From Acetobacter orleanensis (GTDB lineage: Bacteria > Pseudomonadota > Alphaproteobacteria > Acetobacterales > Acetobacteraceae), in assembly GCF_001581005.1 (NCBI RefSeq), contig NZ_LHZV01000059.1:1-64000 (forward strand): DNA of 64,000 nt, read 5' to 3'. Numbering within the stretch: the stretch's first letter is position 1; each line of letters begins with the position of its first letter. The position numbers were made by a program, and so were the translations under genes. The notes beneath the pieces were generated by a model. The model worked only from the letters and a program-made list of their open reading frames with translations. It did no database searches and was not told where the DNA came from. Positions 1 through 64,000 of the stretch are shown here, piece by piece.

Positions 1-35
1 GCTCTGCTCTGCTCTGCTCTGCTCTGCTCTGCTCT
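1..35. repeat. GCTCT pentanucleotide tandem repeat (7 copies, cut by window edge)
   Basis: Seven perfect head-to-tail copies of GCTCT occupy the first 35 bases and may continue to the left of the window. The tract lies 18 bases past the stop codon of the leftward helicase gene. A five-base unit is not a multiple of three, so copy-number change would shift the reading frame of any gene that contains it. Whether it lies in a coding region cannot be seen from here. Confidence 0.85.
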
Positions 36-53
36 GAAAGAGCTATCGTCTGG

Positions 54-1556
54 CTAAACAGTTTTCCAGAACTCAAACAACGCTTCCGGTAAAGATAATG
101 TCAGCCGCGCACGAGTGCAGGCCACATAGAGCAAATTGATTTCCTGATCACAATTATCCAGATCACGCTTCAGCTTTGCCTTCAGGCGCGGGGAAAGCGG
201 GCCGTTTTCCTGCTCCAGCTTTCTCGCACGGTCCTGAAACTGCGTGCGCCGCCTGCTCCATTCTTCGGGGGAGAGGAAGTCATCCAGCATGATAACCGCA
301 TCAAACTCCCGCCCCTTGGCCTTGTGCGTGGTAGAGCAGACAAGGCTGACCTCATCCGCGCTCTCGCGGTAGAGCGTCTGAATGGTTTTTATTTTTTTAT
401 CAAGCGTATCCTTGTGTTTTTCCACAATACCAAACAGCCGTTTGGCAACCGGGTCCGCATCCCGCCCTTCCGCCGCGTTTTCCAACTCCCGCCATGAGCC
501 ATACTCCAAAGCTGCCCCCTCCGGCTTGAGAGAAGGCTGAAACTGGCGTTGATACAGGCTATAGGCCGCCAGAATTTCCTGCACCATATCATTAACCCCG
601 CCTAGCACATGGAACGGACGCGTGCTGTCGGCCAGCCCTTCAAACAACCGGGCATTCGTGCGGGCTAGAACGAGTGTATTATGCTCGGGCTTTACGCCTT
701 TACGGTGCAACTGCACCCGGCTTTTTACCGCAGGGTTACCGTGTAGCAGGTGTGCTGGTTTACGGGAGTGGTGCGCAAGAATAGCGTTAGCCATACGCGC
801 CACAGGTTCACCAAAACGCCAGCTATGGGTCAGCGGCAGGCATGGACCTTCCAGATCACGAATGGCTTCCACCGCGCCGCGAAACGCATAGATGGACTGG
901 TTCGGGTCCCCCACCGCAACAATAGGCAGGCCGGATTTTTTCAGGATGGAAATCAGAACCGGGTTCAGGTCTTGCGCTTCATCCACCATAACATAGTCAT
1001 AACCGGTAATTTTTTGTTCACGCTCGAACTTCTTCAGGTAAAGATCATGCGTGATCGGCAAATCATGTTTTTCAAACGCAACCAGATATTTATAAGCCTG
1101 CGCCACAAACTGGCGAACAAGCCTGTTACGCCCACTATCTGGCTCCGGGCAGTGATCTGCCGTTATTTTGGAACCTTCACTAATCAAAAAATTGTTCAGC
1201 GTTTTTAGCACCACATCCGGCGCACCGCCTGCCTTGCTGCCCAGCAGTTTTTCCAACCGCCAGAGGTCACGCGCCATGTAGCGTCCCTGCACCTTGCGGC
1301 CAAGTTCCCCAATATTCAGGCTGCGATAAGCGTAGCTGTTGGCCGTGCGGGCCTCAATCTGGCGGGAAAACCGAGCACGGGCCTCTTTGGCAATGGCGGT
1401 GTTAAAGGCCAGATACAGCCCGCGATGGCGCGTCCATGTCTTGCTGAACCATTCCAACGTGGACGTCTTGCCGCACCCGGCCCCGGCAATCACGCGAAAG
1501 CTGGACGTCGGTGCCGTGTCCAGAATGGCGGTCTGTTCCGGGGTGATGGCTATCAT
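54..1556 (-). CDS. UvrD/Rep-like superfamily 1 DNA helicase
   Basis: A 500-residue SF1A helicase. Walker A is AGAGCGKT at residues 24-31, the DEXQ-type Walker B is VDEAQD at 191-196, motif III is GDPNQSIYAFRG at about 217-227, and the C-terminal motifs include TTHKAKGREFD and LYVACTRAR. It is shorter than UvrD or Rep (about 700 residues) and resembles compact UvrD-like or FBH1-like helicases acting in recombination or repair. I start at the ATG at 1554-1556, giving MIAITPEQ just before motif Q; the 39 in-frame residues upstream look non-coding and run towards the divergent amn gene. The exact DNA substrate is unknown. Confidence 0.85.
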   Translation of the reverse strand: MIAITPEQTAILDTAPTSSFRVIAGAGCGKTSTLEWFSKTWTRHRGLYLAFNTAIAKEARARFSRQIEARTANSYAYRSLNIGELGRKVQGRYMARDLWRLEKLLGSKAGGAPDVVLKTLNNFLISEGSKITADHCPEPDSGRNRLVRQFVAQAYKYLVAFEKHDLPITHDLYLKKFEREQKITGYDYVMVDEAQDLNPVLISILKKSGLPIVAVGDPNQSIYAFRGAVEAIRDLEGPCLPLTHSWRFGEPVARMANAILAHHSRKPAHLLHGNPAVKSRVQLHRKGVKPEHNTLVLARTNARLFEGLADSTRPFHVLGGVNDMVQEILAAYSLYQRQFQPSLKPEGAALEYGSWRELENAAEGRDADPVAKRLFGIVEKHKDTLDKKIKTIQTLYRESADEVSLVCSTTHKAKGREFDAVIMLDDFLSPEEWSRRRTQFQDRARKLEQENGPLSPRLKAKLKRDLDNCDQEINLLYVACTRARLTLSLPEALFEFWKTV

Positions 1557-1711
1557 CGCGCGTCTCGGGCCTCGTCTGTCAGCAGTTGGGGGCGTATAGC
1601 GCACTTTTTCGTGCGCAGATACGCCGCGCAGCGCAGAAAACCGTCCCCCGGCCTGCCTTACCCCGGCGGACACGGTTGCCTATCGGCCATGTTCTCGCGT
1701 TATGGTGCGGT

Positions 1712-3178
1712 ATGACTTTAACAAACCCCGACATGACCGCTCTGCGCGCTACCGCCGGGACGGATTTTGAAGCCTTCACTACAGCAGACGCCGCCATTGA
1801 CCGCCTGTGCGCCCTGTATGACGCCAGCGTCCAGCGGCTCCACGGCGCATTCCGTGACCGGCAGGGCTGTCCGCCGGATCAGGCCACCTATCCCTGCCTT
1901 GCGTTGGAACTGCCCCCCGGCACCCCCATCAAGGGTCGTCCGCCGTTTGATGTGCTTCTGGACCCCGGCTTCTACAGCACCACCATCACCCGCCCGGCCC
2001 TGTTCCGGGACTATTTGCGGGAACAGATTACGCCGCTGCTGCATCACTACGGGCAGCCGGTGCTGGTTGGGTGCTCGCACCACCCCATCCCGCTGCCTTA
2101 TGTGCTGGAAGAGACCGTAACCAGCCTGACAGAAGCGGACTTGCCCCTGTTGCAGGAACAGTTCGCCCTACCCAACCTGCACACCACGGATGACAGCATC
2201 GCCAACTGCGAACTCCTGCCCGACCCCACCCGACCGCGCCCGCTGGCGCTGTTTACGGCGGAACGCACGGATTATTCTCTCGCCCGCCTGCATCATTACA
2301 CCGGCACCACACCCGGTTCTTTCCAGCGATTCATCCTGCTCACCAACTATCAGCGTTATGTGGATAGCTTCCGTGATTACGCCCGCACGCAGGTGGATGC
2401 CGGAGCGGACTACACCGCGTTTATCGAACCCGGAGAGCATATCTATACCGGCCCCGGCAGCGCTGCCCCCCACACGCCCTCCGGCAGCCTGCCGCAAATG
2501 CCCGCCTACCATCTGTGCCGCCCGGACGGCGACGGCATTACGCTCATCAATATCGGCGTCGGCCCCGCCAATGCCAAAACCATTACAGACCATCTGGCCG
2601 TACTGCGCCCGCATTGCTGGCTGATGGTCGGCCATTGTGCAGGCCTGCGCCGCTCCCAGATGCTGGGGGATTATGTTCTGGCCCACGGTTATGTGCGGGA
2701 TGACCACGTTCTGGATGCCGACCTACCTCTCTCGGTGCCGGTGCCCCCCATTGCCGAGGTTCAGGTAGCCATGCAGGAGGCCACCACGCTGGTGACAGGC
2801 CTGCACGACTCCGCCATCAAGACCCGCCTGCGCACCGGCACAGTGATGACCACCGACAACCGAAACTGGGAACTCCGGCTGGCGCAGCTCTTTACCCAGA
2901 TCAACATGAGCCGCGCCATTGCCGTGGACATGGAATCCGCCACGATTGCCGCGAATGGCTTCCGCTTCCGGGTGCCCTACGGCACGCTGCTCTGTGTTTC
3001 AGACAAACCTCTTCACGGAGAACTGAAGCTGCGCGGCATGGCCAATACGTTCTATCGTGAGCGCGTAAGCCAGCATCTGATGGTAGGGATAGAAACCATG
3101 CATCTGCTCAGGCAGCAGGGGGTAACCCGGCTGCATTCACGCAAACTGCGCGGTTTTGATGAACCTCCCTTCCGATAA
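1712..3178 (+). CDS. amn: AMP nucleosidase
   Basis: About 488 residues, matching the roughly 480-residue bacterial AMP nucleosidases that hydrolyse AMP to adenine and ribose 5-phosphate. The N-terminal Amn-specific domain is followed by a nucleoside-phosphorylase-like fold with the stretches LMVGHCAGLRRSQ and AVDMESATIAANG (nucleoside-binding Met-Glu) and CVSDKPLHGE near the C-terminus. The ATG at 1712 is preferred to upstream in-frame starts because similarity begins here and the region before it is shared with the divergent helicase promoter. It probably works in purine salvage and control of the AMP pool. The 3' end overlaps a weak upstream start of the next gene. Confidence 0.9.
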   Translation: MTLTNPDMTALRATAGTDFEAFTTADAAIDRLCALYDASVQRLHGAFRDRQGCPPDQATYPCLALELPPGTPIKGRPPFDVLLDPGFYSTTITRPALFRDYLREQITPLLHHYGQPVLVGCSHHPIPLPYVLEETVTSLTEADLPLLQEQFALPNLHTTDDSIANCELLPDPTRPRPLALFTAERTDYSLARLHHYTGTTPGSFQRFILLTNYQRYVDSFRDYARTQVDAGADYTAFIEPGEHIYTGPGSAAPHTPSGSLPQMPAYHLCRPDGDGITLINIGVGPANAKTITDHLAVLRPHCWLMVGHCAGLRRSQMLGDYVLAHGYVRDDHVLDADLPLSVPVPPIAEVQVAMQEATTLVTGLHDSAIKTRLRTGTVMTTDNRNWELRLAQLFTQINMSRAIAVDMESATIAANGFRFRVPYGTLLCVSDKPLHGELKLRGMANTFYRERVSQHLMVGIETMHLLRQQGVTRLHSRKLRGFDEPPFR

Positions 3179-3221
3179 CACACCCTCTGTTTTTTTTACT
3201 GAAATAAGGACCCTCAACATC

Positions 3222-3653
3222 ATGGCTGACGCTTCTGCTTCTCATTTGCCCAGCGGTATTCCCACCATCCGCGTGGTCGCCATGCCGAGTGACACCAACC
3301 CCGCGGGGGACGTATTCGGCGGATGGATCCTCTCCCAGATGGATCTTGCCGCGGGCACCACGGCGGCCATCCGAGCCAACGGGCGCGCCGCAACGGTTGC
3401 CATCAATGGCGTTATCTTTATGGAACCCGTGGTGGTGGGGGATGAAGTCAGCATTTACACAAACATCACGCGGGAAGGTCGCACCTCGCTCACCATCCAT
3501 GTGCAGACATGGCGGCGCGCACGCCACACGCATCTGACCTCCAAAGTGACGGAAGGGGATTTCACCTTTGTCGCACTGGATGAAAACCGTCGTCCCCGCC
3601 CTCTGCCCCCGGCAACAACCTGTAACTCCCCCAACATTACCCCGATGGTCTGA
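3222..3653 (+). CDS. Acyl-CoA thioesterase, YciA-like hot-dog fold
   Basis: A 143-residue single hot-dog domain. The signature is NPAGDVFGGWILSQMD at about residues 25-40, where Asp, FGGW and the Gln/Met-Asp segment build the acyl-CoA thioesterase active site. VAINGVIFMEPVVVGDEV follows. It would hydrolyse short- or medium-chain acyl-CoA in the cytoplasm. The start at 3222 has AAGGA at 3206-3210; an upstream in-frame ATG at 3156 would overlap amn and adds residues foreign to the family. The gene lies 44 bases after amn on the same strand and may be co-transcribed. Confidence 0.85.
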   Translation: MADASASHLPSGIPTIRVVAMPSDTNPAGDVFGGWILSQMDLAAGTTAAIRANGRAATVAINGVIFMEPVVVGDEVSIYTNITREGRTSLTIHVQTWRRARHTHLTSKVTEGDFTFVALDENRRPRPLPPATTCNSPNITPMV

Positions 3654-3841
3654 ACAGCACCCCCGCCCCCTCTTTCTGCCCGACTGGCGCCGCTGCTTCT
3701 GTATTTTTTTTGTCATGGCATTCCGTCTCGGCGGGGAATGGTCTAGAGCAACAGTCTGGGCCATCTCGCGAACATGCGCACCGCGCAGGCGGCCTGACGC
3801 CTACAGGTTTAAAGAGCAGCAGGACGGGAGACCCGGCGCAG

Positions 3842-4666
3842 ATGAAACATTGGCAGATTGACCAGCTACCATGGGATGAGTTTGACCCCTCCCGCGTGGA
3901 CCCTCAGCTTGTGCCCGCCATCAAGGCCGCCGCCGTGGTGGAACGCAACAGTGTGGATTACGCCCTGTATCTGAACAATGTGTTTCATGATGACCCGGAC
4001 TTTAAACAGGCGGCGGACCACTGGGCCGTAGAAGAAATCCAGCATGGAGACGCGCTAGGCCGCTGGGCGATGCTGGCCGACCCGGAATGGGACTATCAGG
4101 CCGCTTTCCAGCGTTACCGGGAGTTCTATCATATCCCGCTGGAAGTTGAGGAATCCGTCCGTGGCTCCCGCACGGGGGAACTGATTGCCCGCTGCATGGT
4201 GGAAACCGGCACGTCCTCCTTCTACTCCGCGCTGGCTGACGCCGCAGAAGAGCCCGTGCTCAAAGCCCTGTGCAAACAGATTGCCGCAGATGAATTCCGG
4301 CATTTCAAACTGTTTTATGACCATATGCACCGTTATCTGGAACGCGAGCGCATCAGCACATGGCAGCGTGCCCGCATCGCACTGGGCCGCGTGACGGAAA
4401 GTGAGGATGATGAACTCGCCTCCGCCTATTACACCACCAACGAGCCCCCCTCCCTGCCTTACGACCACAATCGCTGCATTGCGGCCTATATGTCCCGCGC
4501 CATGAAGAACTACCAGCCGCGCCACCTGCGCCGGGTGACCAGCATGGTGTTCAAGACCATCGGCCTCACTCCGCACAGCAAAGTGCAGGATCTGGCCTTT
4601 TTCGTCACGGAAAAGCTGTTCTTCAGCCGCCAGCGCAAATTTGCCCGCGAGGCCGGGATTTCCTGA
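3842..4666 (+). CDS. Ferritin-like diiron protein
   Basis: 274 residues, all helical in appearance. The diiron ligand pattern is visible: E34, the EExxH motif at 64-68 (EEIQH), E121, and DExxH at 150-154 (DEFRH). This is the arrangement of ferritin-like di-iron carboxylate oxidases such as acyl-ACP desaturase or hydroxylase relatives. The substrate cannot be read from the sequence. The ATG at 3842 begins MKHWQIDQLPW; the 44 in-frame codons upstream have poor coding character. Codon use matches its neighbours. Confidence 0.75.
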   Translation: MKHWQIDQLPWDEFDPSRVDPQLVPAIKAAAVVERNSVDYALYLNNVFHDDPDFKQAADHWAVEEIQHGDALGRWAMLADPEWDYQAAFQRYREFYHIPLEVEESVRGSRTGELIARCMVETGTSSFYSALADAAEEPVLKALCKQIAADEFRHFKLFYDHMHRYLERERISTWQRARIALGRVTESEDDELASAYYTTNEPPSLPYDHNRCIAAYMSRAMKNYQPRHLRRVTSMVFKTIGLTPHSKVQDLAFFVTEKLFFSRQRKFAREAGIS

Positions 4667-4762
4667 ACGGCGCTACAGGCCGTTACTCGTTCCGTTTTCG
4701 TCTTATTTTCACCATGAAAGCCCGCCAGAACCGTCCGGACATCATTCTGGACAGATCTGCGC

Positions 4763-5968
4763 ATGGCCTCCCAGCTTTCTGAAACACCGCCTGTCACCCC
4801 CGGCCTGCGCAACCGGCGGATCGACCTTCTACGCGGCATTGCCATCCTTCTGGTGCTGTTCCACCATTTCTGCATTGCCTATCCGCTCGGCCATTCCGCG
4901 CTGGCCGCGGCACTGACACCGGAAGGCGTGCGGGCTGTGGCGCGCAACGGCAATTATGGAGTCACGCTGTTTTTTGTGATTTCCGGCTTTCTCATCACCA
5001 GCAACGCACTGGCCCGCTGGGGCAGTCTCGCCGCCATACAGGCCCGCGTCTTCTATAGTTTTCGCATAGCGCGTATTGTACCGTGCCTGTTGCTGCTGCT
5101 GGTTCTAGTTAATGGGCTGGCACTTGCCGGGGTACCCATTTTTGCCACGCATATTCCGGGCGTTTCCCCGCTGGCCGCCATGCTCCGCGCCAATCTGGCC
5201 GCCCTCACCTTCAGCACCAACATCTTTATTGCCCATTATGGCTGGGCCAATTACGCGCTGGGCGTGCTGTGGTCCCTGTCCGTGGAGGAAGTGTTTTACC
5301 TCACCTTCCCGCTGGTCGCCCTCACGCTCCGTCGCCAGCCGCTTATCATGCTGTTCTGGGGGTTAATTGCACTGGTAGGCCCGTTTTACCGCATGGCGCA
5401 TCAGGATGATGAGGCCGGTTTCCTGTTCGCCTATCTGGCGTCTTTTGACGGCATTGCCATCGGCTGCATGGCCGCTGGTCTCGCCACGCGCTGGCGGCTG
5501 GACGGGCTGATCGGACGCCTGCTCCAGCCTACTGTTCTCCTCGGGATGGCCACACTCTACCTGTGGCGGTCCATCGGGGCCACCAATATCTGGGGCGTCT
5601 CCGCCATGGCGCTGGGGACTGCGGTGCTGCTGATCGCTTCCGCCCATCATGAAAACGGCCCGCTTGCCACCCGATCCCGCCTGCTGCGTGGACTGGAATG
5701 GACAGGCCGCCTGAGTTACGAACTCTATCTGTTCCACCTGATTATTCTGGGCCTGCTCCGCACCCTGCTACCCCCCGCGACTGTGCCCGCAACCGGATTT
5801 GAACGTCTGGCTCTTCTTGCCGTCTTCTTCATCGGCTCCGGTCTGTTGGCCAGCGCGATCAGCCGCACGTTTTCTGAACCGTTAAACCGCATCCTGCGCC
5901 AGCGTCTGAACCAACTTGGAAAACCCTCCTCACCGTGCGGGATTTCACCAGAACAACCCAGACCTTGA
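4763..5968 (+). CDS. Acyltransferase family 3 membrane protein
   Basis: 401 residues with about ten hydrophobic segments. The N-terminus carries the acyltransferase-3 signature, RRIDLLRGIAILLVLFHHF at about residues 15-33, with the catalytic-type His in the first membrane helix. LWSLSVEEVFYLTFP follows later, the typical conserved S-x-E-x-x-F-Y segment. Relatives O-acylate lipopolysaccharide, peptidoglycan or exopolysaccharide in the inner membrane. No polysaccharide genes lie beside it, so the acceptor is unknown. Confidence 0.85.
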   Translation: MASQLSETPPVTPGLRNRRIDLLRGIAILLVLFHHFCIAYPLGHSALAAALTPEGVRAVARNGNYGVTLFFVISGFLITSNALARWGSLAAIQARVFYSFRIARIVPCLLLLLVLVNGLALAGVPIFATHIPGVSPLAAMLRANLAALTFSTNIFIAHYGWANYALGVLWSLSVEEVFYLTFPLVALTLRRQPLIMLFWGLIALVGPFYRMAHQDDEAGFLFAYLASFDGIAIGCMAAGLATRWRLDGLIGRLLQPTVLLGMATLYLWRSIGATNIWGVSAMALGTAVLLIASAHHENGPLATRSRLLRGLEWTGRLSYELYLFHLIILGLLRTLLPPATVPATGFERLALLAVFFIGSGLLASAISRTFSEPLNRILRQRLNQLGKPSSPCGISPEQPRP

Positions 5969-6173
5969 CGCTGCACAGTTATTTTCAAGCACGAATGGTA
6001 TAAGAAATGATTTTCAGAAATAGTATTTCATAAACAAAAGAGTCATCCCCACACGCCTTTCAGGTCCACCCTTTAAACTGAACTCTTATTGTCCCTTTAG
6101 GCGGATATATAAAAGGACTTTTAGGAGCATGACGCCATAAAGGAACCACTTCGAAAAAACACCTCTTTAAATC

Positions 6174-6488
6174 TTAAATTTTTTCTAGAGAGAATATGTA
6201 GTCTGCTCCCATAAACTGTCCGTCCGATATGCGTTTTATTGTGTCATATCGTACACGCGCAACATCCGTGAAGTGAGCAATAGCATTATTGACTATACAT
6301 AGTCCTTTTCCATAAAGGCGAGACCTTCGATATCGCCTTTTTTGATAAACTAACGTCAAAACACCACCCTCAAGCATCATTTTTGTCCGGAGAATTGTAA
6401 CGCCATCATCCGAGCAGCCTACGATCAGGCACACGTGGCCACCCTCCGCACGCTTTGCAGCAATGGGCAGCAGAGGCAGTTCGATCAT
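6174..6488 (-). pseudogene. Remnant of a PAS_5-like sensory domain protein (tentative)
   Basis: An isolated reading frame of about 104 residues from the ATG at 6488; a TTG at 6545 gives 123 residues and an in-frame stop lies at 6549-6551. The segment IELPLLPIAAKRAEGGHVC followed by LIVGCSDDG resembles the end of PAS_5-type sensor domains in alphaproteobacteria, where an 'LLLPL..DG..V..ILG' stretch ends the domain. The rest of the domain is missing upstream, so it looks like a truncated remnant. The region is more A+T-rich than the surroundings. It could instead be an unrelated small orphan gene. Confidence 0.35.
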
Positions 6489-6818
6489 CACCCAAAGAGC
6501 ATCACAAACAAAAGGGGTGACGTTGCCCGCACATTGGTGAACCAAGAATCAAATTTCCGCAGAAACTTCGAAAGATGCCGCTGTCTGTGCCTGATGAAGA
6601 ACGGGGGCAGGCTTTGCTGGACGCCATGGCGCCGTCTGAAGGCTATAACGTGAAGCAGCCTGCCTCTAAACCGCCTGCGCAGAAGTCGCAAAGCTCAGCC
6701 GAGCTGAGACTGAGGCTGGAACTGGGGCTGGGACTGGCCTTATCGGTGAACCGTGACAGGGCCCGCCTTTTAGGCGCATGATGGGGTAGGATTTCGCCAT
6801 GTTATGGAGAAAAGAGCA
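6489..6818. other. Intergenic stretch before the SDR gene
   Basis: No convincing gene. It holds a low-complexity run of CTGAGACTGAGGCTGG-type imperfect repeats at about 6700-6735. A short plus-strand frame (6575-6781) there has no recognisable protein and is probably spurious. The ribosome-binding site of the next gene, GGAG at 6807-6810, is at the right end. Confidence 0.5.
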
Positions 6819-7586
6819 ATGACACGTCCTCTCAAAACAGTTCTGATAACGGGTGCCACGGCAGGGTTTGGCCATGCCATTGCGCTGCGGTTGGTGAAGG
6901 ATGGATACCGTGTGATTGCCACGGGCCGTAGGCAGGAACGGCTGGATGCGCTGGCGCAGGAGGCTGGTCCCGCGCTGCTGCCGGTCCGACTGGACGTAAC
7001 AGACCTTGCGGCTGTGCAGGCACTCCCCGCCTCCCTACCGGAAGGTTGGCGTGAGGTGGATGTGCTGGTGAATAATGCCGGTCTGGCACTGGGTCTAGAA
7101 AAAGCGTGGGAAGCAAAGCCGTCTGACTGGGAGCGTATGATTGCCACCAATGTAACGGGCCTTGTGGAAATAACCCGTGCGCTGCTGCCGGGTATGGTGG
7201 CGCGTAACAGCGGGCATGTCATTTCATTGGGCAGCACAGCAGGCACGTATCCCTATCCCGGTGCAAATGTTTATGGGGCGACCAAAGCATTTGTGGACCA
7301 GTTCATGCAGAACCTGCGGAGTGACCTGCTAGGCAAACAGGTGCGGGCGACCACCATTGCGCCGGGCCTGTGTGGTGGCAGTGAATTTAGTGCCGTGCGT
7401 CTGGGTGATCAGGCAAAGGCTGATGCGGTTTATACCGGGACCAAGCCTCTTTTGCCGGAGGATATTGCGGAAACCGTGGCGTGGATTCTGGCGCTACCTG
7501 CGCACGTAAACATTAATCATGTGGAAATGATGCCCACCTGTCAGGCGTCCGCTGGCCTTGCTGTGGATCGGACAATGGCTGACTGA
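6819..7586 (+). CDS. SDR-family NADP-dependent oxidoreductase, YdfG-like
   Basis: 255 residues, a classical short-chain dehydrogenase. The cofactor loop TGATAGFG is at 11-18, the NNAG motif at 85-88, catalytic Ser at 139, and YxxxK at Y152-K156. Arg residues just after the second strand (TGRRQER) favour NADP(H). The size and the segment PGLCGGSEFSAVR resemble YdfG-type 3-hydroxy acid / serine dehydrogenases and malonic semialdehyde reductases; the true substrate is inferred. The ATG at 6819 is chosen because GGAG lies 8 bases upstream; the ATG at 6804 has none. Confidence 0.85.
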   Translation: MTRPLKTVLITGATAGFGHAIALRLVKDGYRVIATGRRQERLDALAQEAGPALLPVRLDVTDLAAVQALPASLPEGWREVDVLVNNAGLALGLEKAWEAKPSDWERMIATNVTGLVEITRALLPGMVARNSGHVISLGSTAGTYPYPGANVYGATKAFVDQFMQNLRSDLLGKQVRATTIAPGLCGGSEFSAVRLGDQAKADAVYTGTKPLLPEDIAETVAWILALPAHVNINHVEMMPTCQASAGLAVDRTMAD

Positions 7587-7672
7587 GCAAAACGAGGCGT
7601 CTGTGTGCTGATTCTGAGAAGATAAGGCGCCGTGCCCTACGGAGGGAGCACGGCATTTCGGCATCAGGGCAA

Positions 7673-9049
7673 TCAGACTGCGTGGCTGAACAGACCATGA
7701 CGCTCCATTGGCAGCACGTTATGCTGGGCAGACTGTGCCATGGCATGGTTTGTGGCCAGCACGGCAGCGGCTGCGGTCTGAAGTTCCGGCTGTGCGGCGG
7801 CACTCGCCCATTCAGGTACGGGAGCCTGTGCGGCGGCAACAGCGGCAGGTTGCGCCGTGTGGGGGGACGCAGCAAGGAAATCCGCCATGACATTGGCGGA
7901 CAGCGCCTTGAGGGACGTCTGTGGTGTCGTGTTACCGTTACCCAGCTTGGAAATAACGGCATTGACCAGAGTGTTATGCTCGTTAGCATCCTTACCGGGG
8001 TTAAAAGGCTGCGGATAAGGCTGGTTCGGCAGTTCCATATAGGTGCCGTCCGGTTTTTGCAGTTCTGAAGGAACTGGAATTAGGCGGTGTGCGCCTTGTG
8101 CAATGGCCTCGTAAATATTGGTGGCACCATTCCCTGAGCGCGTGTCCTGCTGGGCAATGCGGGTGGCGCGCAGGCTGTCTAGCTGGTTGGTAATCCAGCC
8201 ATCTTTCAGGGACAGATGCACAGGGGATGTTACAACCCCGACCGTCGGCACCCACTGGCTGTGGCCAAACAGGTCTTTCCCCAGATACACATAGCCATCA
8301 ATCATGTTGGGGTTGCCTGCGGCACTTCCGCCGAAAAACTCAACATCCACAGCACGGGCAATAATGTCGGCTTTGACGTTAATCGGGCACGAGGAATTGA
8401 CCAGCGTTGGCACGCCAACATTGAGTGCATTAACAAAATTATCGATCAGAACTGGAAGAGAGCCAGATTGCACGGACAGGCCAAGCTGTTCGATAACCTG
8501 ATTGCCCGTTACGCACAGCGCATTGGCGGTGGTGGCGACAAATTTGTCATATTCCTGCGGGTTTGCCAGAATTTGCTGACCAACGGTAATTTTCCCGTCG
8601 TATGGCGTATTCCAGTAATAAAAAGACCCGCCCCAACCACCCAGAGTCATGTGCCCAACGTTCAGAGAGGCCTCAATATCATCCCGCAGCATGGTGTTGA
8701 TCTGCTGGAGTGAGCCGGATTTTAATGCATCCTGAATAACGGAGCCCGCAATAATGTCTGACAGCGGCTGAAAGGTAACGGACCCGCCATCCCAATGTGA
8801 TCCATAAGCAGTCGCGGCGTGGATGAAGATGTTGCCAAAGCTCGTCATGTCATTACCATTGATGGTAATGGCCTGCTGGTACCAGAAGGTGCTATCTGGG
8901 CTGAGGGTATTGCTGCCGGTGCTGTTAGCCTGCGCAATGAAGGATACAATATCCTGATAGCCTTTAAGAACATTTTCCGTGCCGCCATTTGTATCGGCGC
9001 GGAGCTTTGCAAGCTGTTCTTCTGTCAAGGCAAGGGGAGCATATGACAT
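7673..9049 (-). CDS. Unknown 458-residue protein downstream of a double-glycine peptide gene
   Basis: I do not recognise this family. The ATG at 9047-9049 (MSYAPLALTEEQ) has AAAGGAT about 7 bases upstream; an earlier in-frame start would add 33 unconvincing residues. There is no signal peptide or membrane helix. The N-terminus is charged and helical (LTEEQLAKLRADTNGG). The middle is Gly/Asn-rich with an FFGGSAAGNPNMIDGYVYLG segment, and the C-terminal 80 residues are Ala/Gln-rich, suggesting a flexible tail. It follows the leader-peptide gene at 9238-9564 on the same strand, separated by a hairpin region without a terminator on that strand, so the two may be co-expressed. Confidence 0.6.
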   Translation of the reverse strand: MSYAPLALTEEQLAKLRADTNGGTENVLKGYQDIVSFIAQANSTGSNTLSPDSTFWYQQAITINGNDMTSFGNIFIHAATAYGSHWDGGSVTFQPLSDIIAGSVIQDALKSGSLQQINTMLRDDIEASLNVGHMTLGGWGGSFYYWNTPYDGKITVGQQILANPQEYDKFVATTANALCVTGNQVIEQLGLSVQSGSLPVLIDNFVNALNVGVPTLVNSSCPINVKADIIARAVDVEFFGGSAAGNPNMIDGYVYLGKDLFGHSQWVPTVGVVTSPVHLSLKDGWITNQLDSLRATRIAQQDTRSGNGATNIYEAIAQGAHRLIPVPSELQKPDGTYMELPNQPYPQPFNPGKDANEHNTLVNAVISKLGNGNTTPQTSLKALSANVMADFLAASPHTAQPAAVAAAQAPVPEWASAAAQPELQTAAAAVLATNHAMAQSAQHNVLPMERHGLFSHAV

Positions 9050-9171
9050 GCGGTAATCCTTTGTTTGAAAGGATATTTCAAAGTAAGGCCATGAGTCAGG
9101 GCGTGACAACTCCGGGGTAGAAAACTGGTGTAGACGCACGTCTCCCACCCCGGAAAAGGCTCGTTTTTACT

Positions 9172-9197
9172 CACAGGTCTTTTTGAAACAGCCTGTG
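9172..9197. repeat. Inverted repeat between the leader-peptide and 458-residue genes
   Basis: CACAGG at 9172-9177 pairs with CCTGTG at 9192-9197. A run of T follows only on the plus strand, where no gene ends, so it should not stop leftward transcription. It could modulate the ratio of the two leftward genes. Confidence 0.4.
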
Positions 9198-9237
9198 TTT
9201 TTAGTGTAAAAAGAAAAGAGAAATGGAAAGAACGGGA

Positions 9238-9564
9238 TTAGTTGATTCCGTGGATCCATTCATTTTCGTAGTGATAGTCCGGCGCGATGGTACCGCCGAG
9301 AGTCTGAGCAAAGGTGTTCAGGCCCTGCGTGGCTTTGTAGATAACGTAATCGTTAAACTGGTGCAGCGCGCCTGTAATGGGTCCGCTGAGTGCTGTCAGC
9401 ACCACGCCAATGGGGGCAATGGCGTCCTGAAAACTGTTGATCGTGTTATCAATGCCGATGATGGTGTTTCCAGCCAGTGCGCCAATGCCTACAAGCGTGG
9501 GGGGAATGAGGAAAGAGCCGCCACCGGAGACGTCATTCAGTTCGGATTCAGAAAGTGTGCGCAT
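9238..9564 (-). CDS. Double-glycine leader (bacteriocin-type) peptide precursor, 108 residues
   Basis: The N-terminus MRTLSESELNDVSGGG fits the class II bacteriocin / ComC-type leader pattern LSxxELxxIxGG, with predicted cleavage after G15. The remaining 93 residues are rich in Gly, Ala, Ile and Leu (for example LVGIGALAGNTIIG and LTALSGPITGALHQF), compatible with a membrane-active or secreted peptide. A CTGGAG site lies about 8 bases before the ATG. Such leaders are normally cut and exported by a C39-peptidase ABC transporter, but none is encoded in this window. No immunity gene is recognisable unless it is the downstream gene. Confidence 0.65.
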   Translation of the reverse strand: MRTLSESELNDVSGGGSFLIPPTLVGIGALAGNTIIGIDNTINSFQDAIAPIGVVLTALSGPITGALHQFNDYVIYKATQGLNTFAQTLGGTIAPDYHYENEWIHGIN

Positions 9565-9749
9565 GAAAATGCTCCAGAAATATGAGGGCTATAGTTGGGG
9601 TTTTGATAAGCTCATCAATGATTAAAATCATGTAACTAATCTTGAGCGGAAGTCAAAAGACTTTTTCTCGAAAATGAGACAATTGACGTTAATAAAACAT
9701 CAAATGAGTACACGTTTTTGAAAGAACTCTACTTGCCCAGCGTCTAAAC

Positions 9750-9782
9750 AAAAAAAGCCCGACGCATGGAGATGCGCCGGGC
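9750..9782 (-). terminator. Rho-independent terminator of the DMT transporter gene
   Basis: Arms at 9757-9767 and 9772-9782 form a GC-rich stem with a four-base loop. On the minus strand the stem is followed by seven T. It lies 27 bases beyond the stop codon of the leftward transporter gene. Confidence 0.85.
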
Positions 9783-9808
9783 AAGAAAAAGTCTCACGGT
9801 GGAGGCCG

Positions 9809-10822
9809 CTATCGGGTGGGGGAAATTTTGTCCGCAATGGCCTGCTGGCGGTCCCGCATTGCCTGCTCCTTGGCCTGTTTGGCAGCGATTTTTTCCGCAG
9901 CTTTGGCCGCCTTGCGAGCGTGCATGCGCTCTAGACGTTCCCTTAACGCCATGCGTTCATACCGGATGCGCTGACGGATCCAGTTGAGCAGCCCGGAAAG
10001 GGTAACAACCAGAATCCCCACAAACGTCCAGCCATCCAGCGGTTGATGGAAGACCAGATAGCTGAGCGCCACGCCCCACACCATCTGGCTATATTGCGGC
10101 AGGGCGACGCGGTTGGCCGGGGCGCGGGCGGTGGCCATCATCATCAGAAATTGGCCAAAGGCGGCCAGAAACCCGTATCCGAACAGATAGACCCACATGG
10201 TCACGCCGTGCGGCCATGTCGCGTGGGCCCACATCAGCAGCCCGTTACCCACCAATGGGCCGACTAGGCTGGAACCAAACAGGGAAAGCCGTGCGCTATC
10301 CTGCCCCGCCAGACGGTAGGCAATGACACTCACAGCGTTGGCAACGGCGGCAATCAGGGCGCACAGATGCCCAAAATGCAGGGCACGCACACCGGGGCGC
10401 AGCACAATCAGCACACCAATAAAGCCGAGCACCACGGCCAGCCATGCCCATGAGGTCACTTTTTCCTTCAGCAGCACGACCGAGAGGATGGTGACAAACA
10501 GCGGCATGAGGAACATCAACGAAAGCGCTTCTGGCATAGGCAACAGCATGAAGGCTTCCACGCTGGCTGCCGTGGCCGTAAAGGTGCAGAACGCCCGCAA
10601 CACCCACATGCCGGGCTCCTGCGTGCGGAACACATCGCTGTAAGACTCTTCAGGCTTACGGATAAAAGGCAGCAGAAGGAGACCGAAGACCCCGCCAGAG
10701 AAGGCAACCTCAAACGGGTCAAGCTGCCCGCCAAGCAGTTTGGAGAAGGCATCACTGATAGCGAAGGAGGCAAACGCCCCCAGAGCCAGCGTAATGCCGG
10801 AGAAAAGAGTTTTGGGGTCCAT
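9809..10822 (-). CDS. EamA/DMT-superfamily transporter
   Basis: About 337 residues with ten predicted membrane helices arranged as two EamA repeats, followed by a long basic, Ala/Lys/Arg-rich cytoplasmic tail (from about residue 285) with coiled-coil character. Members export amino acids or metabolites; the substrate cannot be read here. The ATG at 10820-10822 (MDPKTLFSG) is chosen because it directly precedes the first helix. A hairpin terminator follows. The 50-residue charged tail is unusual for the family. Confidence 0.85.
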   Translation of the reverse strand: MDPKTLFSGITLALGAFASFAISDAFSKLLGGQLDPFEVAFSGGVFGLLLLPFIRKPEESYSDVFRTQEPGMWVLRAFCTFTATAASVEAFMLLPMPEALSLMFLMPLFVTILSVVLLKEKVTSWAWLAVVLGFIGVLIVLRPGVRALHFGHLCALIAAVANAVSVIAYRLAGQDSARLSLFGSSLVGPLVGNGLLMWAHATWPHGVTMWVYLFGYGFLAAFGQFLMMMATARAPANRVALPQYSQMVWGVALSYLVFHQPLDGWTFVGILVVTLSGLLNWIRQRIRYERMALRERLERMHARKAAKAAEKIAAKQAKEQAMRDRQQAIADKISPTR

Positions 10823-10991
10823 AGACTGCCTGTGCTGTTCTGCTGGTTGCGTCGGTGGGTGAAAGGTGTGGTTCTTGCACACCGGCATGTTCCGGCTTCT
10901 GCCCGCGCACTAAGCAAAAAATGGCGCAGGTTGGAAGTACATTTGCGCCTGTTGGGCTGGCAGAGGTGCAGGGTTGCATTTCTCTGCCAGC

Positions 10992-11020
10992 TTGAGCCGT
11001 CGTGGCGAACGCCTTATAAA
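10992..11020 (+). promoter_or_regulatory. Sigma-70-type promoter of the crcB riboswitch
   Basis: TTGAGC at 10992-10997 and TATAAA at 11015-11020 are separated by 17 bases and sit immediately upstream of the fluoride riboswitch, as expected for a riboswitch leader. Confidence 0.7.
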
Positions 11021-11027
11021 AAGCCGC

Positions 11028-11082
11028 AAGGGGATGGGGTTCACCCTTTAACCGCCCCAGTAAGGGCTGATGACTCCTGCCG
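11028..11082 (+). ncRNA. Fluoride riboswitch (crcB motif)
   Basis: The conserved pieces of the fluoride aptamer occur in order: GGGGATGGGGTTCACCC at 11030-11046, then a stem built from CGCCC and GGGC, then the hallmark CTGATGACTCCT at 11067-11078. It lies just downstream of a promoter and about 90 bases before crcB, so fluoride binding would switch on the fluoride exporter. No typical terminator stem with a T run is obvious after it, so control may be at translation. Confidence 0.85.
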
Positions 11083-11169
11083 TATCCATCTGGCGGGAGA
11101 CGTGCGTCTTGTTCCCGCCGCAGCGTGGCGGGCTTTCAGCACCACCCGCTGGAATGAAGGGCTCTGGGA

Positions 11170-11622
11170 ATGTCTTTTACTGCTTGTCTTCTGGTCATGC
11201 TGGGCGGTGCGTTGGGTACGCTGGCGCGCTATGGCGTAACCCTGCTAACGGCCCCTTTTAGCCGAACCATGCCGTGGGGAACCATGGTGGGGATCAATGT
11301 CGTGGGGTCTTTTATCATCGGGTTTTTCAGCACACTAACGCTGGCCGACGGACGGTATCCGGTGTCTGACAACATGCGTCTGTTTGTCATGATGGGCCTG
11401 TGTGGTGGCTACACTACTTTTTCTTCCTTTAGCCTGCAAACGCTGGATCTTCTGCGTAGTGGCGCGTGGGGACGGGCACTGGCGACTGTAACGCTCTCTG
11501 TCCTGCTGTGTCTCAGCGCTGTCTCGCTCGGCCATCTATTGGCCACGCGTCTAAACGGCCAACCCGTACCGCTCACACAGGCGGAGGCGCAGAGTGATCT
11601 GGAAGGGGAGATGGAAGGCTGA
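11170..11622 (+). CDS. crcB: Fluoride ion channel CrcB/Fluc
   Basis: 150 residues with four hydrophobic helices. Fluc hallmarks are present: GGALGTLARY at 12-21, GINVVGSFIIG at 41-51 with the pore Asn43, and GLCGGYTTFSSFS at 77-88, which holds the phenylalanine 'box' residues F84 and F87 that line the pore. It forms a dual-topology dimer that lets fluoride out of the cell. The fluoride riboswitch upstream supports the assignment. A polar tail of about 25 residues follows the last helix. Confidence 0.93.
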   Translation: MSFTACLLVMLGGALGTLARYGVTLLTAPFSRTMPWGTMVGINVVGSFIIGFFSTLTLADGRYPVSDNMRLFVMMGLCGGYTTFSSFSLQTLDLLRSGAWGRALATVTLSVLLCLSAVSLGHLLATRLNGQPVPLTQAEAQSDLEGEMEG

Positions 11623-11900
11623 GACCCTCTAACTGCAAGTGTGTGAAGTGGGAAATTCCCGTCCTAAAAAAGGCAATGAGCCTCCCTCAGTAACGGATAA
11701 AGACGGACTTCTGGCTCCTTTTAGTCTTTAAAGATGTGCTTTAATCCTTGCATTCCATCCCGGATAGGCGCATGGCTTAGCTCAGCGGGTGCTTTTATCC
11801 GGGTTTTCGGCGCGTGTTGCGTTCGGTATATCTCCTTAAAAGTTATGATTTCGTGTGTGTTTTGTGCACGACCGCTTTTGTTTGTGAAGGAGCCTTTGTT

Positions 11901-12107
11901 ATGGCAACAGGCACCGTAAAATGGTTTAACCCCACCAAGGGTTTTGGTTTCATTCAGCCGGAAGATGGTGGTCAGGATGCGTTCGTTCACATCTCTGAAC
12001 TTGAGCGCGCTGGCATGCACACTCTGAACGAAGGCCAGAAAGTCTCTTATGAGCTCGAAGCTGGTCGTAACGGCAAGACATCTGCGGTAAGCATTAAAGC
12101 GCTCTAA
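11901..12107 (+). CDS. Cold-shock domain protein, CspA family
   Basis: A 68-residue single cold-shock domain. RNP1 is KGFGFI (13-18) and RNP2 DAFVHI (26-31); KWFNPTKGFGF is the family start. It binds single-stranded nucleic acid and melts RNA structure. The ATG at 11901 has AAGGAG at 11887-11892. Upstream in-frame starts would add non-family residues. The approximately 280 bases before it contain no other gene and may be a long 5' leader, common in csp genes. A strong terminator follows. Confidence 0.93.
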   Translation: MATGTVKWFNPTKGFGFIQPEDGGQDAFVHISELERAGMHTLNEGQKVSYELEAGRNGKTSAVSIKAL

Positions 12108-12135
12108 CGCTTTAAACCGCAGATTTGCTGTGTGA

Positions 12136-12164
12136 AAAAGCCGCCCTTTGGGGCGGCTTTTTTG
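12136..12164 (+). terminator. Rho-independent terminator of the csp gene
   Basis: AAGCCGCCC, a short TTTG loop, GGGCGGCTT and then a T run. It lies about 30 bases after the csp stop codon. Confidence 0.9.
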
Positions 12165-12201
12165 TTGGCGCGGGGTATGCTTCCACACCGGATTGGTGTT
12201 T

Positions 12202-13143
12202 TCAGGTATTACGCGGGTCTACGCTTTGAAAGCCGTAGGTTTCATAACGTGTTTTTAAAGCGCCATTTTTGACATCCACCACCATAAAACCTTCCGGTGT
12301 GCCAAGACGTGTGCCATGCCACCAGTTACCGCAGACCGCGCCGCCGGTAATATAGGGCACACCATGCCATTCCACGCGTTCCAGAATATGCGTGTGACCC
12401 TGTAGCACGCCAATCACGTTGTATTTGTCAAACAGCGGCAGCACCTCATACGCATTGACCACACTTATACCGTGGTGTTTCTGCGGTTTTTCCGGCGGGG
12501 CGTCATAGTCCTCAATTGCTGTGACCAGCGGAATGTGGGTGACAATAATAATGGGCATACCTTCCGGCTGGCCAGCAAGATCGCGGCTTAGCCACGCAAT
12601 CTGCAGGGCATCAATCCGGCCTTCATACATCCGGTCTACCGTAATACCGATGGAATCCAGCACTACAAAATGCACGCCTTTATGGTCAAAGGAATAATAG
12701 AGCTGGCCGAACTGGTCCTCGAAATATTTTTTGCCGTAAAACGGGTCCGTCGGCTGTGCGCCGCTTTTGGTATAAACGCCAAAACAGTCATGATTGCCGA
12801 TGGTGTGATGCACCGTCATGGTGAGATCATCCGCCGTGCGCTTATAGAGATCCATCAGCATTGTGGCGCGGCCCGCATTCACGCCGAGGGCATCAAACAC
12901 ATGGTCTCCGCCCTGAATGGCAAAATCTGCCGGAACGGTGCGGGCTTTCAGAAAGGCGCTGTGGCAGCCTGCGTTGGCGTTCAGTTCAGGCTGAAGATGG
13001 GTGTCCGTAATGAACAGGAAGGTAAATGGATCATGCTTGCGCAACGGCGGCCGGTTAGGCACGGCGGCGAGGGAGCGGGTAAGCGGAGCGAATGTCAGGC
13101 CCGCGGTCAGCGAGAGAAATGTGCGGCGGTTGAACTGGACCAT
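12202..13143 (-). CDS. Tat-exported metallophosphoesterase (calcineurin-like)
   Basis: 313 residues. The N-terminus NRRTFLSLTAGLTFA (5-19) is a twin-arginine signal peptide. Calcineurin-like phosphoesterase motifs follow: DTH (47-49), GGDH (78-81), GNHD (116-119), THIP, and GHTH near residue 255. Together these bind two metal ions. It therefore acts folded in the periplasm on a phosphoester or phosphodiester that cannot be named from the sequence. The ATG at 13141-13143 is placed directly before the Tat signal. It is divergent from the DMT gene, sharing roughly 160 bases of promoter region. Confidence 0.87.
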   Translation of the reverse strand: MVQFNRRTFLSLTAGLTFAPLTRSLAAVPNRPPLRKHDPFTFLFITDTHLQPELNANAGCHSAFLKARTVPADFAIQGGDHVFDALGVNAGRATMLMDLYKRTADDLTMTVHHTIGNHDCFGVYTKSGAQPTDPFYGKKYFEDQFGQLYYSFDHKGVHFVVLDSIGITVDRMYEGRIDALQIAWLSRDLAGQPEGMPIIIVTHIPLVTAIEDYDAPPEKPQKHHGISVVNAYEVLPLFDKYNVIGVLQGHTHILERVEWHGVPYITGGAVCGNWWHGTRLGTPEGFMVVDVKNGALKTRYETYGFQSVDPRNT

Positions 13144-13301
13144 GAGCGGCGGTTTCCGTATCCATTGAGAGGGTGAACTGCTGGCCTCCACTGTGCGCAA
13201 AACGCCGTGCGCTGCCAGATCTGTCACAAATGTTTAATATATGCGCGGCCGTGTGGACGGATTTGGCGCGCATAGCATCTGCGGGAAGGATAGCAGACCC
13301 C

Positions 13302-14258
13302 ATGGCGACAAAGCCGAAGCCGATGAGCCAGACAGGACAGGGTATTCTCTGTGCGGCAGGCGCTGGAGCCTTGTGGGGGGTGGCCTTGCTTGCGCCCGAA
13401 CTCGTGCGGGACTTTAACCCGCCACTGTTGGCCACCGGACGATACCTTGCATACGGGGCGATTGCCGGGTTGCTGATTCTGCCGCGCTGGCAACGGATTT
13501 CCGGCGTGCTAAGCGCACGGAACTGGAAGTCTGTGGTCTGGCTCTCTCTAGCCGGAAACACGATTTATTATATTTTGCTGTCTCAGGCCGTGCAGAGCGG
13601 CGGAATTGCTCTGACATCCCTCATCATCGGGTTTTTACCCGTGACGGTCACACTGATTGGCAGCCGCGATCAAGGAGCGCTTCCCCTCAGAACGCTGGCG
13701 CTCTCGCTAGCCCTGTGTGCCGCCGGGGCGGCGTGTATTGGCTGGCAGGCGCTTATGGTGCCGCAGGCGTCCGGGCATACGGTGCAAGGTTTGTTTTGCG
13801 CCGTAGGGGCGCTGGTTTCATGGACGGCGTATGCCGTAGGCAACAGCCGTTGCCTGACCCGCCTGCGCGCTGTGTCTGTGCATGACTGGAACCTGCTGAT
13901 CGGTGTCGTGACCGGCGCACAAGCCGCCCTGCTGTTACCGTTTGCTCTGCTGGCAGAACGGGGAGGGCATTCGGCAGCCGCGTGGAGTCGATTTTCTGGC
14001 GTGTCCCTTGCGGTGGCGCTGCTGGCTTCCATTGTCGGCAATGCGTTGTGGAACCGCATGAGCCGCCTGCTACCGCTGACCATGACAGGACAGATGATCC
14101 TGTTTGAAACGCTTTTTGCGCTGCTTTATGGATTTTTGTGGGAACAGAGACTGCCCCGCCCGCTGGAACTGGCGGCGTTCGGACTGGTGGCCGCCAGTGT
14201 GCTGTCTTGCGTGACAGCACATAGGAAACAGCCTGCTCCTGCCACGCACCCCGGCTAG
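13302..14258 (+). CDS. EamA/DMT-family transporter
   Basis: 318 residues with ten predicted helices in two EamA repeats (GAGALWGVALLAPELV at the start; LNPL-like NALWNRMSRLLPLTMTGQMI in the second half). Likely an exporter of amino acids or other small metabolites; substrate unknown. The ATG at 13302 follows GGAAGGA at 13283-13289. It differs clearly in sequence from the other DMT protein in the window. Confidence 0.85.
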   Translation: MATKPKPMSQTGQGILCAAGAGALWGVALLAPELVRDFNPPLLATGRYLAYGAIAGLLILPRWQRISGVLSARNWKSVVWLSLAGNTIYYILLSQAVQSGGIALTSLIIGFLPVTVTLIGSRDQGALPLRTLALSLALCAAGAACIGWQALMVPQASGHTVQGLFCAVGALVSWTAYAVGNSRCLTRLRAVSVHDWNLLIGVVTGAQAALLLPFALLAERGGHSAAAWSRFSGVSLAVALLASIVGNALWNRMSRLLPLTMTGQMILFETLFALLYGFLWEQRLPRPLELAAFGLVAASVLSCVTAHRKQPAPATHPG

Positions 14259-14302
14259 ACCGGGCAAGCCAAGCACGGGCGCGCGTAGTTCAGGAAACTT
14301 CT

Positions 14303-14692
14303 TTATTCAGAGGGGATGTTGAAAAGCGCGCATAGCTTGTTTCCGTCCGGGTCACGCAGATAGGCCAGATAATAGTGACCACCATCGGCGGAGTTGCGGA
14401 TGCCCGGCGGATTTTCAATAGCTTCTCCACCATTGGCAACGCCAGCCTTGTGCCAAGCATCTGCCTCTTCCGGGCTGCTTACGGCAAACCCGATGGTGCT
14501 GCCATTGCCTGCGGTGGCAGGCTGGCCATTGAGCGGCTTGGTAATAACCAGACGACCACCGCGATGCACGTAGGCCAGCCGCCCTTTGGCATTCGGTTCC
14601 ACCGGGCCGCAGCCCATGGCCCCCATAATGGCATCATAAAACCGTTTGGAGCGGGCGATATCGTTACTGCCAAGCATAATATGGCTGAACAT
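14303..14692 (-). CDS. VOC-family (glyoxalase/dioxygenase-fold) protein
   Basis: 129 residues, one vicinal-oxygen-chelate domain. MFSHIMLGSNDIARSKRFYD at the start and the closing AYLRDPDGNKLCALF are typical. Potential metal ligands are His4, the mid-protein Glu/His region and a C-terminal polar position. Close relatives are small lyase-like proteins of unknown substrate. A GGAGAAA site lies upstream of the ATG. It faces the GNAT gene across a 182-base divergent region. Confidence 0.8.
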   Translation of the reverse strand: MFSHIMLGSNDIARSKRFYDAIMGAMGCGPVEPNAKGRLAYVHRGGRLVITKPLNGQPATAGNGSTIGFAVSSPEEADAWHKAGVANGGEAIENPPGIRNSADGGHYYLAYLRDPDGNKLCALFNIPSE

Positions 14693-14874
14693 GACGTGTT
14701 TTTCTCCTTACCCGATATGGGGCGGTGCAGACTAGCCTGATACCTGCTTCCGTCAAACTCTGTTGCGGTGAGCGTGCCGTGCTGGCACTCTTTGTTATGG
14801 AATGAAAATAACCGGGTGCGTTGCAGTAAGTACGCTGTGTCACCGGCCAGAGTCTGAGGGCGCGGAGTATAAGA

Positions 14875-15408
14875 ATGTCTGAAATACCGTCTCTGGAAAC
14901 GGAGCGTCTGCTGTTGCATGCGCCTTGCAGGAAAGATTTTGAAGAATTCACGGTGATGCGGGCTGACCCGATTGTGGCCCGCTACACGTCCCGCCAGCCG
15001 GAAGATGGTAATGCCACATGGCGCAGGCTGCTCCATTATCGCGGACTGTGGGGCATCATGGGCTTTGGCTTCTGGATGGTGCGGGAAAAGCAGACTGGCC
15101 AGTTTGCGGGCACTATCGGTTTTAATGAAGCGCATCGTGGGGTGACACCGTCCATGGATGGAATATCGGAAGCCGGTTGGGTTCTGGCCTCATGGTGTCA
15201 CGGGAAGGGCTTTGCAACCGAGGGCGTAAAAGCCGCCTGTGTCTGGCTGGATAGCGAGACACCTTACAGGCGCTCCGTGTGCATTATCGCTCCGCAGAAT
15301 AAAGCGTCGGTTCGTGTTGCCGAGAAAAATGGATTCACGCTGTTTACAAAAACAACTTTTATGAAGGAAGAGGTTCTAATGTTCGCGCGTCAAGCGGCGG
15401 AACCTTAA
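14875..15408 (+). CDS. GNAT-family N-acetyltransferase (RimJ/RimL-like)
   Basis: 177 residues. LETERLLLHAPCRKDFEEF is the typical RimJ-type beginning. The acetyl-CoA-binding loop is in the segment around WCHGKGFATEGVKAA (about 114-128), followed by NKASVRVAEKNGF near the C-terminus. The substrate may be a protein N-terminus or a small amine; this cannot be told here. Confidence 0.85.
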   Translation: MSEIPSLETERLLLHAPCRKDFEEFTVMRADPIVARYTSRQPEDGNATWRRLLHYRGLWGIMGFGFWMVREKQTGQFAGTIGFNEAHRGVTPSMDGISEAGWVLASWCHGKGFATEGVKAACVWLDSETPYRRSVCIIAPQNKASVRVAEKNGFTLFTKTTFMKEEVLMFARQAAEP

Positions 15409-15683
15409 AAATTTGCAGACAAGCGAGCCATCAGACTGGGAGAACACATCCGTGCGGCACCAGTTCTAACATGGAATAAGCAACACTCAGCCCGCTGGTC
15501 ATTATATCAAAAATTCATGACGCCAGACAGCACAACTGTTGTGCCAGCCTTAAGCAAACGCATGTCACTGACCGTCACCACCGCGTTGGCGGTATCATAA
15601 AACTCGTTCACAAATTCCCAAAAACACATACCAGAAGCCGACATACCAGCAAAGCGAGGATAGAAAGGAGGAGTCCAGCGTGT

Positions 15684-16166
15684 TTAAGCCTCTGGCACGA
15701 CTTTTTCCTGCTTTGGCGCAATGGCGCGCAGAGTCTGCATCTCATAAGGCCGTAGCAAATCGGCCAGTGTCAGCTTGTCCAGCACAGCCATAAACGCGCC
15801 GAGAGCCTCCCCTAACACGCCGCGCAGAGTGCAGGCTGGAGCCAGAATACACCGCTCCCCGGCACGGCCACTCTCCTTACCGGGGGGAGCCATACAGCCG
15901 ACAAGCGCCATATCATCCTCCGTATGCCGCACCACATCGCCCACATTGATCTGCTCCGGCGGTCGGGAAAGCATCAACCCGCCATGCCGACCACGCAGCG
16001 TATCCACAAAGCCACCCCGGCCCAAATGATGAATGACCTTCACCAGATGGTTTTCTGAAATGCCGTAGGCCTGCGCCACCTCACGGATGGAAACACGGCG
16101 GTCAGCATGCCCCCCTAGATAGAGGAGCGTTCGCAGGGCGTAATCTGTGTACAAGGTCAAGCGCAT
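15684..16166 (-). CDS. nsrR: Rrf2-family nitric-oxide-sensing repressor NsrR
   Basis: 160 residues. A winged helix-turn-helix fills residues 1-60 (MRLTLYTDYALRTLLYLG is the NsrR-type start). Three cysteines at 91, 106 and 112 match the Fe-S ligand set of Rrf2 regulators. NsrR represses hmp until NO damages its cluster. Its divergent position to hmp and the palindromic operator between them make NsrR the best call over IscR or RirA. The intergenic operator probably also autoregulates this gene. Confidence 0.88.
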   Translation of the reverse strand: MRLTLYTDYALRTLLYLGGHADRRVSIREVAQAYGISENHLVKVIHHLGRGGFVDTLRGRHGGLMLSRPPEQINVGDVVRHTEDDMALVGCMAPPGKESGRAGERCILAPACTLRGVLGEALGAFMAVLDKLTLADLLRPYEMQTLRAIAPKQEKVVPEA

Positions 16167-16185
16167 AAGGCCGTGTGTACTCCAC

Positions 16186-16215
16186 TTGACAGGCTTTTAG
16201 CCAGCATCCTATAAG
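16186..16215 (+). promoter_or_regulatory. hmp promoter
   Basis: TTGACA at 16186-16191 and TATAAG at 16210-16215 with an 18-base spacer, upstream of hmp. The -10 box lies within the left arm of the NsrR dyad. Confidence 0.7.
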
Positions 16216-16237
16216 GTGTATGAAATATACACCTTAT
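16211..16237. promoter_or_regulatory. NsrR operator dyad
   Basis: A perfect inverted repeat, ATAAGGTGTAT and ATACACCTTAT, with a five-base centre. The inner 23 bases follow the 11-1-11 pattern of known NsrR sites (AAGNTGNATTT-like half sites). It overlaps the hmp -10 box and lies between nsrR and hmp, so bound NsrR would block polymerase. Confidence 0.82.
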
Positions 16238-16255
16238 TGAGCAGGACTCCTTCCC

Positions 16256-17512
16256 ATGACTGCCTCCCTCGACGACAAAACCCGCGCCATCGTCACCGCC
16301 TGTGTTCCCGCACTGGAAGCACATGGTCTGGACATCACCACGGAAATGTACAAACGCCTGCTGGCAGACCCGGCCATCAGCGCTCTGTTTAACAGCGCCC
16401 ATCAGAAAAACGGTAGCCAGCCTACTGCTCTGGCGTTGGCGGTTCTGGCCTATGCCCGCAACATCAACAGCCTCGATAAGCTGGGGGATATGGTGGAACG
16501 CATTGCGGAAAAACATGTCGGGCTGAACATCCTGCCCGAACATTATCCGCATGTCGGCACCGCTTTGTTGGGTGCTATTGCGCATGTGCTGGGAGATGCC
16601 GCCACACCCGAGATCATGGATGCATGGGCCAAAGCCTATGGATTTCTGGCCGACGTACTAATCAATCGGGAAAGCCAGATTTACAAGGCGCATGAAGCCG
16701 CCCCCGGTGGCTGGGCAGGGTGGCGGTCCTTCACCATTCAGAACCGCACGCAGGAAAGTGCGCTGGTCACCTCCTTTGAACTCATGCCTACAGACGGCAA
16801 ACCCGTTATGGCGCACACACCCGGCCAGTATCTAAGCTTCTCACTTGATGTGCCCGGCCATGGCAACCAGCGGCGCAATTATAGCATTTCCTCCGCGCCC
16901 AATGGCCACAGCTACCGCATCAGCGTGCGTCGGGCTGATAATGGGCTGGTGTCCGGCTGGCTGCATGACAGCGCACAGGTCGGCACGGAACTACAGGTCT
17001 CCGCTCCGGCTGGTTCCTTCACCCTGCCCTCCCCCCAGACAGAGCCTGTTGTGCTGCTAAGTGCGGGTGTTGGTGTAACGCCGTTTATTGCCATGCTCGA
17101 ATCCCGCGCTGCCAGACTTGCCGCAGCCGCACAGGGCTGCCCGGCTGGCGCACAGGGTCCGGTGCATTTTATCCACGGCACAGACACACCGCAGACGGAA
17201 GCCTTTGGTGCACTCGTGCGTTCCCTGTCTGCCAAAAACGTCGCGAATGCGGATATTTTCTACACCCATACCCCGGCGGATGCACTGGCCAGCCAGACCA
17301 CATCCGGCACCACGGCCCACGCCGGACGCATCACACCTCAGTGGGTTAAAAACAATAGCCCGGCTGATGCGTTCTATTACATCTGCGGGCCGGAAGCCTT
17401 TATGCAGGACATGATTGCCGGCCTGCACGCTGCTGGTGTTCCAGAGGACCGCCTGCGGCACGAAGTGTTCGGCCCCGCCACCACGCTGGATGATGCGCTG
17501 AACGCAGCGTAA
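16256..17512 (+). CDS. hmp: Flavohaemoglobin, nitric oxide dioxygenase
   Basis: 418 residues. The globin domain covers 1-140, with B10-type Tyr32 and proximal His87 in AEKHVGL. The FAD domain is at about 155-265 (RRNYSISSAP) and the NAD(P)-binding domain at about 270-410 (SAGVGVTPFIAML; YYICGPEAFM). It oxidises NO to nitrate using O2 and NAD(P)H. The N-terminal globin has a polar heme-pocket layout typical of Hmp. It is controlled by the dyad and promoter directly upstream and followed closely by a DUF488 gene. Confidence 0.95.
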   Translation: MTASLDDKTRAIVTACVPALEAHGLDITTEMYKRLLADPAISALFNSAHQKNGSQPTALALAVLAYARNINSLDKLGDMVERIAEKHVGLNILPEHYPHVGTALLGAIAHVLGDAATPEIMDAWAKAYGFLADVLINRESQIYKAHEAAPGGWAGWRSFTIQNRTQESALVTSFELMPTDGKPVMAHTPGQYLSFSLDVPGHGNQRRNYSISSAPNGHSYRISVRRADNGLVSGWLHDSAQVGTELQVSAPAGSFTLPSPQTEPVVLLSAGVGVTPFIAMLESRAARLAAAAQGCPAGAQGPVHFIHGTDTPQTEAFGALVRSLSAKNVANADIFYTHTPADALASQTTSGTTAHAGRITPQWVKNNSPADAFYYICGPEAFMQDMIAGLHAAGVPEDRLRHEVFGPATTLDDALNAA

Positions 17513-17541
17513 CACCACGCCACCTAAAGAGGAGACCTGTA

Positions 17542-17946
17542 ATGTCCACACTGTCTGACACGCACCACCCTGCGTCCACCCACCACGGTGCGGGCATACA
17601 GGTCCGGCGTATTTATGATGACCCAGCCCCCACAGACGGCACCCGCGTGCTGGTGGACCGCCTGTGGCCGCGCGGCATGAGTAAGGAACACGCCGCGCTG
17701 GACCTGTGGCTAAAGGACATTGCGCCCTCCACGGAACTCCGCGAGTGGTTCGGGCATGACCCAGCCCGCTGGGCGGGGTTCTGTGAGCGTTACCGGGCGG
17801 AGCTAGAGTCCAACCCCGCCTGTGTGGAACAGCTTGAAACACTGGCCAAGAAAGGCCCGCTGACCCTGCTGTTCGGCGCGAAAAACACGGAAGAGAATGA
17901 GGCCGTTGTGCTGGCCGCGTATCTGCTGGAACGTTCTAGCCAATAG
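17542..17946 (+). CDS. DUF488-family protein (YeaO-like)
   Basis: 134 residues. RVLVDRLWPRGMSKEHAALDLWLKDIAPS is the DUF488 signature (Arg-x-Trp-Pro-Arg-Gly), followed by LREWFGHDPARW. The biochemical role of the family is unknown. It starts 29 bases after hmp with GAGGAG ahead of the ATG, so it is very probably co-transcribed and NO-inducible; DUF488 genes beside hmp or nitrosative stress genes fit that idea. Confidence 0.85.
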   Translation: MSTLSDTHHPASTHHGAGIQVRRIYDDPAPTDGTRVLVDRLWPRGMSKEHAALDLWLKDIAPSTELREWFGHDPARWAGFCERYRAELESNPACVEQLETLAKKGPLTLLFGAKNTEENEAVVLAAYLLERSSQ

Positions 17947-18060
17947 AGAAGAACAAACCGGGAAATGTGAAAAGAACGCACTGCCTATCTACACTCCACA
18001 AAACTATCCACAGACTTTTCCCACAGTCTTTCCCCGACTTCTGTGGATAAACAAAGCCCA
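17947..18060. other. Intergenic stretch with paired DnaA-box-like sites
   Basis: Inside the 376-base gap before purU, CTATCCACA at 18004-18012 (one mismatch) and TGTGGATAA at 18042-18050 (exact reverse of TTATCCACA) lie in opposite directions 29 bases apart, with a looser TTTCCCACA between them. They could bind DnaA; no further cluster or AT-rich unwinding block is seen. Confidence 0.4.
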
Positions 18061-18117
18061 AGCCCTAAGGTCAGACCTACCGCAAACGGCGGTTTTCTGC
18101 GCCTTAGGGCTTTTTTT
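18061..18117 (+). terminator. Long-stem terminator-like hairpin
   Basis: AGCCCTAAGG at 18061-18070 pairs perfectly with CCTTAGGGCT at 18102-18111, followed by a T run to 18117. The 31-base internal segment can form an extra stem (CCGC/GCGG type). It may end the hmp-DUF488 transcript or be the 3' part of a small RNA. Confidence 0.65.
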
Positions 18118-18322
18118 ACATTTTTATGATTGACATAGCGGCACATTGAACAGTCCGAGCGATTCGAGAAAAAGCGCGAGTCATCCACATCACCCCTGCC
18201 GCCCCCGCACACCGGGCAGTCCTGCGGCAGTTGCGGGAGAGCCCCGAGCTTGGCACACTTTGCGCCTCCCTACGCCATGTCCTTTCCGGCTGGCCTGACG
18301 ACACAAGGACCACTGACGCGCC

Positions 18323-19168
18323 ATGCACTTTACCCTGACTTTTTCGTGCCCAGACCGGCCCGGCATCGTGGCCGCCATTTCCACCGCTCTGGCAGAAAAA
18401 GGTGCTGATATTCTGGAAACCCACCAGTTTAGTGATCAGTCCACCCGGCGGCTATTCATGCGGCTGGCTTTTACCGCTCCCGCACCCGGCGGCCTTGAAG
18501 AAATTCGCGCCAGTCTGTCACCCGTGCAGGCGAAATTTGGCATGACCATGCGCCTGCATGACAGCGCCGTGCTGCCACGCCTCATCATCATGGTTTCCAA
18601 GTTTGATCACGCCCTGCTCAACCTGCTGTATCAGGTTCGCGTCAACTGGCTGCGGGCAGAAATTGTGGCCATTGTCTCCAACCATCAAGAGAGCGCCACC
18701 GCCGCCAAACAGGCAGGTATTCCCTACTATTACTGGCCGGTCACCAAAGACAACAAATCGGAACAGGAAGACCGCCTGCGCGCTTTGGTCACGGAAACCA
18801 GAGCGGACCTGATCGTGCTGGCCCGCTACATGCAGGTACTGTCCGACGCGTTCTCCACCGAGATGAGCGGCCGCATCATCAACATCCATCACTCTTTCCT
18901 GCCCTCCTTCAAAGGCGCACGCCCTTACCATCAGGCTTTTGCCCGCGGCGTGAAACTCATTGGGGCCACCGCCCATTACGTCACGCCAGATCTTGATGAA
19001 GGCCCGATTATTGAGCAGGAAACCGCCCGCGTTACCCACAGCCTATCCGCCGAGGATTATGTGGCGACTGGCCGTTCCGTTGAATCTCAGGTGCTAGCCC
19101 GTGCAGTCAAACTGCATGTGGAACAGCGCGTGATGCTTAACGGCCACCGGACCATCATCTTTTCCTAA
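18323..19168 (+). CDS. purU: Formyltetrahydrofolate deformylase
   Basis: 281 residues. An N-terminal ACT domain (about 1-80, FSCPDRPGIVAAISTAL) is followed by a formyltransferase-type catalytic domain. NIHHSFLPSFKGARPYHQA (around 190-208) and ATAHYVTPDLDEGPII carry the catalytic Asn/His/Asp set. It hydrolyses 10-formyl-THF to formate and THF, supplying formate and balancing one-carbon pools. The ATG at 18323 starts directly before the ACT domain. Confidence 0.95.
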   Translation: MHFTLTFSCPDRPGIVAAISTALAEKGADILETHQFSDQSTRRLFMRLAFTAPAPGGLEEIRASLSPVQAKFGMTMRLHDSAVLPRLIIMVSKFDHALLNLLYQVRVNWLRAEIVAIVSNHQESATAAKQAGIPYYYWPVTKDNKSEQEDRLRALVTETRADLIVLARYMQVLSDAFSTEMSGRIINIHHSFLPSFKGARPYHQAFARGVKLIGATAHYVTPDLDEGPIIEQETARVTHSLSAEDYVATGRSVESQVLARAVKLHVEQRVMLNGHRTIIFS

Positions 19169-19184
19169 AAGCAAAGGCGCACGC

Positions 19185-19760
19185 ATGACACCTCCTGACA
19201 AGACAACAACAGACATCACGCCGACAGACATTCCGGGCACGATCGCACAAAACCAAAGCCGCTTTACTGTAAACTGGTTTTACTGCCTGCGCTGTCTGTG
19301 CGCTCAGGCCTCACTCAGCACTCTGAGCATGATGATTGTCTTCCTGTCCGGAGCGGTGAGCAAAACAGCCACCCCCGCGTCCATCCCGGCTTTTGCTCTC
19401 GCGGCGATTGTGATTGCGCCGGTGTTCGAGACTTTTATTTTCTTTTTTCTGCCCTACTGGTTTTTCGGAAAATTTATTAAAAACCAGACGTGGCGATGGG
19501 CCTTGTCCTTTATAACAACGGCTATATTTTTCACGCTAGACCACCATAGCCGTGGGCACGGCATTACCCCACAACGGAACTGGTCCATGGCGCTGGCGGT
19601 CGGGCTTGTCGGGTCGGTCTGCTTTTTTGCCTGTTTTTATCTGACCACCAAATCCCGCCGCGGCAGCCCCTTCTGGACCACCGCCTGCTGCCATGCGCTC
19701 TATAACACCGGCGTTTTCGCCATTGTGATTTTGCAGATTGCACTGACAGTCCAACATTAA
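19185..19760 (+). CDS. CPBP-like intramembrane protease-family protein
   Basis: 191 residues with about five or six membrane helices. The CPBP motifs are recognisable but weak: APVFETFIFF (only one of the usual two glutamates), FTLDHHSRGH as the F-x-x-x-H motif, and CCHALYNTG as the last H-x-x-x-N/D motif. The family includes CAAX-prenyl protease relatives and bacteriocin self-immunity proteins. Loss of one Glu makes catalysis uncertain. It follows purU by 16 bases and may be read through from it. Confidence 0.6.
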   Translation: MTPPDKTTTDITPTDIPGTIAQNQSRFTVNWFYCLRCLCAQASLSTLSMMIVFLSGAVSKTATPASIPAFALAAIVIAPVFETFIFFFLPYWFFGKFIKNQTWRWALSFITTAIFFTLDHHSRGHGITPQRNWSMALAVGLVGSVCFFACFYLTTKSRRGSPFWTTACCHALYNTGVFAIVILQIALTVQH

Positions 19761-19792
19761 GCAGAAAAGCCGTTTTTATAACTTGGAGCTTT

Positions 19793-21343
19793 TCAAAGCT
19801 CCCGCGTATGCTTCATCGCACCAACAAACAAAAACAGGCTCAATAAACAGGCCATAACCGCTACCCCCGCCCCAGCCGTTATGCGCAATAAATACGCACC
19901 GTGCAGGCAGAGCATGAACGGCACACATGCCGTCACCACACCCGACGCTGCCAGCAAAAATCGAACCCCACGTTGACCCGGCAAGCAGAACGCCGTGACA
20001 ACAAACAGACAAAACACACTGTAATAGACAGTGGAAACTGCACTATAAGTACCTCCAGAAGGCAACACTGGCACAGCGCAGAACACGGCAGAAAGACCTG
20101 CCACACAGCCTATGATGCAGCCGCTTGTCAAAGCCGCCAGAAATTTTGTGCCGCGTGTTTCCACCACGGCACCATTCTGCCGCTCCCGCCGCCTCCGGCT
20201 GACAATCCAGAGTTGGTTTCCCGTGTAAAACAGAAACGCCCCACCCAACCCCAACAGCACATACCCGCAGCGCACAGGCATCCCGCCATAACTGCCAAAA
20301 TGCAGCGCAAAAAAAGAAGTCAGAATAGAGAATTTTACAGGTTGATGACCCGGCATATACTCGCCGGACTGTACTGCTCCGGTATGAGCGTTGAGCACAA
20401 CAAACCCGCCCGTCGGCCCCCGTGTAGGGTAGCGCGCATCATGCCCAAACACACGCACCACATCTCTACCGTGTGCAAGCTGCCTATAGTTCAGCGTCTC
20501 TGGTACAAATCCCGGAGCCTGCCGCGCCATAAGCGCAAGAATGTCTGTCGGCGCCAACACCGGAGAAAGAGTAGGCGCGGCGTTGGTCGGGGCAGAAACC
20601 ATGAAAGAACCCGCCACACCACCGTGCCGAGCCGCAACAGGGCGCGCAAACAACAGATGTTCAACCGTGAAAATCTGATCATGAAAAGCAAAAACAACGG
20701 AGGAAACCGCCATAACCAGATGAAAAGGCAACGAGAACAGGCCCAGCAAGTTATGTAGATCCAGCCAGCGTTTGCGCACACTCTGGCCCAGACGCACCGC
20801 AAACAGCGTTTTGAAGAGCGCAGGCAGATACGCAATAACGCCTGACACAAGAGCTATGGTATAAAGCAGAGCGACAAGACCCATCAACACCATAGCGGGC
20901 GTATGCGGCAAAGGCAGCCCAACCTGCTGGTGCAGAACATCTATAAAATGCGCTGCATCAGAATCTGTTTTGGGAACAACGATAAGGGATCCCTCCCCGT
21001 CCAGACCCGCCGCCATAACCGGCGTCGGTGCACGGTGCGCCTGCCCGCCGCTACCACCCCATGTCACGCGGGCATTCTGCCCATCCTGCGGGGCGACAGT
21101 AATGGTATAGTCCGTTCGGGCTTCCGGGTAGGCCGCCAGCACTTTCTGCAAAAGGTCCGGCGTGTGTTCAAGGCTTACAGGCGGCGGGAGGGCAACAGGA
21201 GAAGAGGCCCAGTATTGCAGAGGCTCCTCAAACATCGTGATAGAACCGGCATAAAACGCCACAAACAAGAATAATCCGGCAATAACTCCCACCCAGCTAT
21301 GCACATCGCGGTAAAGCTGCACAAAATCAGCGCGCAGTTTCAT
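19793..21343 (-). CDS. PepSY-associated transmembrane protein (putative siderophore-iron reductase)
   Basis: 516 residues. It starts MKLRADFVQLYRDVHSWVG, whose HxWxG stretch and the following helix are typical of PepSY_TM proteins. There are about seven membrane helices, with a large periplasmic part between helices 1 and 2 (PepSY-type, about 55-155) and another around 235-330. Conserved histidines near the membrane suggest heme or iron reduction, inferred from family members encoded next to siderophore receptors. The start overlaps the DUF3649 stop by four bases, so the two are translationally coupled. Confidence 0.82.
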   Translation of the reverse strand: MKLRADFVQLYRDVHSWVGVIAGLFLFVAFYAGSITMFEEPLQYWASSPVALPPPVSLEHTPDLLQKVLAAYPEARTDYTITVAPQDGQNARVTWGGSGGQAHRAPTPVMAAGLDGEGSLIVVPKTDSDAAHFIDVLHQQVGLPLPHTPAMVLMGLVALLYTIALVSGVIAYLPALFKTLFAVRLGQSVRKRWLDLHNLLGLFSLPFHLVMAVSSVVFAFHDQIFTVEHLLFARPVAARHGGVAGSFMVSAPTNAAPTLSPVLAPTDILALMARQAPGFVPETLNYRQLAHGRDVVRVFGHDARYPTRGPTGGFVVLNAHTGAVQSGEYMPGHQPVKFSILTSFFALHFGSYGGMPVRCGYVLLGLGGAFLFYTGNQLWIVSRRRRERQNGAVVETRGTKFLAALTSGCIIGCVAGLSAVFCAVPVLPSGGTYSAVSTVYYSVFCLFVVTAFCLPGQRGVRFLLAASGVVTACVPFMLCLHGAYLLRITAGAGVAVMACLLSLFLFVGAMKHTREL

Positions 21344-21642
21344 GCCATGACACTCCGTAGCAGAGAAAATAATCCCCACGCCGCACTATTGGCTAAAGCC
21401 AGAACGCCCCATGCCTGCCACCCGGAACGAAAAAGAAAACAGCCGCTTAACACGACACTCCAGACAAGAGCGGCCATCCACATCAGATATTGGGCGGATG
21501 CTGTGCGTGGGTTGCCATCAGTATGACACACCACCCCCACAACCCCCATCATCCCACAGACCAGAAGTGACCCCAGAAAAACCGAAGCCAGAACCTTAAA
21601 AAACCACTGATCTGTGCTGAATTTTCGCACCTCTCTACTCAT
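21340..21642 (-). CDS. DUF3649-like small membrane protein
   Basis: 100 residues with three hydrophobic helices (FLGSLLVCGMMGVVGVV; MWMAALVWSVVLSGCFLF; VLALANSAAWGLFSLL). Size, topology and position match the DUF3649 genes found in iron-siderophore operons. The ATG at 21640-21642 overlaps the previous stop, and its own stop overlaps the PepSY gene start (ATGA both times). The role is unknown; probably an accessory subunit of inner-membrane iron handling. Confidence 0.7.
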   Translation of the reverse strand: MSREVRKFSTDQWFFKVLASVFLGSLLVCGMMGVVGVVCHTDGNPRTASAQYLMWMAALVWSVVLSGCFLFRSGWQAWGVLALANSAAWGLFSLLRSVMA

Positions 21643-21932
21643 GATGCCCCTTGCCTCCGGCGCAACAAAGCCACGCAGAGCGGCAGGAACGACCAGACGC
21701 TCATCAGGACAACCACCAGTGCAAACACGCTGGTCAGCACACCTGCCACCTGACAAAACAGCCATAACGCCATCACTGCGGAAACGCCTGCCAGTCCAAG
21801 CCCTGTTCTGGCAGGCAACGCCTTGCGCACCATCATTTGACGCGGGGCGGACAAATAAACGCTCACCCCAGCCAGCACACTCCATAAGACGGCCAGAATA
21901 CTTACTGAGACGTCAAAAATAACAGAATTCAC
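21639..21932 (-). CDS. DUF3325-like small membrane protein
   Basis: 97 residues with three hydrophobic segments (VSILAVLWSVLAGVSVYL; LGLAGVSAVMALWLFCQVAG; VFALVVVLMSVWSFLPL). The probable start is GTG at 21930-21932, which overlaps the receptor stop codon as GTGA; no ATG is suitably placed. Position between a siderophore receptor and DUF3649 is the typical context of DUF3325 proteins. Function unknown, presumed accessory. Confidence 0.65.
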   Translation of the reverse strand: MNSVIFDVSVSILAVLWSVLAGVSVYLSAPRQMMVRKALPARTGLGLAGVSAVMALWLFCQVAGVLTSVFALVVVLMSVWSFLPLCVALLRRRQGAS

Positions 21933-24211
21933 CAGCGATATTCCAAGCGACCAATTACACTCCGCCCCTGCCCGTAATAGCAGGCGGAAATAGCAGTACA
22001 GGTCGCTACAAACCGCTTGTTGGCAATATTGCGCATGTTGATGGAAAAGGTCAGCCCCTTCCACTCTGGTCGCGCTTCTGCAAAATCATACCGCAAGAAC
22101 ATGTCAAACACCGTATATCCGGGGATGGAAAGCGTATTGGCAGTATTCCCGTAACTATGCCCGGTATAGCGCACGCCGCCGCCAGCGCCCACACCGCGCA
22201 ACAGCCCAGAACGGAAGCGTTTGTCCACAAACAGGGAAGCCATCCATTTTGGGGCCTGCGGCAGATAGTTCCCGACCTGAGCCGCAAAATTGGACCGCGT
22301 AATTTTGGCATCACTCCGCGTGCCGGTAAAAATAACTGAGGTATCCCACACAAGATTTGCGCGACCCTCCAGTTCCAGACCCCGCACCCGGCCCTTGCCT
22401 GTCTGCACAAGGCAGGTCGCCGTGCCGCACTGTGTGCCTTCCGGGTCCGGCGTGGTCATGTTTTTCTGGGTAATCTGGTAACCACCAAAGGTAATATAGA
22501 TGCTTTTACCGTACTGATAACGCAACCCGGCCTCATACTGGTCCCCCTTGGTGGGTTTAAACGGCAAGCCGTCCCGCGCGGTGGATGGGTCAGACACCTG
22601 AGGCTGGAAGGACTGCGCATAACTGAAATACGGGGCTAGTCCGTTATCAAACAGATACACCGCCCCTGCCCGCCAAGTGAAGGCATCGGATTTTGTGATA
22701 TAGCGTTTTTTGGTCAGCACATTCAGAGTATCGTCCCGCGCCCAATCCTGCCGACCGCCAATGGTAACACGCAGGCGGTCAAACTTGAGCTGATCCTGAA
22801 AATAGACGCCATTTTGCTGACTTTCCGTAGCGGTATAAACCTGTGGCCCCAGTGCGCTTTCATATCCCGCCGCCCCACGGGAATGCGGATCAAAAATATT
22901 CAGCAGAGGAGCAACAAGGGAGGAATTGACCAAATCCCGTGAATGGTTCCAGTCAGTATAAAAATAGTCCGTGCCCGCTAACAGCAAATGCCGCACCGGA
23001 CCGGTTATGACATGCCCTTCAATCTGTGTATCTGTCGCTACGCCCTGTGAACGCCCCCGTCCTTCCACTGCCCGGCGGTTAACGGTTTCTCCCGCCACGC
23101 AGCCTTTCAGTGATGGCGGGCATTTGCCCAGCGTGTCACCAGACAGAACCGTGGCGCGGTAAAGAGTATCCAGATAGGTATAGCGGGTGTTATTCCGCAC
23201 CGTCAGATATTTGCTGAATTTATGCTCCAGAAACGAGCCAATCAACGCCTGATTACGGTCAAACGTGTCCCAGTCCGGCTCTCCGATATTGGCATCGTTC
23301 TTGATATAGCGACCATGAGATGGATACAGCGTGCCGGTAGCAGGCAGGAATTGGAAGGTGGAGCCGCCCTGATCGCGCTGATACTGGGCCAGCAGCGTCC
23401 ATTTGGTGTTGAGCGTGGGCTGCCATGTCAGACTTGGAGAAATATAATAGCGCCCGGTATTGACGCTATTCACCTGTGTACCGCCATAGCGCGCCAGAGC
23501 CACCACCCGGCCCATGACCGTGCCGCTTTTATTCAGCTTGCCGGAAACATCACCCGACGCCTGCCCCTGCCCATTATTGAGGTTGGTAAAACCCGAGCCC
23601 TGCACAAAAAACTCACCCTCACTTTTGGCAGTCGGACGTTTGGTGACAAGATTGACCACGCCCCCCGGTGCCGTCTGACCATACAGCGCACCAGAGGGGC
23701 CTTTGAGCACTTCAATCTGTTCCAGCGCAAAGGGGTCAAACGAGGTCCGGGTCCATTGCCCCCCGGACGGTAGGCGCAGGCCATCCACAAAGTTGTTGTT
23801 GGAGGAAAACCCGCCTGCGCCAAAACCACGGACTGAAACTTCATCCACACGGCTATCAATACCAGAGGGTTCCGCCTGCACACCGGCTGTGTAGGACAAG
23901 GCGTCCGCCACGGTGGGAGACGCCCGGAGTTCAATTTCTTCTCGGCTGACAATAGAAATTGTCTGAGGGGATTCAATAATGGGCGTACGGGTTTTGGTGG
24001 AGGCCGAGGCACTGGAGCGGCCTGTTGCCGTAACAATGACGACTTCCGGATTGGCACTGGCCTTGCGGGTGCGGATATTCTCTACATTTTTTTCCGTATC
24101 GGACCGGCTTTCCGGCACGGGCACGGTTTCCGCCATTGCGCTGGGTGACGTGGCCACCCCCGCCAGAAAGAGCACGGGGAATACACCCGTCACAGAACGC
24201 GAAATTCTCAT
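21929..24211 (-). CDS. TonB-dependent siderophore receptor
   Basis: 760 residues. A signal peptide (about 1-27, ending AMA) is followed by a short linker and a plug starting near TRTPIIESPQTISIVSREEI. The plug holds RGFGAGGFSSNNNFVDGLRLP and LEQIEVLKGPSGALYG, which are hallmark siderophore-receptor segments. A 22-strand barrel ends in the aromatic residue W (RLEYRW). It imports a ferric siderophore through the outer membrane, powered by TonB. The siderophore type cannot be predicted. A Fur box and promoter lie upstream, and three overlapping inner-membrane genes downstream. Confidence 0.93.
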   Translation of the reverse strand: MRISRSVTGVFPVLFLAGVATSPSAMAETVPVPESRSDTEKNVENIRTRKASANPEVVIVTATGRSSASASTKTRTPIIESPQTISIVSREEIELRASPTVADALSYTAGVQAEPSGIDSRVDEVSVRGFGAGGFSSNNNFVDGLRLPSGGQWTRTSFDPFALEQIEVLKGPSGALYGQTAPGGVVNLVTKRPTAKSEGEFFVQGSGFTNLNNGQGQASGDVSGKLNKSGTVMGRVVALARYGGTQVNSVNTGRYYISPSLTWQPTLNTKWTLLAQYQRDQGGSTFQFLPATGTLYPSHGRYIKNDANIGEPDWDTFDRNQALIGSFLEHKFSKYLTVRNNTRYTYLDTLYRATVLSGDTLGKCPPSLKGCVAGETVNRRAVEGRGRSQGVATDTQIEGHVITGPVRHLLLAGTDYFYTDWNHSRDLVNSSLVAPLLNIFDPHSRGAAGYESALGPQVYTATESQQNGVYFQDQLKFDRLRVTIGGRQDWARDDTLNVLTKKRYITKSDAFTWRAGAVYLFDNGLAPYFSYAQSFQPQVSDPSTARDGLPFKPTKGDQYEAGLRYQYGKSIYITFGGYQITQKNMTTPDPEGTQCGTATCLVQTGKGRVRGLELEGRANLVWDTSVIFTGTRSDAKITRSNFAAQVGNYLPQAPKWMASLFVDKRFRSGLLRGVGAGGGVRYTGHSYGNTANTLSIPGYTVFDMFLRYDFAEARPEWKGLTFSINMRNIANKRFVATCTAISACYYGQGRSVIGRLEYRW

Positions 24212-24251
24212 AACGACCTTGCCGCCTGCCCATACGTTACCGATATGTGCC

Positions 24252-24280
24252 GCTTACATGATAATGAGAATTATTGTCAA
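24252..24280 (-). promoter_or_regulatory. Promoter of the siderophore receptor operon with Fur box
   Basis: On the minus strand TTGACA (24280-24275) and TGTAAG (24258-24253) are 16 bases apart. A Fur-box-like palindrome, GATAATGAGAATTATTGTC at 24260-24278 on the plus strand, covers the spacer, close to the 19-base Fur consensus GATAATGATAATCATTATC. It predicts iron repression. Confidence 0.8.
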
Positions 24281-24526
24281 GTAGAGATGGTGCGCAGGCT
24301 CTTAACGCAAGTTGTCTGCTGCCTCACATGGAAAATCATGACCATGCCGAGACCGTCTGTTCTGAGATTTTGTTCTGAAAAATACAGGCAAAAACTCCCT
24401 TGCGATGGCCACATCAAAAACACGCAACCTGCCATGGAGTGTGGCCATAATGCTTGAAGGCGACCGTATTTTTGTCAACAACACGGCCGCCCAAGTTTCT
24501 TATCGTCTAGTGTTTTCAGTCTTGCA
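24281..24526. other. Gap between Fur-regulated receptor and sldA
   Basis: Apart from the Fur box at its left edge I see no gene and no clear terminator here. Short frames have no recognisable content. Confidence 0.5.
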
Positions 24527-26710
24527 TTAGTGGCTGTCAGCCGGAAGAGCGTAGACAACCAGCGCATCACTCACAGGTGTCATCATAAAGTGATGTCCGC
24601 CTGCCATAATGGCCACATACTGCCGTCCATTCACCTCATAAGTCATCGGATTAGCCTGCCCACCACCGGGCAGCACGTCACTCCACACATCCTTGCCGGT
24701 CTTGATATCAATGGCTCGAATTTGATTGTCGGTCGCTGCGGCAACAAACACCAGACCACCCGCCGTCACAACAGAGCCCCCGTTATTAGGCGTGCCAATA
24801 TTCAAAGGCAGACCAGTCGGCAGACCCCACGGACCATTCGCGCGTGCTGTGCCCAGTGGCCGCTGCCATAGGACCTTCTTCGTCTTGATGTCAATTGCTT
24901 CAATCATGCCATAAGGCGGCTTGTTACACATCATGCCCGTAAAGCGATTCCAGAACGGCTCCACAGACACACCAAAAGGTGTTTCCGCCATAGCACCAGC
25001 ACCTTCGGCACCACCTGCGGACGGATTGAAGCCGGGCGCGTCAACCGGCATCAAGCCCTGCTTCACAGCCTGTTCACGGGTCAGCAACTGGTCATACATC
25101 GGGGTATTGTTCCAATTGGCAATAACGATACCCGACTGAGGATCATACGCCATGCTGCCCCAGTCCGAGCCGCCGTTATAACCGGGATATTCGATTGTCG
25201 GACGGTGCAGGCGCGGCGGCGTGAACTCCCCTTCATAATCAGCCTGCCGATATTTGATACGGCAGAACAGCTGATCAATGGGAGACATACCCCACATGTC
25301 GCTTTCCTTGAGCGGCGGAAAACCGAGACGCGGGAACGCGACCGACCAAGGCTGCGTGGCAGAGCGAGGGTCACCCTGCACTGGTCCCGGTGACGGAGCA
25401 GCCCGTTCCTCAACCGGAAACTCTGGCAGCGGCTTGCCTGTGCGGCGGTCCAGCACAAATGTCTGGCCGCGTTTGGTAGGCACAAGCATGGCAGGCGTCA
25501 CGGTGCCATCCGCTGCCTTGTAGTCAAACTTCGTCACCTGAGAACCGATATCATAGTCCCAGACATCTTTATGGACTGTCTGGAAAACCCACCGGGGTGA
25601 GCCTGTCTTGACATCAAGCGCCACGACTGACGATGAAACAGCATTCTCCTGATCTGACCGAAGAGCACTATAATAATCCCCGGCCGAATTGCCTGTCGGC
25701 ACGTAAACAAGCCCGAGTTCATTATCACCCGTCATCGCAGCCCATGAATTAGGCGTGCCACGACTATAGAATTTGCCCGGACCGGGCTGATGATGATCTT
25801 CAGGGTTGTTAACGTCCCACGCCCAGACAAATTTGCCCGTCTCAGCATCATACCCGCGAATAACGCCACTGGGTGCCCACCGCCGCTGGCCATCAAGCAC
25901 TTCATGATTAACGACCACAATGCCGTTAATAACAGGCGGCGGAGTTGTCATGGAGACAAAGCCCGGAACCGATTCACCCATCCCCTGCATCAGGTTAATC
26001 TGGCCGCCAAAACCAAACGCCTCACAGGATTTTCCCGTTTCCGCATCCATCTCCATCAGGCGCATGTCCAGCGTGGAGGCGATAATACGATTATGGCAGG
26101 GCTGCCCTTCCTGAACGGTGGAGGACGTATAGTACGTCACACCCTTACAGGCGGCAGTATAGGGGATCGACTGGTATTTGACCCCGGATGCATGTCTCCA
26201 GATTTCCTTCCCCGTCGCGGCATCAATGCGCATAACGTCATTCAGGGCGGAGCACATATACAGAGAGTCTCCCACCTTGATGGGTGTCGTCTCGGCTGCC
26301 CATTTATTCTGCTGGCCGGGAGCAGGCTTGCTGCCTGTATGATAAACAAAAACCCGCTGTAATTTCCCCACATTTTCCGGCGTTATCTGAGCCAGAGGGG
26401 AATAGCGATTCTGCGCATCACCGCGACCATAGGCGGGCCAGTCCGCCGGGGCAGGATTTGCACTGGCCTGCGGTACCATTGGCGGGATGTCGGCAGCGTT
26501 TATTTCCGGATTATCCGGCAAGTTCGCTGCATTGACCCCCGGCGCCTGCGGTGCTGATGGCGGCGGTGCCCGAAACTTTTCGGGTACGTTCTGCTGGTCA
26601 TTCATGGTTTCAGAAGGCGCACCGTCTGACGTCCTGACCTGAGCCACAGCGGGCTGGAACAAAGCACCGCCCAGAAGAGCCGTCGTTGCTAACGCTATTG
26701 ATTTACGCAT
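24527..26710 (-). CDS. sldA: PQQ-dependent polyol (glycerol/sorbitol-type) dehydrogenase, large subunit
   Basis: 727 residues. A signal peptide covers 1-22 (ALFQPAVA), followed by a Pro-rich linker. The rest is an eight-bladed PQQ quinoprotein propeller with repeats such as WPAYGRGDAQNRYSPLAQI, VWDYDIGSQVTKFD and TPNNGGSVVTAGGLVFVAA. It oxidises sugar alcohols in the periplasm and passes electrons to ubiquinone. Length and the separate membrane subunit (SldB) indicate an SldA-type polyol dehydrogenase rather than a fused glucose or quinate dehydrogenase. The ATG at 26708-26710 overlaps the sldB stop by eight bases. Exact substrate range is inferred. Confidence 0.82.
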   Translation of the reverse strand: MRKSIALATTALLGGALFQPAVAQVRTSDGAPSETMNDQQNVPEKFRAPPPSAPQAPGVNAANLPDNPEINAADIPPMVPQASANPAPADWPAYGRGDAQNRYSPLAQITPENVGKLQRVFVYHTGSKPAPGQQNKWAAETTPIKVGDSLYMCSALNDVMRIDAATGKEIWRHASGVKYQSIPYTAACKGVTYYTSSTVQEGQPCHNRIIASTLDMRLMEMDAETGKSCEAFGFGGQINLMQGMGESVPGFVSMTTPPPVINGIVVVNHEVLDGQRRWAPSGVIRGYDAETGKFVWAWDVNNPEDHHQPGPGKFYSRGTPNSWAAMTGDNELGLVYVPTGNSAGDYYSALRSDQENAVSSSVVALDVKTGSPRWVFQTVHKDVWDYDIGSQVTKFDYKAADGTVTPAMLVPTKRGQTFVLDRRTGKPLPEFPVEERAAPSPGPVQGDPRSATQPWSVAFPRLGFPPLKESDMWGMSPIDQLFCRIKYRQADYEGEFTPPRLHRPTIEYPGYNGGSDWGSMAYDPQSGIVIANWNNTPMYDQLLTREQAVKQGLMPVDAPGFNPSAGGAEGAGAMAETPFGVSVEPFWNRFTGMMCNKPPYGMIEAIDIKTKKVLWQRPLGTARANGPWGLPTGLPLNIGTPNNGGSVVTAGGLVFVAAATDNQIRAIDIKTGKDVWSDVLPGGGQANPMTYEVNGRQYVAIMAGGHHFMMTPVSDALVVYALPADSH

Positions 26711-27095
26711 GGTCAAAGCTCCCACTCCGCAGGTCCTGATTTTCCTGCCGACGCAGGAGCGGAAGGCAGGCCACAACCAATGCCGCTATAATCGTCGGGC
26801 CGAAATCTCTGGGCAGCCAAGCCCACCAGTCGAACCCGACTTCATAAATCGTCCACAGAATTGTCGCAGCCCAGCTTGCCAGATAGAGCCACGCGCCACG
26901 GATGTCCCCGCTGCCCAGAAGATACCCGGACAGCAGGAGTGCGGTCCCCATCAGCACATAATACGGGCTCCCTCCAAGAAACAGGAGATACGCCCCGCCG
27001 AGAAAGAGAACCAACCCCAGCAACGCGATAAGAAGACCGAGAAGCGGCACCAGTATCCTGCCTGCTCCCGACGTTTTGGAAAAACTGACCATCAT
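26703..27095 (-). CDS. sldB: PQQ-dependent polyol dehydrogenase membrane subunit
   Basis: 130 residues with about four or five transmembrane helices (LVPLLGLLIALLGLVLFLGG; YYVLMGTALLLSGYLLG; AWLYLASWAATILWTIYEVG; TIIAALVVACLPLL). This is the membrane-anchor domain that fused quinoprotein glucose dehydrogenases carry at their N-terminus, here a separate gene directly before the catalytic gene as in SldB/SldA. It should anchor the enzyme and reduce ubiquinone. The overlap with sldA suggests translational coupling. Confidence 0.82.
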   Translation of the reverse strand: MMVSFSKTSGAGRILVPLLGLLIALLGLVLFLGGAYLLFLGGSPYYVLMGTALLLSGYLLGSGDIRGAWLYLASWAATILWTIYEVGFDWWAWLPRDFGPTIIAALVVACLPLLRRQENQDLRSGSFDHA

Positions 27096-27278
27096 ACTAT
27101 TCCATTCACAGGAAATTATTTTTCAACCTTTAAAGCAAAGCTCTCATTTACTAAGCCTTTAAGTTAAAACTATACAACAGTATTCGTTAGGAATTATTTT
27201 CACACATTCTAGAGAGAGCAAAAAATCCATAACCAGTTATAGTCTTGGCTTGGAGTTTTTTGGCATCGTGTAACACGC

Positions 27279-27860
27279 TCATTCCCTTTGGGCGTTTATA
27301 CCTTCTGCCGCATCGGCCGCCCGCCACTGCACCCACCCTGCCACTGCCAGCGCGACAAAGGCGGCGTAGAGGCCCGCTGTCAGATACAGCTCGCGCACCA
27401 CAAACAGGCCAGTATAGAGCACGTCCACCACCAGCCACACGACCCAACTTACCAGATAACGCCGGGCCATCCACACCTGCCCGAGAATACTGAATGCACT
27501 CAGCAGCGCATCCAAAATGGGATTAGGGTCATCCGTCCAGTGCAGCAGGGCGGCCCCCATAAGCAGTCCGGCAACAAGGCCCAAGGCAACACCGCCCACC
27601 ACCGCATTACGTGGGGGCTGCACACTCCACACTGCGCCGTCATGCGCCACACCGCGCAGCCAGCCCCACCAGCCATAGAGCGACAAGGCCGCAAATACCC
27701 CTTGCAACGCTGTATCCGCGTAGAGATGCGCCTGCCAGAACACCACGCCATACAACACGGAAGCAACCAGCATAACCGGCCAGCACAGCATGAGTCTGCG
27801 GCCCGTTAGCCACACGCCTGCCGCGCTGAACAGCACGGCAAGCACTTCCAGCAGACTCAT
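27279..27860 (-). CDS. pnuC: PnuC-family vitamin-precursor transporter
   Basis: 193 residues with seven predicted helices. PnuC features include WPVMLVASVLYGVVFWQAHLYADTALQ, where the W-x-x-x... aromatic and Asp residues line the channel, and LVSWVVWLVVDVLYTGLFV near the end. PnuC proteins transport nicotinamide riboside and related ribosides; PnuT relatives carry thiamine. Its start overlaps the kinase-like gene stop by four bases, so product trapping by phosphorylation is likely. Substrate is not certain. Confidence 0.87.
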   Translation of the reverse strand: MSLLEVLAVLFSAAGVWLTGRRLMLCWPVMLVASVLYGVVFWQAHLYADTALQGVFAALSLYGWWGWLRGVAHDGAVWSVQPPRNAVVGGVALGLVAGLLMGAALLHWTDDPNPILDALLSAFSILGQVWMARRYLVSWVVWLVVDVLYTGLFVVRELYLTAGLYAAFVALAVAGWVQWRAADAAEGINAQRE

Positions 27861-29071
27861 TGCGGAGCAGCCGGAACGCGGGCCAGTTCAGCAGGTAGCC
27901 AGTCCAGCAGGTCACGCCCCTCCGCTGAGGCAAACCAGCGGGCATGGTCCAGAAGATATTCGGTATAGGCGACCTCGGCGGATGCCGCGTCCTTCAGCAA
28001 CGTGCCGAAATACGCCACTTCCGAAAAAGCAAATTCCACATGCACCAACGGCATAAACGCCACCAGCAAGGCGCGCTCTACAGCACTCAGCCGCCGCACA
28101 CTCTGGTAGCCTTCCATTACGGCCCGCATCTGCTGATAGACCACAACACCCGGCGCGGGCAGGTCCAGCCACTTCACCCCACTGCGCTCCAACGCTACGG
28201 CGAGATCAAACACCGCACAGGTGCGGTCTGCCATGCCAAAATCCAGAACGCTGGTAATGCCCGCCTCATACCCCGTCGCCCAGAGAAGGTTGGAACCGTG
28301 CCAGTCCCCGTGCCCCCAGCAGGGTGTTACATGCGCCAGCAAGGGGCGCAGTTTTGCATGAAACGGCTCCAACACGGCCTGCACATCCTGCTCCCACGGG
28401 CGGCCTGCCAGTTGTGGGGCCAACCCCGGCTGCTGCGCGCACCATTCCCGCAAGGCAGGCAGAAGGTCCGCCTGCCCCACAGCCACCATGCTGGAAACCA
28501 GCGGACAGGTGTTACCTCGCGCCGGGGCGTCAAACCCCTCCGCCGCCTTGTGCAGCCGCGCCAGTTCAGCTCCAGCCACACGCGCGTGGTCAGCAGACTG
28601 ATAGGGCTGCCACGACATGGTGTCCCGATACAAATCCTCCCCATGTGCGGGTAGAAAAAGCTCGTACGTCCAGATGCCTTGCGTAACCGCCGTGGTCCCA
28701 CTGCCTGTGCTCAGCACCGTGCTGACAGGAATGGAACGCTCCCGCAGATGCTGCATAAAGGCGTGCTCTACCTCCAGCGCGGCCACGCTCCGCAACTGCG
28801 CATGGTGGCGTTTGACCACGACCGTCTTGGCGCCAACGCCTTTTAGCAACACAATCCCCGCAGCGGAAAAAGGCCGCATACTATGCCAGAGGATAGCCGT
28901 AACAGGGGGCAAAGAAGGATAATGCGCCAGCACGGACGCCACTTCCTCCTCTGTTAAAGGTGGCCAGTCGCGCTTGTCCTGCACACCATGCACACCAAAC
29001 TGGCCGGGCGCATCGGCCTTTGGTGACTGAGGGGATTGGCCGCTAAAAAGACGTGCGAGAATACCGCTCAT
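27857..29071 (-). CDS. Aminoglycoside-phosphotransferase-fold kinase, likely vitamin kinase
   Basis: 404 residues. The APH/choline-kinase fold shows VVVKRHHAQLRS (ATP-Lys region), the catalytic Brenner loop HGDWHGSNLLWA, and the metal-binding LDFGMADRTCAVFDLAVALE. It sits between a TonB receptor gene and pnuC with four-base coupling to pnuC, so it most probably phosphorylates the small molecule entering through PnuC (a thiamine-like or nicotinamide-riboside-like kinase). This is a context inference; antibiotic resistance is less likely. Confidence 0.75.
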   Translation of the reverse strand: MSGILARLFSGQSPQSPKADAPGQFGVHGVQDKRDWPPLTEEEVASVLAHYPSLPPVTAILWHSMRPFSAAGIVLLKGVGAKTVVVKRHHAQLRSVAALEVEHAFMQHLRERSIPVSTVLSTGSGTTAVTQGIWTYELFLPAHGEDLYRDTMSWQPYQSADHARVAGAELARLHKAAEGFDAPARGNTCPLVSSMVAVGQADLLPALREWCAQQPGLAPQLAGRPWEQDVQAVLEPFHAKLRPLLAHVTPCWGHGDWHGSNLLWATGYEAGITSVLDFGMADRTCAVFDLAVALERSGVKWLDLPAPGVVVYQQMRAVMEGYQSVRRLSAVERALLVAFMPLVHVEFAFSEVAYFGTLLKDAASAEVAYTEYLLDHARWFASAEGRDLLDWLPAELARVPAAPQ

Positions 29072-29076
29072 AACGG

Positions 29077-31625
29077 TCAGAACCCCGTGGACGCGGTAAA
29101 TAACGCAGCAAACCCACCGCCGATGTAATAATCCGGTGCACTGCCAGCAAGAGTGCTGCCGTAGCGGCCTGTTGTGCTTTTTGCATTCAGCGTTGGGTCT
29201 GCCACGCCGGACAGGTAATGCTGGTTGCTGATATTGATAAAGTTCATACGGAACTCCGGCTTGTGCAGCATGGCCACATCAGAAAGCCGGTAGCCCACGG
29301 CCAGATTGCCTGTGACATGGTCGGACATCCGTTCATCATTCATGAACGTAGCATATTGATGGCCGGTATATTTGAGGGTCGCGGTGCCAAAAAAATGCCC
29401 GTCATCGTAAGTCAGCCCGGCTGCGGCCTGAAGTGTCGGGCTGCGCACAGCCGTTTTACCGCGTGTGGGCAGCAGATCACCATTAGAGGCAATGTCATTA
29501 TCAATCGTGGCATGCAGATACTCACCGGACACATAGGGGCTGAAATGGTGCCATGGCCGCAAACCAAACTCCACATCCACGCCCCGGCTGGTTTGTCCAC
29601 CGGCATTCAGGGTAGATTGCACGAAGGACCCGTTTTCTGAAACCAGTGTAGCAACCTGCCTGTTTGTAAAATTGTAGTTAAACAGAGTAACGCTCCCCAC
29701 AAACCTGTCATCCGCATAACGGTAGCCGAGGTCTTCCGAGATGGAATACTCGTTCTTTACATGCGTGCTACCCTTGGTTTCCGTCTGGCCGGATGTCGGG
29801 TCAAACACATCATACAAAGCAGTTTCCGCCGGGGTGCGAAAATTGGTGGTTGCGCTGAAAAAGACCTGATGATGCGGTGTAATCTGGAAACGGGCGGCCA
29901 AACGCGGCAGCGGCACCTCGTTATTTGTATTCGCATGGTAGGCCGCACCGGGCATGGCGTTGGTGCCGGTACGCGTCATCATTACTTCCTTAAAACCGGC
30001 TGTCAGCAAAAGCCGGTCATGCAGCAAGGAAATTCTGTCACCCAGAAACAGCGCATTCGTTTGCGTCATGGTGTGGTTATTGGTGCCAAGCAGGGATGAC
30101 CCATCGGAGAGATGAATCCCGCTGCCCTCTCCACTGCTCCAGATGCTCGCGGCATAACCGGCATCCGAGACAGCAGTAAAACGCTGTTTTTGGTTATCAT
30201 CTGAATAATCATACCAATATCCGATAACCAGATCATTCACGCCGCGCTTCCATTCCAGCGCAGTTGTAAAGCCGGAACGATAACTGCGCTGTGTGTAATC
30301 GGACCGCACGGTGGCCCAACCATTTTGCGTGCTGGGTAACGTCAGCTCATCCGCCAAAGGCTGCGTGCCATTGTATAGGCCGGAAGTGGGCAGTTGCATA
30401 CCACCAGCGGCGTTGCCGTAAGCTCCTTGGGCGTACGGCGTCGCTTTTAGGGTCAAACCGTGTGCCAGATGCAACTCCACCGGGGCAGCCAGATACAACG
30501 TGCGTTCTGGTTGCCGGTAGAGCCGCCAGTAATCCGAGCCACCGGCTGCATCAGTCAGGTCATAATGTGAGGCGAGATTATTCGCGCCGTGAATACCGTC
30601 CTGTGCCCAGCTCTCTTTGGAAACCTGCGGATAATAGCTGTCAATCGCCTGATTCCATGAGCCGAGCAGAGAAGCCGTATTCCCGCGCCCCCAGTCCTTT
30701 TGCAGTTTGAAGTCCACATGCTGGCGCACATCCCGCCCCGGCCCGCGCCAGTTATCCGTGGCACCATGAGAGTAGGACACAAAGCCGCGCAGACCAGTCT
30801 TGCCAATCTCGCCGCTATCCAGACGGATAAACTCGCGGTTGGTGTCATAGGAGCCGTAAGAGATATCCACCTGCCCCCCGGCTTTTTCCGCCGGGGTACG
30901 AAAGCGCAGGCTCATCAGCCCGCCAGCAGCGTTCAGAACAGGACTGTCCAGATCGGCCGCCCCCTGCTGGAGGGCGACGCTGTCATAGTTCTCACTATCG
31001 GCAAACTGACTGGGGTAGCCGGTATAATAGGCAATATCATTCAGCGGCGCGCCTTCCAGCACATAGCCAATGGCATCACCGTTCAGGCCGCGTACGGAAA
31101 TATTGGTCTGTGGCGAAAACCCCAGCGGATCAGAAGACGCGACGTTGGCTCCGGGCAACAGCGCAACCAGATCAAACGCCGTGGCGGAGGGAGCCTGACG
31201 GGCAATAAAATCCGCCCCCACAACACTAATCGCCTTTGGCGCATCCTGCGGGCGCAGCAATCCCCCCCAGCATGGAGGGCCACTGGATCCGCATGGACCT
31301 CCACCTGTTCCGCGCCATGCGCCTGCACAGGACCGAGCGGGCGGGCGGCATTGCGCGGCACATCTTTAGCGGGCGAGCCGGAGGGGGGTAGGTGCTCTTC
31401 CGTTACGTTACGTCTGCCGACCACCCGCCTACTGCCGGTTTTTCCTGCCTTTGTCCTGTGCGCGGGATGGTCTACCGCATTACTTTTCTCAAGGCCACGC
31501 TCTGCAGCCAGACCACTTGTTTTCGCGCGCTCTGGCATAGTCTGCGCCCAAGCAGAAGCCGTGGCCGCTCCAGAGATAACAACAGTGGCCAGCAAAATCT
31601 GCCGTGTGTGCGCGCGCACCCGCAT
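29077..31625 (-). pseudogene. TonB-dependent receptor, frameshifted at a G7 tract
   Basis: Two frames together give a full receptor of about 848 residues. A signal peptide from 31625 (ILLATVVISGAATASAWAQ) and N-terminal segment run through HAGG in one frame. The plug and barrel (LRPQDAPKAISVVGADFI, then TNISVRGLNGDAIGYVLEG, barrel end at ...FTASTGF) follow in another. The break is at 31262-31268, seven C on the plus strand (seven G in the gene); one extra or two fewer G would rejoin the frames. It may be phase variation, real decay or a sequencing error. It lies six bases after the antiporter stop and six before the kinase-like gene, so it belongs to that operon. Confidence 0.82.
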
Positions 31626-31631
31626 ACGGGG

Positions 31632-32903
31632 TTATCCTTTCTCTCTTCCAGTCTGGCCAACAGGGTAAAATTTCTGCACCAGCGGCTTAATAGTCATCCC
31701 CTGTACAAGAATGGTGAAAACAACAACACTGTAACTGACAAACAAAAGCAGTTCCCGCTCTGGTCCACTCGGCAGGCTCAACGCCAGCGCAAGAGAAATC
31801 CCGCCCCGTAGGCCACCGCCCGTCAGCACAGCCAGAACCCCAAAGCGTTCCTGCCGCAGAACATATAAAGGCAAGGTGGCCAGAAACACGCTGGCTCCAC
31901 GCACAAGCACCGCAAGCGGCAACGCCAGACAGGCGGCAAGCATGACAGGCAGGGAAAAACTGAGTGAGAGAAGCTGAAACCCGATGATGACAAACAGAAG
32001 GGCGTTCAGCACTTCGTCAACATGACTCCAGAATCCCGCAAGGTCTACGCGGCCGTGCGGAGTAAGAGCCGCCTGCGCAACGGGTGCGCCAAAGATAAGC
32101 CCAGCCGCGACAACCGCAATCGGGCCGGACATACCCCATACAGCAGCAACGCTATACACGCCGCTGGCCAGCGTGAGGGAGATCAGCAGTTCTACATGCT
32201 GGTCCTGCACAGCCCGCAGGCCCAACACAGCCAGACCGCCCCCCAGAAGCCCAACGAGCAGACCTCCGCCTACTTCCCACAAAAAGGCTTCCGCAAGGCG
32301 CGTGGCATGAGCGGACCCACCCTCTATGGCGACACTGAGTGCTACTGTAAAAATCACCACGCCTACGCCGTCATTCAGCAGACTTTCTCCCGCAAACAGA
32401 GCCTGTATCGGGCCGGGCAGCCCCAGCCGCCGCAACATGCCCACAACGGAAACTGGGTCCGTAGGGGCCAGAATAGCGCCCAGCACCACACACCATGGGA
32501 AAGAAACGGAAAACCCCAGCAGGCTGAATACCACCCAGATGCCCAGAGCAAACAGCAAAACCGCCAGAAACGTGCCCAAAACGGCCAACGCAAGCACGGA
32601 ATATCTGCGCCCCCACAAGGCCCGCACATCGACTGTCTGTGCCCCGGCAAACAGCAGGAACGCCAGACCACCGTCCAGCAAGGTATGCGGCAGATCAACC
32701 TGCGCCAGCACAGCACGGGCCTGCCCCGCACCGGACCATGGCAGCAACGCCTCCGCCAGCAACAGTCCGCCAGCGGCAAATAGGGAAAACAGCAAAATAC
32801 CGATGGTCAGCGGCAGACGCAACAAGCGTTCGTTAAGCAGGGCAAACAGGGATGCCAGTCCAATAACCAATGCAAATAGGCCCAAAGACGTCACGCGCAG
32901 CAC
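31632..32903 (-). CDS. CPA1-type sodium/proton antiporter
   Basis: 423 residues with about 12 helices. The core has the CPA1 signature GAILAPTDPVSVVGMLRRLG (around residues 150-169) and ESLLNDGVGVVIFTVAL, holding the ion-binding Asp pair. Close relatives exchange Na+ or K+ for H+. The start is a GTG at 32901-32903. It is the first gene of a tightly spaced leftward set with the TonB receptor, the kinase-like gene and pnuC; coupling is only 7 bases. Confidence 0.87.
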   Translation of the reverse strand: MLRVTSLGLFALVIGLASLFALLNERLLRLPLTIGILLFSLFAAGGLLLAEALLPWSGAGQARAVLAQVDLPHTLLDGGLAFLLFAGAQTVDVRALWGRRYSVLALAVLGTFLAVLLFALGIWVVFSLLGFSVSFPWCVVLGAILAPTDPVSVVGMLRRLGLPGPIQALFAGESLLNDGVGVVIFTVALSVAIEGGSAHATRLAEAFLWEVGGGLLVGLLGGGLAVLGLRAVQDQHVELLISLTLASGVYSVAAVWGMSGPIAVVAAGLIFGAPVAQAALTPHGRVDLAGFWSHVDEVLNALLFVIIGFQLLSLSFSLPVMLAACLALPLAVLVRGASVFLATLPLYVLRQERFGVLAVLTGGGLRGGISLALALSLPSGPERELLLFVSYSVVVFTILVQGMTIKPLVQKFYPVGQTGREKG

Positions 32904-32991
32904 TCCCGCAAAACCTGCCTCCTGCTGAGCGGAAACAGCGCATCAAAACATTTAAGGTGCGGTCCGCCGCGTGGGGCTTTAACCGGCTGTA

Positions 32992-33435
32992 TCACTCTGC
33001 GATCCCGTCGCTTTGGACTTCTACATCCACAAAAATCTGGTTTGAGATGGAAAGATTTTCCAGCTCTGGCCGTTGCAATGCTTCAGACGCGCTCTGGGTC
33101 AGGGCCGCGGTAATGCCCTTCAGGTCTGCCAGCTCCTCCCGCACGTCCGCAAGGATTTCCAGCAGGGTCTGATGGTCTTCCGCTGCTCGCTTGTCCGTTC
33201 CACGACTGAGAACCGCACTCCCCACCATGAGTGCTGGTAACGCTACAAGCTGGATACAGTTGCTGATATAAAGCAGCGTATTCTGCCATTGCGGTGCCAG
33301 CAGAGGGATAAGCGAGAACAGGAGAAACACATAAACGCACCAGATACTGCCAAACAGCACGGTCATTCGGACTGCGATACTTTCATTCGCCCGGTTCAGC
33401 ATGTCCCTGAAAGTTTTTTCCACTGTCACTCCCAT
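32992..33435 (-). CDS. Low-affinity iron permease-like small membrane protein
   Basis: 147 residues. An N-terminal amphipathic stretch is followed by two membrane helices (VRMTVLFGSIWCVYVFLLFSLIPLL; LLYISNCIQLVALPALMVGSA) and then a cytoplasmic charged coiled-coil tail (LLEILADVREELADLKG). This layout is that of proteins annotated 'low affinity iron permease'. Iron transport is not proven for the family in bacteria. It is 88 bases upstream of the antiporter gene on the same strand. Confidence 0.65.
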   Translation of the reverse strand: MGVTVEKTFRDMLNRANESIAVRMTVLFGSIWCVYVFLLFSLIPLLAPQWQNTLLYISNCIQLVALPALMVGSAVLSRGTDKRAAEDHQTLLEILADVREELADLKGITAALTQSASEALQRPELENLSISNQIFVDVEVQSDGIAE

Positions 33436-33570
33436 ATCCCTGCCCGCTTTATATTACCCGGCCATGTGTTCATGGTCGCTTTGCCGGTCGGCAAGGACGG
33501 AGGTGTATCATACCATTTTCCAGAAGTCCGCAGCAGGATACGCGGAGCGATCACATACACGCACGAGCAA

Positions 33571-33760
33571 GACCCTTACTATGGACAGAACCCCGTTTTC
33601 GGCTGTGGCACACTGATTTTACAGGATAATAAAATTCTACTTCTGCGTCTCCTGCGTGCGCCAAAAAACCGGATGTAGGAGCCTGCCCTGCTGCGGAGGC
33701 GTTGCGTTTGAGACCATCCCTGCCGCTCTCGCACGGGAAGTTCTCGAAGAAACAGGATAG
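33571..33760 (+). pseudogene. NUDIX hydrolase remnant
   Basis: A broken NUDIX gene. In one frame PVFGCGTLILQDNKILLLR followed by APKN is seen up to the stop at about 33676. Shifted by one frame, from about 33675, CRSLPCCGGVAFETIPAALA then REVLEETG follows, which is a NUDIX box GG-x5-E-x7-REVxEE with the conserved residues; then comes a stop at 33758-33760. The Gly of GGxxxxxE spacing is one residue short. No full hydrolase can be made. Confidence 0.75.
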
Positions 33761-33960
33761 CGATCCAGCCCCCCAACTCTGCCCGGTGGGCCAGATGGGC
33801 GCCGCAGCGAACACATACAGGGTCGCCCCTGTTTGCACAGTATCGGTTTTACCGGACAGGCGCCAGACATGAGCCTCGCAAACATAGGCGTCTGGACTGG
33901 TTTGCGCTCACCTCCCTAGCCATATCGCTCACCCACGCCACAACTGTGGCGCTGGCAGCG

Positions 33961-34398
33961 TTAGGGGGTCAGCCCAGTGTCTGAAGCTTCCGCCACAGTA
34001 AGATGCAGACGGAAAAATGCGGGCTGTCCCTTCCGCGTGGCCGGATGCTGCTGGTAGACAGCCAGCGTGTATTTGCCGGGAAATGCGGCTTGCCCGGTCC
34101 ACCTGTCGGGCTGCGGGCTTTCCGCACTCTTATAAATCACAGTCCCAGACGGGTCTTTTACAACAAAAAATACACCCTTCTTGCGGGAATGACACAATAC
34201 ATCCAGCCTCTGCCCTTCCCTGAGGGCGAGATGAAATGGCATGATCTCCGCCCCTTCTACCGTGCCGGAGACCACTGTGCTGGTGTTATAGGCTGTAAGA
34301 TGTACCGTTCTGGCCTGCGCCGGAGCGTGTGGCTGAAGTGCTGCGCCTCCTAAAAGAAGGCTCCCTGCAAGCAGGACAATTTTTGCTTTTTTTGTCAT
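33961..34398 (-). CDS. Secreted protein of unknown function with a PPC-like beta domain
   Basis: 145 residues. A signal peptide (1-29, LLAGSLLLGGAALQP then APAQA) precedes an all-beta domain of about 110 residues. Segments such as MPFHLALREGQRLDVLC, FFVVKDPSGTVIY and FPGKYTLAVYQ resemble pre-peptidase C-terminal (PPC)-like or lysozyme-inhibitor-like modules. It is probably periplasmic. No specific function can be assigned. Confidence 0.65.
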   Translation of the reverse strand: MTKKAKIVLLAGSLLLGGAALQPHAPAQARTVHLTAYNTSTVVSGTVEGAEIMPFHLALREGQRLDVLCHSRKKGVFFVVKDPSGTVIYKSAESPQPDRWTGQAAFPGKYTLAVYQQHPATRKGQPAFFRLHLTVAEASDTGLTP

Positions 34399-34800
34399 GA
34401 ATCCTGTCTGCCTTTTTTGGGATTATCCCACACGCAGCATACTAGAGCCGCACCAGACGGATCAAGCAGAACACACGGCAGCACGAAATCGTCATAAACA
34501 GCTTGTTTTTTGAATCTTCACTACAGTTTTTTAAGAAAATTACTTTCTGACAAACTGTGCCACAGGATGCGCAATAGCAGGGACACCTCATACTACGCAT
34601 ACCCCTCTGCACAGCCTACGGGATCCGTCATAATTTCTTTGCGCAATGCACTGCGCTTGCCTACCTGCACCAGAATGTCATGTATAATTTATGGATTGGT
34701 TTATAGTGCCCCGACCTGACACTCTTACAGCCGGAAGATACTCCATGTTTCACGCAAAGCATAAATCTGCCGGGCACACCCACGCTCGCCTGTCCAACGC
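34399..34800. other. Intergenic stretch before mgtC
   Basis: About 400 A+T-richer bases with no convincing gene. TATAAT at 34683-34688 is a good -10 candidate for the rightward mgtC transcript, but no -35 box sits at the usual distance (TTGCCT at 34657-34662 is 20 bases away). A Mg2+-responsive leader is possible, yet I see no known riboswitch motif. Confidence 0.45.
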
Positions 34801-35505
34801 ATGATGACGACCCACCATAATTTTTGGGACACCGCACTTGCCTTGTCGGTTGCCTTTGCGCTTGGGACCATTATTGGTCTGGAGCGCCAGTATCGGCAAC
34901 GTACAGCAGGCTTACGGACAAACGTCCTTGTCGCCGTTGGGGCCGCCGCATTTGTGGATCTCGGGATACGCATGGGGGGTGCGGATGGATCTATCCGGGT
35001 AATTGCCTATGTCGTGTCCGGCATAGGTTTTCTAGGAGCTGGCGTCATCATGAAAGATGGAGGGCAGGTTCGGGGGCTGAACACAGCGGCAACACTCTGG
35101 TCAACCGCAGCAGTCGGTGCCTTCTCCGGCACAGGTCTGCCGGGAGAGGCCGCACTGGTTGCTCTGTTTATTCTTGCAGGCAACACGCTGTTGCGTCCGC
35201 TCGTTGCATTTGTTGATCGCCGTCCGTTGCGTCCAGATACGACGGAAGCGCTCTATCGGATGCATGTGGTCTGCCACCCGGAACATGTCTCCACAGCGCG
35301 TGATCTCTTGGCCGATGAACTGGAGCACCATAACTATCCCATACAGGATATTGAAACCTTGTCTGAAGGGGATGATTACGTCGAACTGGCGGCTCTGCTC
35401 GTCCCCACCTCTGCCGATCCGAAAGAATTGGATACCATGAGCGAGCATATTGCTCAAAACCGCGACATTATCAGCGCCACATGGAGTGTCAGCACCACCA
35501 ACTGA
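34801..35505 (+). CDS. MgtC/SapB family membrane protein
   Basis: 234 residues. Four or five membrane helices hold the family core ALGTIIGLERQYRQRTAGLRTNVLVAVG (about 21-48) and AYVVSGIGFLGAGVIMKDGG followed by GLNTAATLWSTAAVGAFSG. An ACT-like soluble C-terminal domain (about 150-234) follows. MgtC proteins aid magnesium or acid stress survival; the molecular mechanism is not settled. Upstream bases 34399-34800 hold the probable promoter. Confidence 0.87.
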   Translation: MMTTHHNFWDTALALSVAFALGTIIGLERQYRQRTAGLRTNVLVAVGAAAFVDLGIRMGGADGSIRVIAYVVSGIGFLGAGVIMKDGGQVRGLNTAATLWSTAAVGAFSGTGLPGEAALVALFILAGNTLLRPLVAFVDRRPLRPDTTEALYRMHVVCHPEHVSTARDLLADELEHHNYPIQDIETLSEGDDYVELAALLVPTSADPKELDTMSEHIAQNRDIISATWSVSTTN

Positions 35506-35601
35506 AGCAACCTCACATTCCGAACCATCTTGTGGCGGTGCGTAGAGCAGCCAATGCCTGCCTACCGCCCCAGAATACGCCACGAAACAGATGCTGCTCC
35601 C

Positions 35602-38037
35602 TTAGGGAATGGCATTAAGCGCCATCATCTTCCAGCCAGCGGACGTGTAAACAGCAGGAGTGTCATCATCGGCATCATAGACTGTTGTGCCAATGGGTAG
35701 GCCGCTCATGGCTTTAATCGCCACGCGGGAAAATGTGGGCAGGCGAACACCACCAGCCGGTGTCAGCGCGCCGCTCAGATTTTCATTCCCTGCCGTATCT
35801 AGGAGACGTAAAGCGGTGCTGCCGTTGGCGTCCCGCAGGCCGTTGGCGGTATAACCTGTTGTGATCACACCTGTGGGCTCCCACGCTATAGCTTGCCCGC
35901 TCCCCAACCTGAACGCCTGTGGTGTGCTCAGCCCAGACAGATTGACACCTATGGCCGCCGTTCCGGTAAGTGTCACTGCGCTGGCGGAGGTGTTGTTTAC
36001 GTTCGTGGTCATACCGCTATTCAGACTGCTGCCTGTCAGGGTTTCGTTTCCGCCCTGGTCCAGCGTACGCAAGACCGTTCCACCCCAAGCATCCTGCAAT
36101 TTACTATTTGCAAAACTGGTCTTTACAGTTCCTGTCTGCTCCCACGACACATTTTGCCCACCCGCCAGACGCAGCGCGTCTGGTGCGGTAAGGCCCGTGG
36201 TATCCAACCCGATGGCAGCAGTACCCTGCGCCACAAAAGCGCCTGCCGTGGGCTGGGTGAGGCTGACAATCGTTTGGCTATTATGAATAGCGCCCGGAAT
36301 AGTCTCATTCCCCTGTGTGTCCAGCGTACGCGCTACGCCTGCGGCAACCTGATCTATCAGTTGTCCATTGGTAAAGCGCGTTTGCACAACAGCAGTTGGC
36401 TCCCATGACAGAGCCTGCCCCGCACCCAGCCGCATAGCCTCCGGCGTGTTCAGGTTTGCCAGATTCAGGCCTATGAGCGCCTGCCCGCCAAGGGTCCAAG
36501 CAATCCCACTGCCGGGGTTGGCGATTGCGGTTGTGATATCTCCATTCATCCCCACCGAAAAAAGTGGTGTGGTGTCATACCAGTAGCGGAGGGTATAAGC
36601 TGCGGAATCAAACTGAAAATGCGGCTTGTGATCATCGCTAAACGCAAGATTTCGATTTGCGCCGATATTCAGCACCGGGGCATTATTAACGGGTGTGCTA
36701 CGTGAGAGATCAATACCCGCTGTGTCAAACCGACCGGCTGCGTCAAGCATGATGCCATAAGTGCTGGTGCTGTCATTATTGCCTAGCGCAATACCCTTAC
36801 CGATACGACCCGGCGTTCCGCTGCTGCTCGCCCCGGCAATCTGGAGTTGGAGGCCAATGCGCCAGTTATTGGGATCATCCGCATTGGCATAGACATCAAT
36901 CTCCCGCCCGACCAGACTACCAGCAATGTTGGAAGGCTGGCCGGTGTCATCACGGGTTTCATCATAACCAGCCCAGATCTGGGACCGAGAGCCCTTGCCG
37001 TCCGCCAGCGCATTGGCGGGCCGTTGGGCCATACTGGCCTGCGCCACATGCTGGCCGCTACCAAAGGCCGCGCTGTTCAGCACGGTGGAATGACACCAGA
37101 CATAATCATTCAGCGCCGCCCCGACGGAGGGAATGGTGCAGTTCCCTTTTTCCAGATTCATCACAAAGCCTGTGGTGCCACCGGAATGGGTAATGTCCAG
37201 ATCCTTGCGCAGCACGGGCGGCATGTCCGCCGCGGTCTGGCCTCGGGCAAAATATTTTCCGCCTTCCAGCGTACTTTCCAGCACGTCCGTGCCCAAACTG
37301 GTCAGCGGACCGCCATCAGCCTGCATGGTACCGTTAGCCTGCCACAAATTGGGCGCGTTACCCGTGGGCGGAGCCGTAAGAGCAAGTTTGCCTGCGGGAA
37401 GCCGAATGACTGCCCCGGACGAAGCCGCATTTTTAGCCGCCTGAAGGGCAGCGGTATCATCCGTTTTGCCGTCCAGCGCTAAACCGAAATCCTTCGCGTT
37501 CAACAGATCCGCAAACCGGGCGGCCAATGGTCTGCCCACCGCCCCTTGCGCACCAATTTTTGCTGTCGCGGTAGACAGATCGCCAGAAACCGGCGCGGTT
37601 ACTGCACCGTTTGCGTCCAGAGCTGCCACACCATTGGGAGCCCCTTTGTCTGACTGCTGCACGCTGCCATCCGCCATGGCACCAATTTGCCCGATAGTGG
37701 CGTTCTGCCACAGAGCGGGCACGCCTGTTGCGGCATCCAACCCACCCGGTGGGTGCGTAGGCAGATAAGGCGGACTGCTGCTGGCCAGAGAGGAAACCGC
37801 CAGTAAGCTGCGCAGACGCACAGGTGGCGTGGCGATACCCTTTGGTGTGTTAAGGGCTTCCGTAGAAAACGAAGAAACCGTTGGATCAGTTTTGGAAAAA
37901 TGCTGAGGCTGCCAGACGGACTGGTATTCCGGTAGCATATGGTTGGGCCGCGCTGATGCCGCAACCCCGACACCAACCAGAAGAGCGATACCCGAACACA
38001 GGCTGAGCAAAAAACGTATCTTTAGAAGAGTGCTCAT
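35602..38037 (-). CDS. Phage tail fibre/spike-type protein with signal-like N-terminus and three internal repeats
   Basis: About 811 residues. The N-terminus MSTLLKIRFLLSLCSGIALL followed by VGVGVAASA looks like a signal peptide or membrane segment, unusual for a phage fibre. A middle part around 165-200 (LLNAKDFGLALDGKTDDTAALQAA) is the pectate-lyase-like tailspike start motif. The C-terminal region carries three ~86-residue repeats (see repeat entry) and a short end domain. It probably binds the host surface. The ATG overlaps the previous gene stop. It is the last gene of the cluster on the left. Confidence 0.7.
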   Translation of the reverse strand: MSTLLKIRFLLSLCSGIALLVGVGVAASARPNHMLPEYQSVWQPQHFSKTDPTVSSFSTEALNTPKGIATPPVRLRSLLAVSSLASSSPPYLPTHPPGGLDAATGVPALWQNATIGQIGAMADGSVQQSDKGAPNGVAALDANGAVTAPVSGDLSTATAKIGAQGAVGRPLAARFADLLNAKDFGLALDGKTDDTAALQAAKNAASSGAVIRLPAGKLALTAPPTGNAPNLWQANGTMQADGGPLTSLGTDVLESTLEGGKYFARGQTAADMPPVLRKDLDITHSGGTTGFVMNLEKGNCTIPSVGAALNDYVWCHSTVLNSAAFGSGQHVAQASMAQRPANALADGKGSRSQIWAGYDETRDDTGQPSNIAGSLVGREIDVYANADDPNNWRIGLQLQIAGASSSGTPGRIGKGIALGNNDSTSTYGIMLDAAGRFDTAGIDLSRSTPVNNAPVLNIGANRNLAFSDDHKPHFQFDSAAYTLRYWYDTTPLFSVGMNGDITTAIANPGSGIAWTLGGQALIGLNLANLNTPEAMRLGAGQALSWEPTAVVQTRFTNGQLIDQVAAGVARTLDTQGNETIPGAIHNSQTIVSLTQPTAGAFVAQGTAAIGLDTTGLTAPDALRLAGGQNVSWEQTGTVKTSFANSKLQDAWGGTVLRTLDQGGNETLTGSSLNSGMTTNVNNTSASAVTLTGTAAIGVNLSGLSTPQAFRLGSGQAIAWEPTGVITTGYTANGLRDANGSTALRLLDTAGNENLSGALTPAGGVRLPTFSRVAIKAMSGLPIGTTVYDADDDTPAVYTSAGWKMMALNAIP
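35800..36500 (-). repeat. Three tandem ~260-base repeats in the tail fibre gene
   Basis: Each unit encodes a segment like TPEAMRLGAGQALSWEP, APDALRLAGGQNVSWEQ or TPQAFRLGSGQAIAWEP, followed by TLDxxGNE. The conserved starts lie near 36,395-36,480, 36,135-36,220 and 35,875-35,955. Units have diverged, so they are old duplications. Confidence 0.75.
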
Positions 38038-38600
38038 GAAGACGTGCCTTGTGAAATACAGAGATAACCGCCATTGTTCCACCATACGCCCCGCATCTCG
38101 GGATCTGTGGTGGGAAGGTCCATGGCCATCAGTACATGGCCGTTTTGAACACCCAGACAGTCCAGCCCGCCGAGCACCAGATGACCATCTGCCGAGAGCG
38201 TGGCGAGGCCGTTTGGAATCCCCTTCTGCTCGGCAATGACGGCTGTGGCGGCGCCGGCAGCCTGAGAGAATGCTGTCTGCGCCTGTGTTGCGGCATCCTG
38301 CGCCTGCGTGACGAGTGTAGAGACAGTGCTGTTTACCTGCCCGCTTTGGGCATCCACATACGCCTTGTTTACCAGATGAGCGGCATCGGTTGGTACAAGG
38401 GCGCAACTCAGCAACCCTGATAGACTATCGCCTGTTTTAGAAACTGCGCCAGCCCAAATGGCAGACTGTGGCACAAACTGCCCTTGCCCGTTGAAAATAC
38501 CAAAAACAAGATCAGCGGGTGCAGGCTGCGGCTGTACCGGCAACGCCGAAAGCGGCATACCACTGGGTGTGGATGCCGTGGAACTTGATGACCCTGACAT
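38034..38600 (-). CDS. Phage tail fibre-associated protein
   Basis: 188 residues, start ATG at 38598-38600. It has a fibre-like composition: LLSCALVPTDAAHLVNKAYVD is the 'VNKxYVD' segment common in tail fibres, then a coiled-coil-like Ala/Gln stretch, and a C-terminal WWNNGGYLCIS end. Exact role (fibre shaft or connector) unknown. The stop overlaps the next gene start by four bases. Confidence 0.6.
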   Translation of the reverse strand: MSGSSSSTASTPSGMPLSALPVQPQPAPADLVFGIFNGQGQFVPQSAIWAGAVSKTGDSLSGLLSCALVPTDAAHLVNKAYVDAQSGQVNSTVSTLVTQAQDAATQAQTAFSQAAGAATAVIAEQKGIPNGLATLSADGHLVLGGLDCLGVQNGHVLMAMDLPTTDPEMRGVWWNNGGYLCISQGTSS

Positions 38601-38611
38601 GGGTTCTCCCG

Positions 38612-39139
38612 TTACGCGATAAGATAGGGGGTTCCGGACGGGCCGGTGAGAATTGCGCCACCCGGCAGTGCGATGGCGTTGGGCGGCACAGGTGTACCAT
38701 CTGCCAGACACGGCACTGGTTGAGGCTCGGCGGCCGGTGCTTCCGCCAAAATGGCCACAGCGATGGGCTGCACAAGACTACGCCCCTGCTGGGTGGTAAC
38801 AGCCACCCGCACCTGCTGGACCGTGCCGGGCACACCGCCGCCGAGAAAAACACATGCCATGCCGTGCAGAAGTGTTGTCCACACCACGGTAAGATCGGTT
38901 GAAGTGCCGGTAGCCGTTAAAACATCCGCTTGAACAGACGCCAGATAATCTCCTGTTCCACAAAGCCAGCTTTGTGGATCAAGCGTGAAATCCAGATTAT
39001 CGCCACTGGCCTTGGGAGCCCATGCCAGACAGACCTCTTCCGCCACCAGTCCACGCAGACGCAAGCCCGGTGGGCGCGTGAGCGGAATAGTGCGTGCGGC
39101 AGCGGGCTGCCAATTGGGAGACGGCAGAGGCGCTGTCAT
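38612..39139 (-). CDS. Phage-cluster protein of unknown function
   Basis: 175 residues; the ATG at 39137-39139 overlaps the fibre-assembly-like gene. A beta-rich domain (LDFTLDPQSWLCGTGDYL) and a C-terminal VPPNAIALPGGAILTGPSG segment are seen. No family is recognised; the location suggests a fibre or baseplate accessory. Confidence 0.5.
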   Translation of the reverse strand: MTAPLPSPNWQPAAARTIPLTRPPGLRLRGLVAEEVCLAWAPKASGDNLDFTLDPQSWLCGTGDYLASVQADVLTATGTSTDLTVVWTTLLHGMACVFLGGGVPGTVQQVRVAVTTQQGRSLVQPIAVAILAEAPAAEPQPVPCLADGTPVPPNAIALPGGAILTGPSGTPYLIA

Positions 39140-39564
39140 GCTGGAGCCTCCGGCAATGTTGTGCTGCTGGTATCCTGTCCATCTGCAAGAGCTCGCAGGG
39201 CTTTGAGGTATGTCACCCATGCTTCGGGCGTAGGATCATTCAACACGCCATACTCCGCCCAGACTGTCTGACGCGCAGCGATGAGCGCCGTCTTGGCCTG
39301 TGCCGACAGGGACAGGGGCCGGAGGGGAGGCAGATAATCCACAATATTTCCATCCTGCACACCCCGGCCTGTAGGCAGGCGGAAACGGGTTGTATCGGCC
39401 CAATCTTCCGCACTGACAGCAATCAGGCTGGCTACGGGCGGCACGGTGGCGAGGCTGCCCATGCTCCATGTGTCATACCAGCCTGTTACGGCCGTGGGTT
39501 GGGGGTCTGTTGGGTTAAAAGCCGCATAATAACGGGCAGGATAAGCTGTTTTTGTGTCTATCAT
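39136..39564 (-). CDS. Phage tail fibre assembly-like protein
   Basis: 142 residues. A PARYYAAFNPTDPQPT start, aromatic pairs (WYDTW) and a C-terminal helix (AWVTYLKALRALADGQ) resemble tail-fibre assembly chaperones, which often follow the fibre gene as here. The assignment rests mainly on position. Confidence 0.55.
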   Translation of the reverse strand: MIDTKTAYPARYYAAFNPTDPQPTAVTGWYDTWSMGSLATVPPVASLIAVSAEDWADTTRFRLPTGRGVQDGNIVDYLPPLRPLSLSAQAKTALIAARQTVWAEYGVLNDPTPEAWVTYLKALRALADGQDTSSTTLPEAPA

Positions 39565-40637
39565 TACTTTGGCCCGATTGCGATGATTGACACGGTTTTG
39601 TTGTGATCACCGCTTGTAGAAGGAATATTGATGGCAAACTGCGTGCTGGACCAGTTATAAGTCCACACATCCATATCCCCGTCCTGACTGGTGTTGGCGA
39701 GAACCGCCACAGGAATACCGGAAAAAGCAACCGGAAAAGTCACATAATTTGTTCCACCAGCGGAGTTTTGGACATTTGGCACAGTAAAGGCCTGAATACG
39801 GTGCCCATATGCAAGATTGATAACGCGGCTGTCTTCTGTTCCGAAATCATTATTATACGTGCTGGAAGCAACATAATTTTTCAGATCAGACGCGTGGGCA
39901 ACTCCTTGCAGGTCGGAGGTATACGCAACGTCTCCGAACTGGCTGTCATGAATACGTGTATTCTGGCCCCATCCAACAAAACGCCATGATCCATCAGAAA
40001 ATTGTAGAGACATTAGGGCGCTGAACGTTGTGCCCACTTTTTCCTGAAGGCCGACATAAAACTTTCCACCCCGCCCCTCCGCTATGGAACCAAAGGTTGG
40101 ATAGTTGATGAAGTCACCGGTCTGCGGGTTAGTAGGACTAGCCTGCGCGATAATTCCGCCAAAGCCTTCCTGCACCAGTTGCCCCGACACATTCAGCCAC
40201 GACACTGTGCCACCTGAAAGAGGCAAATAGCCTGAAAACAGATTTTGCCAGCGTGCCCCGGCCGCACCGGGAGGAGAGACGTTATCGTCCGCCGTGGAAA
40301 CCCAGAATGTACCGGGTGTAGAACCTGCCACAACGGCACCGGCAGGGTAGCCACCAATGGCCTGCGCAAACCCAGCATCAAACATCCCCCAGCATCCAGC
40401 CTGATAGGCCTGAAGAATTTTTGAAATGAGATTAAGCAAACCATTCATGTCCTGCCCGCGCGGCGGCACCCCCCCTGCGGAACGCGCTATGAAGGTTTCC
40501 GGTGGAAAACCTAGCGCGAGCGAGACTGTGCCATCTCCCGTACTGGCCTGTGTGGCAGGGATTGCTGAAACATCACTGGCGGCGGCATTCTGTGCGATGG
40601 GCACCGCAAAACGCTGTGGAAAATCAGACTGCTTCAT
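39564..40637 (-). CDS. Phage tail fibre protein
   Basis: 357 residues. FPQRFAVPIAQNA and QDMNGLLNLISKILQAYQAG at the N-terminus (about 1-75) are typical of fibres that attach to the baseplate. The C-terminal part (NYVTFPVAFSGIPVAVLANT) resembles the gp53-like fibre tip domain. It overlaps the DUF2612 gene by four bases and is followed by the assembly-like gene. Confidence 0.75.
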   Translation of the reverse strand: MKQSDFPQRFAVPIAQNAAASDVSAIPATQASTGDGTVSLALGFPPETFIARSAGGVPPRGQDMNGLLNLISKILQAYQAGCWGMFDAGFAQAIGGYPAGAVVAGSTPGTFWVSTADDNVSPPGAAGARWQNLFSGYLPLSGGTVSWLNVSGQLVQEGFGGIIAQASPTNPQTGDFINYPTFGSIAEGRGGKFYVGLQEKVGTTFSALMSLQFSDGSWRFVGWGQNTRIHDSQFGDVAYTSDLQGVAHASDLKNYVASSTYNNDFGTEDSRVINLAYGHRIQAFTVPNVQNSAGGTNYVTFPVAFSGIPVAVLANTSQDGDMDVWTYNWSSTQFAINIPSTSGDHNKTVSIIAIGPK

Positions 40638-41209
40638 GCTTGCCCCCTAATGGCATAAGAGACGGCGACACCGGCAGGACGTGGCAGGACGCCGCTGCTT
40701 TGAATGATGGAAGCCTGCACATCTGTCGGGATAAAATTGAAAACATAGGTCATGCTCATATCTCCGTGGTCCTCCACCCATGCATCGCCCTGCCCCACAA
40801 ACAACGCCAACAAAATGGCATTCAGGCTGAGAACGGACCCATCCGTGATATTAGCCATAGCCTTGGCATAAATGAGTTGCCGGAACCCTTCATCCGACAG
40901 GCTCACATTACTACTGGTGGCAGTCCCTTTGTACCATGCCGCTGTGTTAAATCCTTGCTCGGTAAGGTCTGCTGCTTCTGCAAAACCGATAAAATTTTCA
41001 GAAGAAATTGTGAGCACGCGTTGCACGCCCACAATCCGCCCCCATACGTCCAACCCGTAGCCTTGCGCGGTGACGATATTCCATATCCTGTCATACCACT
41101 GGTCAATAAGCGCTGCTGGATCAAGCGCCTGATTCCACGCGGCGATGATGTTGTTGAGGCTAGGAGCACAGGCATATTGCGAGAGGATGGTTTTCTGTAC
41201 ATCCTGCAT
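40634..41209 (-). CDS. DUF2612-type phage tail/baseplate protein
   Basis: 191 residues. AWNQALDPAALIDQWYDRIWNI and TAQGYGLDVWGRIVGVQR are strong DUF2612 features; these proteins sit at the baseplate wedge, next to gpJ, as gpI/gp48 analogues. Start and J stop overlap as TAATG. It is conserved in contractile-tail phages of proteobacteria. Confidence 0.75.
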   Translation of the reverse strand: MQDVQKTILSQYACAPSLNNIIAAWNQALDPAALIDQWYDRIWNIVTAQGYGLDVWGRIVGVQRVLTISSENFIGFAEAADLTEQGFNTAAWYKGTATSSNVSLSDEGFRQLIYAKAMANITDGSVLSLNAILLALFVGQGDAWVEDHGDMSMTYVFNFIPTDVQASIIQSSGVLPRPAGVAVSYAIRGQA

Positions 41210-42468
41210 TACACCTGCTCCACAGCAATGGTGCTACTGTCCAGTGTCGGGATCTGGTCTGCCTGTATCTGCACAGTAAAGCCGGTGGGGTTTACGCCGG
41301 TGCCCACTGTAATTTCCGTAATCTGCACCCAAGGCCCAAGTGCTGCCACGGCGGCATAAAACCGACTGGCGTAGATTGTGCCGCCAATACGGACGCGTGT
41401 ACCGCCATCATCTCCCAGAAAAGCAGACTGGATAGCCGCCTGAATATCTGTTGTCACGGTGGACGGCACCGCAGCGGAAGACGCAATACACACGGTAACA
41501 TAAACCGGCGTGGCAACAGGCCTTTGAAAACTGACCGTATAGCTTGGCGGTGTGCCATATGTACCGGCAGGGTCCGTCACCGTAACGGTCGTGCTGCCGT
41601 TATATGCGCAGCCGGGTGGCTTTTTACGCAGGATGGCCAGTGCAATATCCGCATCCGCTCCGCCATTGGCACAGACATACAGGCTATGCGGAGCGAGTGT
41701 TACGCCACCGACTGTCACGCTCGCAGTAGTGCTATTGTCCATAACATATGCGTCCGTCACGCCAGAGACAGCCTGCACAGAAGCGGAAATAGCATCCAGA
41801 GGGCCAATAGCGTTCAGGGCAACGGATGTTTTACGCCGTGCCTCAAACGCTGTTCGACTCTCCACCGCACGACCTGTGACCCCCGCTATGGGGTTGTTAA
41901 CCGCACTCCATCCTGCAACGGATTGACTAATGGTGACACTACCTGAAGGACAGACAACCTCCCCGACGCTGGTACAGGTAAAACTGCCTTGCACGGTGCC
42001 GGTAGCATCCAGTGTAAGGACGGTATCCGCCGTATAGCTGTTGCCGGACTGATCTGTAATGAGGGCACCTTGCGGAATGACCGTTCCCGCCGCCCCGGTG
42101 CAGACGCAAGTCACAGTGGTGCGTGTTGCTGGCAGGCGGGACATAAAATAAAGCCGCCCAATAGCATCCTGCATCCGGCCTTGCGCGCGCGCAGGATCTA
42201 CACCGTTGGCAAGGGCCAGAAATTGATCATACGTATCCCCCAGAATAGCCGTGAGCGACATGGCAAGCTGGCCCTGCGGGGTGGAAAGGTCGGTATTTAG
42301 GGTATTGCCAAAAGCGGCGTTGATGTCGGCAAGAACGCCGGTGAGCATGTCTGCTTCCTCCGGCATGATAAAGCCTGTGGCATTCAGTATCGGAGCCGGG
42401 ACGGAGGTGGTGCCCATAGAGGATACGCCTGTGATGGAATTAGAGGCTGACAACTGTGCGGCTCCCAT
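41209..42468 (-). CDS. Baseplate assembly protein J (gp47-like)
   Basis: 419 residues. The baseplate_J domain has GFIMPEEADMLTGVLADINAAF at the start, GRLYFMSRLPATRTTVTCVC with Gly-rich beta, then VSGVTDAYVMDNSTTASVTVGG and a C-terminal beta domain. It forms wedge units of a contractile baseplate. The ATG at 42468 overlaps the W-like gene by 29 bases; an alternative ATG is at 42417. Confidence 0.85.
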   Translation of the reverse strand: MGAAQLSASNSITGVSSMGTTSVPAPILNATGFIMPEEADMLTGVLADINAAFGNTLNTDLSTPQGQLAMSLTAILGDTYDQFLALANGVDPARAQGRMQDAIGRLYFMSRLPATRTTVTCVCTGAAGTVIPQGALITDQSGNSYTADTVLTLDATGTVQGSFTCTSVGEVVCPSGSVTISQSVAGWSAVNNPIAGVTGRAVESRTAFEARRKTSVALNAIGPLDAISASVQAVSGVTDAYVMDNSTTASVTVGGVTLAPHSLYVCANGGADADIALAILRKKPPGCAYNGSTTVTVTDPAGTYGTPPSYTVSFQRPVATPVYVTVCIASSAAVPSTVTTDIQAAIQSAFLGDDGGTRVRIGGTIYASRFYAAVAALGPWVQITEITVGTGVNPTGFTVQIQADQIPTLDSSTIAVEQV

Positions 42469-42793
42469 CGGTAAGAGTAAGCTGGATCACGCCGGACAAG
42501 CGGCGGGCGGGACTGAGGCCAGTAAGAACACATACGGCTTGTGCGACGCCCTCTACGCTCAAGGCTATTTGCTCCACATCCGCCCTAAACAAGGCGGCGG
42601 ACTGGGTGCGCCCCAGAATATTGGTGAGGTAAGGCAGCCCGAGCGCCGTGTTGTACCAACATTCCCCCAGAAACACGCGCACCGCACAAGCAACGTTCTG
42701 TGCGACGGCATAAGGGGCTGAGGCGACAGCAATGTTGCCTCCGGCATCGACCACCAAATCCCACGTTGATCTGTCGAGAAGCAGGGTTTGCAT
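42440..42793 (-). CDS. Baseplate wedge protein, gpW/gp25-like
   Basis: 117 residues from the ATG at 42791-42793. WDLVVDAGGNIAVASAPYAVAQNVACAVRVFLGECWYNT followed by LGLPYLTNILG are typical of gp25-like wedge proteins. It is the first gene to the left of the inserted catalase, so its promoter must lie in the 42794-43180 gap or read through the catalase region. Confidence 0.75.
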   Translation of the reverse strand: MQTLLLDRSTWDLVVDAGGNIAVASAPYAVAQNVACAVRVFLGECWYNTALGLPYLTNILGRTQSAALFRADVEQIALSVEGVAQAVCVLTGLSPARRLSGVIQLTLTDGSRTVVSL

Positions 42794-43180
42794 CTGGAGG
42801 ACTCTTTTGCGTGTGAAGGGAGGAATATGAGCACCGTCATCAAAGAGCGGCGCGTACGTTGGCACTACGGAGGATGAGGCCCAGCATGTACGAACGCTAG
42901 GAATGACCACGCGCATACGCAACCAGCATATTAACGACAAAAGTGAATAGGCGTTATCCGGAAGCAGCCCGGAAGATCAGGCAACTTTGCCTTTCTGGTG
43001 GCGTTGAGCACACAGATACGCGACGGCGTGGGTTTTGAAGGCTACTGTCCAGCCCTACATTCTGCACGTCCTGTGAGGTGTGGTCGTGTTAAGGCTGGAG
43101 GTCACCACAGAAGCATCTGCTGCGGACCATATCTTGACAGTGCCGTCGTTTTTGATTTCAGAAGGCAGAGGGACAGCACC
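42794..43180. other. Junction between baseplate W gene and inserted catalase
   Basis: 387 bases without a clear gene. The leftward frame of the W gene stays open to about 42940 but has no phage-like similarity. TTGACA at 43134-43139 could be a -35 box of katE, but no -10 box sits at the right distance. A small hairpin (AGGCAACTTTGCCT at about 42980-42993) marks the region. I see no target-site duplication. Confidence 0.45.
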
Positions 43181-45304
43181 ATGAACGCCAAATCAGCCCA
43201 TACTGACCACACCACTGTAAAGCTGGGGAACGAAACCGTGCAGCGCGGGGCGGGAGGGGAAACCCATCAAACAGCCGGGGGTGACGTGCCTACCCTGACA
43301 ACCCAGCAGGGCGTACCTGTTTCTGACAACCAGAACACCTTGAAGGCCGGTGTACGCGGCCCGAGCTTGATGGAAGATTTCCATTTTCGGGAAAAGATTT
43401 TTCATTTTGACCATGAACGTATCCCCGAACGGGTGGTGCATGCCCGTGGCTATGGTGCTCATGGCTTTTTTGAACTGACCCACTCACTGTCCAATATTAC
43501 CAGCGCAGATGTGTTGCAGCGTGAAGGTGAGCGCGTTCCGGCTTTCGTGCGTTTTTCTACCGTGACGGGCAGCAAAGGTTCCACCGATCTTGCACGTGAC
43601 GCGCGGGGATTTGCCGTCAAACTCTATACCAAGGAAGGCAACTGGGACATTGTTGGGAACAATATTCCGGTATTTTTCATTCAAGACGCCGTGAAATTTC
43701 CCGATATGGTGCATGCGGTAAAAGAAGAACCAGATCGGGCTTTTCCGCAGGCACAGTCCGCGCATGATAATTTCTGGGATTTTATCTCTCTCACCCCGGA
43801 AAGCATGAATATGATCATGTGGGTGATGTCTGACCGAGGCATTCCTCGCTCTTTCCGCTTTATGGAAGGGTTTGGGGTACATACTTTCCGTTTTGTGAAC
43901 AAAGCGGGGCAGTCCACCTACGCCAAGTTCCACTGGAAGCCCAAGATGGGTTTGCAATCTGTTGTTTGGAATGAGGCGGTCAAGATCAGCGGGGCAGATC
44001 CAGATTTTCATCGTCGGGATTTGTGGAATGCTATTCAGTCCGGGGAATTCCCGGAATGGGAACTGGGTGTTCAGCTTTTTGACGATGAGTTTGCGGATAA
44101 ATTTGACTTTGATATTCTGGATGCGACCAAGCTAATTCCAGAAGAAATTTTGCCGGTGCAACCCGTGGGCCGTCTAGTTCTGGACCGCATGGTAGATAAC
44201 TTCTTTGCCGAAACCGAGCAGGTGGCTTTCTGCACGCAGAATATTGTACCGGGCGTGGATTTTACCAATGACCCGCTTTTGCAGGGCCGGAACTTCTCTT
44301 ATCTGGATACGCAGCTTAAGCGACTAGGTGGGCCCAACTTTACACATATCCCAATTAACGCACCGAAATGCCCGTTCCATACGCTACAACAGGATGGACA
44401 TATGGCGATGCACAACCCGAAAGGGCGTGCGAATTATGAGCCGAACTCATGGGGTGGAGAAGCCGGTGGCCCGCGTGAAAATCCGCAGAAAGGATACAAG
44501 ACATTCCCGTCTGAGGTCAGCGGTGTAAAGGAGCGGGTGCGTTCCGAGAAGTTTGCCGACCATTACAGCCAAGCTCGTCAGTTTTACAAAAGCCAGACCG
44601 ACGTAGAGCAGACGCATGTTCAAATGGCCATCACCTTTGAACTCAGCAAGGTGGAAACACCAGCGATCCGAGGCCGCGTGGTCTCACACCTGCTAAATAT
44701 TGATAAGGATCTCGCCAAGGCCGTAGCGGATGGTTTGGGTCTGGAGAAGATGCCCGAAGCTGCTCCACCCGCCCGCGCTGTTCTGGACCTGCCGCCGTCC
44801 CCTGCGCTGAGCATTCTGAAGAATGGTCCAAAAAGCTTTGCGGGCCGCAAGATTGGGGTTCTGGCGACCAATGGTGCGGACGGCGCTTTACTTGAAGCCC
44901 TGCAGACAACCGCAAAGGCTGAAGGAGCGGAAGTGGAAATTATCGCGCCACAGATCGGCGGGATCAAGACCGCTGACGGCAAGCATATCGCTGCCGCACA
45001 ACGCGTACCGGGTGGACCGTCCGTTTTGTTTGACGCAGTAGTTCTGCTCCCCTCAGCAGAGGGTGCAAAGCAGCTTGCACAGGATGCCGACGCACGGGAT
45101 TTTGTGACAGATGCCTACGCTCATGCAAAATTTATTGGCTATGTTCCCGCAGCACTTCCTCTGCTGAAACGCACCGGAGTGGTGGACGATGCCGTGGATG
45201 ACGGTGTCATTCCACTGAAAGCCGCGAAGGATGCAGAAGAGTTTATAAAATCCTGCCGTGCCCTGCGTTTCTGGCAGCGTGAGGCTGGGGTGCACGCTGT
45301 TTGA
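43181..45304 (+). CDS. katE: Monofunctional large-subunit catalase, HPII type
   Basis: 707 residues. Catalytic His87 is in [12 protein letters not shown]; the distal Asn lies in [18 protein letters not shown]; the proximal heme Tyr is in [14 protein letters not shown]-terminal flavodoxin/class I GATase-like domain (about 570-700, [14 protein letters not shown]) defines the clade II, HPII-like catalases. It breaks down H2O2. The ATG at 43181 follows AGAGGGAC. It is on the plus strand, inserted in the leftward phage baseplate operon between the spike and W genes. Confidence 0.93.
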
Positions 45305-45536
45305 GAGAGACGTATGAGACCGTTACCGTTTATATGCGTGCCAATCTAATCACGAAGCTGCCGGGCGCCATAACAGCATCCGGCAGTGGGACGTTGGCAG
45401 ACGTGACTTATGGATTGCGCTGGTCAATGTGCATTAACAGCCAACGCGCGTTAAACATAAGAAGAAACGCAACGATGGTTTAAATCTGTGGTCGCGTTTT
45501 TCTTTTATAAATCTGCATATGCCGATACCGTGCCGT

Positions 45537-46250
45537 CTAACCCTCCGGCGCACCCGTCATGCCAGAACCAGACTGTACGCCGGGGTGGATATGCTGGGTA
45601 AGAGAGATGCCTTGCGCCGTGGCGTCTTCTGAAACCGTGAGAGTACCGTCTATGGAGACGGGACCGGCAATATGGGTGCTCTGGGCTTCTATGCTGATTG
45701 TGCCGGCAGTTTTTATCGTAACGCCGTTTTCATTAAACCAAAGATAATCCTGTGGTGTTCCGTTGAGAAAACCGCCGATATAGAGGGCGTCTGCCATGTT
45801 CTGCTGCCTGAACGAGCCGGGGGCTGCGCTGGCGCGGGCGGTTTTGACGTTAAAAATATCGCGATCTGCGACAAGGGCGAGGCCAATATCGCCTTCTGCC
45901 GGGTCAAGAATAACAGCGCGTGTGCCACCCTGAAGGCGGAAATACGGGACATTATAAAGCACGCCATGTGGCATAACGCGGCCCGAGGCATCCTGCTGAT
46001 GCACCAACGGTTGCACGTCCACCATGCCTACCGGGTTGAGCCCTACCCCGGAAACAGCCCGCACCTGCACAGGCACAATGGTGCGGCGGCCTGACAACAG
46101 GCGGTTGATAACGGCATTCAGAGCGCTGAAATCTGACGCAGCCGCATCTGCTCGGTTGAAAATAGGATAGCCGCTGGCCGGTGCCTGAGGGGTATTTTCG
46201 CTTATGGGCTGTGAAGCGGACCAGTCAGAAAAAAGGGGAGATTGGGTCAT
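45537..46250 (-). CDS. Gp138-like baseplate spike protein
   Basis: About 237 residues. The middle has an OB-fold-like VGMVDVQPLVHQQDASG, the GDIGLALVADRDI segment, and a C-terminal beta-helix region (GVTIKTAGTISIEAQ then HIAGPVSIDGTLTV) ending in a metal-binding HIHPGVQSG tip. This is the layout of membrane-puncturing spike proteins (Gp138/gpV). The ATG at 46248-46250 overlaps the hub stop. The stop faces the catalase 3' end 232 bases away. Confidence 0.8.
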   Translation of the reverse strand: MTQSPLFSDWSASQPISENTPQAPASGYPIFNRADAAASDFSALNAVINRLLSGRRTIVPVQVRAVSGVGLNPVGMVDVQPLVHQQDASGRVMPHGVLYNVPYFRLQGGTRAVILDPAEGDIGLALVADRDIFNVKTARASAAPGSFRQQNMADALYIGGFLNGTPQDYLWFNENGVTIKTAGTISIEAQSTHIAGPVSIDGTLTVSEDATAQGISLTQHIHPGVQSGSGMTGAPEG

Positions 46251-47215
46251 AGTGCTGGCTCCCGACTGGCTTGTGCGACAACATTCGTAAACCACGCGCC
46301 GTGGGGCGTTTGTGTTTGGAGGGTGTGATGCACCTGTGTAACGGTCCACAAACCAACGGGCACAGGTCCGTTTTGCTGACCCCAGCCGGCAGGCTGGTAT
46401 CGACTATGTAGAGCAATGAGACTATTAAACGTGACAAGTGGGTTGAACAGCATTCGCAAGGCTAGTCCACCTGCGGACCACGCAGGATACCCGATCAGCC
46501 CGGTTTCTGCCGAGACAGACAGGGCTTGTGCGGGATTAACGAACATGGGGGGCGTAGGAGCAGAATGCAGAATGGTAGGGGAAAGCGGAGTACGGTTAGC
46601 AAACGCGCTGGTGGGCCAGACTGAAAGCTCACCACGCCCGAGGCCCGCGCATAAAGGCACGGTTTCCAGACACTGGCCGAGTTGCTGACCGGGACTGCCG
46701 TGAAAATAGGGGTCATGTACTATCGCTGTGACACCCTGACCGCGCAGGGTTAATCCTGCTTTATCTGCGATGGTTTTCAACACATGGCTGACGGGGATTG
46801 CACCACGGTAACCTGTTGGTGTGGCAGGCATGGCGTTGGGAAGCACTGTAGAAAAGGCCTGCGCAACAAAGGCGACATCGGGTGCTGTCGTGTAGTCCAC
46901 ATAAGCCAGTGTTACACCGCCCTGAAAAACGAGCGTGTTGCCCCCTGCCCCGTCACCTGTGGTGAGAATGAGTTCACTGGCACTCTGCCGGGCCGAATCT
47001 GGCGCTGCCATGCTAAGGCGGTTCATGACATCCGGTGTCATGCCCTCAATCCGCACTGTTGCGCTTTCTGCCGTGGGAAAACGCGCCTGCGTGATCTCCG
47101 CGTGAACACGCAAACCAGACAGAGTGAGTGTATCCTCCCCATTTGGACCAAAAGCCTGTGAAAGCAGGCGAAATGTGACATCCACAGCACGGTTCTGGAG
47201 CGATGTTTGCGACAT
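46247..47215 (-). CDS. Phage baseplate hub protein
   Basis: 322 residues from the ATG at 47213-47215 (MSQTSLQNRAVDVTF). The segment LKTIADKAGLTLRGQGV resembles the LysM-like part of gpD/gp44-type hubs, and VFQGGVTLAYVDYTTAPDV the first domain. The hub joins tube to spike. Gene order plug - hub - spike is as in contractile myophages. Confidence 0.75.
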   Translation of the reverse strand: MSQTSLQNRAVDVTFRLLSQAFGPNGEDTLTLSGLRVHAEITQARFPTAESATVRIEGMTPDVMNRLSMAAPDSARQSASELILTTGDGAGGNTLVFQGGVTLAYVDYTTAPDVAFVAQAFSTVLPNAMPATPTGYRGAIPVSHVLKTIADKAGLTLRGQGVTAIVHDPYFHGSPGQQLGQCLETVPLCAGLGRGELSVWPTSAFANRTPLSPTILHSAPTPPMFVNPAQALSVSAETGLIGYPAWSAGGLALRMLFNPLVTFNSLIALHSRYQPAGWGQQNGPVPVGLWTVTQVHHTLQTQTPHGAWFTNVVAQASREPAL

Positions 47216-47247
47216 GATGCGGGAAATCCGAAAAGAGTGAGAGCAGG

Positions 47248-47631
47248 TCAGGGCAAAGCAGACGCCCGATAAAGCAGAAGAAAGCGGGAGCCGAGACCAG
47301 AGGCGTCTGGGTCCTGCTGGCCCTGTGTATCGGTAAACAGGAAATCCCCTACCAGACCAAGCGCACTCTCCCGCACGAGCCATGTACGGTCCTGACACAG
47401 CACACCGGACAAAATGCGTGTACCTCCCGCATCAAAATCTGCATACAGGCCGGTGCTGCGTTGGCGCAGCGTGATTTGAATAAGGGCTCCTGAAAGCGAA
47501 ACCTTTAAGGTCTGAGCAGGGACTGTGGACAGAGGCACTGCAAGCAGAGAAGAGGAAAAAACCGTGCTACTCTGTTGTGTAAAAAACACGCCGGACGAGG
47601 GCAGAGAGGGTTGTTGTAAGGCTGCGGACAT
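47248..47631 (-). CDS. Phage baseplate plug protein
   Basis: 127 residues. AVPLSTVPAQTLKVSLSGALI, GVLCQDRTWLV and DTQGQQDPDASGLGSRFLLLY match the baseplate plug family, which ends in the conserved 'GLGSRFxLLY'. It closes the tail tube. It is separated from the preceding tail gene (49985-50761) by the lipoprotein island, and a leftward terminator at 47733-47776 lies just upstream, so it needs its own promoter. Confidence 0.82.
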   Translation of the reverse strand: MSAALQQPSLPSSGVFFTQQSSTVFSSSLLAVPLSTVPAQTLKVSLSGALIQITLRQRSTGLYADFDAGGTRILSGVLCQDRTWLVRESALGLVGDFLFTDTQGQQDPDASGLGSRFLLLYRASALP

Positions 47632-47732
47632 AGGGAAGCCTCTCCGGTTTGCGGATTTTAACGATTGTCTTGACTATTTTACGAAAAACGCACGGGATGG
47701 TGTACACCGCTTCAATCAGCGTGGAAGCGAGT

Positions 47733-47776
47733 AAAAAAGCCTGCGGTATCCAATATTGTCTTGGGACACCGCAGGC
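47733..47776 (-). terminator. Terminator after the DUF4142 lipoprotein gene
   Basis: GCCTGCGGTATCC at 47739-47751 pairs with GGGACACCGCAGGC at 47763-47776; on the minus strand a run of T follows. It lies about 48 bases past the DUF4142 stop codon. Confidence 0.82.
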
Positions 47777-47823
47777 GATTTACTCCTCCTAGACTGGAGG
47801 CAGGAAACTTTCAGAAGCTAAGT

Positions 47824-48363
47824 TTACTGAATCTGCATTGTATAACCGAGGAGTTTTGTTTTTAGATCTCCAGAGATCTTGAGCAAATCAGTATTTTTGC
47901 TGGCGACGCTTTCAGCATCAAGATGAGCGATTGTGGTCTTTGTGCTACTCGCCAGATAACGGACATAGTTTTTATCAAATGTCGCACCATGCAGATGCTG
48001 CATCTGGTCTATAACCTTCTGACTGTGCGTGAAGGGTTTTTCGGCCATCGTGGCTTTGCTGGTCGTGGCCAGTGCCACAAGACTCGTGCGATTGTCAGTC
48101 AGATTTTTGACAATGACGGTTCCGAGTTGTGCGATATCGCTACGGGCAGCATGCGTCTGGGCGAGCGTAGCTAGCGCGATCTGCGTCAGATCCGCATCGT
48201 TAATAGCAGCGGCGAGGTTAGTATCCGCAGCAACAAACGGCGTTGCCAGAGCGGGCAGAGGAGGAGCGGACGGCTGACCCGGATTCATGCAAGCAGTCAG
48301 CGCGAACAGCGAGACAAGAAGGGACGAGCAGGCACACACCTGATGACGGGACAAACGCAGCAT
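47824..48363 (-). CDS. DUF4142 lipoprotein (cargo gene)
   Basis: 179 residues from the ATG at 48361-48363; a TTG at 48372 is an alternative. A lipobox (FALTAC, Cys at about 25) follows a signal peptide. The rest is a helical DUF4142/ferritin-like bundle (NDADLTQIALATLAQTHA; LGTVIVKNLTDNRTSL; HLHGATFDKNYVRYLA). AAGGAG lies upstream. The role of the family is unclear, but many members are stress-related. It is not a phage structural protein. Confidence 0.75.
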   Translation of the reverse strand: MLRLSRHQVCACSSLLVSLFALTACMNPGQPSAPPLPALATPFVAADTNLAAAINDADLTQIALATLAQTHAARSDIAQLGTVIVKNLTDNRTSLVALATTSKATMAEKPFTHSQKVIDQMQHLHGATFDKNYVRYLASSTKTTIAHLDAESVASKNTDLLKISGDLKTKLLGYTMQIQ

Positions 48364-48694
48364 GATCAGCAAATTCTCCTTTTGACCGCAGTGACCGTTT
48401 ACGGGACGACGCGGACCTGAGATAACACTCTAATATACGTTGCTATGATAATAGCGTATGATACGGAAGAAAAGGCAAGATATAAGATAAGGCAACCTTC
48501 TCATTCGAGATGAAATGATATGGAACTTCCAACGTAAACATGATATTAATGGATCAGAATTATTTTTTATACGAATGGAAAATATTTTGCGTTCTTTCTG
48601 TCCTTCTGCATTGCAAGACAAGACAACAGCAGCGTAATAATTCCACATGGTTTGACTAAGAGCGTTTTGGATACGGTATAGGATAGTCGGAAAA
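48364..48694. other. Divergent promoter region between two lipoprotein genes
   Basis: 331 A+T-rich bases without a clear gene. It holds a dyad (next entry). TTGACT at 48652-48657 with TATAGG at 48677-48682 (19-base spacer) is a possible promoter of the rightward lipoprotein gene. Composition differs from the phage genes on both sides. Confidence 0.45.
48434..48459. promoter_or_regulatory. Dyad upstream of the DUF4142 gene
   Basis: ATAC, three bases, GCTAT, four-base centre, ATAGC, GTAT: GCTAT at 48442-48446 pairs with ATAGC at 48451-48455 and the outer ATAC/GTAT add four pairs. It sits about 70 bases upstream of the leftward lipoprotein start and could be an operator. No regulator is known. 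Confidence 0.35.
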
Positions 48695-49294
48695 ATGAAA
48701 AGTCGTCTCTGGGGTTTGCTTGCTGTTACCTCACTTGCTGTCAGTTTAAGCGGATGCGGATATTTTGATTCCCGCGCAGCGCATAAGGCGCAGGTTACAA
48801 TGATCGGGATGACATCCTACGATCTTCAGGCCTGTGCTGGTCTGCCTGCAACGACCAAACAGATTAATGATACGACGCAGATTTTTGTCTATACAGGCAC
48901 GCAGCCAGCGCCGAGTTATGGTGGCTCAACCCTTATTCCGGTTGGCGACATTTCTACACTTGTCAACGTGCTGGGCGGCGGTGGCGGTACGGGCTGTACT
49001 GCTGTGATCCGTCTCGATAACGACCGCGTTTCAGACGTGCATTATACCGGCAATGATGATGAAATGATCGGCACCGATGGGGTGTGTTCCATTATCACCC
49101 GTGGCTGTGCGCGCCAACCGGAAGGCACCATGCAGCGCTCTGCAGGTGGTCTGCTTGGCCCAGTTTCAGCTTTCCATCCGCCGAGAACGCCGCAGCAGAC
49201 CCCATCTGCGACTTATTCCACGCAGTCTGGCAACACGATGCTGAATACGGAAAAAAATTCCACGGCACCGGCTATCGTGCCACGCTCCCAGTAA
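48695..49294 (+). CDS. Small secreted lipoprotein of unknown function (cargo gene)
   Basis: 199 residues. MKSRLWGLLAVTSLAVSLSGC is a lipoprotein signal ending in lipobox LSGC (Cys21). The mature part has a possible BON/SmpA-like start (VTMIGMTSYDLQACAGLP) with Cys residues, then a Pro/Thr/Ser-rich flexible tail. No family is certain. It is read opposite to the phage operon and ends at a hairpin terminator. Confidence 0.72.
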   Translation: MKSRLWGLLAVTSLAVSLSGCGYFDSRAAHKAQVTMIGMTSYDLQACAGLPATTKQINDTTQIFVYTGTQPAPSYGGSTLIPVGDISTLVNVLGGGGGTGCTAVIRLDNDRVSDVHYTGNDDEMIGTDGVCSIITRGCARQPEGTMQRSAGGLLGPVSAFHPPRTPQQTPSATYSTQSGNTMLNTEKNSTAPAIVPRSQ

Positions 49295-49368
49295 GAAGCG
49301 GTTATAATAAACCAGCCCCAATGGGCTGGTGCAGAGCTTTGATGTTGGAAATCTGCTCTATAACTAAC

Positions 49369-49407
49369 AAGGGAATGTTGCTTTGGCAGCGTTCCCTTTT
49401 TATTTTT
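49369..49407 (+). terminator. Terminator after the rightward lipoprotein gene
   Basis: GGGAATGTTGC at 49371-49381 and GCAGCGTTCCC at 49386-49396 form an 11-pair stem with a TTTG loop, followed by a T-rich tail. It lies between two convergent genes and may act in both directions. Confidence 0.87.
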
Positions 49408-49411
49408 ATGA

Positions 49412-49858
49412 TCAGCTTTTTGGGGCAACAACCGTGCTGCTGGGGCCTTGCGTGGCCTGCCTGAAGGCTTTGTCTGTAACCCAGCGAAGAGTTGTTCTGC
49501 CTTCATCCCGTGTCAGAACACCTGAATCGACATCCTGCCCCACTTTTAGCGAGGCCACATCTATTTGCAGAAGCAAGAAAGACTGTGGACCCAGAGCAGC
49601 CGGTCCATAATGAGAATGAACACGATAAATGCAGTTAAAGCGCTGATAGGCCGTGCCTTTCGCAAAGGGATAATGCACAAAGCAGTTGGAAACAGCGGCG
49701 TGCATATCGCCTTTCCCGCGATCATCCACACAGCCAGCCAGCAACATACAGGCAAACGCTACACCGAAGCATCGTGCCCAGAAAATGCTCGGTGGATGTT
49801 CCGCAGACAGATTTAGTTTTGCATGAACTGACTGGGATAGGTTTGAAAAAACTCTCAT
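49412..49858 (-). CDS. Small lipoprotein of unknown function (cargo gene)
   Basis: 148 residues from the ATG at 49858 (GTG at 49876 is possible). An n-region of about 30 residues precedes the hydrophobic stretch FGVAFACMLLAGC, a lipobox (LAGC, Cys near 43). The mature part includes CFVHYPFAKGTAYQRFNCIYR and DSGVLTRDEGRTTLRWVTD. It is not recognised. It lies between the tail protein at 49985-50761 and the other cargo genes. Confidence 0.6.
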   Translation of the reverse strand: MRVFSNLSQSVHAKLNLSAEHPPSIFWARCFGVAFACMLLAGCVDDRGKGDMHAAVSNCFVHYPFAKGTAYQRFNCIYRVHSHYGPAALGPQSFLLLQIDVASLKVGQDVDSGVLTRDEGRTTLRWVTDKAFRQATQGPSSTVVAPKS

Positions 49859-49984
49859 AAAACGGACGGTAATCACAAAAAGAAAACATTAAGCCTAATC
49901 ATAAGGAAAATTATGAGGAAAGACCAGAGGGTTTCCCTCTTTCCTTCTCTACTCTACAGACGCGAATGCGGCAGATGTTCTGCT

Positions 49985-50761
49985 TCAGAGGGAGTTGCGC
50001 AACAGGTTGGCTATATCTGCCATAATATTCTGGCCGATACCGGAAGAGGAAGACAGAGAAGAACCTGAGGCTTGCAGAGGACGGGCAGACACCAAACCCG
50101 TGCAAACAATGCGGCTGCCTTGCGGTGCTTGTGTTTTGGTGAAGGTTTGCGTGCCTGTCAGCCGGACTTCCTGCAAAGTGATTTCCACTACGGGCATGGT
50201 AATACCGTGCCGGGCGTCTCGTACCCAGCGGTGCCCGGTAATGCTGACATTGCTATATTTTCGTTCAGGCGTGATCACAGCGTAAAGTGCCAGATCAGCT
50301 TCCAGTGCTGCGAGCATATTAAAAAATGTTTTGCGCACGTAAAGAGCTTCAACACCGATAAGGCGGGTGACATCAAGACCGGAGAAAAGCGTGGTATCCG
50401 TAGCGGACAGGCCGGTTTCCGAACCGTCACACACCATCAGAACGCGATGCTGCCGGGGAGTTTGCACTTTGCTGTAAGAGAGAAAAGCCCCATCTTCCAA
50501 AGGAGCGGTAGCAATGGGGCTGCTGCTTTCTGCAGAGACCGACATGACGCGGGCAGCAGAAAGGACGCAGGTGCCACCGCTAGTAAAAATACCCCACTGG
50601 CCTGCGGCCTGACTGATCATCAGATCATCCAACACTGTACCGACGCTGACGGACGCAGCGGCCCGGACGCCTGTGGAAACAGACTGGCCCAGTAGAGCGG
50701 GTACGCCTGCGGTGACGGGAATATCCCAAGCCGAAGGCAGCGTGACAGGCACCATAGGCAT
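49985..50761 (-). CDS. Phage tail protein between tape measure and baseplate genes
   Basis: 258 residues, no family named with certainty. ALYVRKTFFNMLAALEADL and HGITMPVVEITLQEVRL are features of the tail proteins that follow the tape measure in contractile myophages with DUF3383 sheaths. The N-terminal half is beta-rich and the C-terminal tail is Ser-rich. It starts 44 bases after the tape-measure stop. Confidence 0.6.
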   Translation of the reverse strand: MPMVPVTLPSAWDIPVTAGVPALLGQSVSTGVRAAASVSVGTVLDDLMISQAAGQWGIFTSGGTCVLSAARVMSVSAESSSPIATAPLEDGAFLSYSKVQTPRQHRVLMVCDGSETGLSATDTTLFSGLDVTRLIGVEALYVRKTFFNMLAALEADLALYAVITPERKYSNVSITGHRWVRDARHGITMPVVEITLQEVRLTGTQTFTKTQAPQGSRIVCTGLVSARPLQASGSSLSSSSGIGQNIMADIANLLRNSL

Positions 50762-50805
50762 TGGAGATTTCCTTTTAAAACATGGCTATTTTCACGTGAT
50801 ATTTT

Positions 50806-52347
50806 TCAAACTGTGCCAATAGTGGCAAGACTGGTAAGCGTATGACTGTCACCGCCCCCCAGCCCTTGCAAAGCCTGTGCAATGGCCTGTGGGTTTCCTG
50901 ATGGAATGGTGATGGTAATCGGGCCAATATGGGTCGTATTGATTGGCCGAACGGCCGGTGCCACAGGCGGAACGCTGTAAGGAGTTACCGCCTGCAACAA
51001 TGGCGAACCGAGCAGATAAGGCTGCGCCGCCAACGTTCGCCCTGCGCGTGCATGGAAGCTGGCAAGGGTACGAGAAAGGGTTTGATTTTCTGCTTTGAGA
51101 ACCGAGGGCTGCGTAACGTAGCGGGGAACCGCTTCGGAAAATGAAAAATAGGATGGCAGTTCGGATGGCGTTGTGGTGAGATTACGCTGGGAGCCGTGGC
51201 GCGGAAAAAACCGGGAATAACGAGACGAGAAAGAATGCGGATTGGCCGTGTGACCGGAGGCATTCTTAGCGCCTAGGTGCTGTCCGCGCTGGGGTTCCAT
51301 GTCATTTTTAAAAACACTGACTTGAGACACACGCTGTGCGGCGTGTGTGATGATGCGGGCAACGATGGCGGAAAAATTACGTTCTGTCGGGAGAGAGAAT
51401 GCTGCCCATCCAATAGGGATGTGAAGATCGGTCGCGTTGCTTCGAGAAGATGAAGAGGAGAAAATATTTCTGTCTTTTAAGGGTTTTTGAAAGAATTTGT
51501 TAGGATTACCGAACATGATCCGAGTTGTAAAAGGACGCTGGAGGCTGGACTCTGCGGGTTGGGTAGGGCGGCCTTGCAGATTGAGGGGAGTTCGTAAGAC
51601 CGTAGTACTGTCTGGTCGGGCGGCGGATGCTGTGAGATGTGTACGGCGCGAAAGATAAGAACGAGTGCCCTGCCCTTCTGTCTGGACCCATGCCACTGGC
51701 GTGTGGCGTGAGATATCTTGACTGCCGGAAACCTGCCTTCTGACCGCTGTGCCTGATAAGGTGTTTACTGCGGCTGACACGGCTGGATGCTCTGAGCCTA
51801 ATGGCCTCGCGAGGCGGTCTGCTGCGGTCGTGCGATGCTTGACAGGGGAACGCTCTGCATAAGGAAACTGAGCAAAAGCGCTGGCAACATGGGATGTTCT
51901 GAACCCAGAGGTGGAACTGGTCTGGTCATTTTGTGGGACTGGAACCGGCGGTGCCGAGGTTCGGCTTAAACTTTGGCCTGCGACCCGACGCTGCCTATCA
52001 ACGGCGAACCGAGTTGTGGAGGATGTTGGAGCGGAGTCTTGCAGCACGGGACGTTGGCGGTTTCGCGCCCCTCCCATTGATGCCGCGGCAGGGGATGTGA
52101 TATCCGTCAGCAGGCGGTTCAGGCCGCGACCACCGCTGAGAACGGCCAGCAGACGGACGGCTTCCCCCCGCATACTGGACAAAGCGGCGCTGGCCTGTGT
52201 TCCTGCCTGCCGGGTGCTAGCAGCGGTTTGCTCCGCATTTTGGCGGAGTTTATCCAAAAGCTGAGTGGTTTGCCGGGCATCGGTTTGCAGGGCGGCCGTG
52301 TCCAGCCCAAGCCGGACAACCAGTTCATCAATCAGCATTTCCGACAT
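50806..52347 (-). CDS. Phage tail tape measure protein (short)
   Basis: 513 residues. A helical N-terminus (LGLDTAALQTDARQTTQLLD, LRQNAEQTAAST) and GGRGLNRLLTDIT precede a long low-complexity, Ser/Arg/Thr-rich middle. The C-terminus, THIGPITITIPSGNPQAIAQ followed by LQGLG, is the usual tape-measure end. It sets tail length; 513 residues would imply a short tail if the whole protein is used as the ruler. It starts within the end of the -1 frame of the tail chaperone. Confidence 0.7.
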   Translation of the reverse strand: MSEMLIDELVVRLGLDTAALQTDARQTTQLLDKLRQNAEQTAASTRQAGTQASAALSSMRGEAVRLLAVLSGGRGLNRLLTDITSPAAASMGGARNRQRPVLQDSAPTSSTTRFAVDRQRRVAGQSLSRTSAPPVPVPQNDQTSSTSGFRTSHVASAFAQFPYAERSPVKHRTTAADRLARPLGSEHPAVSAAVNTLSGTAVRRQVSGSQDISRHTPVAWVQTEGQGTRSYLSRRTHLTASAARPDSTTVLRTPLNLQGRPTQPAESSLQRPFTTRIMFGNPNKFFQKPLKDRNIFSSSSSRSNATDLHIPIGWAAFSLPTERNFSAIVARIITHAAQRVSQVSVFKNDMEPQRGQHLGAKNASGHTANPHSFSSRYSRFFPRHGSQRNLTTTPSELPSYFSFSEAVPRYVTQPSVLKAENQTLSRTLASFHARAGRTLAAQPYLLGSPLLQAVTPYSVPPVAPAVRPINTTHIGPITITIPSGNPQAIAQALQGLGGGDSHTLTSLATIGTV

Positions 52348-52947
52348 GCGCGGCGTTCCAGTTTCTGACAGACAGAATTTCCAGAAGATCATAAAGATCT
52401 TCACTGTCATAAAGGGTTTTTAACTCATGCAAGGTGGCAAGACCTGCTGTGATTACCGCTGCCAGAACGGGCGAAACATTTACGCAGCGGGCGGGCTCGG
52501 CGCCTCCTGCGCGGTATCTCCCAGCAAGGCCGCCACGACGGGAAAGAGTTGGTGTGCGGCGGCCAGCAAAAAACCCACATGCAGGCGGAAGGCTTCAGCC
52601 CGGACGAGACCGAGGGTTTCCGGTTCTTCAAAATCCGCGGTGATGACGGCGCGGGTTGTGTCCGGGTATGCGAGGTCTGGCCGCAGGGCGACGCACTGCA
52701 TGAGACGCTCCAGTGCGCGGTCCAGATCGCTTTCTTCCATGAAACCGAAAATTTCGATGCCGAGACTGGCCAGACCAGCAACACCGGCTTCCGCCAGATC
52801 GGCCCCTACCCTCGCGCCGCCACGAATGGCGGCCTGAAGGATATGGCGAGCCCATTTGTCGGCCGAGAAGGCGTCCATACGTGTCAGAACAAACCGTTTA
52901 CCGTGATCGGCTCCGTCTTTCGTATGCGTATAGTCGAGTGTTTTCAT
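52328..52947 (-). CDS. Tail assembly chaperone with -1 frameshift product (G/GT type)
   Basis: The zero-frame product is 155 residues (52480-52947; MKTLDYTHTKDGADHGKRF, ends APSPPAA). The -1 frame is open across its end and continues 51 more codons to a TGA at 52328-52330, encoding VSPVLAAVITAGLATLHELK then SEDLYDLLEILSVRNWNA. The latter is the Asp/Leu-rich helix typical of the 'GT' extension. No good independent start serves that frame, so a programmed -1 frameshift is the best reading. A GGGAGA run near 52518 is a possible slip site but is not a perfect heptamer. Such proteins fold the tape measure. Confidence 0.72.
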
Positions 52948-53114
52948 GCAGGTTTTCCTGATGCTGTGGAGCACGGACAAGGGAAAGAGAAACGGTGTGT
53001 TATCCCGTGAATGGTCGGAAGAGCTGACCACGGAACATCTGCCAGCCTGTTCAGCCAGCACCATGCGATGCAGGACTATGGGACCGAACGATTCTATGAA
53101 CGGGATATTTGCCC

Positions 53115-53552
53115 TTAGATGGCCGCAGGGAGGACGCGCTCCCAGATGATTTCAAAATGACGGGCTTCCAGCACCCGGCCTGCGGTGGGCACGCCCACAA
53201 TGGAACGCAGCAGGCCGCGCACCATGGTGTATTTGCGCCCGATGGCCGGGATCTGAATTTCCGCGCCCATGCGATACAGGCCTCGTCGGGCATCCTGTGC
53301 CATGACAATGGCCTCGAAAATCAGGGCACTTTCACTACTCGCAGCCAGAGCGATGGTCTGGGTGACAGGGTTGGGAATCCAGCCTGCGTTCAGATAGCCA
53401 TCAATACTCATGGCGGTTTCGGCCAGTTCCCGCGCTTCGGTTTCAAACGCGCGGTCGGCGGCGTAATTTTCCAGTGTGATGGGGGCATTGTACAGCCCCG
53501 GAACAGTAATAGTGTAGACGGAGTTCGCGGCTGTAATGTCATAATCAGACAT
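53115..53552 (-). CDS. Phage tail tube protein
   Basis: 145 residues, between sheath and chaperone genes where the tube gene sits. A DITAANSVYTITVPGLYNAPI start and GRKYTMVRGLLRSIVGVPTAG are consistent with the tube-like DUF3277 proteins of contractile phages. Beta-rich, no Cys. The family call is by position and pattern. Confidence 0.65.
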   Translation of the reverse strand: MSDYDITAANSVYTITVPGLYNAPITLENYAADRAFETEARELAETAMSIDGYLNAGWIPNPVTQTIALAASSESALIFEAIVMAQDARRGLYRMGAEIQIPAIGRKYTMVRGLLRSIVGVPTAGRVLEARHFEIIWERVLPAAI

Positions 53553-53670
53553 GAATGCGGGCTTTCTTGCGGGGATTTTGACGGGGCAGTTTGAAGGAAC
53601 AGTTTGGCTGGGCCGTTTGCGGGGACAGGATGATCGGGCCCGTCTGCCGGGTGGGCTGTTGAACGGGCAT
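53545..53670 (-). CDS. Possible 41-residue small protein between sheath and tube genes
   Basis: A basic, Pro-rich frame (MPVQQPTRQTGPIILSPQTA, end ARIHV) fills the 155-base gap and overlaps the tube start by eight bases. It could be real by spacing or simply a leader. No family is recognised and no clear ribosome site is seen. Confidence 0.3.
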   Translation of the reverse strand: MPVQQPTRQTGPIILSPQTAQPNCSFKLPRQNPRKKARIHV

Positions 53671-53707
53671 CTTGCCGGATTTCCTGTCGAGCTTGCGACT
53701 CAGCGTC

Positions 53708-54874
53708 TTACTGGGCTTCGACAGAGGCCAGAGCGATGGACTGTACGGACTGCCCATCCATGTAGAAAAACCTTCCCTGCACCGTGCCGCGCGCGGCACG
53801 GACGGCGGCGGACGCGGTGGACGCGCCCGGCAGCAGATACCAGCCTCGAGTGGACAGGACGGCATCAATACTCCGCCCGGCATCCGCATTGACGGCCTGC
53901 TTCTGTGCATCAGACAGAGTGACGTTAGGCTGGATGGCCCCAAAGGACAGGGCGGTATCAATCGTGCCCTGTACCGCCGTGGCAATCAGGGAATCTCCCA
54001 CTGCGTTATAGGGAATTTGCCCCGCATTGGAGAACAGGCTGATGAGGTCATTCTGGAAGCTGGCGTTCATCCAGATCTGGTTGATATAGCTGTCCGCCCA
54101 TGAAAAAGGGCCGGATACAGCGCCATTATTCAGAAAGCTGAATGTGGTATCCGTGCTTTTGTAAGACCCGTAAAAACTGTAGCCATTGCCCAGAAGCGCC
54201 TGCGCTTGTGAGGCCGTAAGGCTGGCCGGGGGCACACCGCTATTATTGCGGAACATGAGCGTGGTGCGGCCACTGGCCCGGTTGGGATTGATGCTCGCGG
54301 CCCAGCCAAGGCAGAGGGCGGCGGCCAGCGTGCCACCAGTGCCGGGGCTGTCCGTGTTGCACACGCACGTCAGGCCCGGTGTGCTGGCGGCGTTGACTGT
54401 CGCGCCGAAACTTGCGGCCGCGTTGGCGCTGAGGATGGTGGCGTCACTATCCTGCACAACGCCCCAGTAGCGGTTGGGGTGGGCCGCCAGCCATGTGGCG
54501 ATCTGGGTTTTGGCGGCGGCGTCCGGTTCCTGCGCGAATAGGAAGGGGCCCCAGTCCGTTGCCTGATCGGCTGCGGTGGAGAGGTAGGTGCCGTAGTCCG
54601 TGGCGACCGGAGAGGCCGGAATCTGGAACAGATACAGTTTTTCCGGCGTGTCCTGCGCGTTGGTGTAGGCCGAGAAATAGATACTGGCGGTGCTGGCTTC
54701 CACAGAGGTCGCGCCGCAGGTTGCGGCAACCTCCGCCGCAGAAGCGAATGTGGACACGCCTGACGGCAGAACGGTGTTCTGAGAAAAGACCATGCCATTC
54801 AGCAGGCTGACGGTGCCACCCGGAGAGAGAACGCCCGGAGTGACGGTAACAAGGGAGCTGATGGGGAGCGTCAT
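53708..54874 (-). CDS. Phage tail sheath protein (DUF3383)
   Basis: 388 residues from the ATG at 54872-54874. MTLPISSLVTVTPGVLSPGG and VVQDSDATILSANAAASFG are characteristic DUF3383 segments; these proteins form contractile sheaths in several myophages. The C-terminal LPGASTASAAVRAARGTVQG is also conserved. The start overlaps the previous gene stop by four bases. Confidence 0.85.
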   Translation of the reverse strand: MTLPISSLVTVTPGVLSPGGTVSLLNGMVFSQNTVLPSGVSTFASAAEVAATCGATSVEASTASIYFSAYTNAQDTPEKLYLFQIPASPVATDYGTYLSTAADQATDWGPFLFAQEPDAAAKTQIATWLAAHPNRYWGVVQDSDATILSANAAASFGATVNAASTPGLTCVCNTDSPGTGGTLAAALCLGWAASINPNRASGRTTLMFRNNSGVPPASLTASQAQALLGNGYSFYGSYKSTDTTFSFLNNGAVSGPFSWADSYINQIWMNASFQNDLISLFSNAGQIPYNAVGDSLIATAVQGTIDTALSFGAIQPNVTLSDAQKQAVNADAGRSIDAVLSTRGWYLLPGASTASAAVRAARGTVQGRFFYMDGQSVQSIALASVEAQ

Positions 54875-55650
54875 GCGGAAGGGAAACCCTGTGGACTGGT
54901 GACATCTGCCAGCACAAGCCGGGCGGCAGAGGCCATTGGTTGCGGGAGTGTGAGGACGAAGCTGGCCTGAAGGTGGAGGTCGATCTGCCACTGCTCTTCA
55001 TATTGTCGCTCCCCGTTGACGAACGGGATCTGGCGGGCTGGCCCGGCATAGAGCGGGGCGATGCGCGGGGGTGGCCCTGAAGCAGACTGGCCAGCGGACT
55101 GACCTGAAGACGGGACTGAAAACTGGGCCGCAGACGTGCCCGCAAACGGGGTGGACGCGGGCATGACGCAAGCGGGTGGGACAGCAGAAGACGCGGCGGA
55201 CCGGGCGACCGGGAGGCAGGCTGGAGGCGGCTGGCAGGAAAACGAACTGGCGGGACCGGGTGTGACAGAGCCGAGGAATGAGGGATTCTCAGACAATGCG
55301 GTGAAAAATTCCGCCGCCCAGCCATTCTGGAACAGGGTGCTGAGAGCCTGTGCATTATCCGCAGCACCCTGCCCGAACAGGCTGACCTGCACCGTACTCT
55401 CCTGCTGTTGCAGAATGATGCGGCTGGTCGCGGTGTAGCGCGTGGCGCTTGTGGCGATGCGCTGGTGCAGCAGTACCGTCATGAGCACGAAAGGGCCGTT
55501 GGGGGCGGCCATGCGGTTCTGTCTGGCCAGCAGCACCGGTGTATCCGGCGGCAGGACGGCCAGCAGAAATGCCCGCAGCGCCGTGGTGATGGCCGCCGTT
55601 ACAGGGGGCAGGCTGGCGGACATTGTCGGGTAACCAGAAGTTTCGACCAT
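54871..55650 (-). CDS. Phage neck/tail terminator-like protein
   Basis: About 259 residues from the ATG at 55650, which has GAGGCGG upstream; an ATG at 55623 (MSASLPP) is an alternative. VLLHQRIATSATRYTATSRII and VQVSLFGQGAADNAQALSTLF are typical of neck terminator gp12-like proteins. A Pro/Ser-rich insert of about 60 residues is between the two halves. It seals the head-tail joint. Confidence 0.65.
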   Translation of the reverse strand: MVETSGYPTMSASLPPVTAAITTALRAFLLAVLPPDTPVLLARQNRMAAPNGPFVLMTVLLHQRIATSATRYTATSRIILQQQESTVQVSLFGQGAADNAQALSTLFQNGWAAEFFTALSENPSFLGSVTPGPASSFSCQPPPACLPVARSAASSAVPPACVMPASTPFAGTSAAQFSVPSSGQSAGQSASGPPPRIAPLYAGPARQIPFVNGERQYEEQWQIDLHLQASFVLTLPQPMASAARLVLADVTSPQGFPSA

Positions 55651-55988
55651 TGGCCGCCTCCCCATGTTTCGGGCTGACCTGTGACCAGCCATTCCGAGCC
55701 TTCGAACATCAGAAGGTCACCGCCGAACTGGTGGGCGCGGTCTATGCCCTTGAGTTCCGCAGGCAGGTACACCACGCGGGTGTCTGTGCTTTGATTCAGC
55801 CCCGCGACCTGCGCGAGATCCTCGCTGGGGGCGGGCTGCACCATGATTGGGAGCAGAACCTCCACATATTGAGGGACAACCGTACCATCGGGCTGTGTGA
55901 TGTTGCCCTCCTGCGCGCGCAGGGTGGCGAGGACAGGGGGCGTCAGACCGCTGACCTGTGCGGCGGCGAGACGGAACAGGCCCTTCAT
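55599..55988 (-). CDS. Phage head-tail joining protein
   Basis: 129 residues. DGTVVPQYVEVLLPIMVQPAP and DLLMFEGSEWLVTGQPETWGGG resemble small neck-type proteins of the cluster's order (adaptor, morphogenesis, neck). No firm family name can be given. It overlaps the morphogenesis gene by four bases. Confidence 0.6.
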   Translation of the reverse strand: MKGLFRLAAAQVSGLTPPVLATLRAQEGNITQPDGTVVPQYVEVLLPIMVQPAPSEDLAQVAGLNQSTDTRVVYLPAELKGIDRAHQFGGDLLMFEGSEWLVTGQPETWGGGQWSKLLVTRQCPPACPL

Positions 55989-56479
55989 CCCTCCACCTGA
56001 AAGCTGACACCGTTCTGCAATGTTCCTGTTTCCAGAAGCGGTTTATCAAACCCCTTATGCCGGATTGTGGCCGGGGCATTGGAGGGCGTGTGCGTCTGCC
56101 GGATGGTCTGTGTGATATCCGCCTGCATGGTTTTCCCTACTGTGGTCAGCGCCTGTGTGGGAGCGCTGAGGCGCTGGACAAGGGTGTTCAGGGGCGGCTC
56201 TGTGGTCCCTGCCCCGCCAGCGCGGAGAGTGGCTTTGAGGGCCTCGGCCAGCTGGCGCACCCATGCGCTGCGCCGTTGCGCGACTGTCTGACGCAGGAAA
56301 GGGTGCGGCGGGATGATGACGCTGTGCCCGCCCCTGCCCCGCACCACGGCACCAAACTCCTGCACGGCTGCGATCGCGGCGACGGGGGTGCCGTCTGCTT
56401 CTGTAGCCGTTTTGAAAAATCCGGCTTTTACGCCGGGATTTCGGGGGGATATGGCGGGTGGCGGCGAAGAAAGGGGCAT
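55985..56479 (-). CDS. Phage virion morphogenesis / head completion protein (HK97 gp10-like)
   Basis: 164 residues. VAAIAAVQEFGAVVRGRGGHSVI followed by PPHPFLRQTVAQR is the 'E-x-G, I-P-x-R-P-F-x-R' hallmark of gp10/morphogenesis proteins, with helical middle and C-terminal KPLLETGTLQNGVSF. It completes the head-tail connector. The rather long family member matches those in contractile phages. Confidence 0.72.
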   Translation of the reverse strand: MPLSSPPPAISPRNPGVKAGFFKTATEADGTPVAAIAAVQEFGAVVRGRGGHSVIIPPHPFLRQTVAQRRSAWVRQLAEALKATLRAGGAGTTEPPLNTLVQRLSAPTQALTTVGKTMQADITQTIRQTHTPSNAPATIRHKGFDKPLLETGTLQNGVSFQVEG

Positions 56480-56545
56480 GGGAGACAGGCTTTCTCTGGG
56501 AAGAGAGTATGGGAGGGTCTGCCGGAAATGATCAGCGACCTATTT

Positions 56546-56971
56546 TTATGGCCATGACAGCGGCGTTTGCGGGAAACCCGGAACATATCGGGCCGTGCGC
56601 AGGAAGGCTGTGGCTGCCCAGTAGGCCGCGCCATAGGGGGTTTGCGCCCACCATGCCTGAGAGGCCGTGACCGGCCCCATATCGGCCTCGACCGCCACGC
56701 TGCCCATTCTGGCAGAGGTGATGCGGCCAACCAGTGCGGGTTGGTCCGTGCCGGGTGTCGCCACACCAAACCCCAGTTGCGCCAGATGGGCGGTGATAAG
56801 CCCCAGCAGAGTGGCGCGACGCGTCAGGTCCGGGACGGGCGAGGTGTCATCATTCGCAAGAAACAGACTGGCCTGATCAAAACAGGCCTGTGCGCCCTCC
56901 GCCCCGACAGTGGTAAACAGGGCAGGATAACGGACTTGCCAGACCTGCACGTCAAACAGCACGGAGGGCAT
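56546..56971 (-). CDS. DUF4054 head-tail adaptor protein
   Basis: 141 residues. [39 protein letters not shown] and [18 protein letters not shown] are typical for DUF4054 adaptor proteins lying after the capsid gene. C-terminal [20 protein letters not shown] is also conserved. Confidence 0.8.
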
Positions 56972-57164
56972 GGGGAATTTCCTTACTCATTTCACCCCGG
57001 AATACAGGGAGTCCCGGTTTGGTTCTGAAGCGGGATGTGTCGCTGATGAGTTCAAGCGAAACGGAATTGGTATAAGTCCGAACACCAGACGTGCAGGACA
57101 GACTTGTGAGCGAACTGGCGGATTGGGGCCGGGCGTATGGCAGACGCCCACGCTCCGTGCCCGG

Positions 57165-57485
57165 TCAGACCGGTGTTATGCCGGGGGCTGGCGTGGCGGG
57201 GTTGAGAGGTTCCGTGCCTGTGCGGAGTGTTGCCTGCTCCCGCGCCTGTCCGGTGGCTTTTTCCACCGTATTCTGTGCGAAGATCAGGCCGTTTTTCAAC
57301 GGTGGAAAATCCGCATAGGCGCGGGACCATGCGGCCCAGAATTCTGCCGGGACAGGGGTCAGCCCATAGCCGCCAACAACTGCGGACGCACGGGTACCTG
57401 CCAGTTCATGCCGGGCCGCCCCCAGCGAGAGGATGAGGCCATTGGGCAGTTTGCAGCCGATGGTGACAGTAGACGGTATGGCCAT
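57165..57485 (-). CDS. Conserved small phage protein of the capsid region
   Basis: 106 residues from the ATG at 57483-57485. TIGCKLPNGLILSLG and VVGGYGLTPVPAEFWAAW, then FPPLKNGLIFAQNTVEKATG, match a family that sits between the DUF2184 capsid and DUF4054 genes in such clusters. It probably is a minor head or tail-tip component; function unknown. Confidence 0.65.
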   Translation of the reverse strand: MAIPSTVTIGCKLPNGLILSLGAARHELAGTRASAVVGGYGLTPVPAEFWAAWSRAYADFPPLKNGLIFAQNTVEKATGQAREQATLRTGTEPLNPATPAPGITPV

Positions 57486-57598
57486 GCCGGGGGCTTCCTT
57501 GCAATAACATGTTTGGCAAAAAATCAGGTTTGCCGACGCGGTGGAGAGTGTCCTAGGACCGCGCCGGGCAGACAGGTGAGCGACGCTGTAAGACGCCG

Positions 57599-58636
57599 TT
57601 ACAGACCCGTCATGGTGGCGATGCCAGCGGGGACATAGATGACGGCACCCCATGTGCCCTGAGACAGCTTCTGTTTCCATGCGGAAGCTTCCGTTACCAC
57701 GGCATGGGTGCGGAGTTTTTCCGTAAAGGCTGTTTCCGCCGTTTTCTGCGCGCCGACATGCTCCGCCATAACCTGCATGGTCTGGACAGTGCTGCCCGTG
57801 GCGTCTCCATACTCGACAGCCTGCACAAAACGCAGGTTGGGGTATGAGTCTTTCAGCAGGGAGGCAGCAGATAGACCGAAGCTGTTACGGCGGGTGAGCA
57901 GGCCCATGCGCGTGGGGGAAAGGCCGACGACCATCGGGGTTTCCGTATCCACCAGCCCCGCCGTCTGGCTGCGCAACTGGTTGATGAGGGCGATGACGTC
58001 ATCCTGCCGCTCTTCCGGCGTGGCGACTGTCCAGTCCGTCCCGCCAGCCGCCTTGACGGCGGGGGTGATGGCGGCAGGCAGGCGCGGGTCATTCAGATAC
58101 CCGTACAGGCGCAGACCGCTGATACCGAAAAAGTAGGTCTGGTTCTGGAATTTGTTCAGCTTGAGCGCAGCGGCTTCCCGCAGACTGGCCGCCCACTGGA
58201 GGCGGGCCTGACCGGCGAGGGCCAGTTCCATTTCCCCCCATGAGACGAAGACCTGATAATGGTAGGACTGGCGATCCGGGTAGGTCGGGTTCAGGCTGAC
58301 CTGCCCGTTGCCGTTCCAGTCCCCATAACTGGACACTTCGCCTGTGGTCTCGATCATCGGGAAAATGGCCGTGCGGGTCACCCAGTTCCCCTTGCGGACT
58401 TCCCCCAGCAGTTCCGCCGCACGCATGGGGGCGAACGCGACCTTGATGAGCGCCGGGTCCACCCATGCGCTCATGAAGGCCGGAATGCCGCCGCTGGCGG
58501 TTGTGGACAGCGCGGGCTGGGCATCCTGCGCCAGAGCATCTGACGCAAGCAGGCTGTTGGCGATCATGCCGCGTGCTTCCGGCATGATGAAGCCGAGGCG
58601 GTTGAGTTCAGCCAGATGTGTTGTGAAATCGCTCAT
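57599..58636 (-). CDS. Major capsid protein (DUF2184)
   Basis: 345 residues. ELLGEVRKGNWVTRTAIFPM, YHYQVFVSWGEMELALAG and LKLNKFQNQTYFFGISGLRL are hallmarks of the DUF2184 major capsid family. It overlaps the cement protein by four bases and is followed by adaptor genes, which supports the capsid call. An HK97-like fold is expected from the family. Confidence 0.85.
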   Translation of the reverse strand: MSDFTTHLAELNRLGFIMPEARGMIANSLLASDALAQDAQPALSTTASGGIPAFMSAWVDPALIKVAFAPMRAAELLGEVRKGNWVTRTAIFPMIETTGEVSSYGDWNGNGQVSLNPTYPDRQSYHYQVFVSWGEMELALAGQARLQWAASLREAAALKLNKFQNQTYFFGISGLRLYGYLNDPRLPAAITPAVKAAGGTDWTVATPEERQDDVIALINQLRSQTAGLVDTETPMVVGLSPTRMGLLTRRNSFGLSAASLLKDSYPNLRFVQAVEYGDATGSTVQTMQVMAEHVGAQKTAETAFTEKLRTHAVVTEASAWKQKLSQGTWGAVIYVPAGIATMTGL

Positions 58637-59136
58637 ACAGCGTGGCTCCAGCTTGAAGTTTTGACAAGTTCACCCGCAGCACAAGCCGAGGCGACGTAAA
58701 AGCGGGTCTGCACCGCGCCGGAGACCGTGCTTCCGGCTGCGGCGGTGCTGAGACTGCCGTTCGTAGTGGAGGCGAACACGGCCTGACCCGGTGTGGCGGC
58801 GGTGGTGGTGCTGGCCCAGAAATCTCCTGCCGTGAACAGGCTGACCGGGAAACCCTGCGGGATGATCTGGGTGCTTTCATCAAACAGGCTGCTGATCTGG
58901 CCTGTGAGATCCCGATGCACGAAGCCATCCGGGGCGGTGGTGGCACCGTTGGCGGGCGCGTTGGCCACGCTGCGGCCATCGGCCTGCACCCAGCCGAACG
59001 CGCCTATGGTGCAGCCTCCGGCAGCGGCGACCAGTGCGCCCTCCCCTGCCGGGAAAGTGGCCGTCGGGTTGAGGGATGCGAACGCCCCCGGCAGACCGGG
59101 AGCGGGCTGGGTGTTGATCTGTGTCTGAAATGCCAT
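58633..59136 (-). CDS. Capsid structural cement protein (Gp24-like)
   Basis: 167 residues. MAFQTQINTQPAPGLPGAF is the family start; CTIGAFGWVQADGRSV, GFVHRDLTGQISSLFDE and IPQGFPVSLFTAGDFWAST follow. Gp24-type proteins decorate and stabilise the capsid. It starts 4 bases after the protease/scaffold stop and overlaps the capsid gene. Confidence 0.82.
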   Translation of the reverse strand: MAFQTQINTQPAPGLPGAFASLNPTATFPAGEGALVAAAGGCTIGAFGWVQADGRSVANAPANGATTAPDGFVHRDLTGQISSLFDESTQIIPQGFPVSLFTAGDFWASTTTAATPGQAVFASTTNGSLSTAAAGSTVSGAVQTRFYVASACAAGELVKTSSWSHAV

Positions 59137-59139
59137 GGA

Positions 59140-60498
59140 TTATGCTTTCACCGTAATGCGGCCAAGACCGAACGTGTCCCGAAAAGAGGTGGTTTTCTCT
59201 GCATCCATACCGAGCGGAGACGTGTGGAATTTCAGGCGAGCGACTTGCTGGAACAGCGGTTTGTAAGCCTCTTCCGGCAGGCCGGTGAGGTCCACGCCCT
59301 GCTCACGCAGCGCAAAGCCATAAACGGCGGTCGCGCTGTCCATTGTGACATCCCCTACAAACGGACGCACTGCGGCACGAGCCGCATGAAGAGCGTCCAT
59401 CCGGCGAATCACTTCTGCTTCCGCCTGCTGCACAGCCTGCGTCAGGGCGGCGTCCATGGTGGTGGGTGCTGGCGTTGTGGACGTTGAAGTACCCGCCGTT
59501 GATATAGATAGTGCTCCGGACGGCTGTGGTGTGGGGGGAAACTGGGTAAGCGAGGCTGAAGCAGCGGTCGGGCTACCGGAGTGGGGCTGTGTACCGGCGG
59601 GAAAGGTGGTGGGACACGTGGCTAGGGATATCATGGAGGATAGAACAGGCTCCGTGACGGAGGATGATACCAAAGGTATTGAGAAAGCGTTTGGCCCTGC
59701 CAGAGTGTTTTCAGTCTGCCCGAAGAAAGGTCGGGAAGGGTCGGGCTGCGGAGGTGTGGGCTGTGTCATGAAGGCATGATCCCTGTGCGGGGCGGAGGCG
59801 GAATCACCAATAATGGCGGTTGTCACACGCGGCTGGGTGACGAGGGCGAGGTGGTTAAAGGTGATGTCTGTCATGGTCAGGCTGTACGGGGTGCCGTCCT
59901 GCACACCACTTTGCGGGAGTGCGCGGTAGCGATAGCCTGCGGAGACGGCGCGTTGCTGCCCGCTCTCGATTGCGGCAATGGCAGCGTGGTCCCATACCGT
60001 CAAGCTGCCGATCAGATCGGGGCTTTCAAACCGGATATCGCTCCCGACAGCCCCGACGGTGATCTCTTTTGGGTGGTCTTGCGCCGAGACCGGCTGGTGC
60101 TGCATGAGAATGGGTTTGCCCGCCATGCTGGCGGCGGCGCGGGCCAGTGCCTGTGGGTCCCGATACACCTGATATAGCCTGTCCGGCTCTAGCCCTAGAG
60201 CCTCCGCGCCGGGAATTTCCGACCCGTAATAGGGGCAGACCGTGGCGGCGGAGAGGATGCAGCGGGTGATATGCAGATGACCATCGACATCGGTGTGGCG
60301 CACGGAGCGGTCCAGCGCCAGAACGACGGCATCCCTGCGCTGGCGGGGAGTGGCACTCCTGGTCATGGCGGGTGGGATGCCAAAACTTGAGGGGATGCTG
60401 TCAGAAATGCGGGAACCGGGGGCTGTGGTATACTGGGGAGAGGACGGGTCAGGAGGTGTCATGCGTTGTCCTGTCTCGGGATTTTGGAACTGTGGCAT
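59140..60498 (-). CDS. DUF2213 prohead protease/scaffold-like protein
   Basis: 452 residues. The N-terminal domain (about 60-235) has [47 protein letters not shown] and [14 protein letters not shown], which define DUF2213 (prohead maturation). The C-terminal half is Thr/Pro/Ser-rich then helical ([22 protein letters not shown]), likely scaffold. The ATG at 60498 may be too early; M45 at 60366 is possible. It lies 178 bases after the portal gene. Confidence 0.8.
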
Positions 60499-60675
60499 AA
60501 GGAGCCGGGAGCAGATGGGCTGCTTTTTGCGGCGCGAGCTTCCGAAAGCGGGCGGTCAGGGTGCTGGCGGATTGCGCGCGGCGATGGATGGTCTGACGGT
60601 AGCAGGCACAGAAATAGCTGGGGCTGGCGGACCAGATCCGACGATCTGGCAAGAACAAACCCGGCGGCGGACGGG

Positions 60676-62424
60676 TCAGGCCGCTGGCGGTGTGCCTGCG
60701 AGATTGACGGCAGCATACTGGCCACCAGCGTCATGCGCGGTGCGGGACCGGGCTTCCGTGGGGGTGATGATGCCGGAGCGGATGTTCTGGGCATCGATAT
60801 CTGCACGGGTTTTCTGAAGTGTGGCGCGGGCGAGTTCATCCATCTGCCAGAGGGAGACGAAGGTAAAGTCGATATCCGGGTCGATTTCACCCCACAGGTT
60901 CAGCATGACCATGTGCAGGATGGTGGTCAGGTTCCTGCGGTAAAATGTTTCCTGAAAAGCATGCACACGATCATAAAAAACCCGGATTTCACCATCGGCT
61001 GAAGCGTTCAGGCCGCTGGGCGTGATGCCGGTGAATTTGACCAGAGGTTCCTGCGCCACCGCGCACATCTGCTCCTGCGCCTGTGCCTGAAGCCGGTCTA
61101 GCCCGGCAAGAGGGGCCGCCAGAAGCTCCAGTTTCTCCCTGTCCTTATCCAGAACGAAGGTGCCGCGATTGGAGCGGAAGCGATTGAAGGCTTCCACACG
61201 GCTCAGCAGCCCTTCCGGGTCCTGCGCATAGGCGGACATGTCTGTCGAGAGCGCCACGATGGAAAACGCATTGAGCAGGTCCGACACAGACTGACGGGTG
61301 CGCAGCCAGTTATCCACCGCAGGGCGCGCCATTTGCGAAAGAGACAACCCGCCAAAATTATAAGCAGGTTTGAGAAGGTCCGGTACCGGGCGCGATACAA
61401 ACTGCAACAGCCGTGTGCTGTGCAGCAGGCCGCCCTGCACCCACCAGCGGCTAGGCTGGTAGAACTCTGCGCTGAGGGGATTTGTGGTGTCATACTGGTC
61501 TGGTGTGGTCCAGACGGGTTCGATCGGCACGAGCGCGCGGAGGGAACCTTTACGGAAAGTTTCCGGGCGGAGCAGCAGGGGTGTTTCCAGCGCGCCGCCA
61601 GTACGGGGCTGGCCGGTATCCACATAGAGCAGACCCATGCCGTAATAGCCGTCATACTCCGCCATGCGGCGCAGGACATCCCGCACGTTCAGGCGGAGGA
61701 AGTCACGTTCCAGATCCGCAAGGCGCTGCTTTTTGTCCGCCGTGCCCCGGGCGCGGAAGGTGATCCATTCCCGCGTGGCTTCAGCCGCGATGACTTCCAC
61801 CATATGACGGTATTCAGCCCGCTGGGACATTTCCGCCAGACGAGGATAGCCGGGAAAGGCCACGCCCTCCGCCACGGCCTGCCGCAGCCAGCCCAGCAGA
61901 CCGGGATTGGTGGCTGCGGCACTGTCCATGACCAGATGGGTCCGGCCATCCCCGCGAACACCTTTGGGCGGCTGGTAGGGGCGGAAAATATCCGCCTGCC
62001 CCATGTGGCTTTGCGGACGAAGAGTTTCCGCCAGCGCGCGCGGGCCGATGCCGGTGGAAGCCGGTTGAGTCGAAAGCACAGGATCGCAGGGCAGTCTCAG
62101 GCGGGGTTCTTTACGAGAAGTGAGCTGAGAATCTGGTGTGGTGGCTTTTGTGGAGGCTTTGCTGTGCGCGCTTGCGGAAACGAGCGTCGGGCAACTGCTT
62201 GCGGGGAGGGACATCGCGGCGCTGGTCGGCTGGGAAGAACGCGATGTGCGCAGGCTGGTTGGAAGGCGACAAGATTGCGAGGAAAACCAGCGGGAGAGGA
62301 AGGAATTACGAAGCACGAGAAGGACACTCCAGAACAGAGGGTGCGCGGCAGTAAGAGAAACAGGCGGTGCGTGCTGGGTGTTGCTTTGCGATAGTGGCGC
62401 GGGGTTGCCGATGGTAGAGTCCAC
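60676..62424 (-). CDS. Phage portal protein (DUF1073 family)
   Basis: Up to 582 residues. The portal fold is evident from about residue 141 (MGQADIFRPYQPPKG). AEYRHMVEVIAAEATREWITF, MAEYDGYYGMGLLYVD, HSTRLLQFVSRPVPDLLKP and AYNFGGLSLSQMARPAVDN define the DUF1073 portal family. The first 140 residues are Ser/Thr/Pro-rich, unlike family members; a later start at 62004 (M141) is possible. It is the first gene of the leftward cluster; no terminase lies before it. Confidence 0.8.
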   Translation of the reverse strand: MDSTIGNPAPLSQSNTQHAPPVSLTAAHPLFWSVLLVLRNSFLSRWFSSQSCRLPTSLRTSRSSQPTSAAMSLPASSCPTLVSASAHSKASTKATTPDSQLTSRKEPRLRLPCDPVLSTQPASTGIGPRALAETLRPQSHMGQADIFRPYQPPKGVRGDGRTHLVMDSAAATNPGLLGWLRQAVAEGVAFPGYPRLAEMSQRAEYRHMVEVIAAEATREWITFRARGTADKKQRLADLERDFLRLNVRDVLRRMAEYDGYYGMGLLYVDTGQPRTGGALETPLLLRPETFRKGSLRALVPIEPVWTTPDQYDTTNPLSAEFYQPSRWWVQGGLLHSTRLLQFVSRPVPDLLKPAYNFGGLSLSQMARPAVDNWLRTRQSVSDLLNAFSIVALSTDMSAYAQDPEGLLSRVEAFNRFRSNRGTFVLDKDREKLELLAAPLAGLDRLQAQAQEQMCAVAQEPLVKFTGITPSGLNASADGEIRVFYDRVHAFQETFYRRNLTTILHMVMLNLWGEIDPDIDFTFVSLWQMDELARATLQKTRADIDAQNIRSGIITPTEARSRTAHDAGGQYAAVNLAGTPPAA

Positions 62425-62528
62425 GGCAGCGGCAGTTGAGCGACATCACAAAAGCTACAGACTGTGGAACCCGGAGCTTGTATACGGGTTACGGATTGCG
62501 GATTGTCAGAATTGAAGGAACATCCGGT

Positions 62529-63068
62529 ATGAAAACAGGTTTGACGAAGGCGCTGGCAGCTGGGCTGTTGCTGGGTGTTATGGCCTCACCACTCGCCAAT
62601 GCGGCGGATACGGCCACGGGGACGCTGGTGGGCACAAAGGGCACGGATATCGGCACTGTGAAAGTGACGAACGCGCCCGGGGGTGTAGTGCTGCGTGTAA
62701 GCGTGCATGACCTCACACCCGGATGGCATGGAATGCATTTCCATGAGAAAGCGAGTTGTGAAGCTCCGAAATTTACTAGTGCAGGCGCGCATGTGCACAC
62801 CACCAAGCCGGTTGTGCATGGACTACTGCATGAGAATGCTAATGATGATGGAGACTTGCCGAACCTGTATGTCGGGCCAGACGGTCAGGGAACGGTGGAA
62901 CTCTATTCCACGCTGGTGTCTCTCAAACCCGGTAGCCCACGGGCTGCTTTGCTAGAGAACGGTGGGGCGGCTCTGGTGATTCACGCGCATCCGGATGATT
63001 ACATCACGCAGCCGATTGGCGGCTCTGGGGACCGGGTGGCCTGTGCGGTGCTAAAAGCTGGGTCTTAA
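62529..63068 (+). CDS. sodC: Periplasmic CuZn superoxide dismutase
   Basis: 179 residues. A signal peptide (1-25, ASPLANA) is followed by the SodC domain. GWHGMHFHEKASCE holds the first Cu-ligand histidines; AGAHVHTTKPVVHGLLHENANDDGDLP the bridging/Zn ligands; ALVIHAHPDDYITQPIGGSG the last Cu ligand and active-site loop; and RVACAVL the second Cys. It converts superoxide to O2 and H2O2 in the periplasm. GAAGGA lies 8 bases before the ATG at 62529. It is divergent from the phage portal gene. Confidence 0.92.
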   Translation: MKTGLTKALAAGLLLGVMASPLANAADTATGTLVGTKGTDIGTVKVTNAPGGVVLRVSVHDLTPGWHGMHFHEKASCEAPKFTSAGAHVHTTKPVVHGLLHENANDDGDLPNLYVGPDGQGTVELYSTLVSLKPGSPRAALLENGGAALVIHAHPDDYITQPIGGSGDRVACAVLKAGS

Positions 63069-63086
63069 ACGCGGGAAGTGTGCAAA

Positions 63087-63117
63087 GGCAGGGAGCGCCT
63101 GTGAAACGCTCCCTGCC
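63087..63117. terminator. Strong hairpin between sodC and the acidic-protein gene
   Basis: GGCAGGGAGCG at 63087-63097 and CGCTCCCTGCC at 63107-63117 form a perfect 11-pair stem between convergent genes. No T run follows on either side, so it may act as an mRNA end barrier rather than a canonical terminator. Confidence 0.55.
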
Positions 63118-63162
63118 CTGCTTGACACGGAAAAGATGTGTCTGAAGGTATGACCTGAAAGA

Positions 63163-63423
63163 TCAGGCTTCTTCAGTGTCCTCTTCCGGGTCTTCATCGT
63201 CTTCATAGACCAGTTCAACCGTGATGGTTGCGCTGTCACCTTCCTGAAGGGATTTGGCGTCCGCGTTGGCTTCGTCCTCGCTTTCGTAGAACTTACCTTC
63301 GTTGGGGTCTTCCTGCCACTCATTGCGAGGGTCCCAGAAGGTTACATCGCCGTCCTCGTCCTCGCGCTGGACGAGGTAGCCAACGATCACTTCGTTTTCA
63401 TCGCTCATGATGTCATCGCTCAT
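63163..63423 (-). CDS. Very acidic small protein of unknown function
   Basis: 86 residues with more than one third Asp/Glu; the end is VYEDDEDPEEDTEEA. A core of about 50 residues (VIVGYLVQREDEDGDVTFWD, FYESEDEANADA) may form a small beta domain. AAAGGA stands before the ATG at 63421-63423. It is not recognised. Such acidic proteins can mimic DNA or bind basic partners, but nothing here shows that. Confidence 0.6.
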   Translation of the reverse strand: MSDDIMSDENEVIVGYLVQREDEDGDVTFWDPRNEWQEDPNEGKFYESEDEANADAKSLQEGDSATITVELVYEDDEDPEEDTEEA

Positions 63424-63636
63424 GGTCTTTTAATCCTTTAACTGACCCGTCACCTATGCAGCATGGACAGAAAAAAGGAAGAGCCTCAAGTGACGATTCT
63501 GCGTCAGCCTTGCCCTAAACGTCTGGCGGACCTGCTGAAAAAGGTTTCCTCACGTCTGACATTACACTGTGGAACAGGTGTGTGACACAAGCCTTTATGC
63601 CTTATGTTACTTTCCAATGACCTTCGGAGTTTTATG

Positions 63637-64000
63637 ATGAATCGTGCTCTGACACCGCTGCACCGCCTTGTGCGGATTGCCCTTCTGACCCCTCTGCTAG
63701 CCGGTCCTGTGATGATGGCAACGCTGGCAGCCCCTGCCGCCCACGCCGCGCTGGCGGACGGCGTAACCGCGCCGGACTTCACCCTCAGCGGTGCACTGGG
63801 TGGAAAGCCCATCACCTTCTCGCTTAAGGAAGAACTCAAGAAGGGGCCAGTGGTGCTGTATTTCTTCCCCTCCGCCTTCACCAGTGGCTGCACGCTAGAA
63901 GCCCACGCGTTTGCTGAGGCGATGCCGACCTTTCAGAAGCTCGGCGCTACAGTGGTGGGAGTGACGGCGGGTAATATCGACCGCGTGTCCGAGTTCTCCA
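63637..64000 (+). CDS. Exported peroxiredoxin (partial, cut by window end)
   Basis: The start of an AhpC/TSA-type peroxiredoxin. A signal peptide ends near AAPAAHA, then the peroxiredoxin fold: APDFTLSGALGGKPITFSL, and VVLYFFPSAFTSGCTLEAHAF with the peroxidatic Cys in the TSGCTLE motif typical of the BCP/PrxQ-like subfamily. The ATG at 63637 has GGAG 7 bases upstream; an adjacent ATG at 63634 is closer. The remainder lies beyond the window. It probably detoxifies peroxide in the periplasm. Confidence 0.85.
   Translation, partial: MNRALTPLHRLVRIALLTPLLAGPVMMATLAAPAAHAALADGVTAPDFTLSGALGGKPITFSLKEELKKGPVVLYFFPSAFTSGCTLEAHAFAEAMPTFQKLGATVVGVTAGNIDRVSEFS

Follow-up and report, generated by a model that had tools for sequence, protein, structure and literature searches.

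A cluster of phage structural genes lies among ordinary host genes in Acetobacter orleanensis, and it raises the question of whether this is a prophage, infectious or decaying, or a particle that the host lineage has domesticated, as the earlier note had proposed. We analysed a stretch of 64,000 nucleotides (the window), the first 64 kb of an Acetobacter contig that runs to 109840 (~110 kb).

Gene order in the window and past its edge

Profile comparison against PHROG and Pfam gave ordered portal, protease, minor head, capsid, neck, sheath, tube, chaperone, baseplate hub, spike and wedge, and fibre genes on the minus strand between 35.6 and 62.4 kb, with PHROG E-values as low as 9e-107, bearing out the earlier description of a contractile head-tail-baseplate-fibre cluster. 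The head genes (minus strand here and below unless marked +) encode the portal protein (60676..62424; phrog_146, E 8e-97), the head maturation protease (59140..60498; phrog_2229, E 9e-107), a minor head protein (58633..59136; phrog_2122, E 1e-61) and the major capsid protein (57599..58636; phrog_264, E 2e-71). Adjoining the capsid gene is a small gene (57165..57680; phrog_2085, a family without assigned function, E 7e-34) whose true start probably lies further downstream, its phrog_2085 match beginning at residue 70. There follow a virion structural protein, a connector by position (56546..56971; phrog_302, E 9e-27), a tail completion or neck protein (55985..56479; phrog_222, E 2e-36), a neck or head-tail protein by position (54871..55692; phrog_1876, without assigned function, E 6e-42), the contractile tail sheath (53708..54991; phrog_205, E 4e-62) and the tail tube, again assigned by position (53115..53552; phrog_1964, virion structural protein, E 3e-50), whose gene is 80-99% identical between species at the locus. 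The tail assembly chaperone (52480..53064; phrog_1932, E 5e-37) is followed by a putative, fast-evolving tape measure of 534 aa (50806..52410), matched by phrog_2013 and phrog_1538 in its N-terminal part only, and, between it and the hub, by a further tail protein (49985..50761; phrog_1830, E 1e-55). The baseplate genes encode the hub (46247..47398; phrog_196, E 3e-39), a spike with an apex motif (45537..46349; PF18946, E 9e-9), a wedge protein that is W-like by position (42440..42940; phrog_120, E 2e-27), a J-like wedge protein (41209..42468; phrog_6, E 7e-63) and a baseplate or structural protein (40634..41209; phrog_587, E 1e-66). The fibre region holds a tail fibre protein (39564..40637; phrog_12796, E 1e-34), a small protein of no PHROG or Pfam family (39136..39564), a Gp77-like fibre-tail adaptor (38612..39220; PF23148, E 4e-18) and a tail fibre or tail spike protein (35602..38406; phrog_18522, E 1e-9); the small protein and the spike each have a match in 9 of the 19 columns of the locus comparison.

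The borders previously drawn at mgtC and sodC are not clean. A long catalase gene (42998..45304, +; PF00199, E 5e-178) stands among the baseplate genes, and the Cu/Zn superoxide dismutase gene sodC (62436..63068, +; PF00080, E 1e-31), a peroxiredoxin gene (63604..64000, +, cut at the window end), EamA (contig 64294-65250, +) and a rhodanese gene (contig 65276-66385, +; an antisense ORF over it, 65030-66301, was set aside) lie between portal and terminase. Also interleaved are a DUF4142 gene (47824..48372; PF13628, E 3e-16) and a gene with no assigned function (48695..49294, +), which has 46-49% homologues near the rhodanese gene in the cluster-free genomes G003, G002 and G031. After sodC lies a conserved gene for 86 aa (63163..63423) of no Pfam family, with dN/dS of 0.025-0.10 in four genome pairs and zero dN in a fifth. 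The left border is a host gene for 147 aa (32992..33435), and mgtC (gene 34801) lacks an orthologue in those loci of relatives that were compared.

The cluster had been said to be without terminase or regulators, and the suggestion had been made to look for TerL elsewhere in the genome. A large terminase in fact lies on the same contig (66392-67870) and a CI-like, S24-type repressor at contig 73050-73781 (+), with Peptidase_S24 and HTH_3 domains in its A. malorum orthologue. Their apparent lack was due to the window edge at 64000, which both genes lie ~2-10 kb beyond, and the earlier reasoning was therefore partly unsound. Between them are a small gene, a small terminase by position only (contig 68052-68549), a sorbosone-type dehydrogenase gene (contig 69108-70568, +), a glutaredoxin-2 gene (contig 70599-71327), a gene of phage family phrog_16492 (contig 71324-72139) and early gene A (contig 72259-72921). 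Complete phage modules directly outside the window had been named as grounds for abandoning the domestication reading: terminase and repressor are indeed there, but the contig carries no integrase, and neither the cluster nor the flanking genes that were annotated gave a recognisable lysis gene. All 25 Phage_integrase matches in this genome fall on other contigs, in agreement with the integrase-free cluster reported before. The reported lack of a lysis gene likewise stands within the GH24 lysozyme family, the annotated flanking genes and ORFs of 80 aa or more, the sole GH24 match in this genome being on another contig. The longest match joining the two ends is 12 bp, the same as in shuffles, and so the absence of attachment repeats beyond chance length holds as well. 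Neither the integrase nor the attachment sites of an integrase-bearing temperate prophage were thus found at the locus.

Distribution, inheritance and selection

The terminase occurs in 18 of 49 genomes of the genus, in 17 of them at the same locus as judged by neighbouring genes. Of 16 relatives, 12 (A. persici among them) carry the left-flank host genes and 13 (A. orientalis among them) the repressor, and DNA resembling an early promoter-operator beside the repressor is conserved in 12 aligned genomes. Exceptions to the shared flanks are A. farinalis, with a different left flank, and G228, which has neither repressor nor early genes within 35 kb upstream of the terminase.

Synteny and dN/dS in relatives had been proposed as checks. 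The flanks proved mostly shared, and the phage genes are under purifying selection similar to that acting on host genes nearby. Across 10 genome pairs, median dN/dS was 0.10-0.17 for phage genes against 0.08-0.14 for host genes, and dS of the two was indistinguishable (Mann-Whitney p 0.18-0.97); these medians exclude the putative tape measure (dN/dS 0.32-0.66), gene 33961 (0.12-0.32), gene 49412 (0.23-0.29), gene 63163 and gene 34801 (mgtC). Terminase and capsid are under constraint as strong as that on the tail genes. Trees of head, tail, host-flank and rpoB genes agreed better than all 300 label shuffles, whereas the rhodanese tree agreed more poorly with rpoB (12 of 22 splits differ). The locus capsids form a single clade (support 96), and prophage capsids from other loci fall outside it. 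Between A. tropicalis and A. senegalensis the baseplate and fibre half is much more diverged than the head half, a mosaic. We conclude that the locus is inherited mainly vertically and co-diversifies with its host, with exceptions in the left flank of A. farinalis and in the tropicalis/senegalensis mosaic.

The system is nevertheless dispensable, as 31 of the 49 genomes have no terminase, the head genes of G028 have been deleted and the draft G009 shows none. Of 14 genomes examined at this site, 6 were uninformative (contig ends or missing pieces), 3 showed no linkage and 4 (G003, G019, G002 and G031) had the rhodanese gene adjoining the 147-aa border gene; G014 has a 4.4-kb gap at the site, containing a weak homologue of gene 33961. 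One 38% tail-gene homologue lies ~4 kb from the rhodanese gene of G031, on its far side; across the four empty sites it was the sole phage gene to rise above the cut. An empty locus with att sites in close relatives had been held to speak against domestication; such empty loci do occur in relatives, but att sites were not seen. The position of the cluster-free clade in the rpoB tree suggests that its absence there is a loss. A single simple insertion at the rhodanese/147-aa junction was rejected, terminase and early genes sitting beyond the rhodanese gene in cluster-bearing genomes.

These losses bear on the idea that an ancestral prophage is decaying and has been retained by inertia. It would accommodate the head deletion in G028, the draft of G009 with no head genes, the clade that lacks the cluster, the missing repressor and early genes of G228, and the early-gene loss in A. 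farinalis and in the window's own genome (G000), from which early genes B and C are missing; in some species early genes were lost while structural genes were kept. Reading frames, however, are mostly open even between distant genomes (G000-farinalis and tropicalis-indonesiensis, pairs with a median dS of about 1.0-1.2). The terminase reads as one uninterrupted frame in 14 of the 16 genomes or records that match it, and the capsid in 13 of 14. In A. persici both frames are broken, in an assembly with several breaks overall in which rpoB is split too. The remaining breaks affect the terminase of G001, the tube gene of G228 together with its host NhaP gene, the large fibre gene of A. malorum LMG 1746, which falls into two frames, and the small gene beside the capsid in A. 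malorum DsW_057 and A. senegalensis. Given the low dN/dS and the conserved operator-like DNA as well, we regard simple decay as quite improbable.

Correspondence with the published phage phiAO1

Judged by sequence, the published phage phiAO1 (LC644971.1, from A. orleanensis NBRC 3170) is this locus. Its capsid and terminase are 95.7% and 88.8% identical to those of the contig analysed here, it likewise carries interleaved dehydrogenase, rhodanese (annotated as sulfurtransferase), peroxiredoxin, SodC and catalase genes, and its record runs in the same order as the A. malorum chromosome, through the interleaved host genes as well. The record has no terminal repeat and ends before the glutaredoxin-2, early and repressor genes of the locus. 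Locus DNA is contained in a mitomycin-induced, DNase-treated particle fraction, from which one 34.1-kb genome was reported, and its authors describe phiAO1 as temperate and probably degenerate (PMC8566455). The terms gene transfer agent, catalase and superoxide do not occur in the main text of that paper.

The discrete genome is one argument that the locus is a still infectious temperate phage with one favoured site, its integrase lost or outsourced. The locus has a repressor, a terminase, early genes and an almost complete complement of structural genes, capsids of related sequence are found elsewhere in genomes of the genus, and Acetobacter temperate phages with integrase have been described (PMC8566455). 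Yet the contig has no integrase, both the trees and dS track those of the host, this genome lacks early genes B and C, and the phiAO1 record itself is without repressor, early genes and terminal repeat; its authors found no integrase and PHAST called it incomplete (PMC8566455). An infectious phage therefore seems unlikely to us.

Instead, shared flanks, broadly congruent trees, purifying selection and the published particles of the orthologous locus support the domesticated particle proposed earlier. Our preferred reading, to which we give a probability of roughly two in three, is that the cluster descends from a contractile-tailed prophage that was domesticated long ago into a repressor-controlled, PBSX/GTA-like particle, became fixed at a single locus in an ancestor of many Acetobacter species and has been passed on mainly vertically since. 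The single 34.1-kb phiAO1 genome counts against it, since a purely random packager should not yield one, as do the head size resting on n=3, a phage with a 47-nm head that is called active (phiKM1, below), the 31 genomes without terminase, the lost head genes of G028, the draft of G009 that shows none, the repressor and early genes not seen in G228, the lost early genes B and C, the A. farinalis flank, the dN/dS of the tape measure and the rhodanese tree.

Comparison with known particles and possible function

Another way to view the locus is against known particle-forming systems. PBSX of Bacillus subtilis is mitomycin-inducible, with a locus of about 33 kb, and packages random 13-kb host DNA, and Bp15.1PLP of B. 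pumilus has myovirus-like morphology and a head of 39.5 nm, with host DNA of about 9 kb; packaging of host DNA and killing have been shown for them (available text of PMC8347963). Both belong to another phylum. A PBSX-like protophage would combine a contractile tail and capsid with SOS induction; the sequence here gives a sheath, a capsid and an S24-type repressor and no conserved LexA-type box, mitomycin induction being known for the orthologue only (PMC8566455).

Gene transfer agents (RcGTA, BaGTA, BhGTA) are, like this locus, phage-derived, endogenised and co-diversifying with their hosts, and the definition in the available text of PMC9662315 asks for caudoviricete-derived particle proteins, which are present, an endogenised genome, for which the flanks shared by most relatives and the integrase-free contig speak, and mostly vertical inheritance, as described above. 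It further names mostly random host DNA in the particle and delivery of that DNA to other cells, which a gene-transfer reading would predict for Acetobacter. The definition also asks for a head too small to hold the whole locus: the orthologue's head of 43.1 nm (n=3) stands against a locus of at least 34 kb, yet phiKM1 in the same table, with a 47.4-nm head and at least 34.1 kb of genome, was called active (PMC8566455; definition in PMC9662315). Reported head sizes are 38 nm for RcGTA and 45 nm for BhGTA, the latter holding 7.5 kb, and the tails of BaGTA and BhGTA are non-contractile, in contrast to the contractile sheath gene here (available text of PMC9662315). The cluster falls outside the RcGTA type (alphaproteobacterial type I): the RcGTA marker GTA_TIM was found in 0 of the 49 genus genomes and, among 14 control genomes, only in Caulobacter vibrioides. 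The RcGTA tail, too, is non-contractile. The available text of PMC6821227 gives 0 RcGTA-like clusters in 62 Acetobacterales genomes. Terminase matches occur in 101 of 200 family genomes; kinship of this terminase with RcGTA was considered, and the neighbours of two matches argue against it (Phage_portal_3, DUF2213, Major_capside and DUF3383 in G160, a P22-like coat nearby in G202). Homologous capsids (DUF2184 in some annotations) are found in Klebsiella, Pseudomonas and Burkholderia phages, at 41-47% identity in the best rows. Nor is this an R-type tailocin, which has no head or packaging genes; here capsid, portal, protease and terminase are present and conserved.

Under the preferred reading of a domesticated prophage, DNA damage, via RecA, would lead the S24-type repressor to cleave itself, the conserved operator-promoter beside it would fire, and the early genes would turn on the terminase-to-fibre genes, so that small-headed contractile particles assemble. 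No LexA box match is conserved across species under a strict alphaproteobacterial-type pattern, and SOS control thus rests on the repressor type and the published mitomycin induction. The heads would be filled mainly, and presumably at random, with pieces of host chromosome, as in PBSX and gene transfer agents, an expectation drawn from the size of the locus, about 38-40 kb, and from the missing integrase. Release may be aided by a lysin encoded elsewhere, and the particles could serve either gene transfer or the killing of relatives.

Killing would make the locus a PBSX-like antibacterial particle whose contractile tail acts on relatives and whose head DNA is incidental. The S24-type repressor, published mitomycin induction, contractile tail and 43-nm head fit this, as do the strongly diverged fibre genes, the excess divergence of the baseplate and fibre half between A. 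tropicalis and A. senegalensis, and the PBSX and Bp15.1PLP precedents (available text of PMC8347963). However, terminase and capsid, needless for a pure killer, are constrained like the tail genes, and no immunity gene was recognised, so we hold this use to be rather doubtful. Tentatively, the locus may instead be a gene transfer agent with a contractile tail that arose by a separate domestication in Acetobacter and, when DNA is damaged, carries host DNA from one acetic acid bacterium to another. In A. malorum, A. orleanensis and A. persici, genes for catalase, SodC, peroxiredoxin and, where that end is seen, glutaredoxin-2 stand among its own, an oxidative-stress set that its particles may help to spread.

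A contractile, terminase-bearing and mainly vertical particle would broaden the range of known products of phage domestication, and in a genus that is non-pathogenic and easy to grow it would allow a direct test of gene transfer against warfare. It would also reinterpret the published 'degenerate' phage phiAO1 and predict the contents of its particles. Phage-like particles in halted vinegar fermentations have been mentioned as an unpublished observation (PMC8566455); if the production species itself encodes a source of particles, that would be relevant to such stoppages.

Gene content and control of the cluster

The A. orleanensis assembly (3.0 Mb, 67 contigs) carries the phage-type cluster on a contig of 109840 bases (C4, NZ_LHZV01000059.1), whose positions 1-64000 make up the window. 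The cluster occupies the minus strand between 62.4 and 35.6 kb and, read in that direction, encodes portal, head maturation protease, minor head protein, major capsid, and connector and neck proteins; next come sheath, tube (by position) and chaperone, a putative tape measure, the hub and spike, and then wedges and fibres. An earlier note had described this set as lacking a terminase and regulators and as flanked on the right by sodC. Both supposedly missing functions are encoded just beyond the window edge, and sodC is not a clean border. A large terminase gene lies just outside (C4:66392-67870, minus strand; phrog_38, E 4e-107), preceded upstream by a small minus-strand gene of no family (C4:68052-68549), and further out stand a phrog_16492 family gene (C4:71324-72139, minus) and, on the plus strand, a repressor gene (C4:73050-73781; phrog_4, E 3e-35), whose A. 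malorum orthologue has Peptidase_S24 and HTH_3 domains. The terminase translation contains PPRHGKS and IVDDP, which we take to be Walker-type motifs, plus presumed nuclease aspartates; that of the repressor shows a serine within GQSMEP, along with a lysine and an Ala-Gly pair, presumably as in self-cleaving repressors. Between the repressor and the early genes, 12 genomes share conserved blocks amid otherwise diverged non-coding DNA, namely a palindrome, GGGATATATC(A/C)C, and TTGAC...GTGAC(T)GGTCAC..TA. From their sequence these would look like a putative operator over the early promoter; no strict LexA-type box was conserved across species.

The gene sodC (62436-63068) is interleaved with the phage genes and opposite to them, as is a catalase gene (42998-45304). 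Peroxiredoxin, EamA transporter, rhodanese and sorbosone-type dehydrogenase genes are also interleaved, these host genes being mostly on the opposite strand, while the glutaredoxin-2 and DUF4142 genes are on the phage strand. Oxidative-stress genes (catalase, SodC, peroxiredoxin, glutaredoxin-2) are concentrated in one phage-derived cluster (42998-45304, 62436-64000 and C4:63604-71327). The malorum, orleanensis, persici and farinalis loci have sodC and peroxiredoxin; catalase is present in those of malorum, orleanensis, persici, tropicalis, senegalensis and indonesiensis and was not seen in that of farinalis. In those compared loci that have both sides assembled, terminase and portal are separated by the rhodanese gene.

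The putative tape measure (50806-52410) has a Ser/Thr/Pro-rich look and is barely conserved; in other species the ORF at its position has 345-603 aa, compared with 571-706 aa in the prophage copies of four further genomes (G014, G022, G028 and G017). G+C is about 0.49-0.58 in the tail half and 0.59-0.65 in the head half (window 38-62 kb), the step near 52 kb being a sign of mosaic origin. Another contig of the same genome (C12:104710-138842) holds its only GH24 lysozyme match and one of its 25 integrase matches, about 33 kb apart; the two may mark a distinct prophage, from which lysis functions could come.

Descent and selection within Acetobacter

When 84,980 species genomes were scanned with a pattern from the capsid alignment, 11 loci came up at 82-95% identity, all 11 in Acetobacter. 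The terminase is present in 18 of 49 genus genomes and, judged by neighbouring genes, sits at this locus in 17 of them, A. orleanensis included; that of G261 sits in a different prophage. The synteny which the earlier note proposed to examine was found for most of 16 relatives: host genes of the left flank (a 147-aa gene, Na/H exchanger, TonB receptor, APH and PnuC, whole or in part) are retained in 12 and the repressor in 13. It breaks down in two cases in which the assembly extends far enough, A. farinalis, with different DNA to the left, and G228 (C1:100001-180000), where the structural cluster has no repressor or early genes within 35 kb upstream of the terminase; the remaining gaps are cut by contig ends. 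The terminase is a single open frame in 14/16 genomes or records with a match (exceptions A. persici and G001) and the capsid in 13/14 (exception A. persici). Since rpoB of A. persici is likewise split, assembly errors are likely in that genome.

Purifying selection, also raised in the earlier note, was confirmed by Nei-Gojobori analysis of 10 genome pairs (22-25 phage genes, 3-13 host genes), with median dN/dS of 0.10-0.17 for phage genes against 0.08-0.14 for host genes, medians that leave out five genes, among them the tape measure (0.32-0.66). The maximum, 0.50, was for the small gene upstream of the terminase. Phage and host dS did not differ in any of the 10 pairs (Mann-Whitney p 0.18-0.97), with values near 1 close to saturation for this method. 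Between A. senegalensis and A. tropicalis, dS is about 0.05-0.15 for head, sheath, tube and catalase genes and about 0.4-1.1 for baseplate and fibre genes, a mosaic that suggests module replacement by recombination.

Differing splits were counted between five trees, built from the head genes, the tail genes, host genes of the flank (10 taxa), the rhodanese gene and rpoB. Head and tail differ in 2/24, tail and flank in 2/14, and head and flank in 4/14; against rpoB the figures are 8/22 for head, 8/22 for tail and 6/14 for flank. Where head and tail depart from rpoB, they do so within the pasteurianus group, whose branches are short there, and in the positions given to A. indonesiensis and A. 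thailandicus. Agreement is poorer for the rhodanese tree (10/24 with head, 8/24 tail, 6/14 flank, 12/22 rpoB). Label shuffling gave nothing as good in 300 trials for 9 of 10 comparisons, and 1/300 for rhodanese and flank. The locus clade (support 96) excludes capsid relatives from other loci, such as the 74-75% copies of G022 and G028. Some of these relatives, as in G014 and G019, are near-identical, judged by eye, between genomes with diverged rpoB. The prophage terminase of G028 belongs to another family (phrog_5902/phrog_2). In one other genus of the Acetobacteraceae, two genomes (G160 and G216) have, near 1.77 Mb, a related terminase, accompanied in G160 by contractile-phage-type head genes; this is possibly a second fixed cluster.

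Empty sites, probable loss and erosion at the locus

An empty locus in relatives, which the earlier note had, together with att sites, set against domestication, was seen in some genomes. In 4 of 14 genomes (G003, G019, G002, G031) the rhodanese gene adjoins the 147-aa gene within a few hundred bases, with no phage gene between; in G014 they are 4.4 kb apart, and the other nine are cut by contig ends or unlinked. A single insertion event was rejected as an explanation, since it does not account for a rhodanese gene that adjoins the 147-aa gene in these four cluster-free genomes yet splits terminase from portal in cluster-bearing loci. On the far side of the rhodanese gene of G031, at a distance of about 4 kb, stands one tail-gene homologue (38%) that may be a remnant. 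In an rpoB tree of 27 genomes, G003, G014, G017, G019, G021 and G261 are sister to the cluster-bearing pasteurianus group, so that loss would be the simpler reading for this clade, going by that one gene.

Partial loci are also found. In G028 the terminase end and the fibre end persist, with capsid and most baseplate genes gone. The A. orleanensis assembly lacks early genes B (winged-helix, weakly O-like) and C, save some 30 codons of B; neither was seen in A. farinalis, nor C in A. malorum LMG 1746. The early module erodes and the structural module mostly stays.

Particles and the nature of the locus

Particles of an orthologue have been published. PMC8566455 reports that mitomycin C induced particles in A. 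orleanensis NBRC 3170, with heads of 43.1 nm and tails of 46.6 nm (n=3). MiSeq sequencing of a DNase-treated fraction gave phiAO1, of 34,100 bp and 40 ORFs, the sole one of six without an integrase and incomplete by PHAST. The phiAO1 record (LC644971.1) covers this locus, starting with the dehydrogenase and stopping just short of the 147-aa gene. Four blocks of 88-92% identity align it collinearly with the chromosome of A. malorum LMG 1746, and the collinearity extends to the interleaved host genes; the record has no repressor, early genes or terminal repeat. PMC9379143 names phiAO1 among identified phages, and its main text mentions neither catalase nor superoxide.

Judging by PMC9662315 (BhGTA, 7.5 kb in a 45-nm head) and PMC8347963 (a PBSX-like particle, about 9 kb in a 39.5-nm head), 34 kb would hardly fit into a head of 43 nm. 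However, the same table of PMC8566455 lists phiKM1, called active, with a 47.4-nm head and a genome of at least 34.1 kb, which makes the head-size argument weak. For packaged DNA and purpose, PBSX-like and GTA-like outcomes are both live. The locus should not be filed as a GTA, because two of the features that define GTAs call for experiments and the evidence on a third is equivocal. PMC6821227 lists 0 RcGTA-like clusters among 62 Acetobacterales genomes. The open-licence literature yielded no domesticated prophage in acetic acid bacteria, and prior description elsewhere is possible.

Between the domesticated particle and the decayed prophage offered by the earlier note, the flanks, trees, selection and published particles of the orthologue favour the former: the locus likely encodes a contractile particle that has been domesticated, is controlled by a repressor and has been passed on mainly by vertical inheritance. 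Among 50,697 phage records the capsid has a single match above 60%, phiAO1, and its best match in a plasmid collection is 47%. A relative occurs in 29 IMG/VR contigs, one with a metagenome-style name and the others, judged from names, in the style of isolate-genome predictions. With pieces of the locus listed as viral contigs, surveys may be scoring as viral what is a fixed locus of the host.
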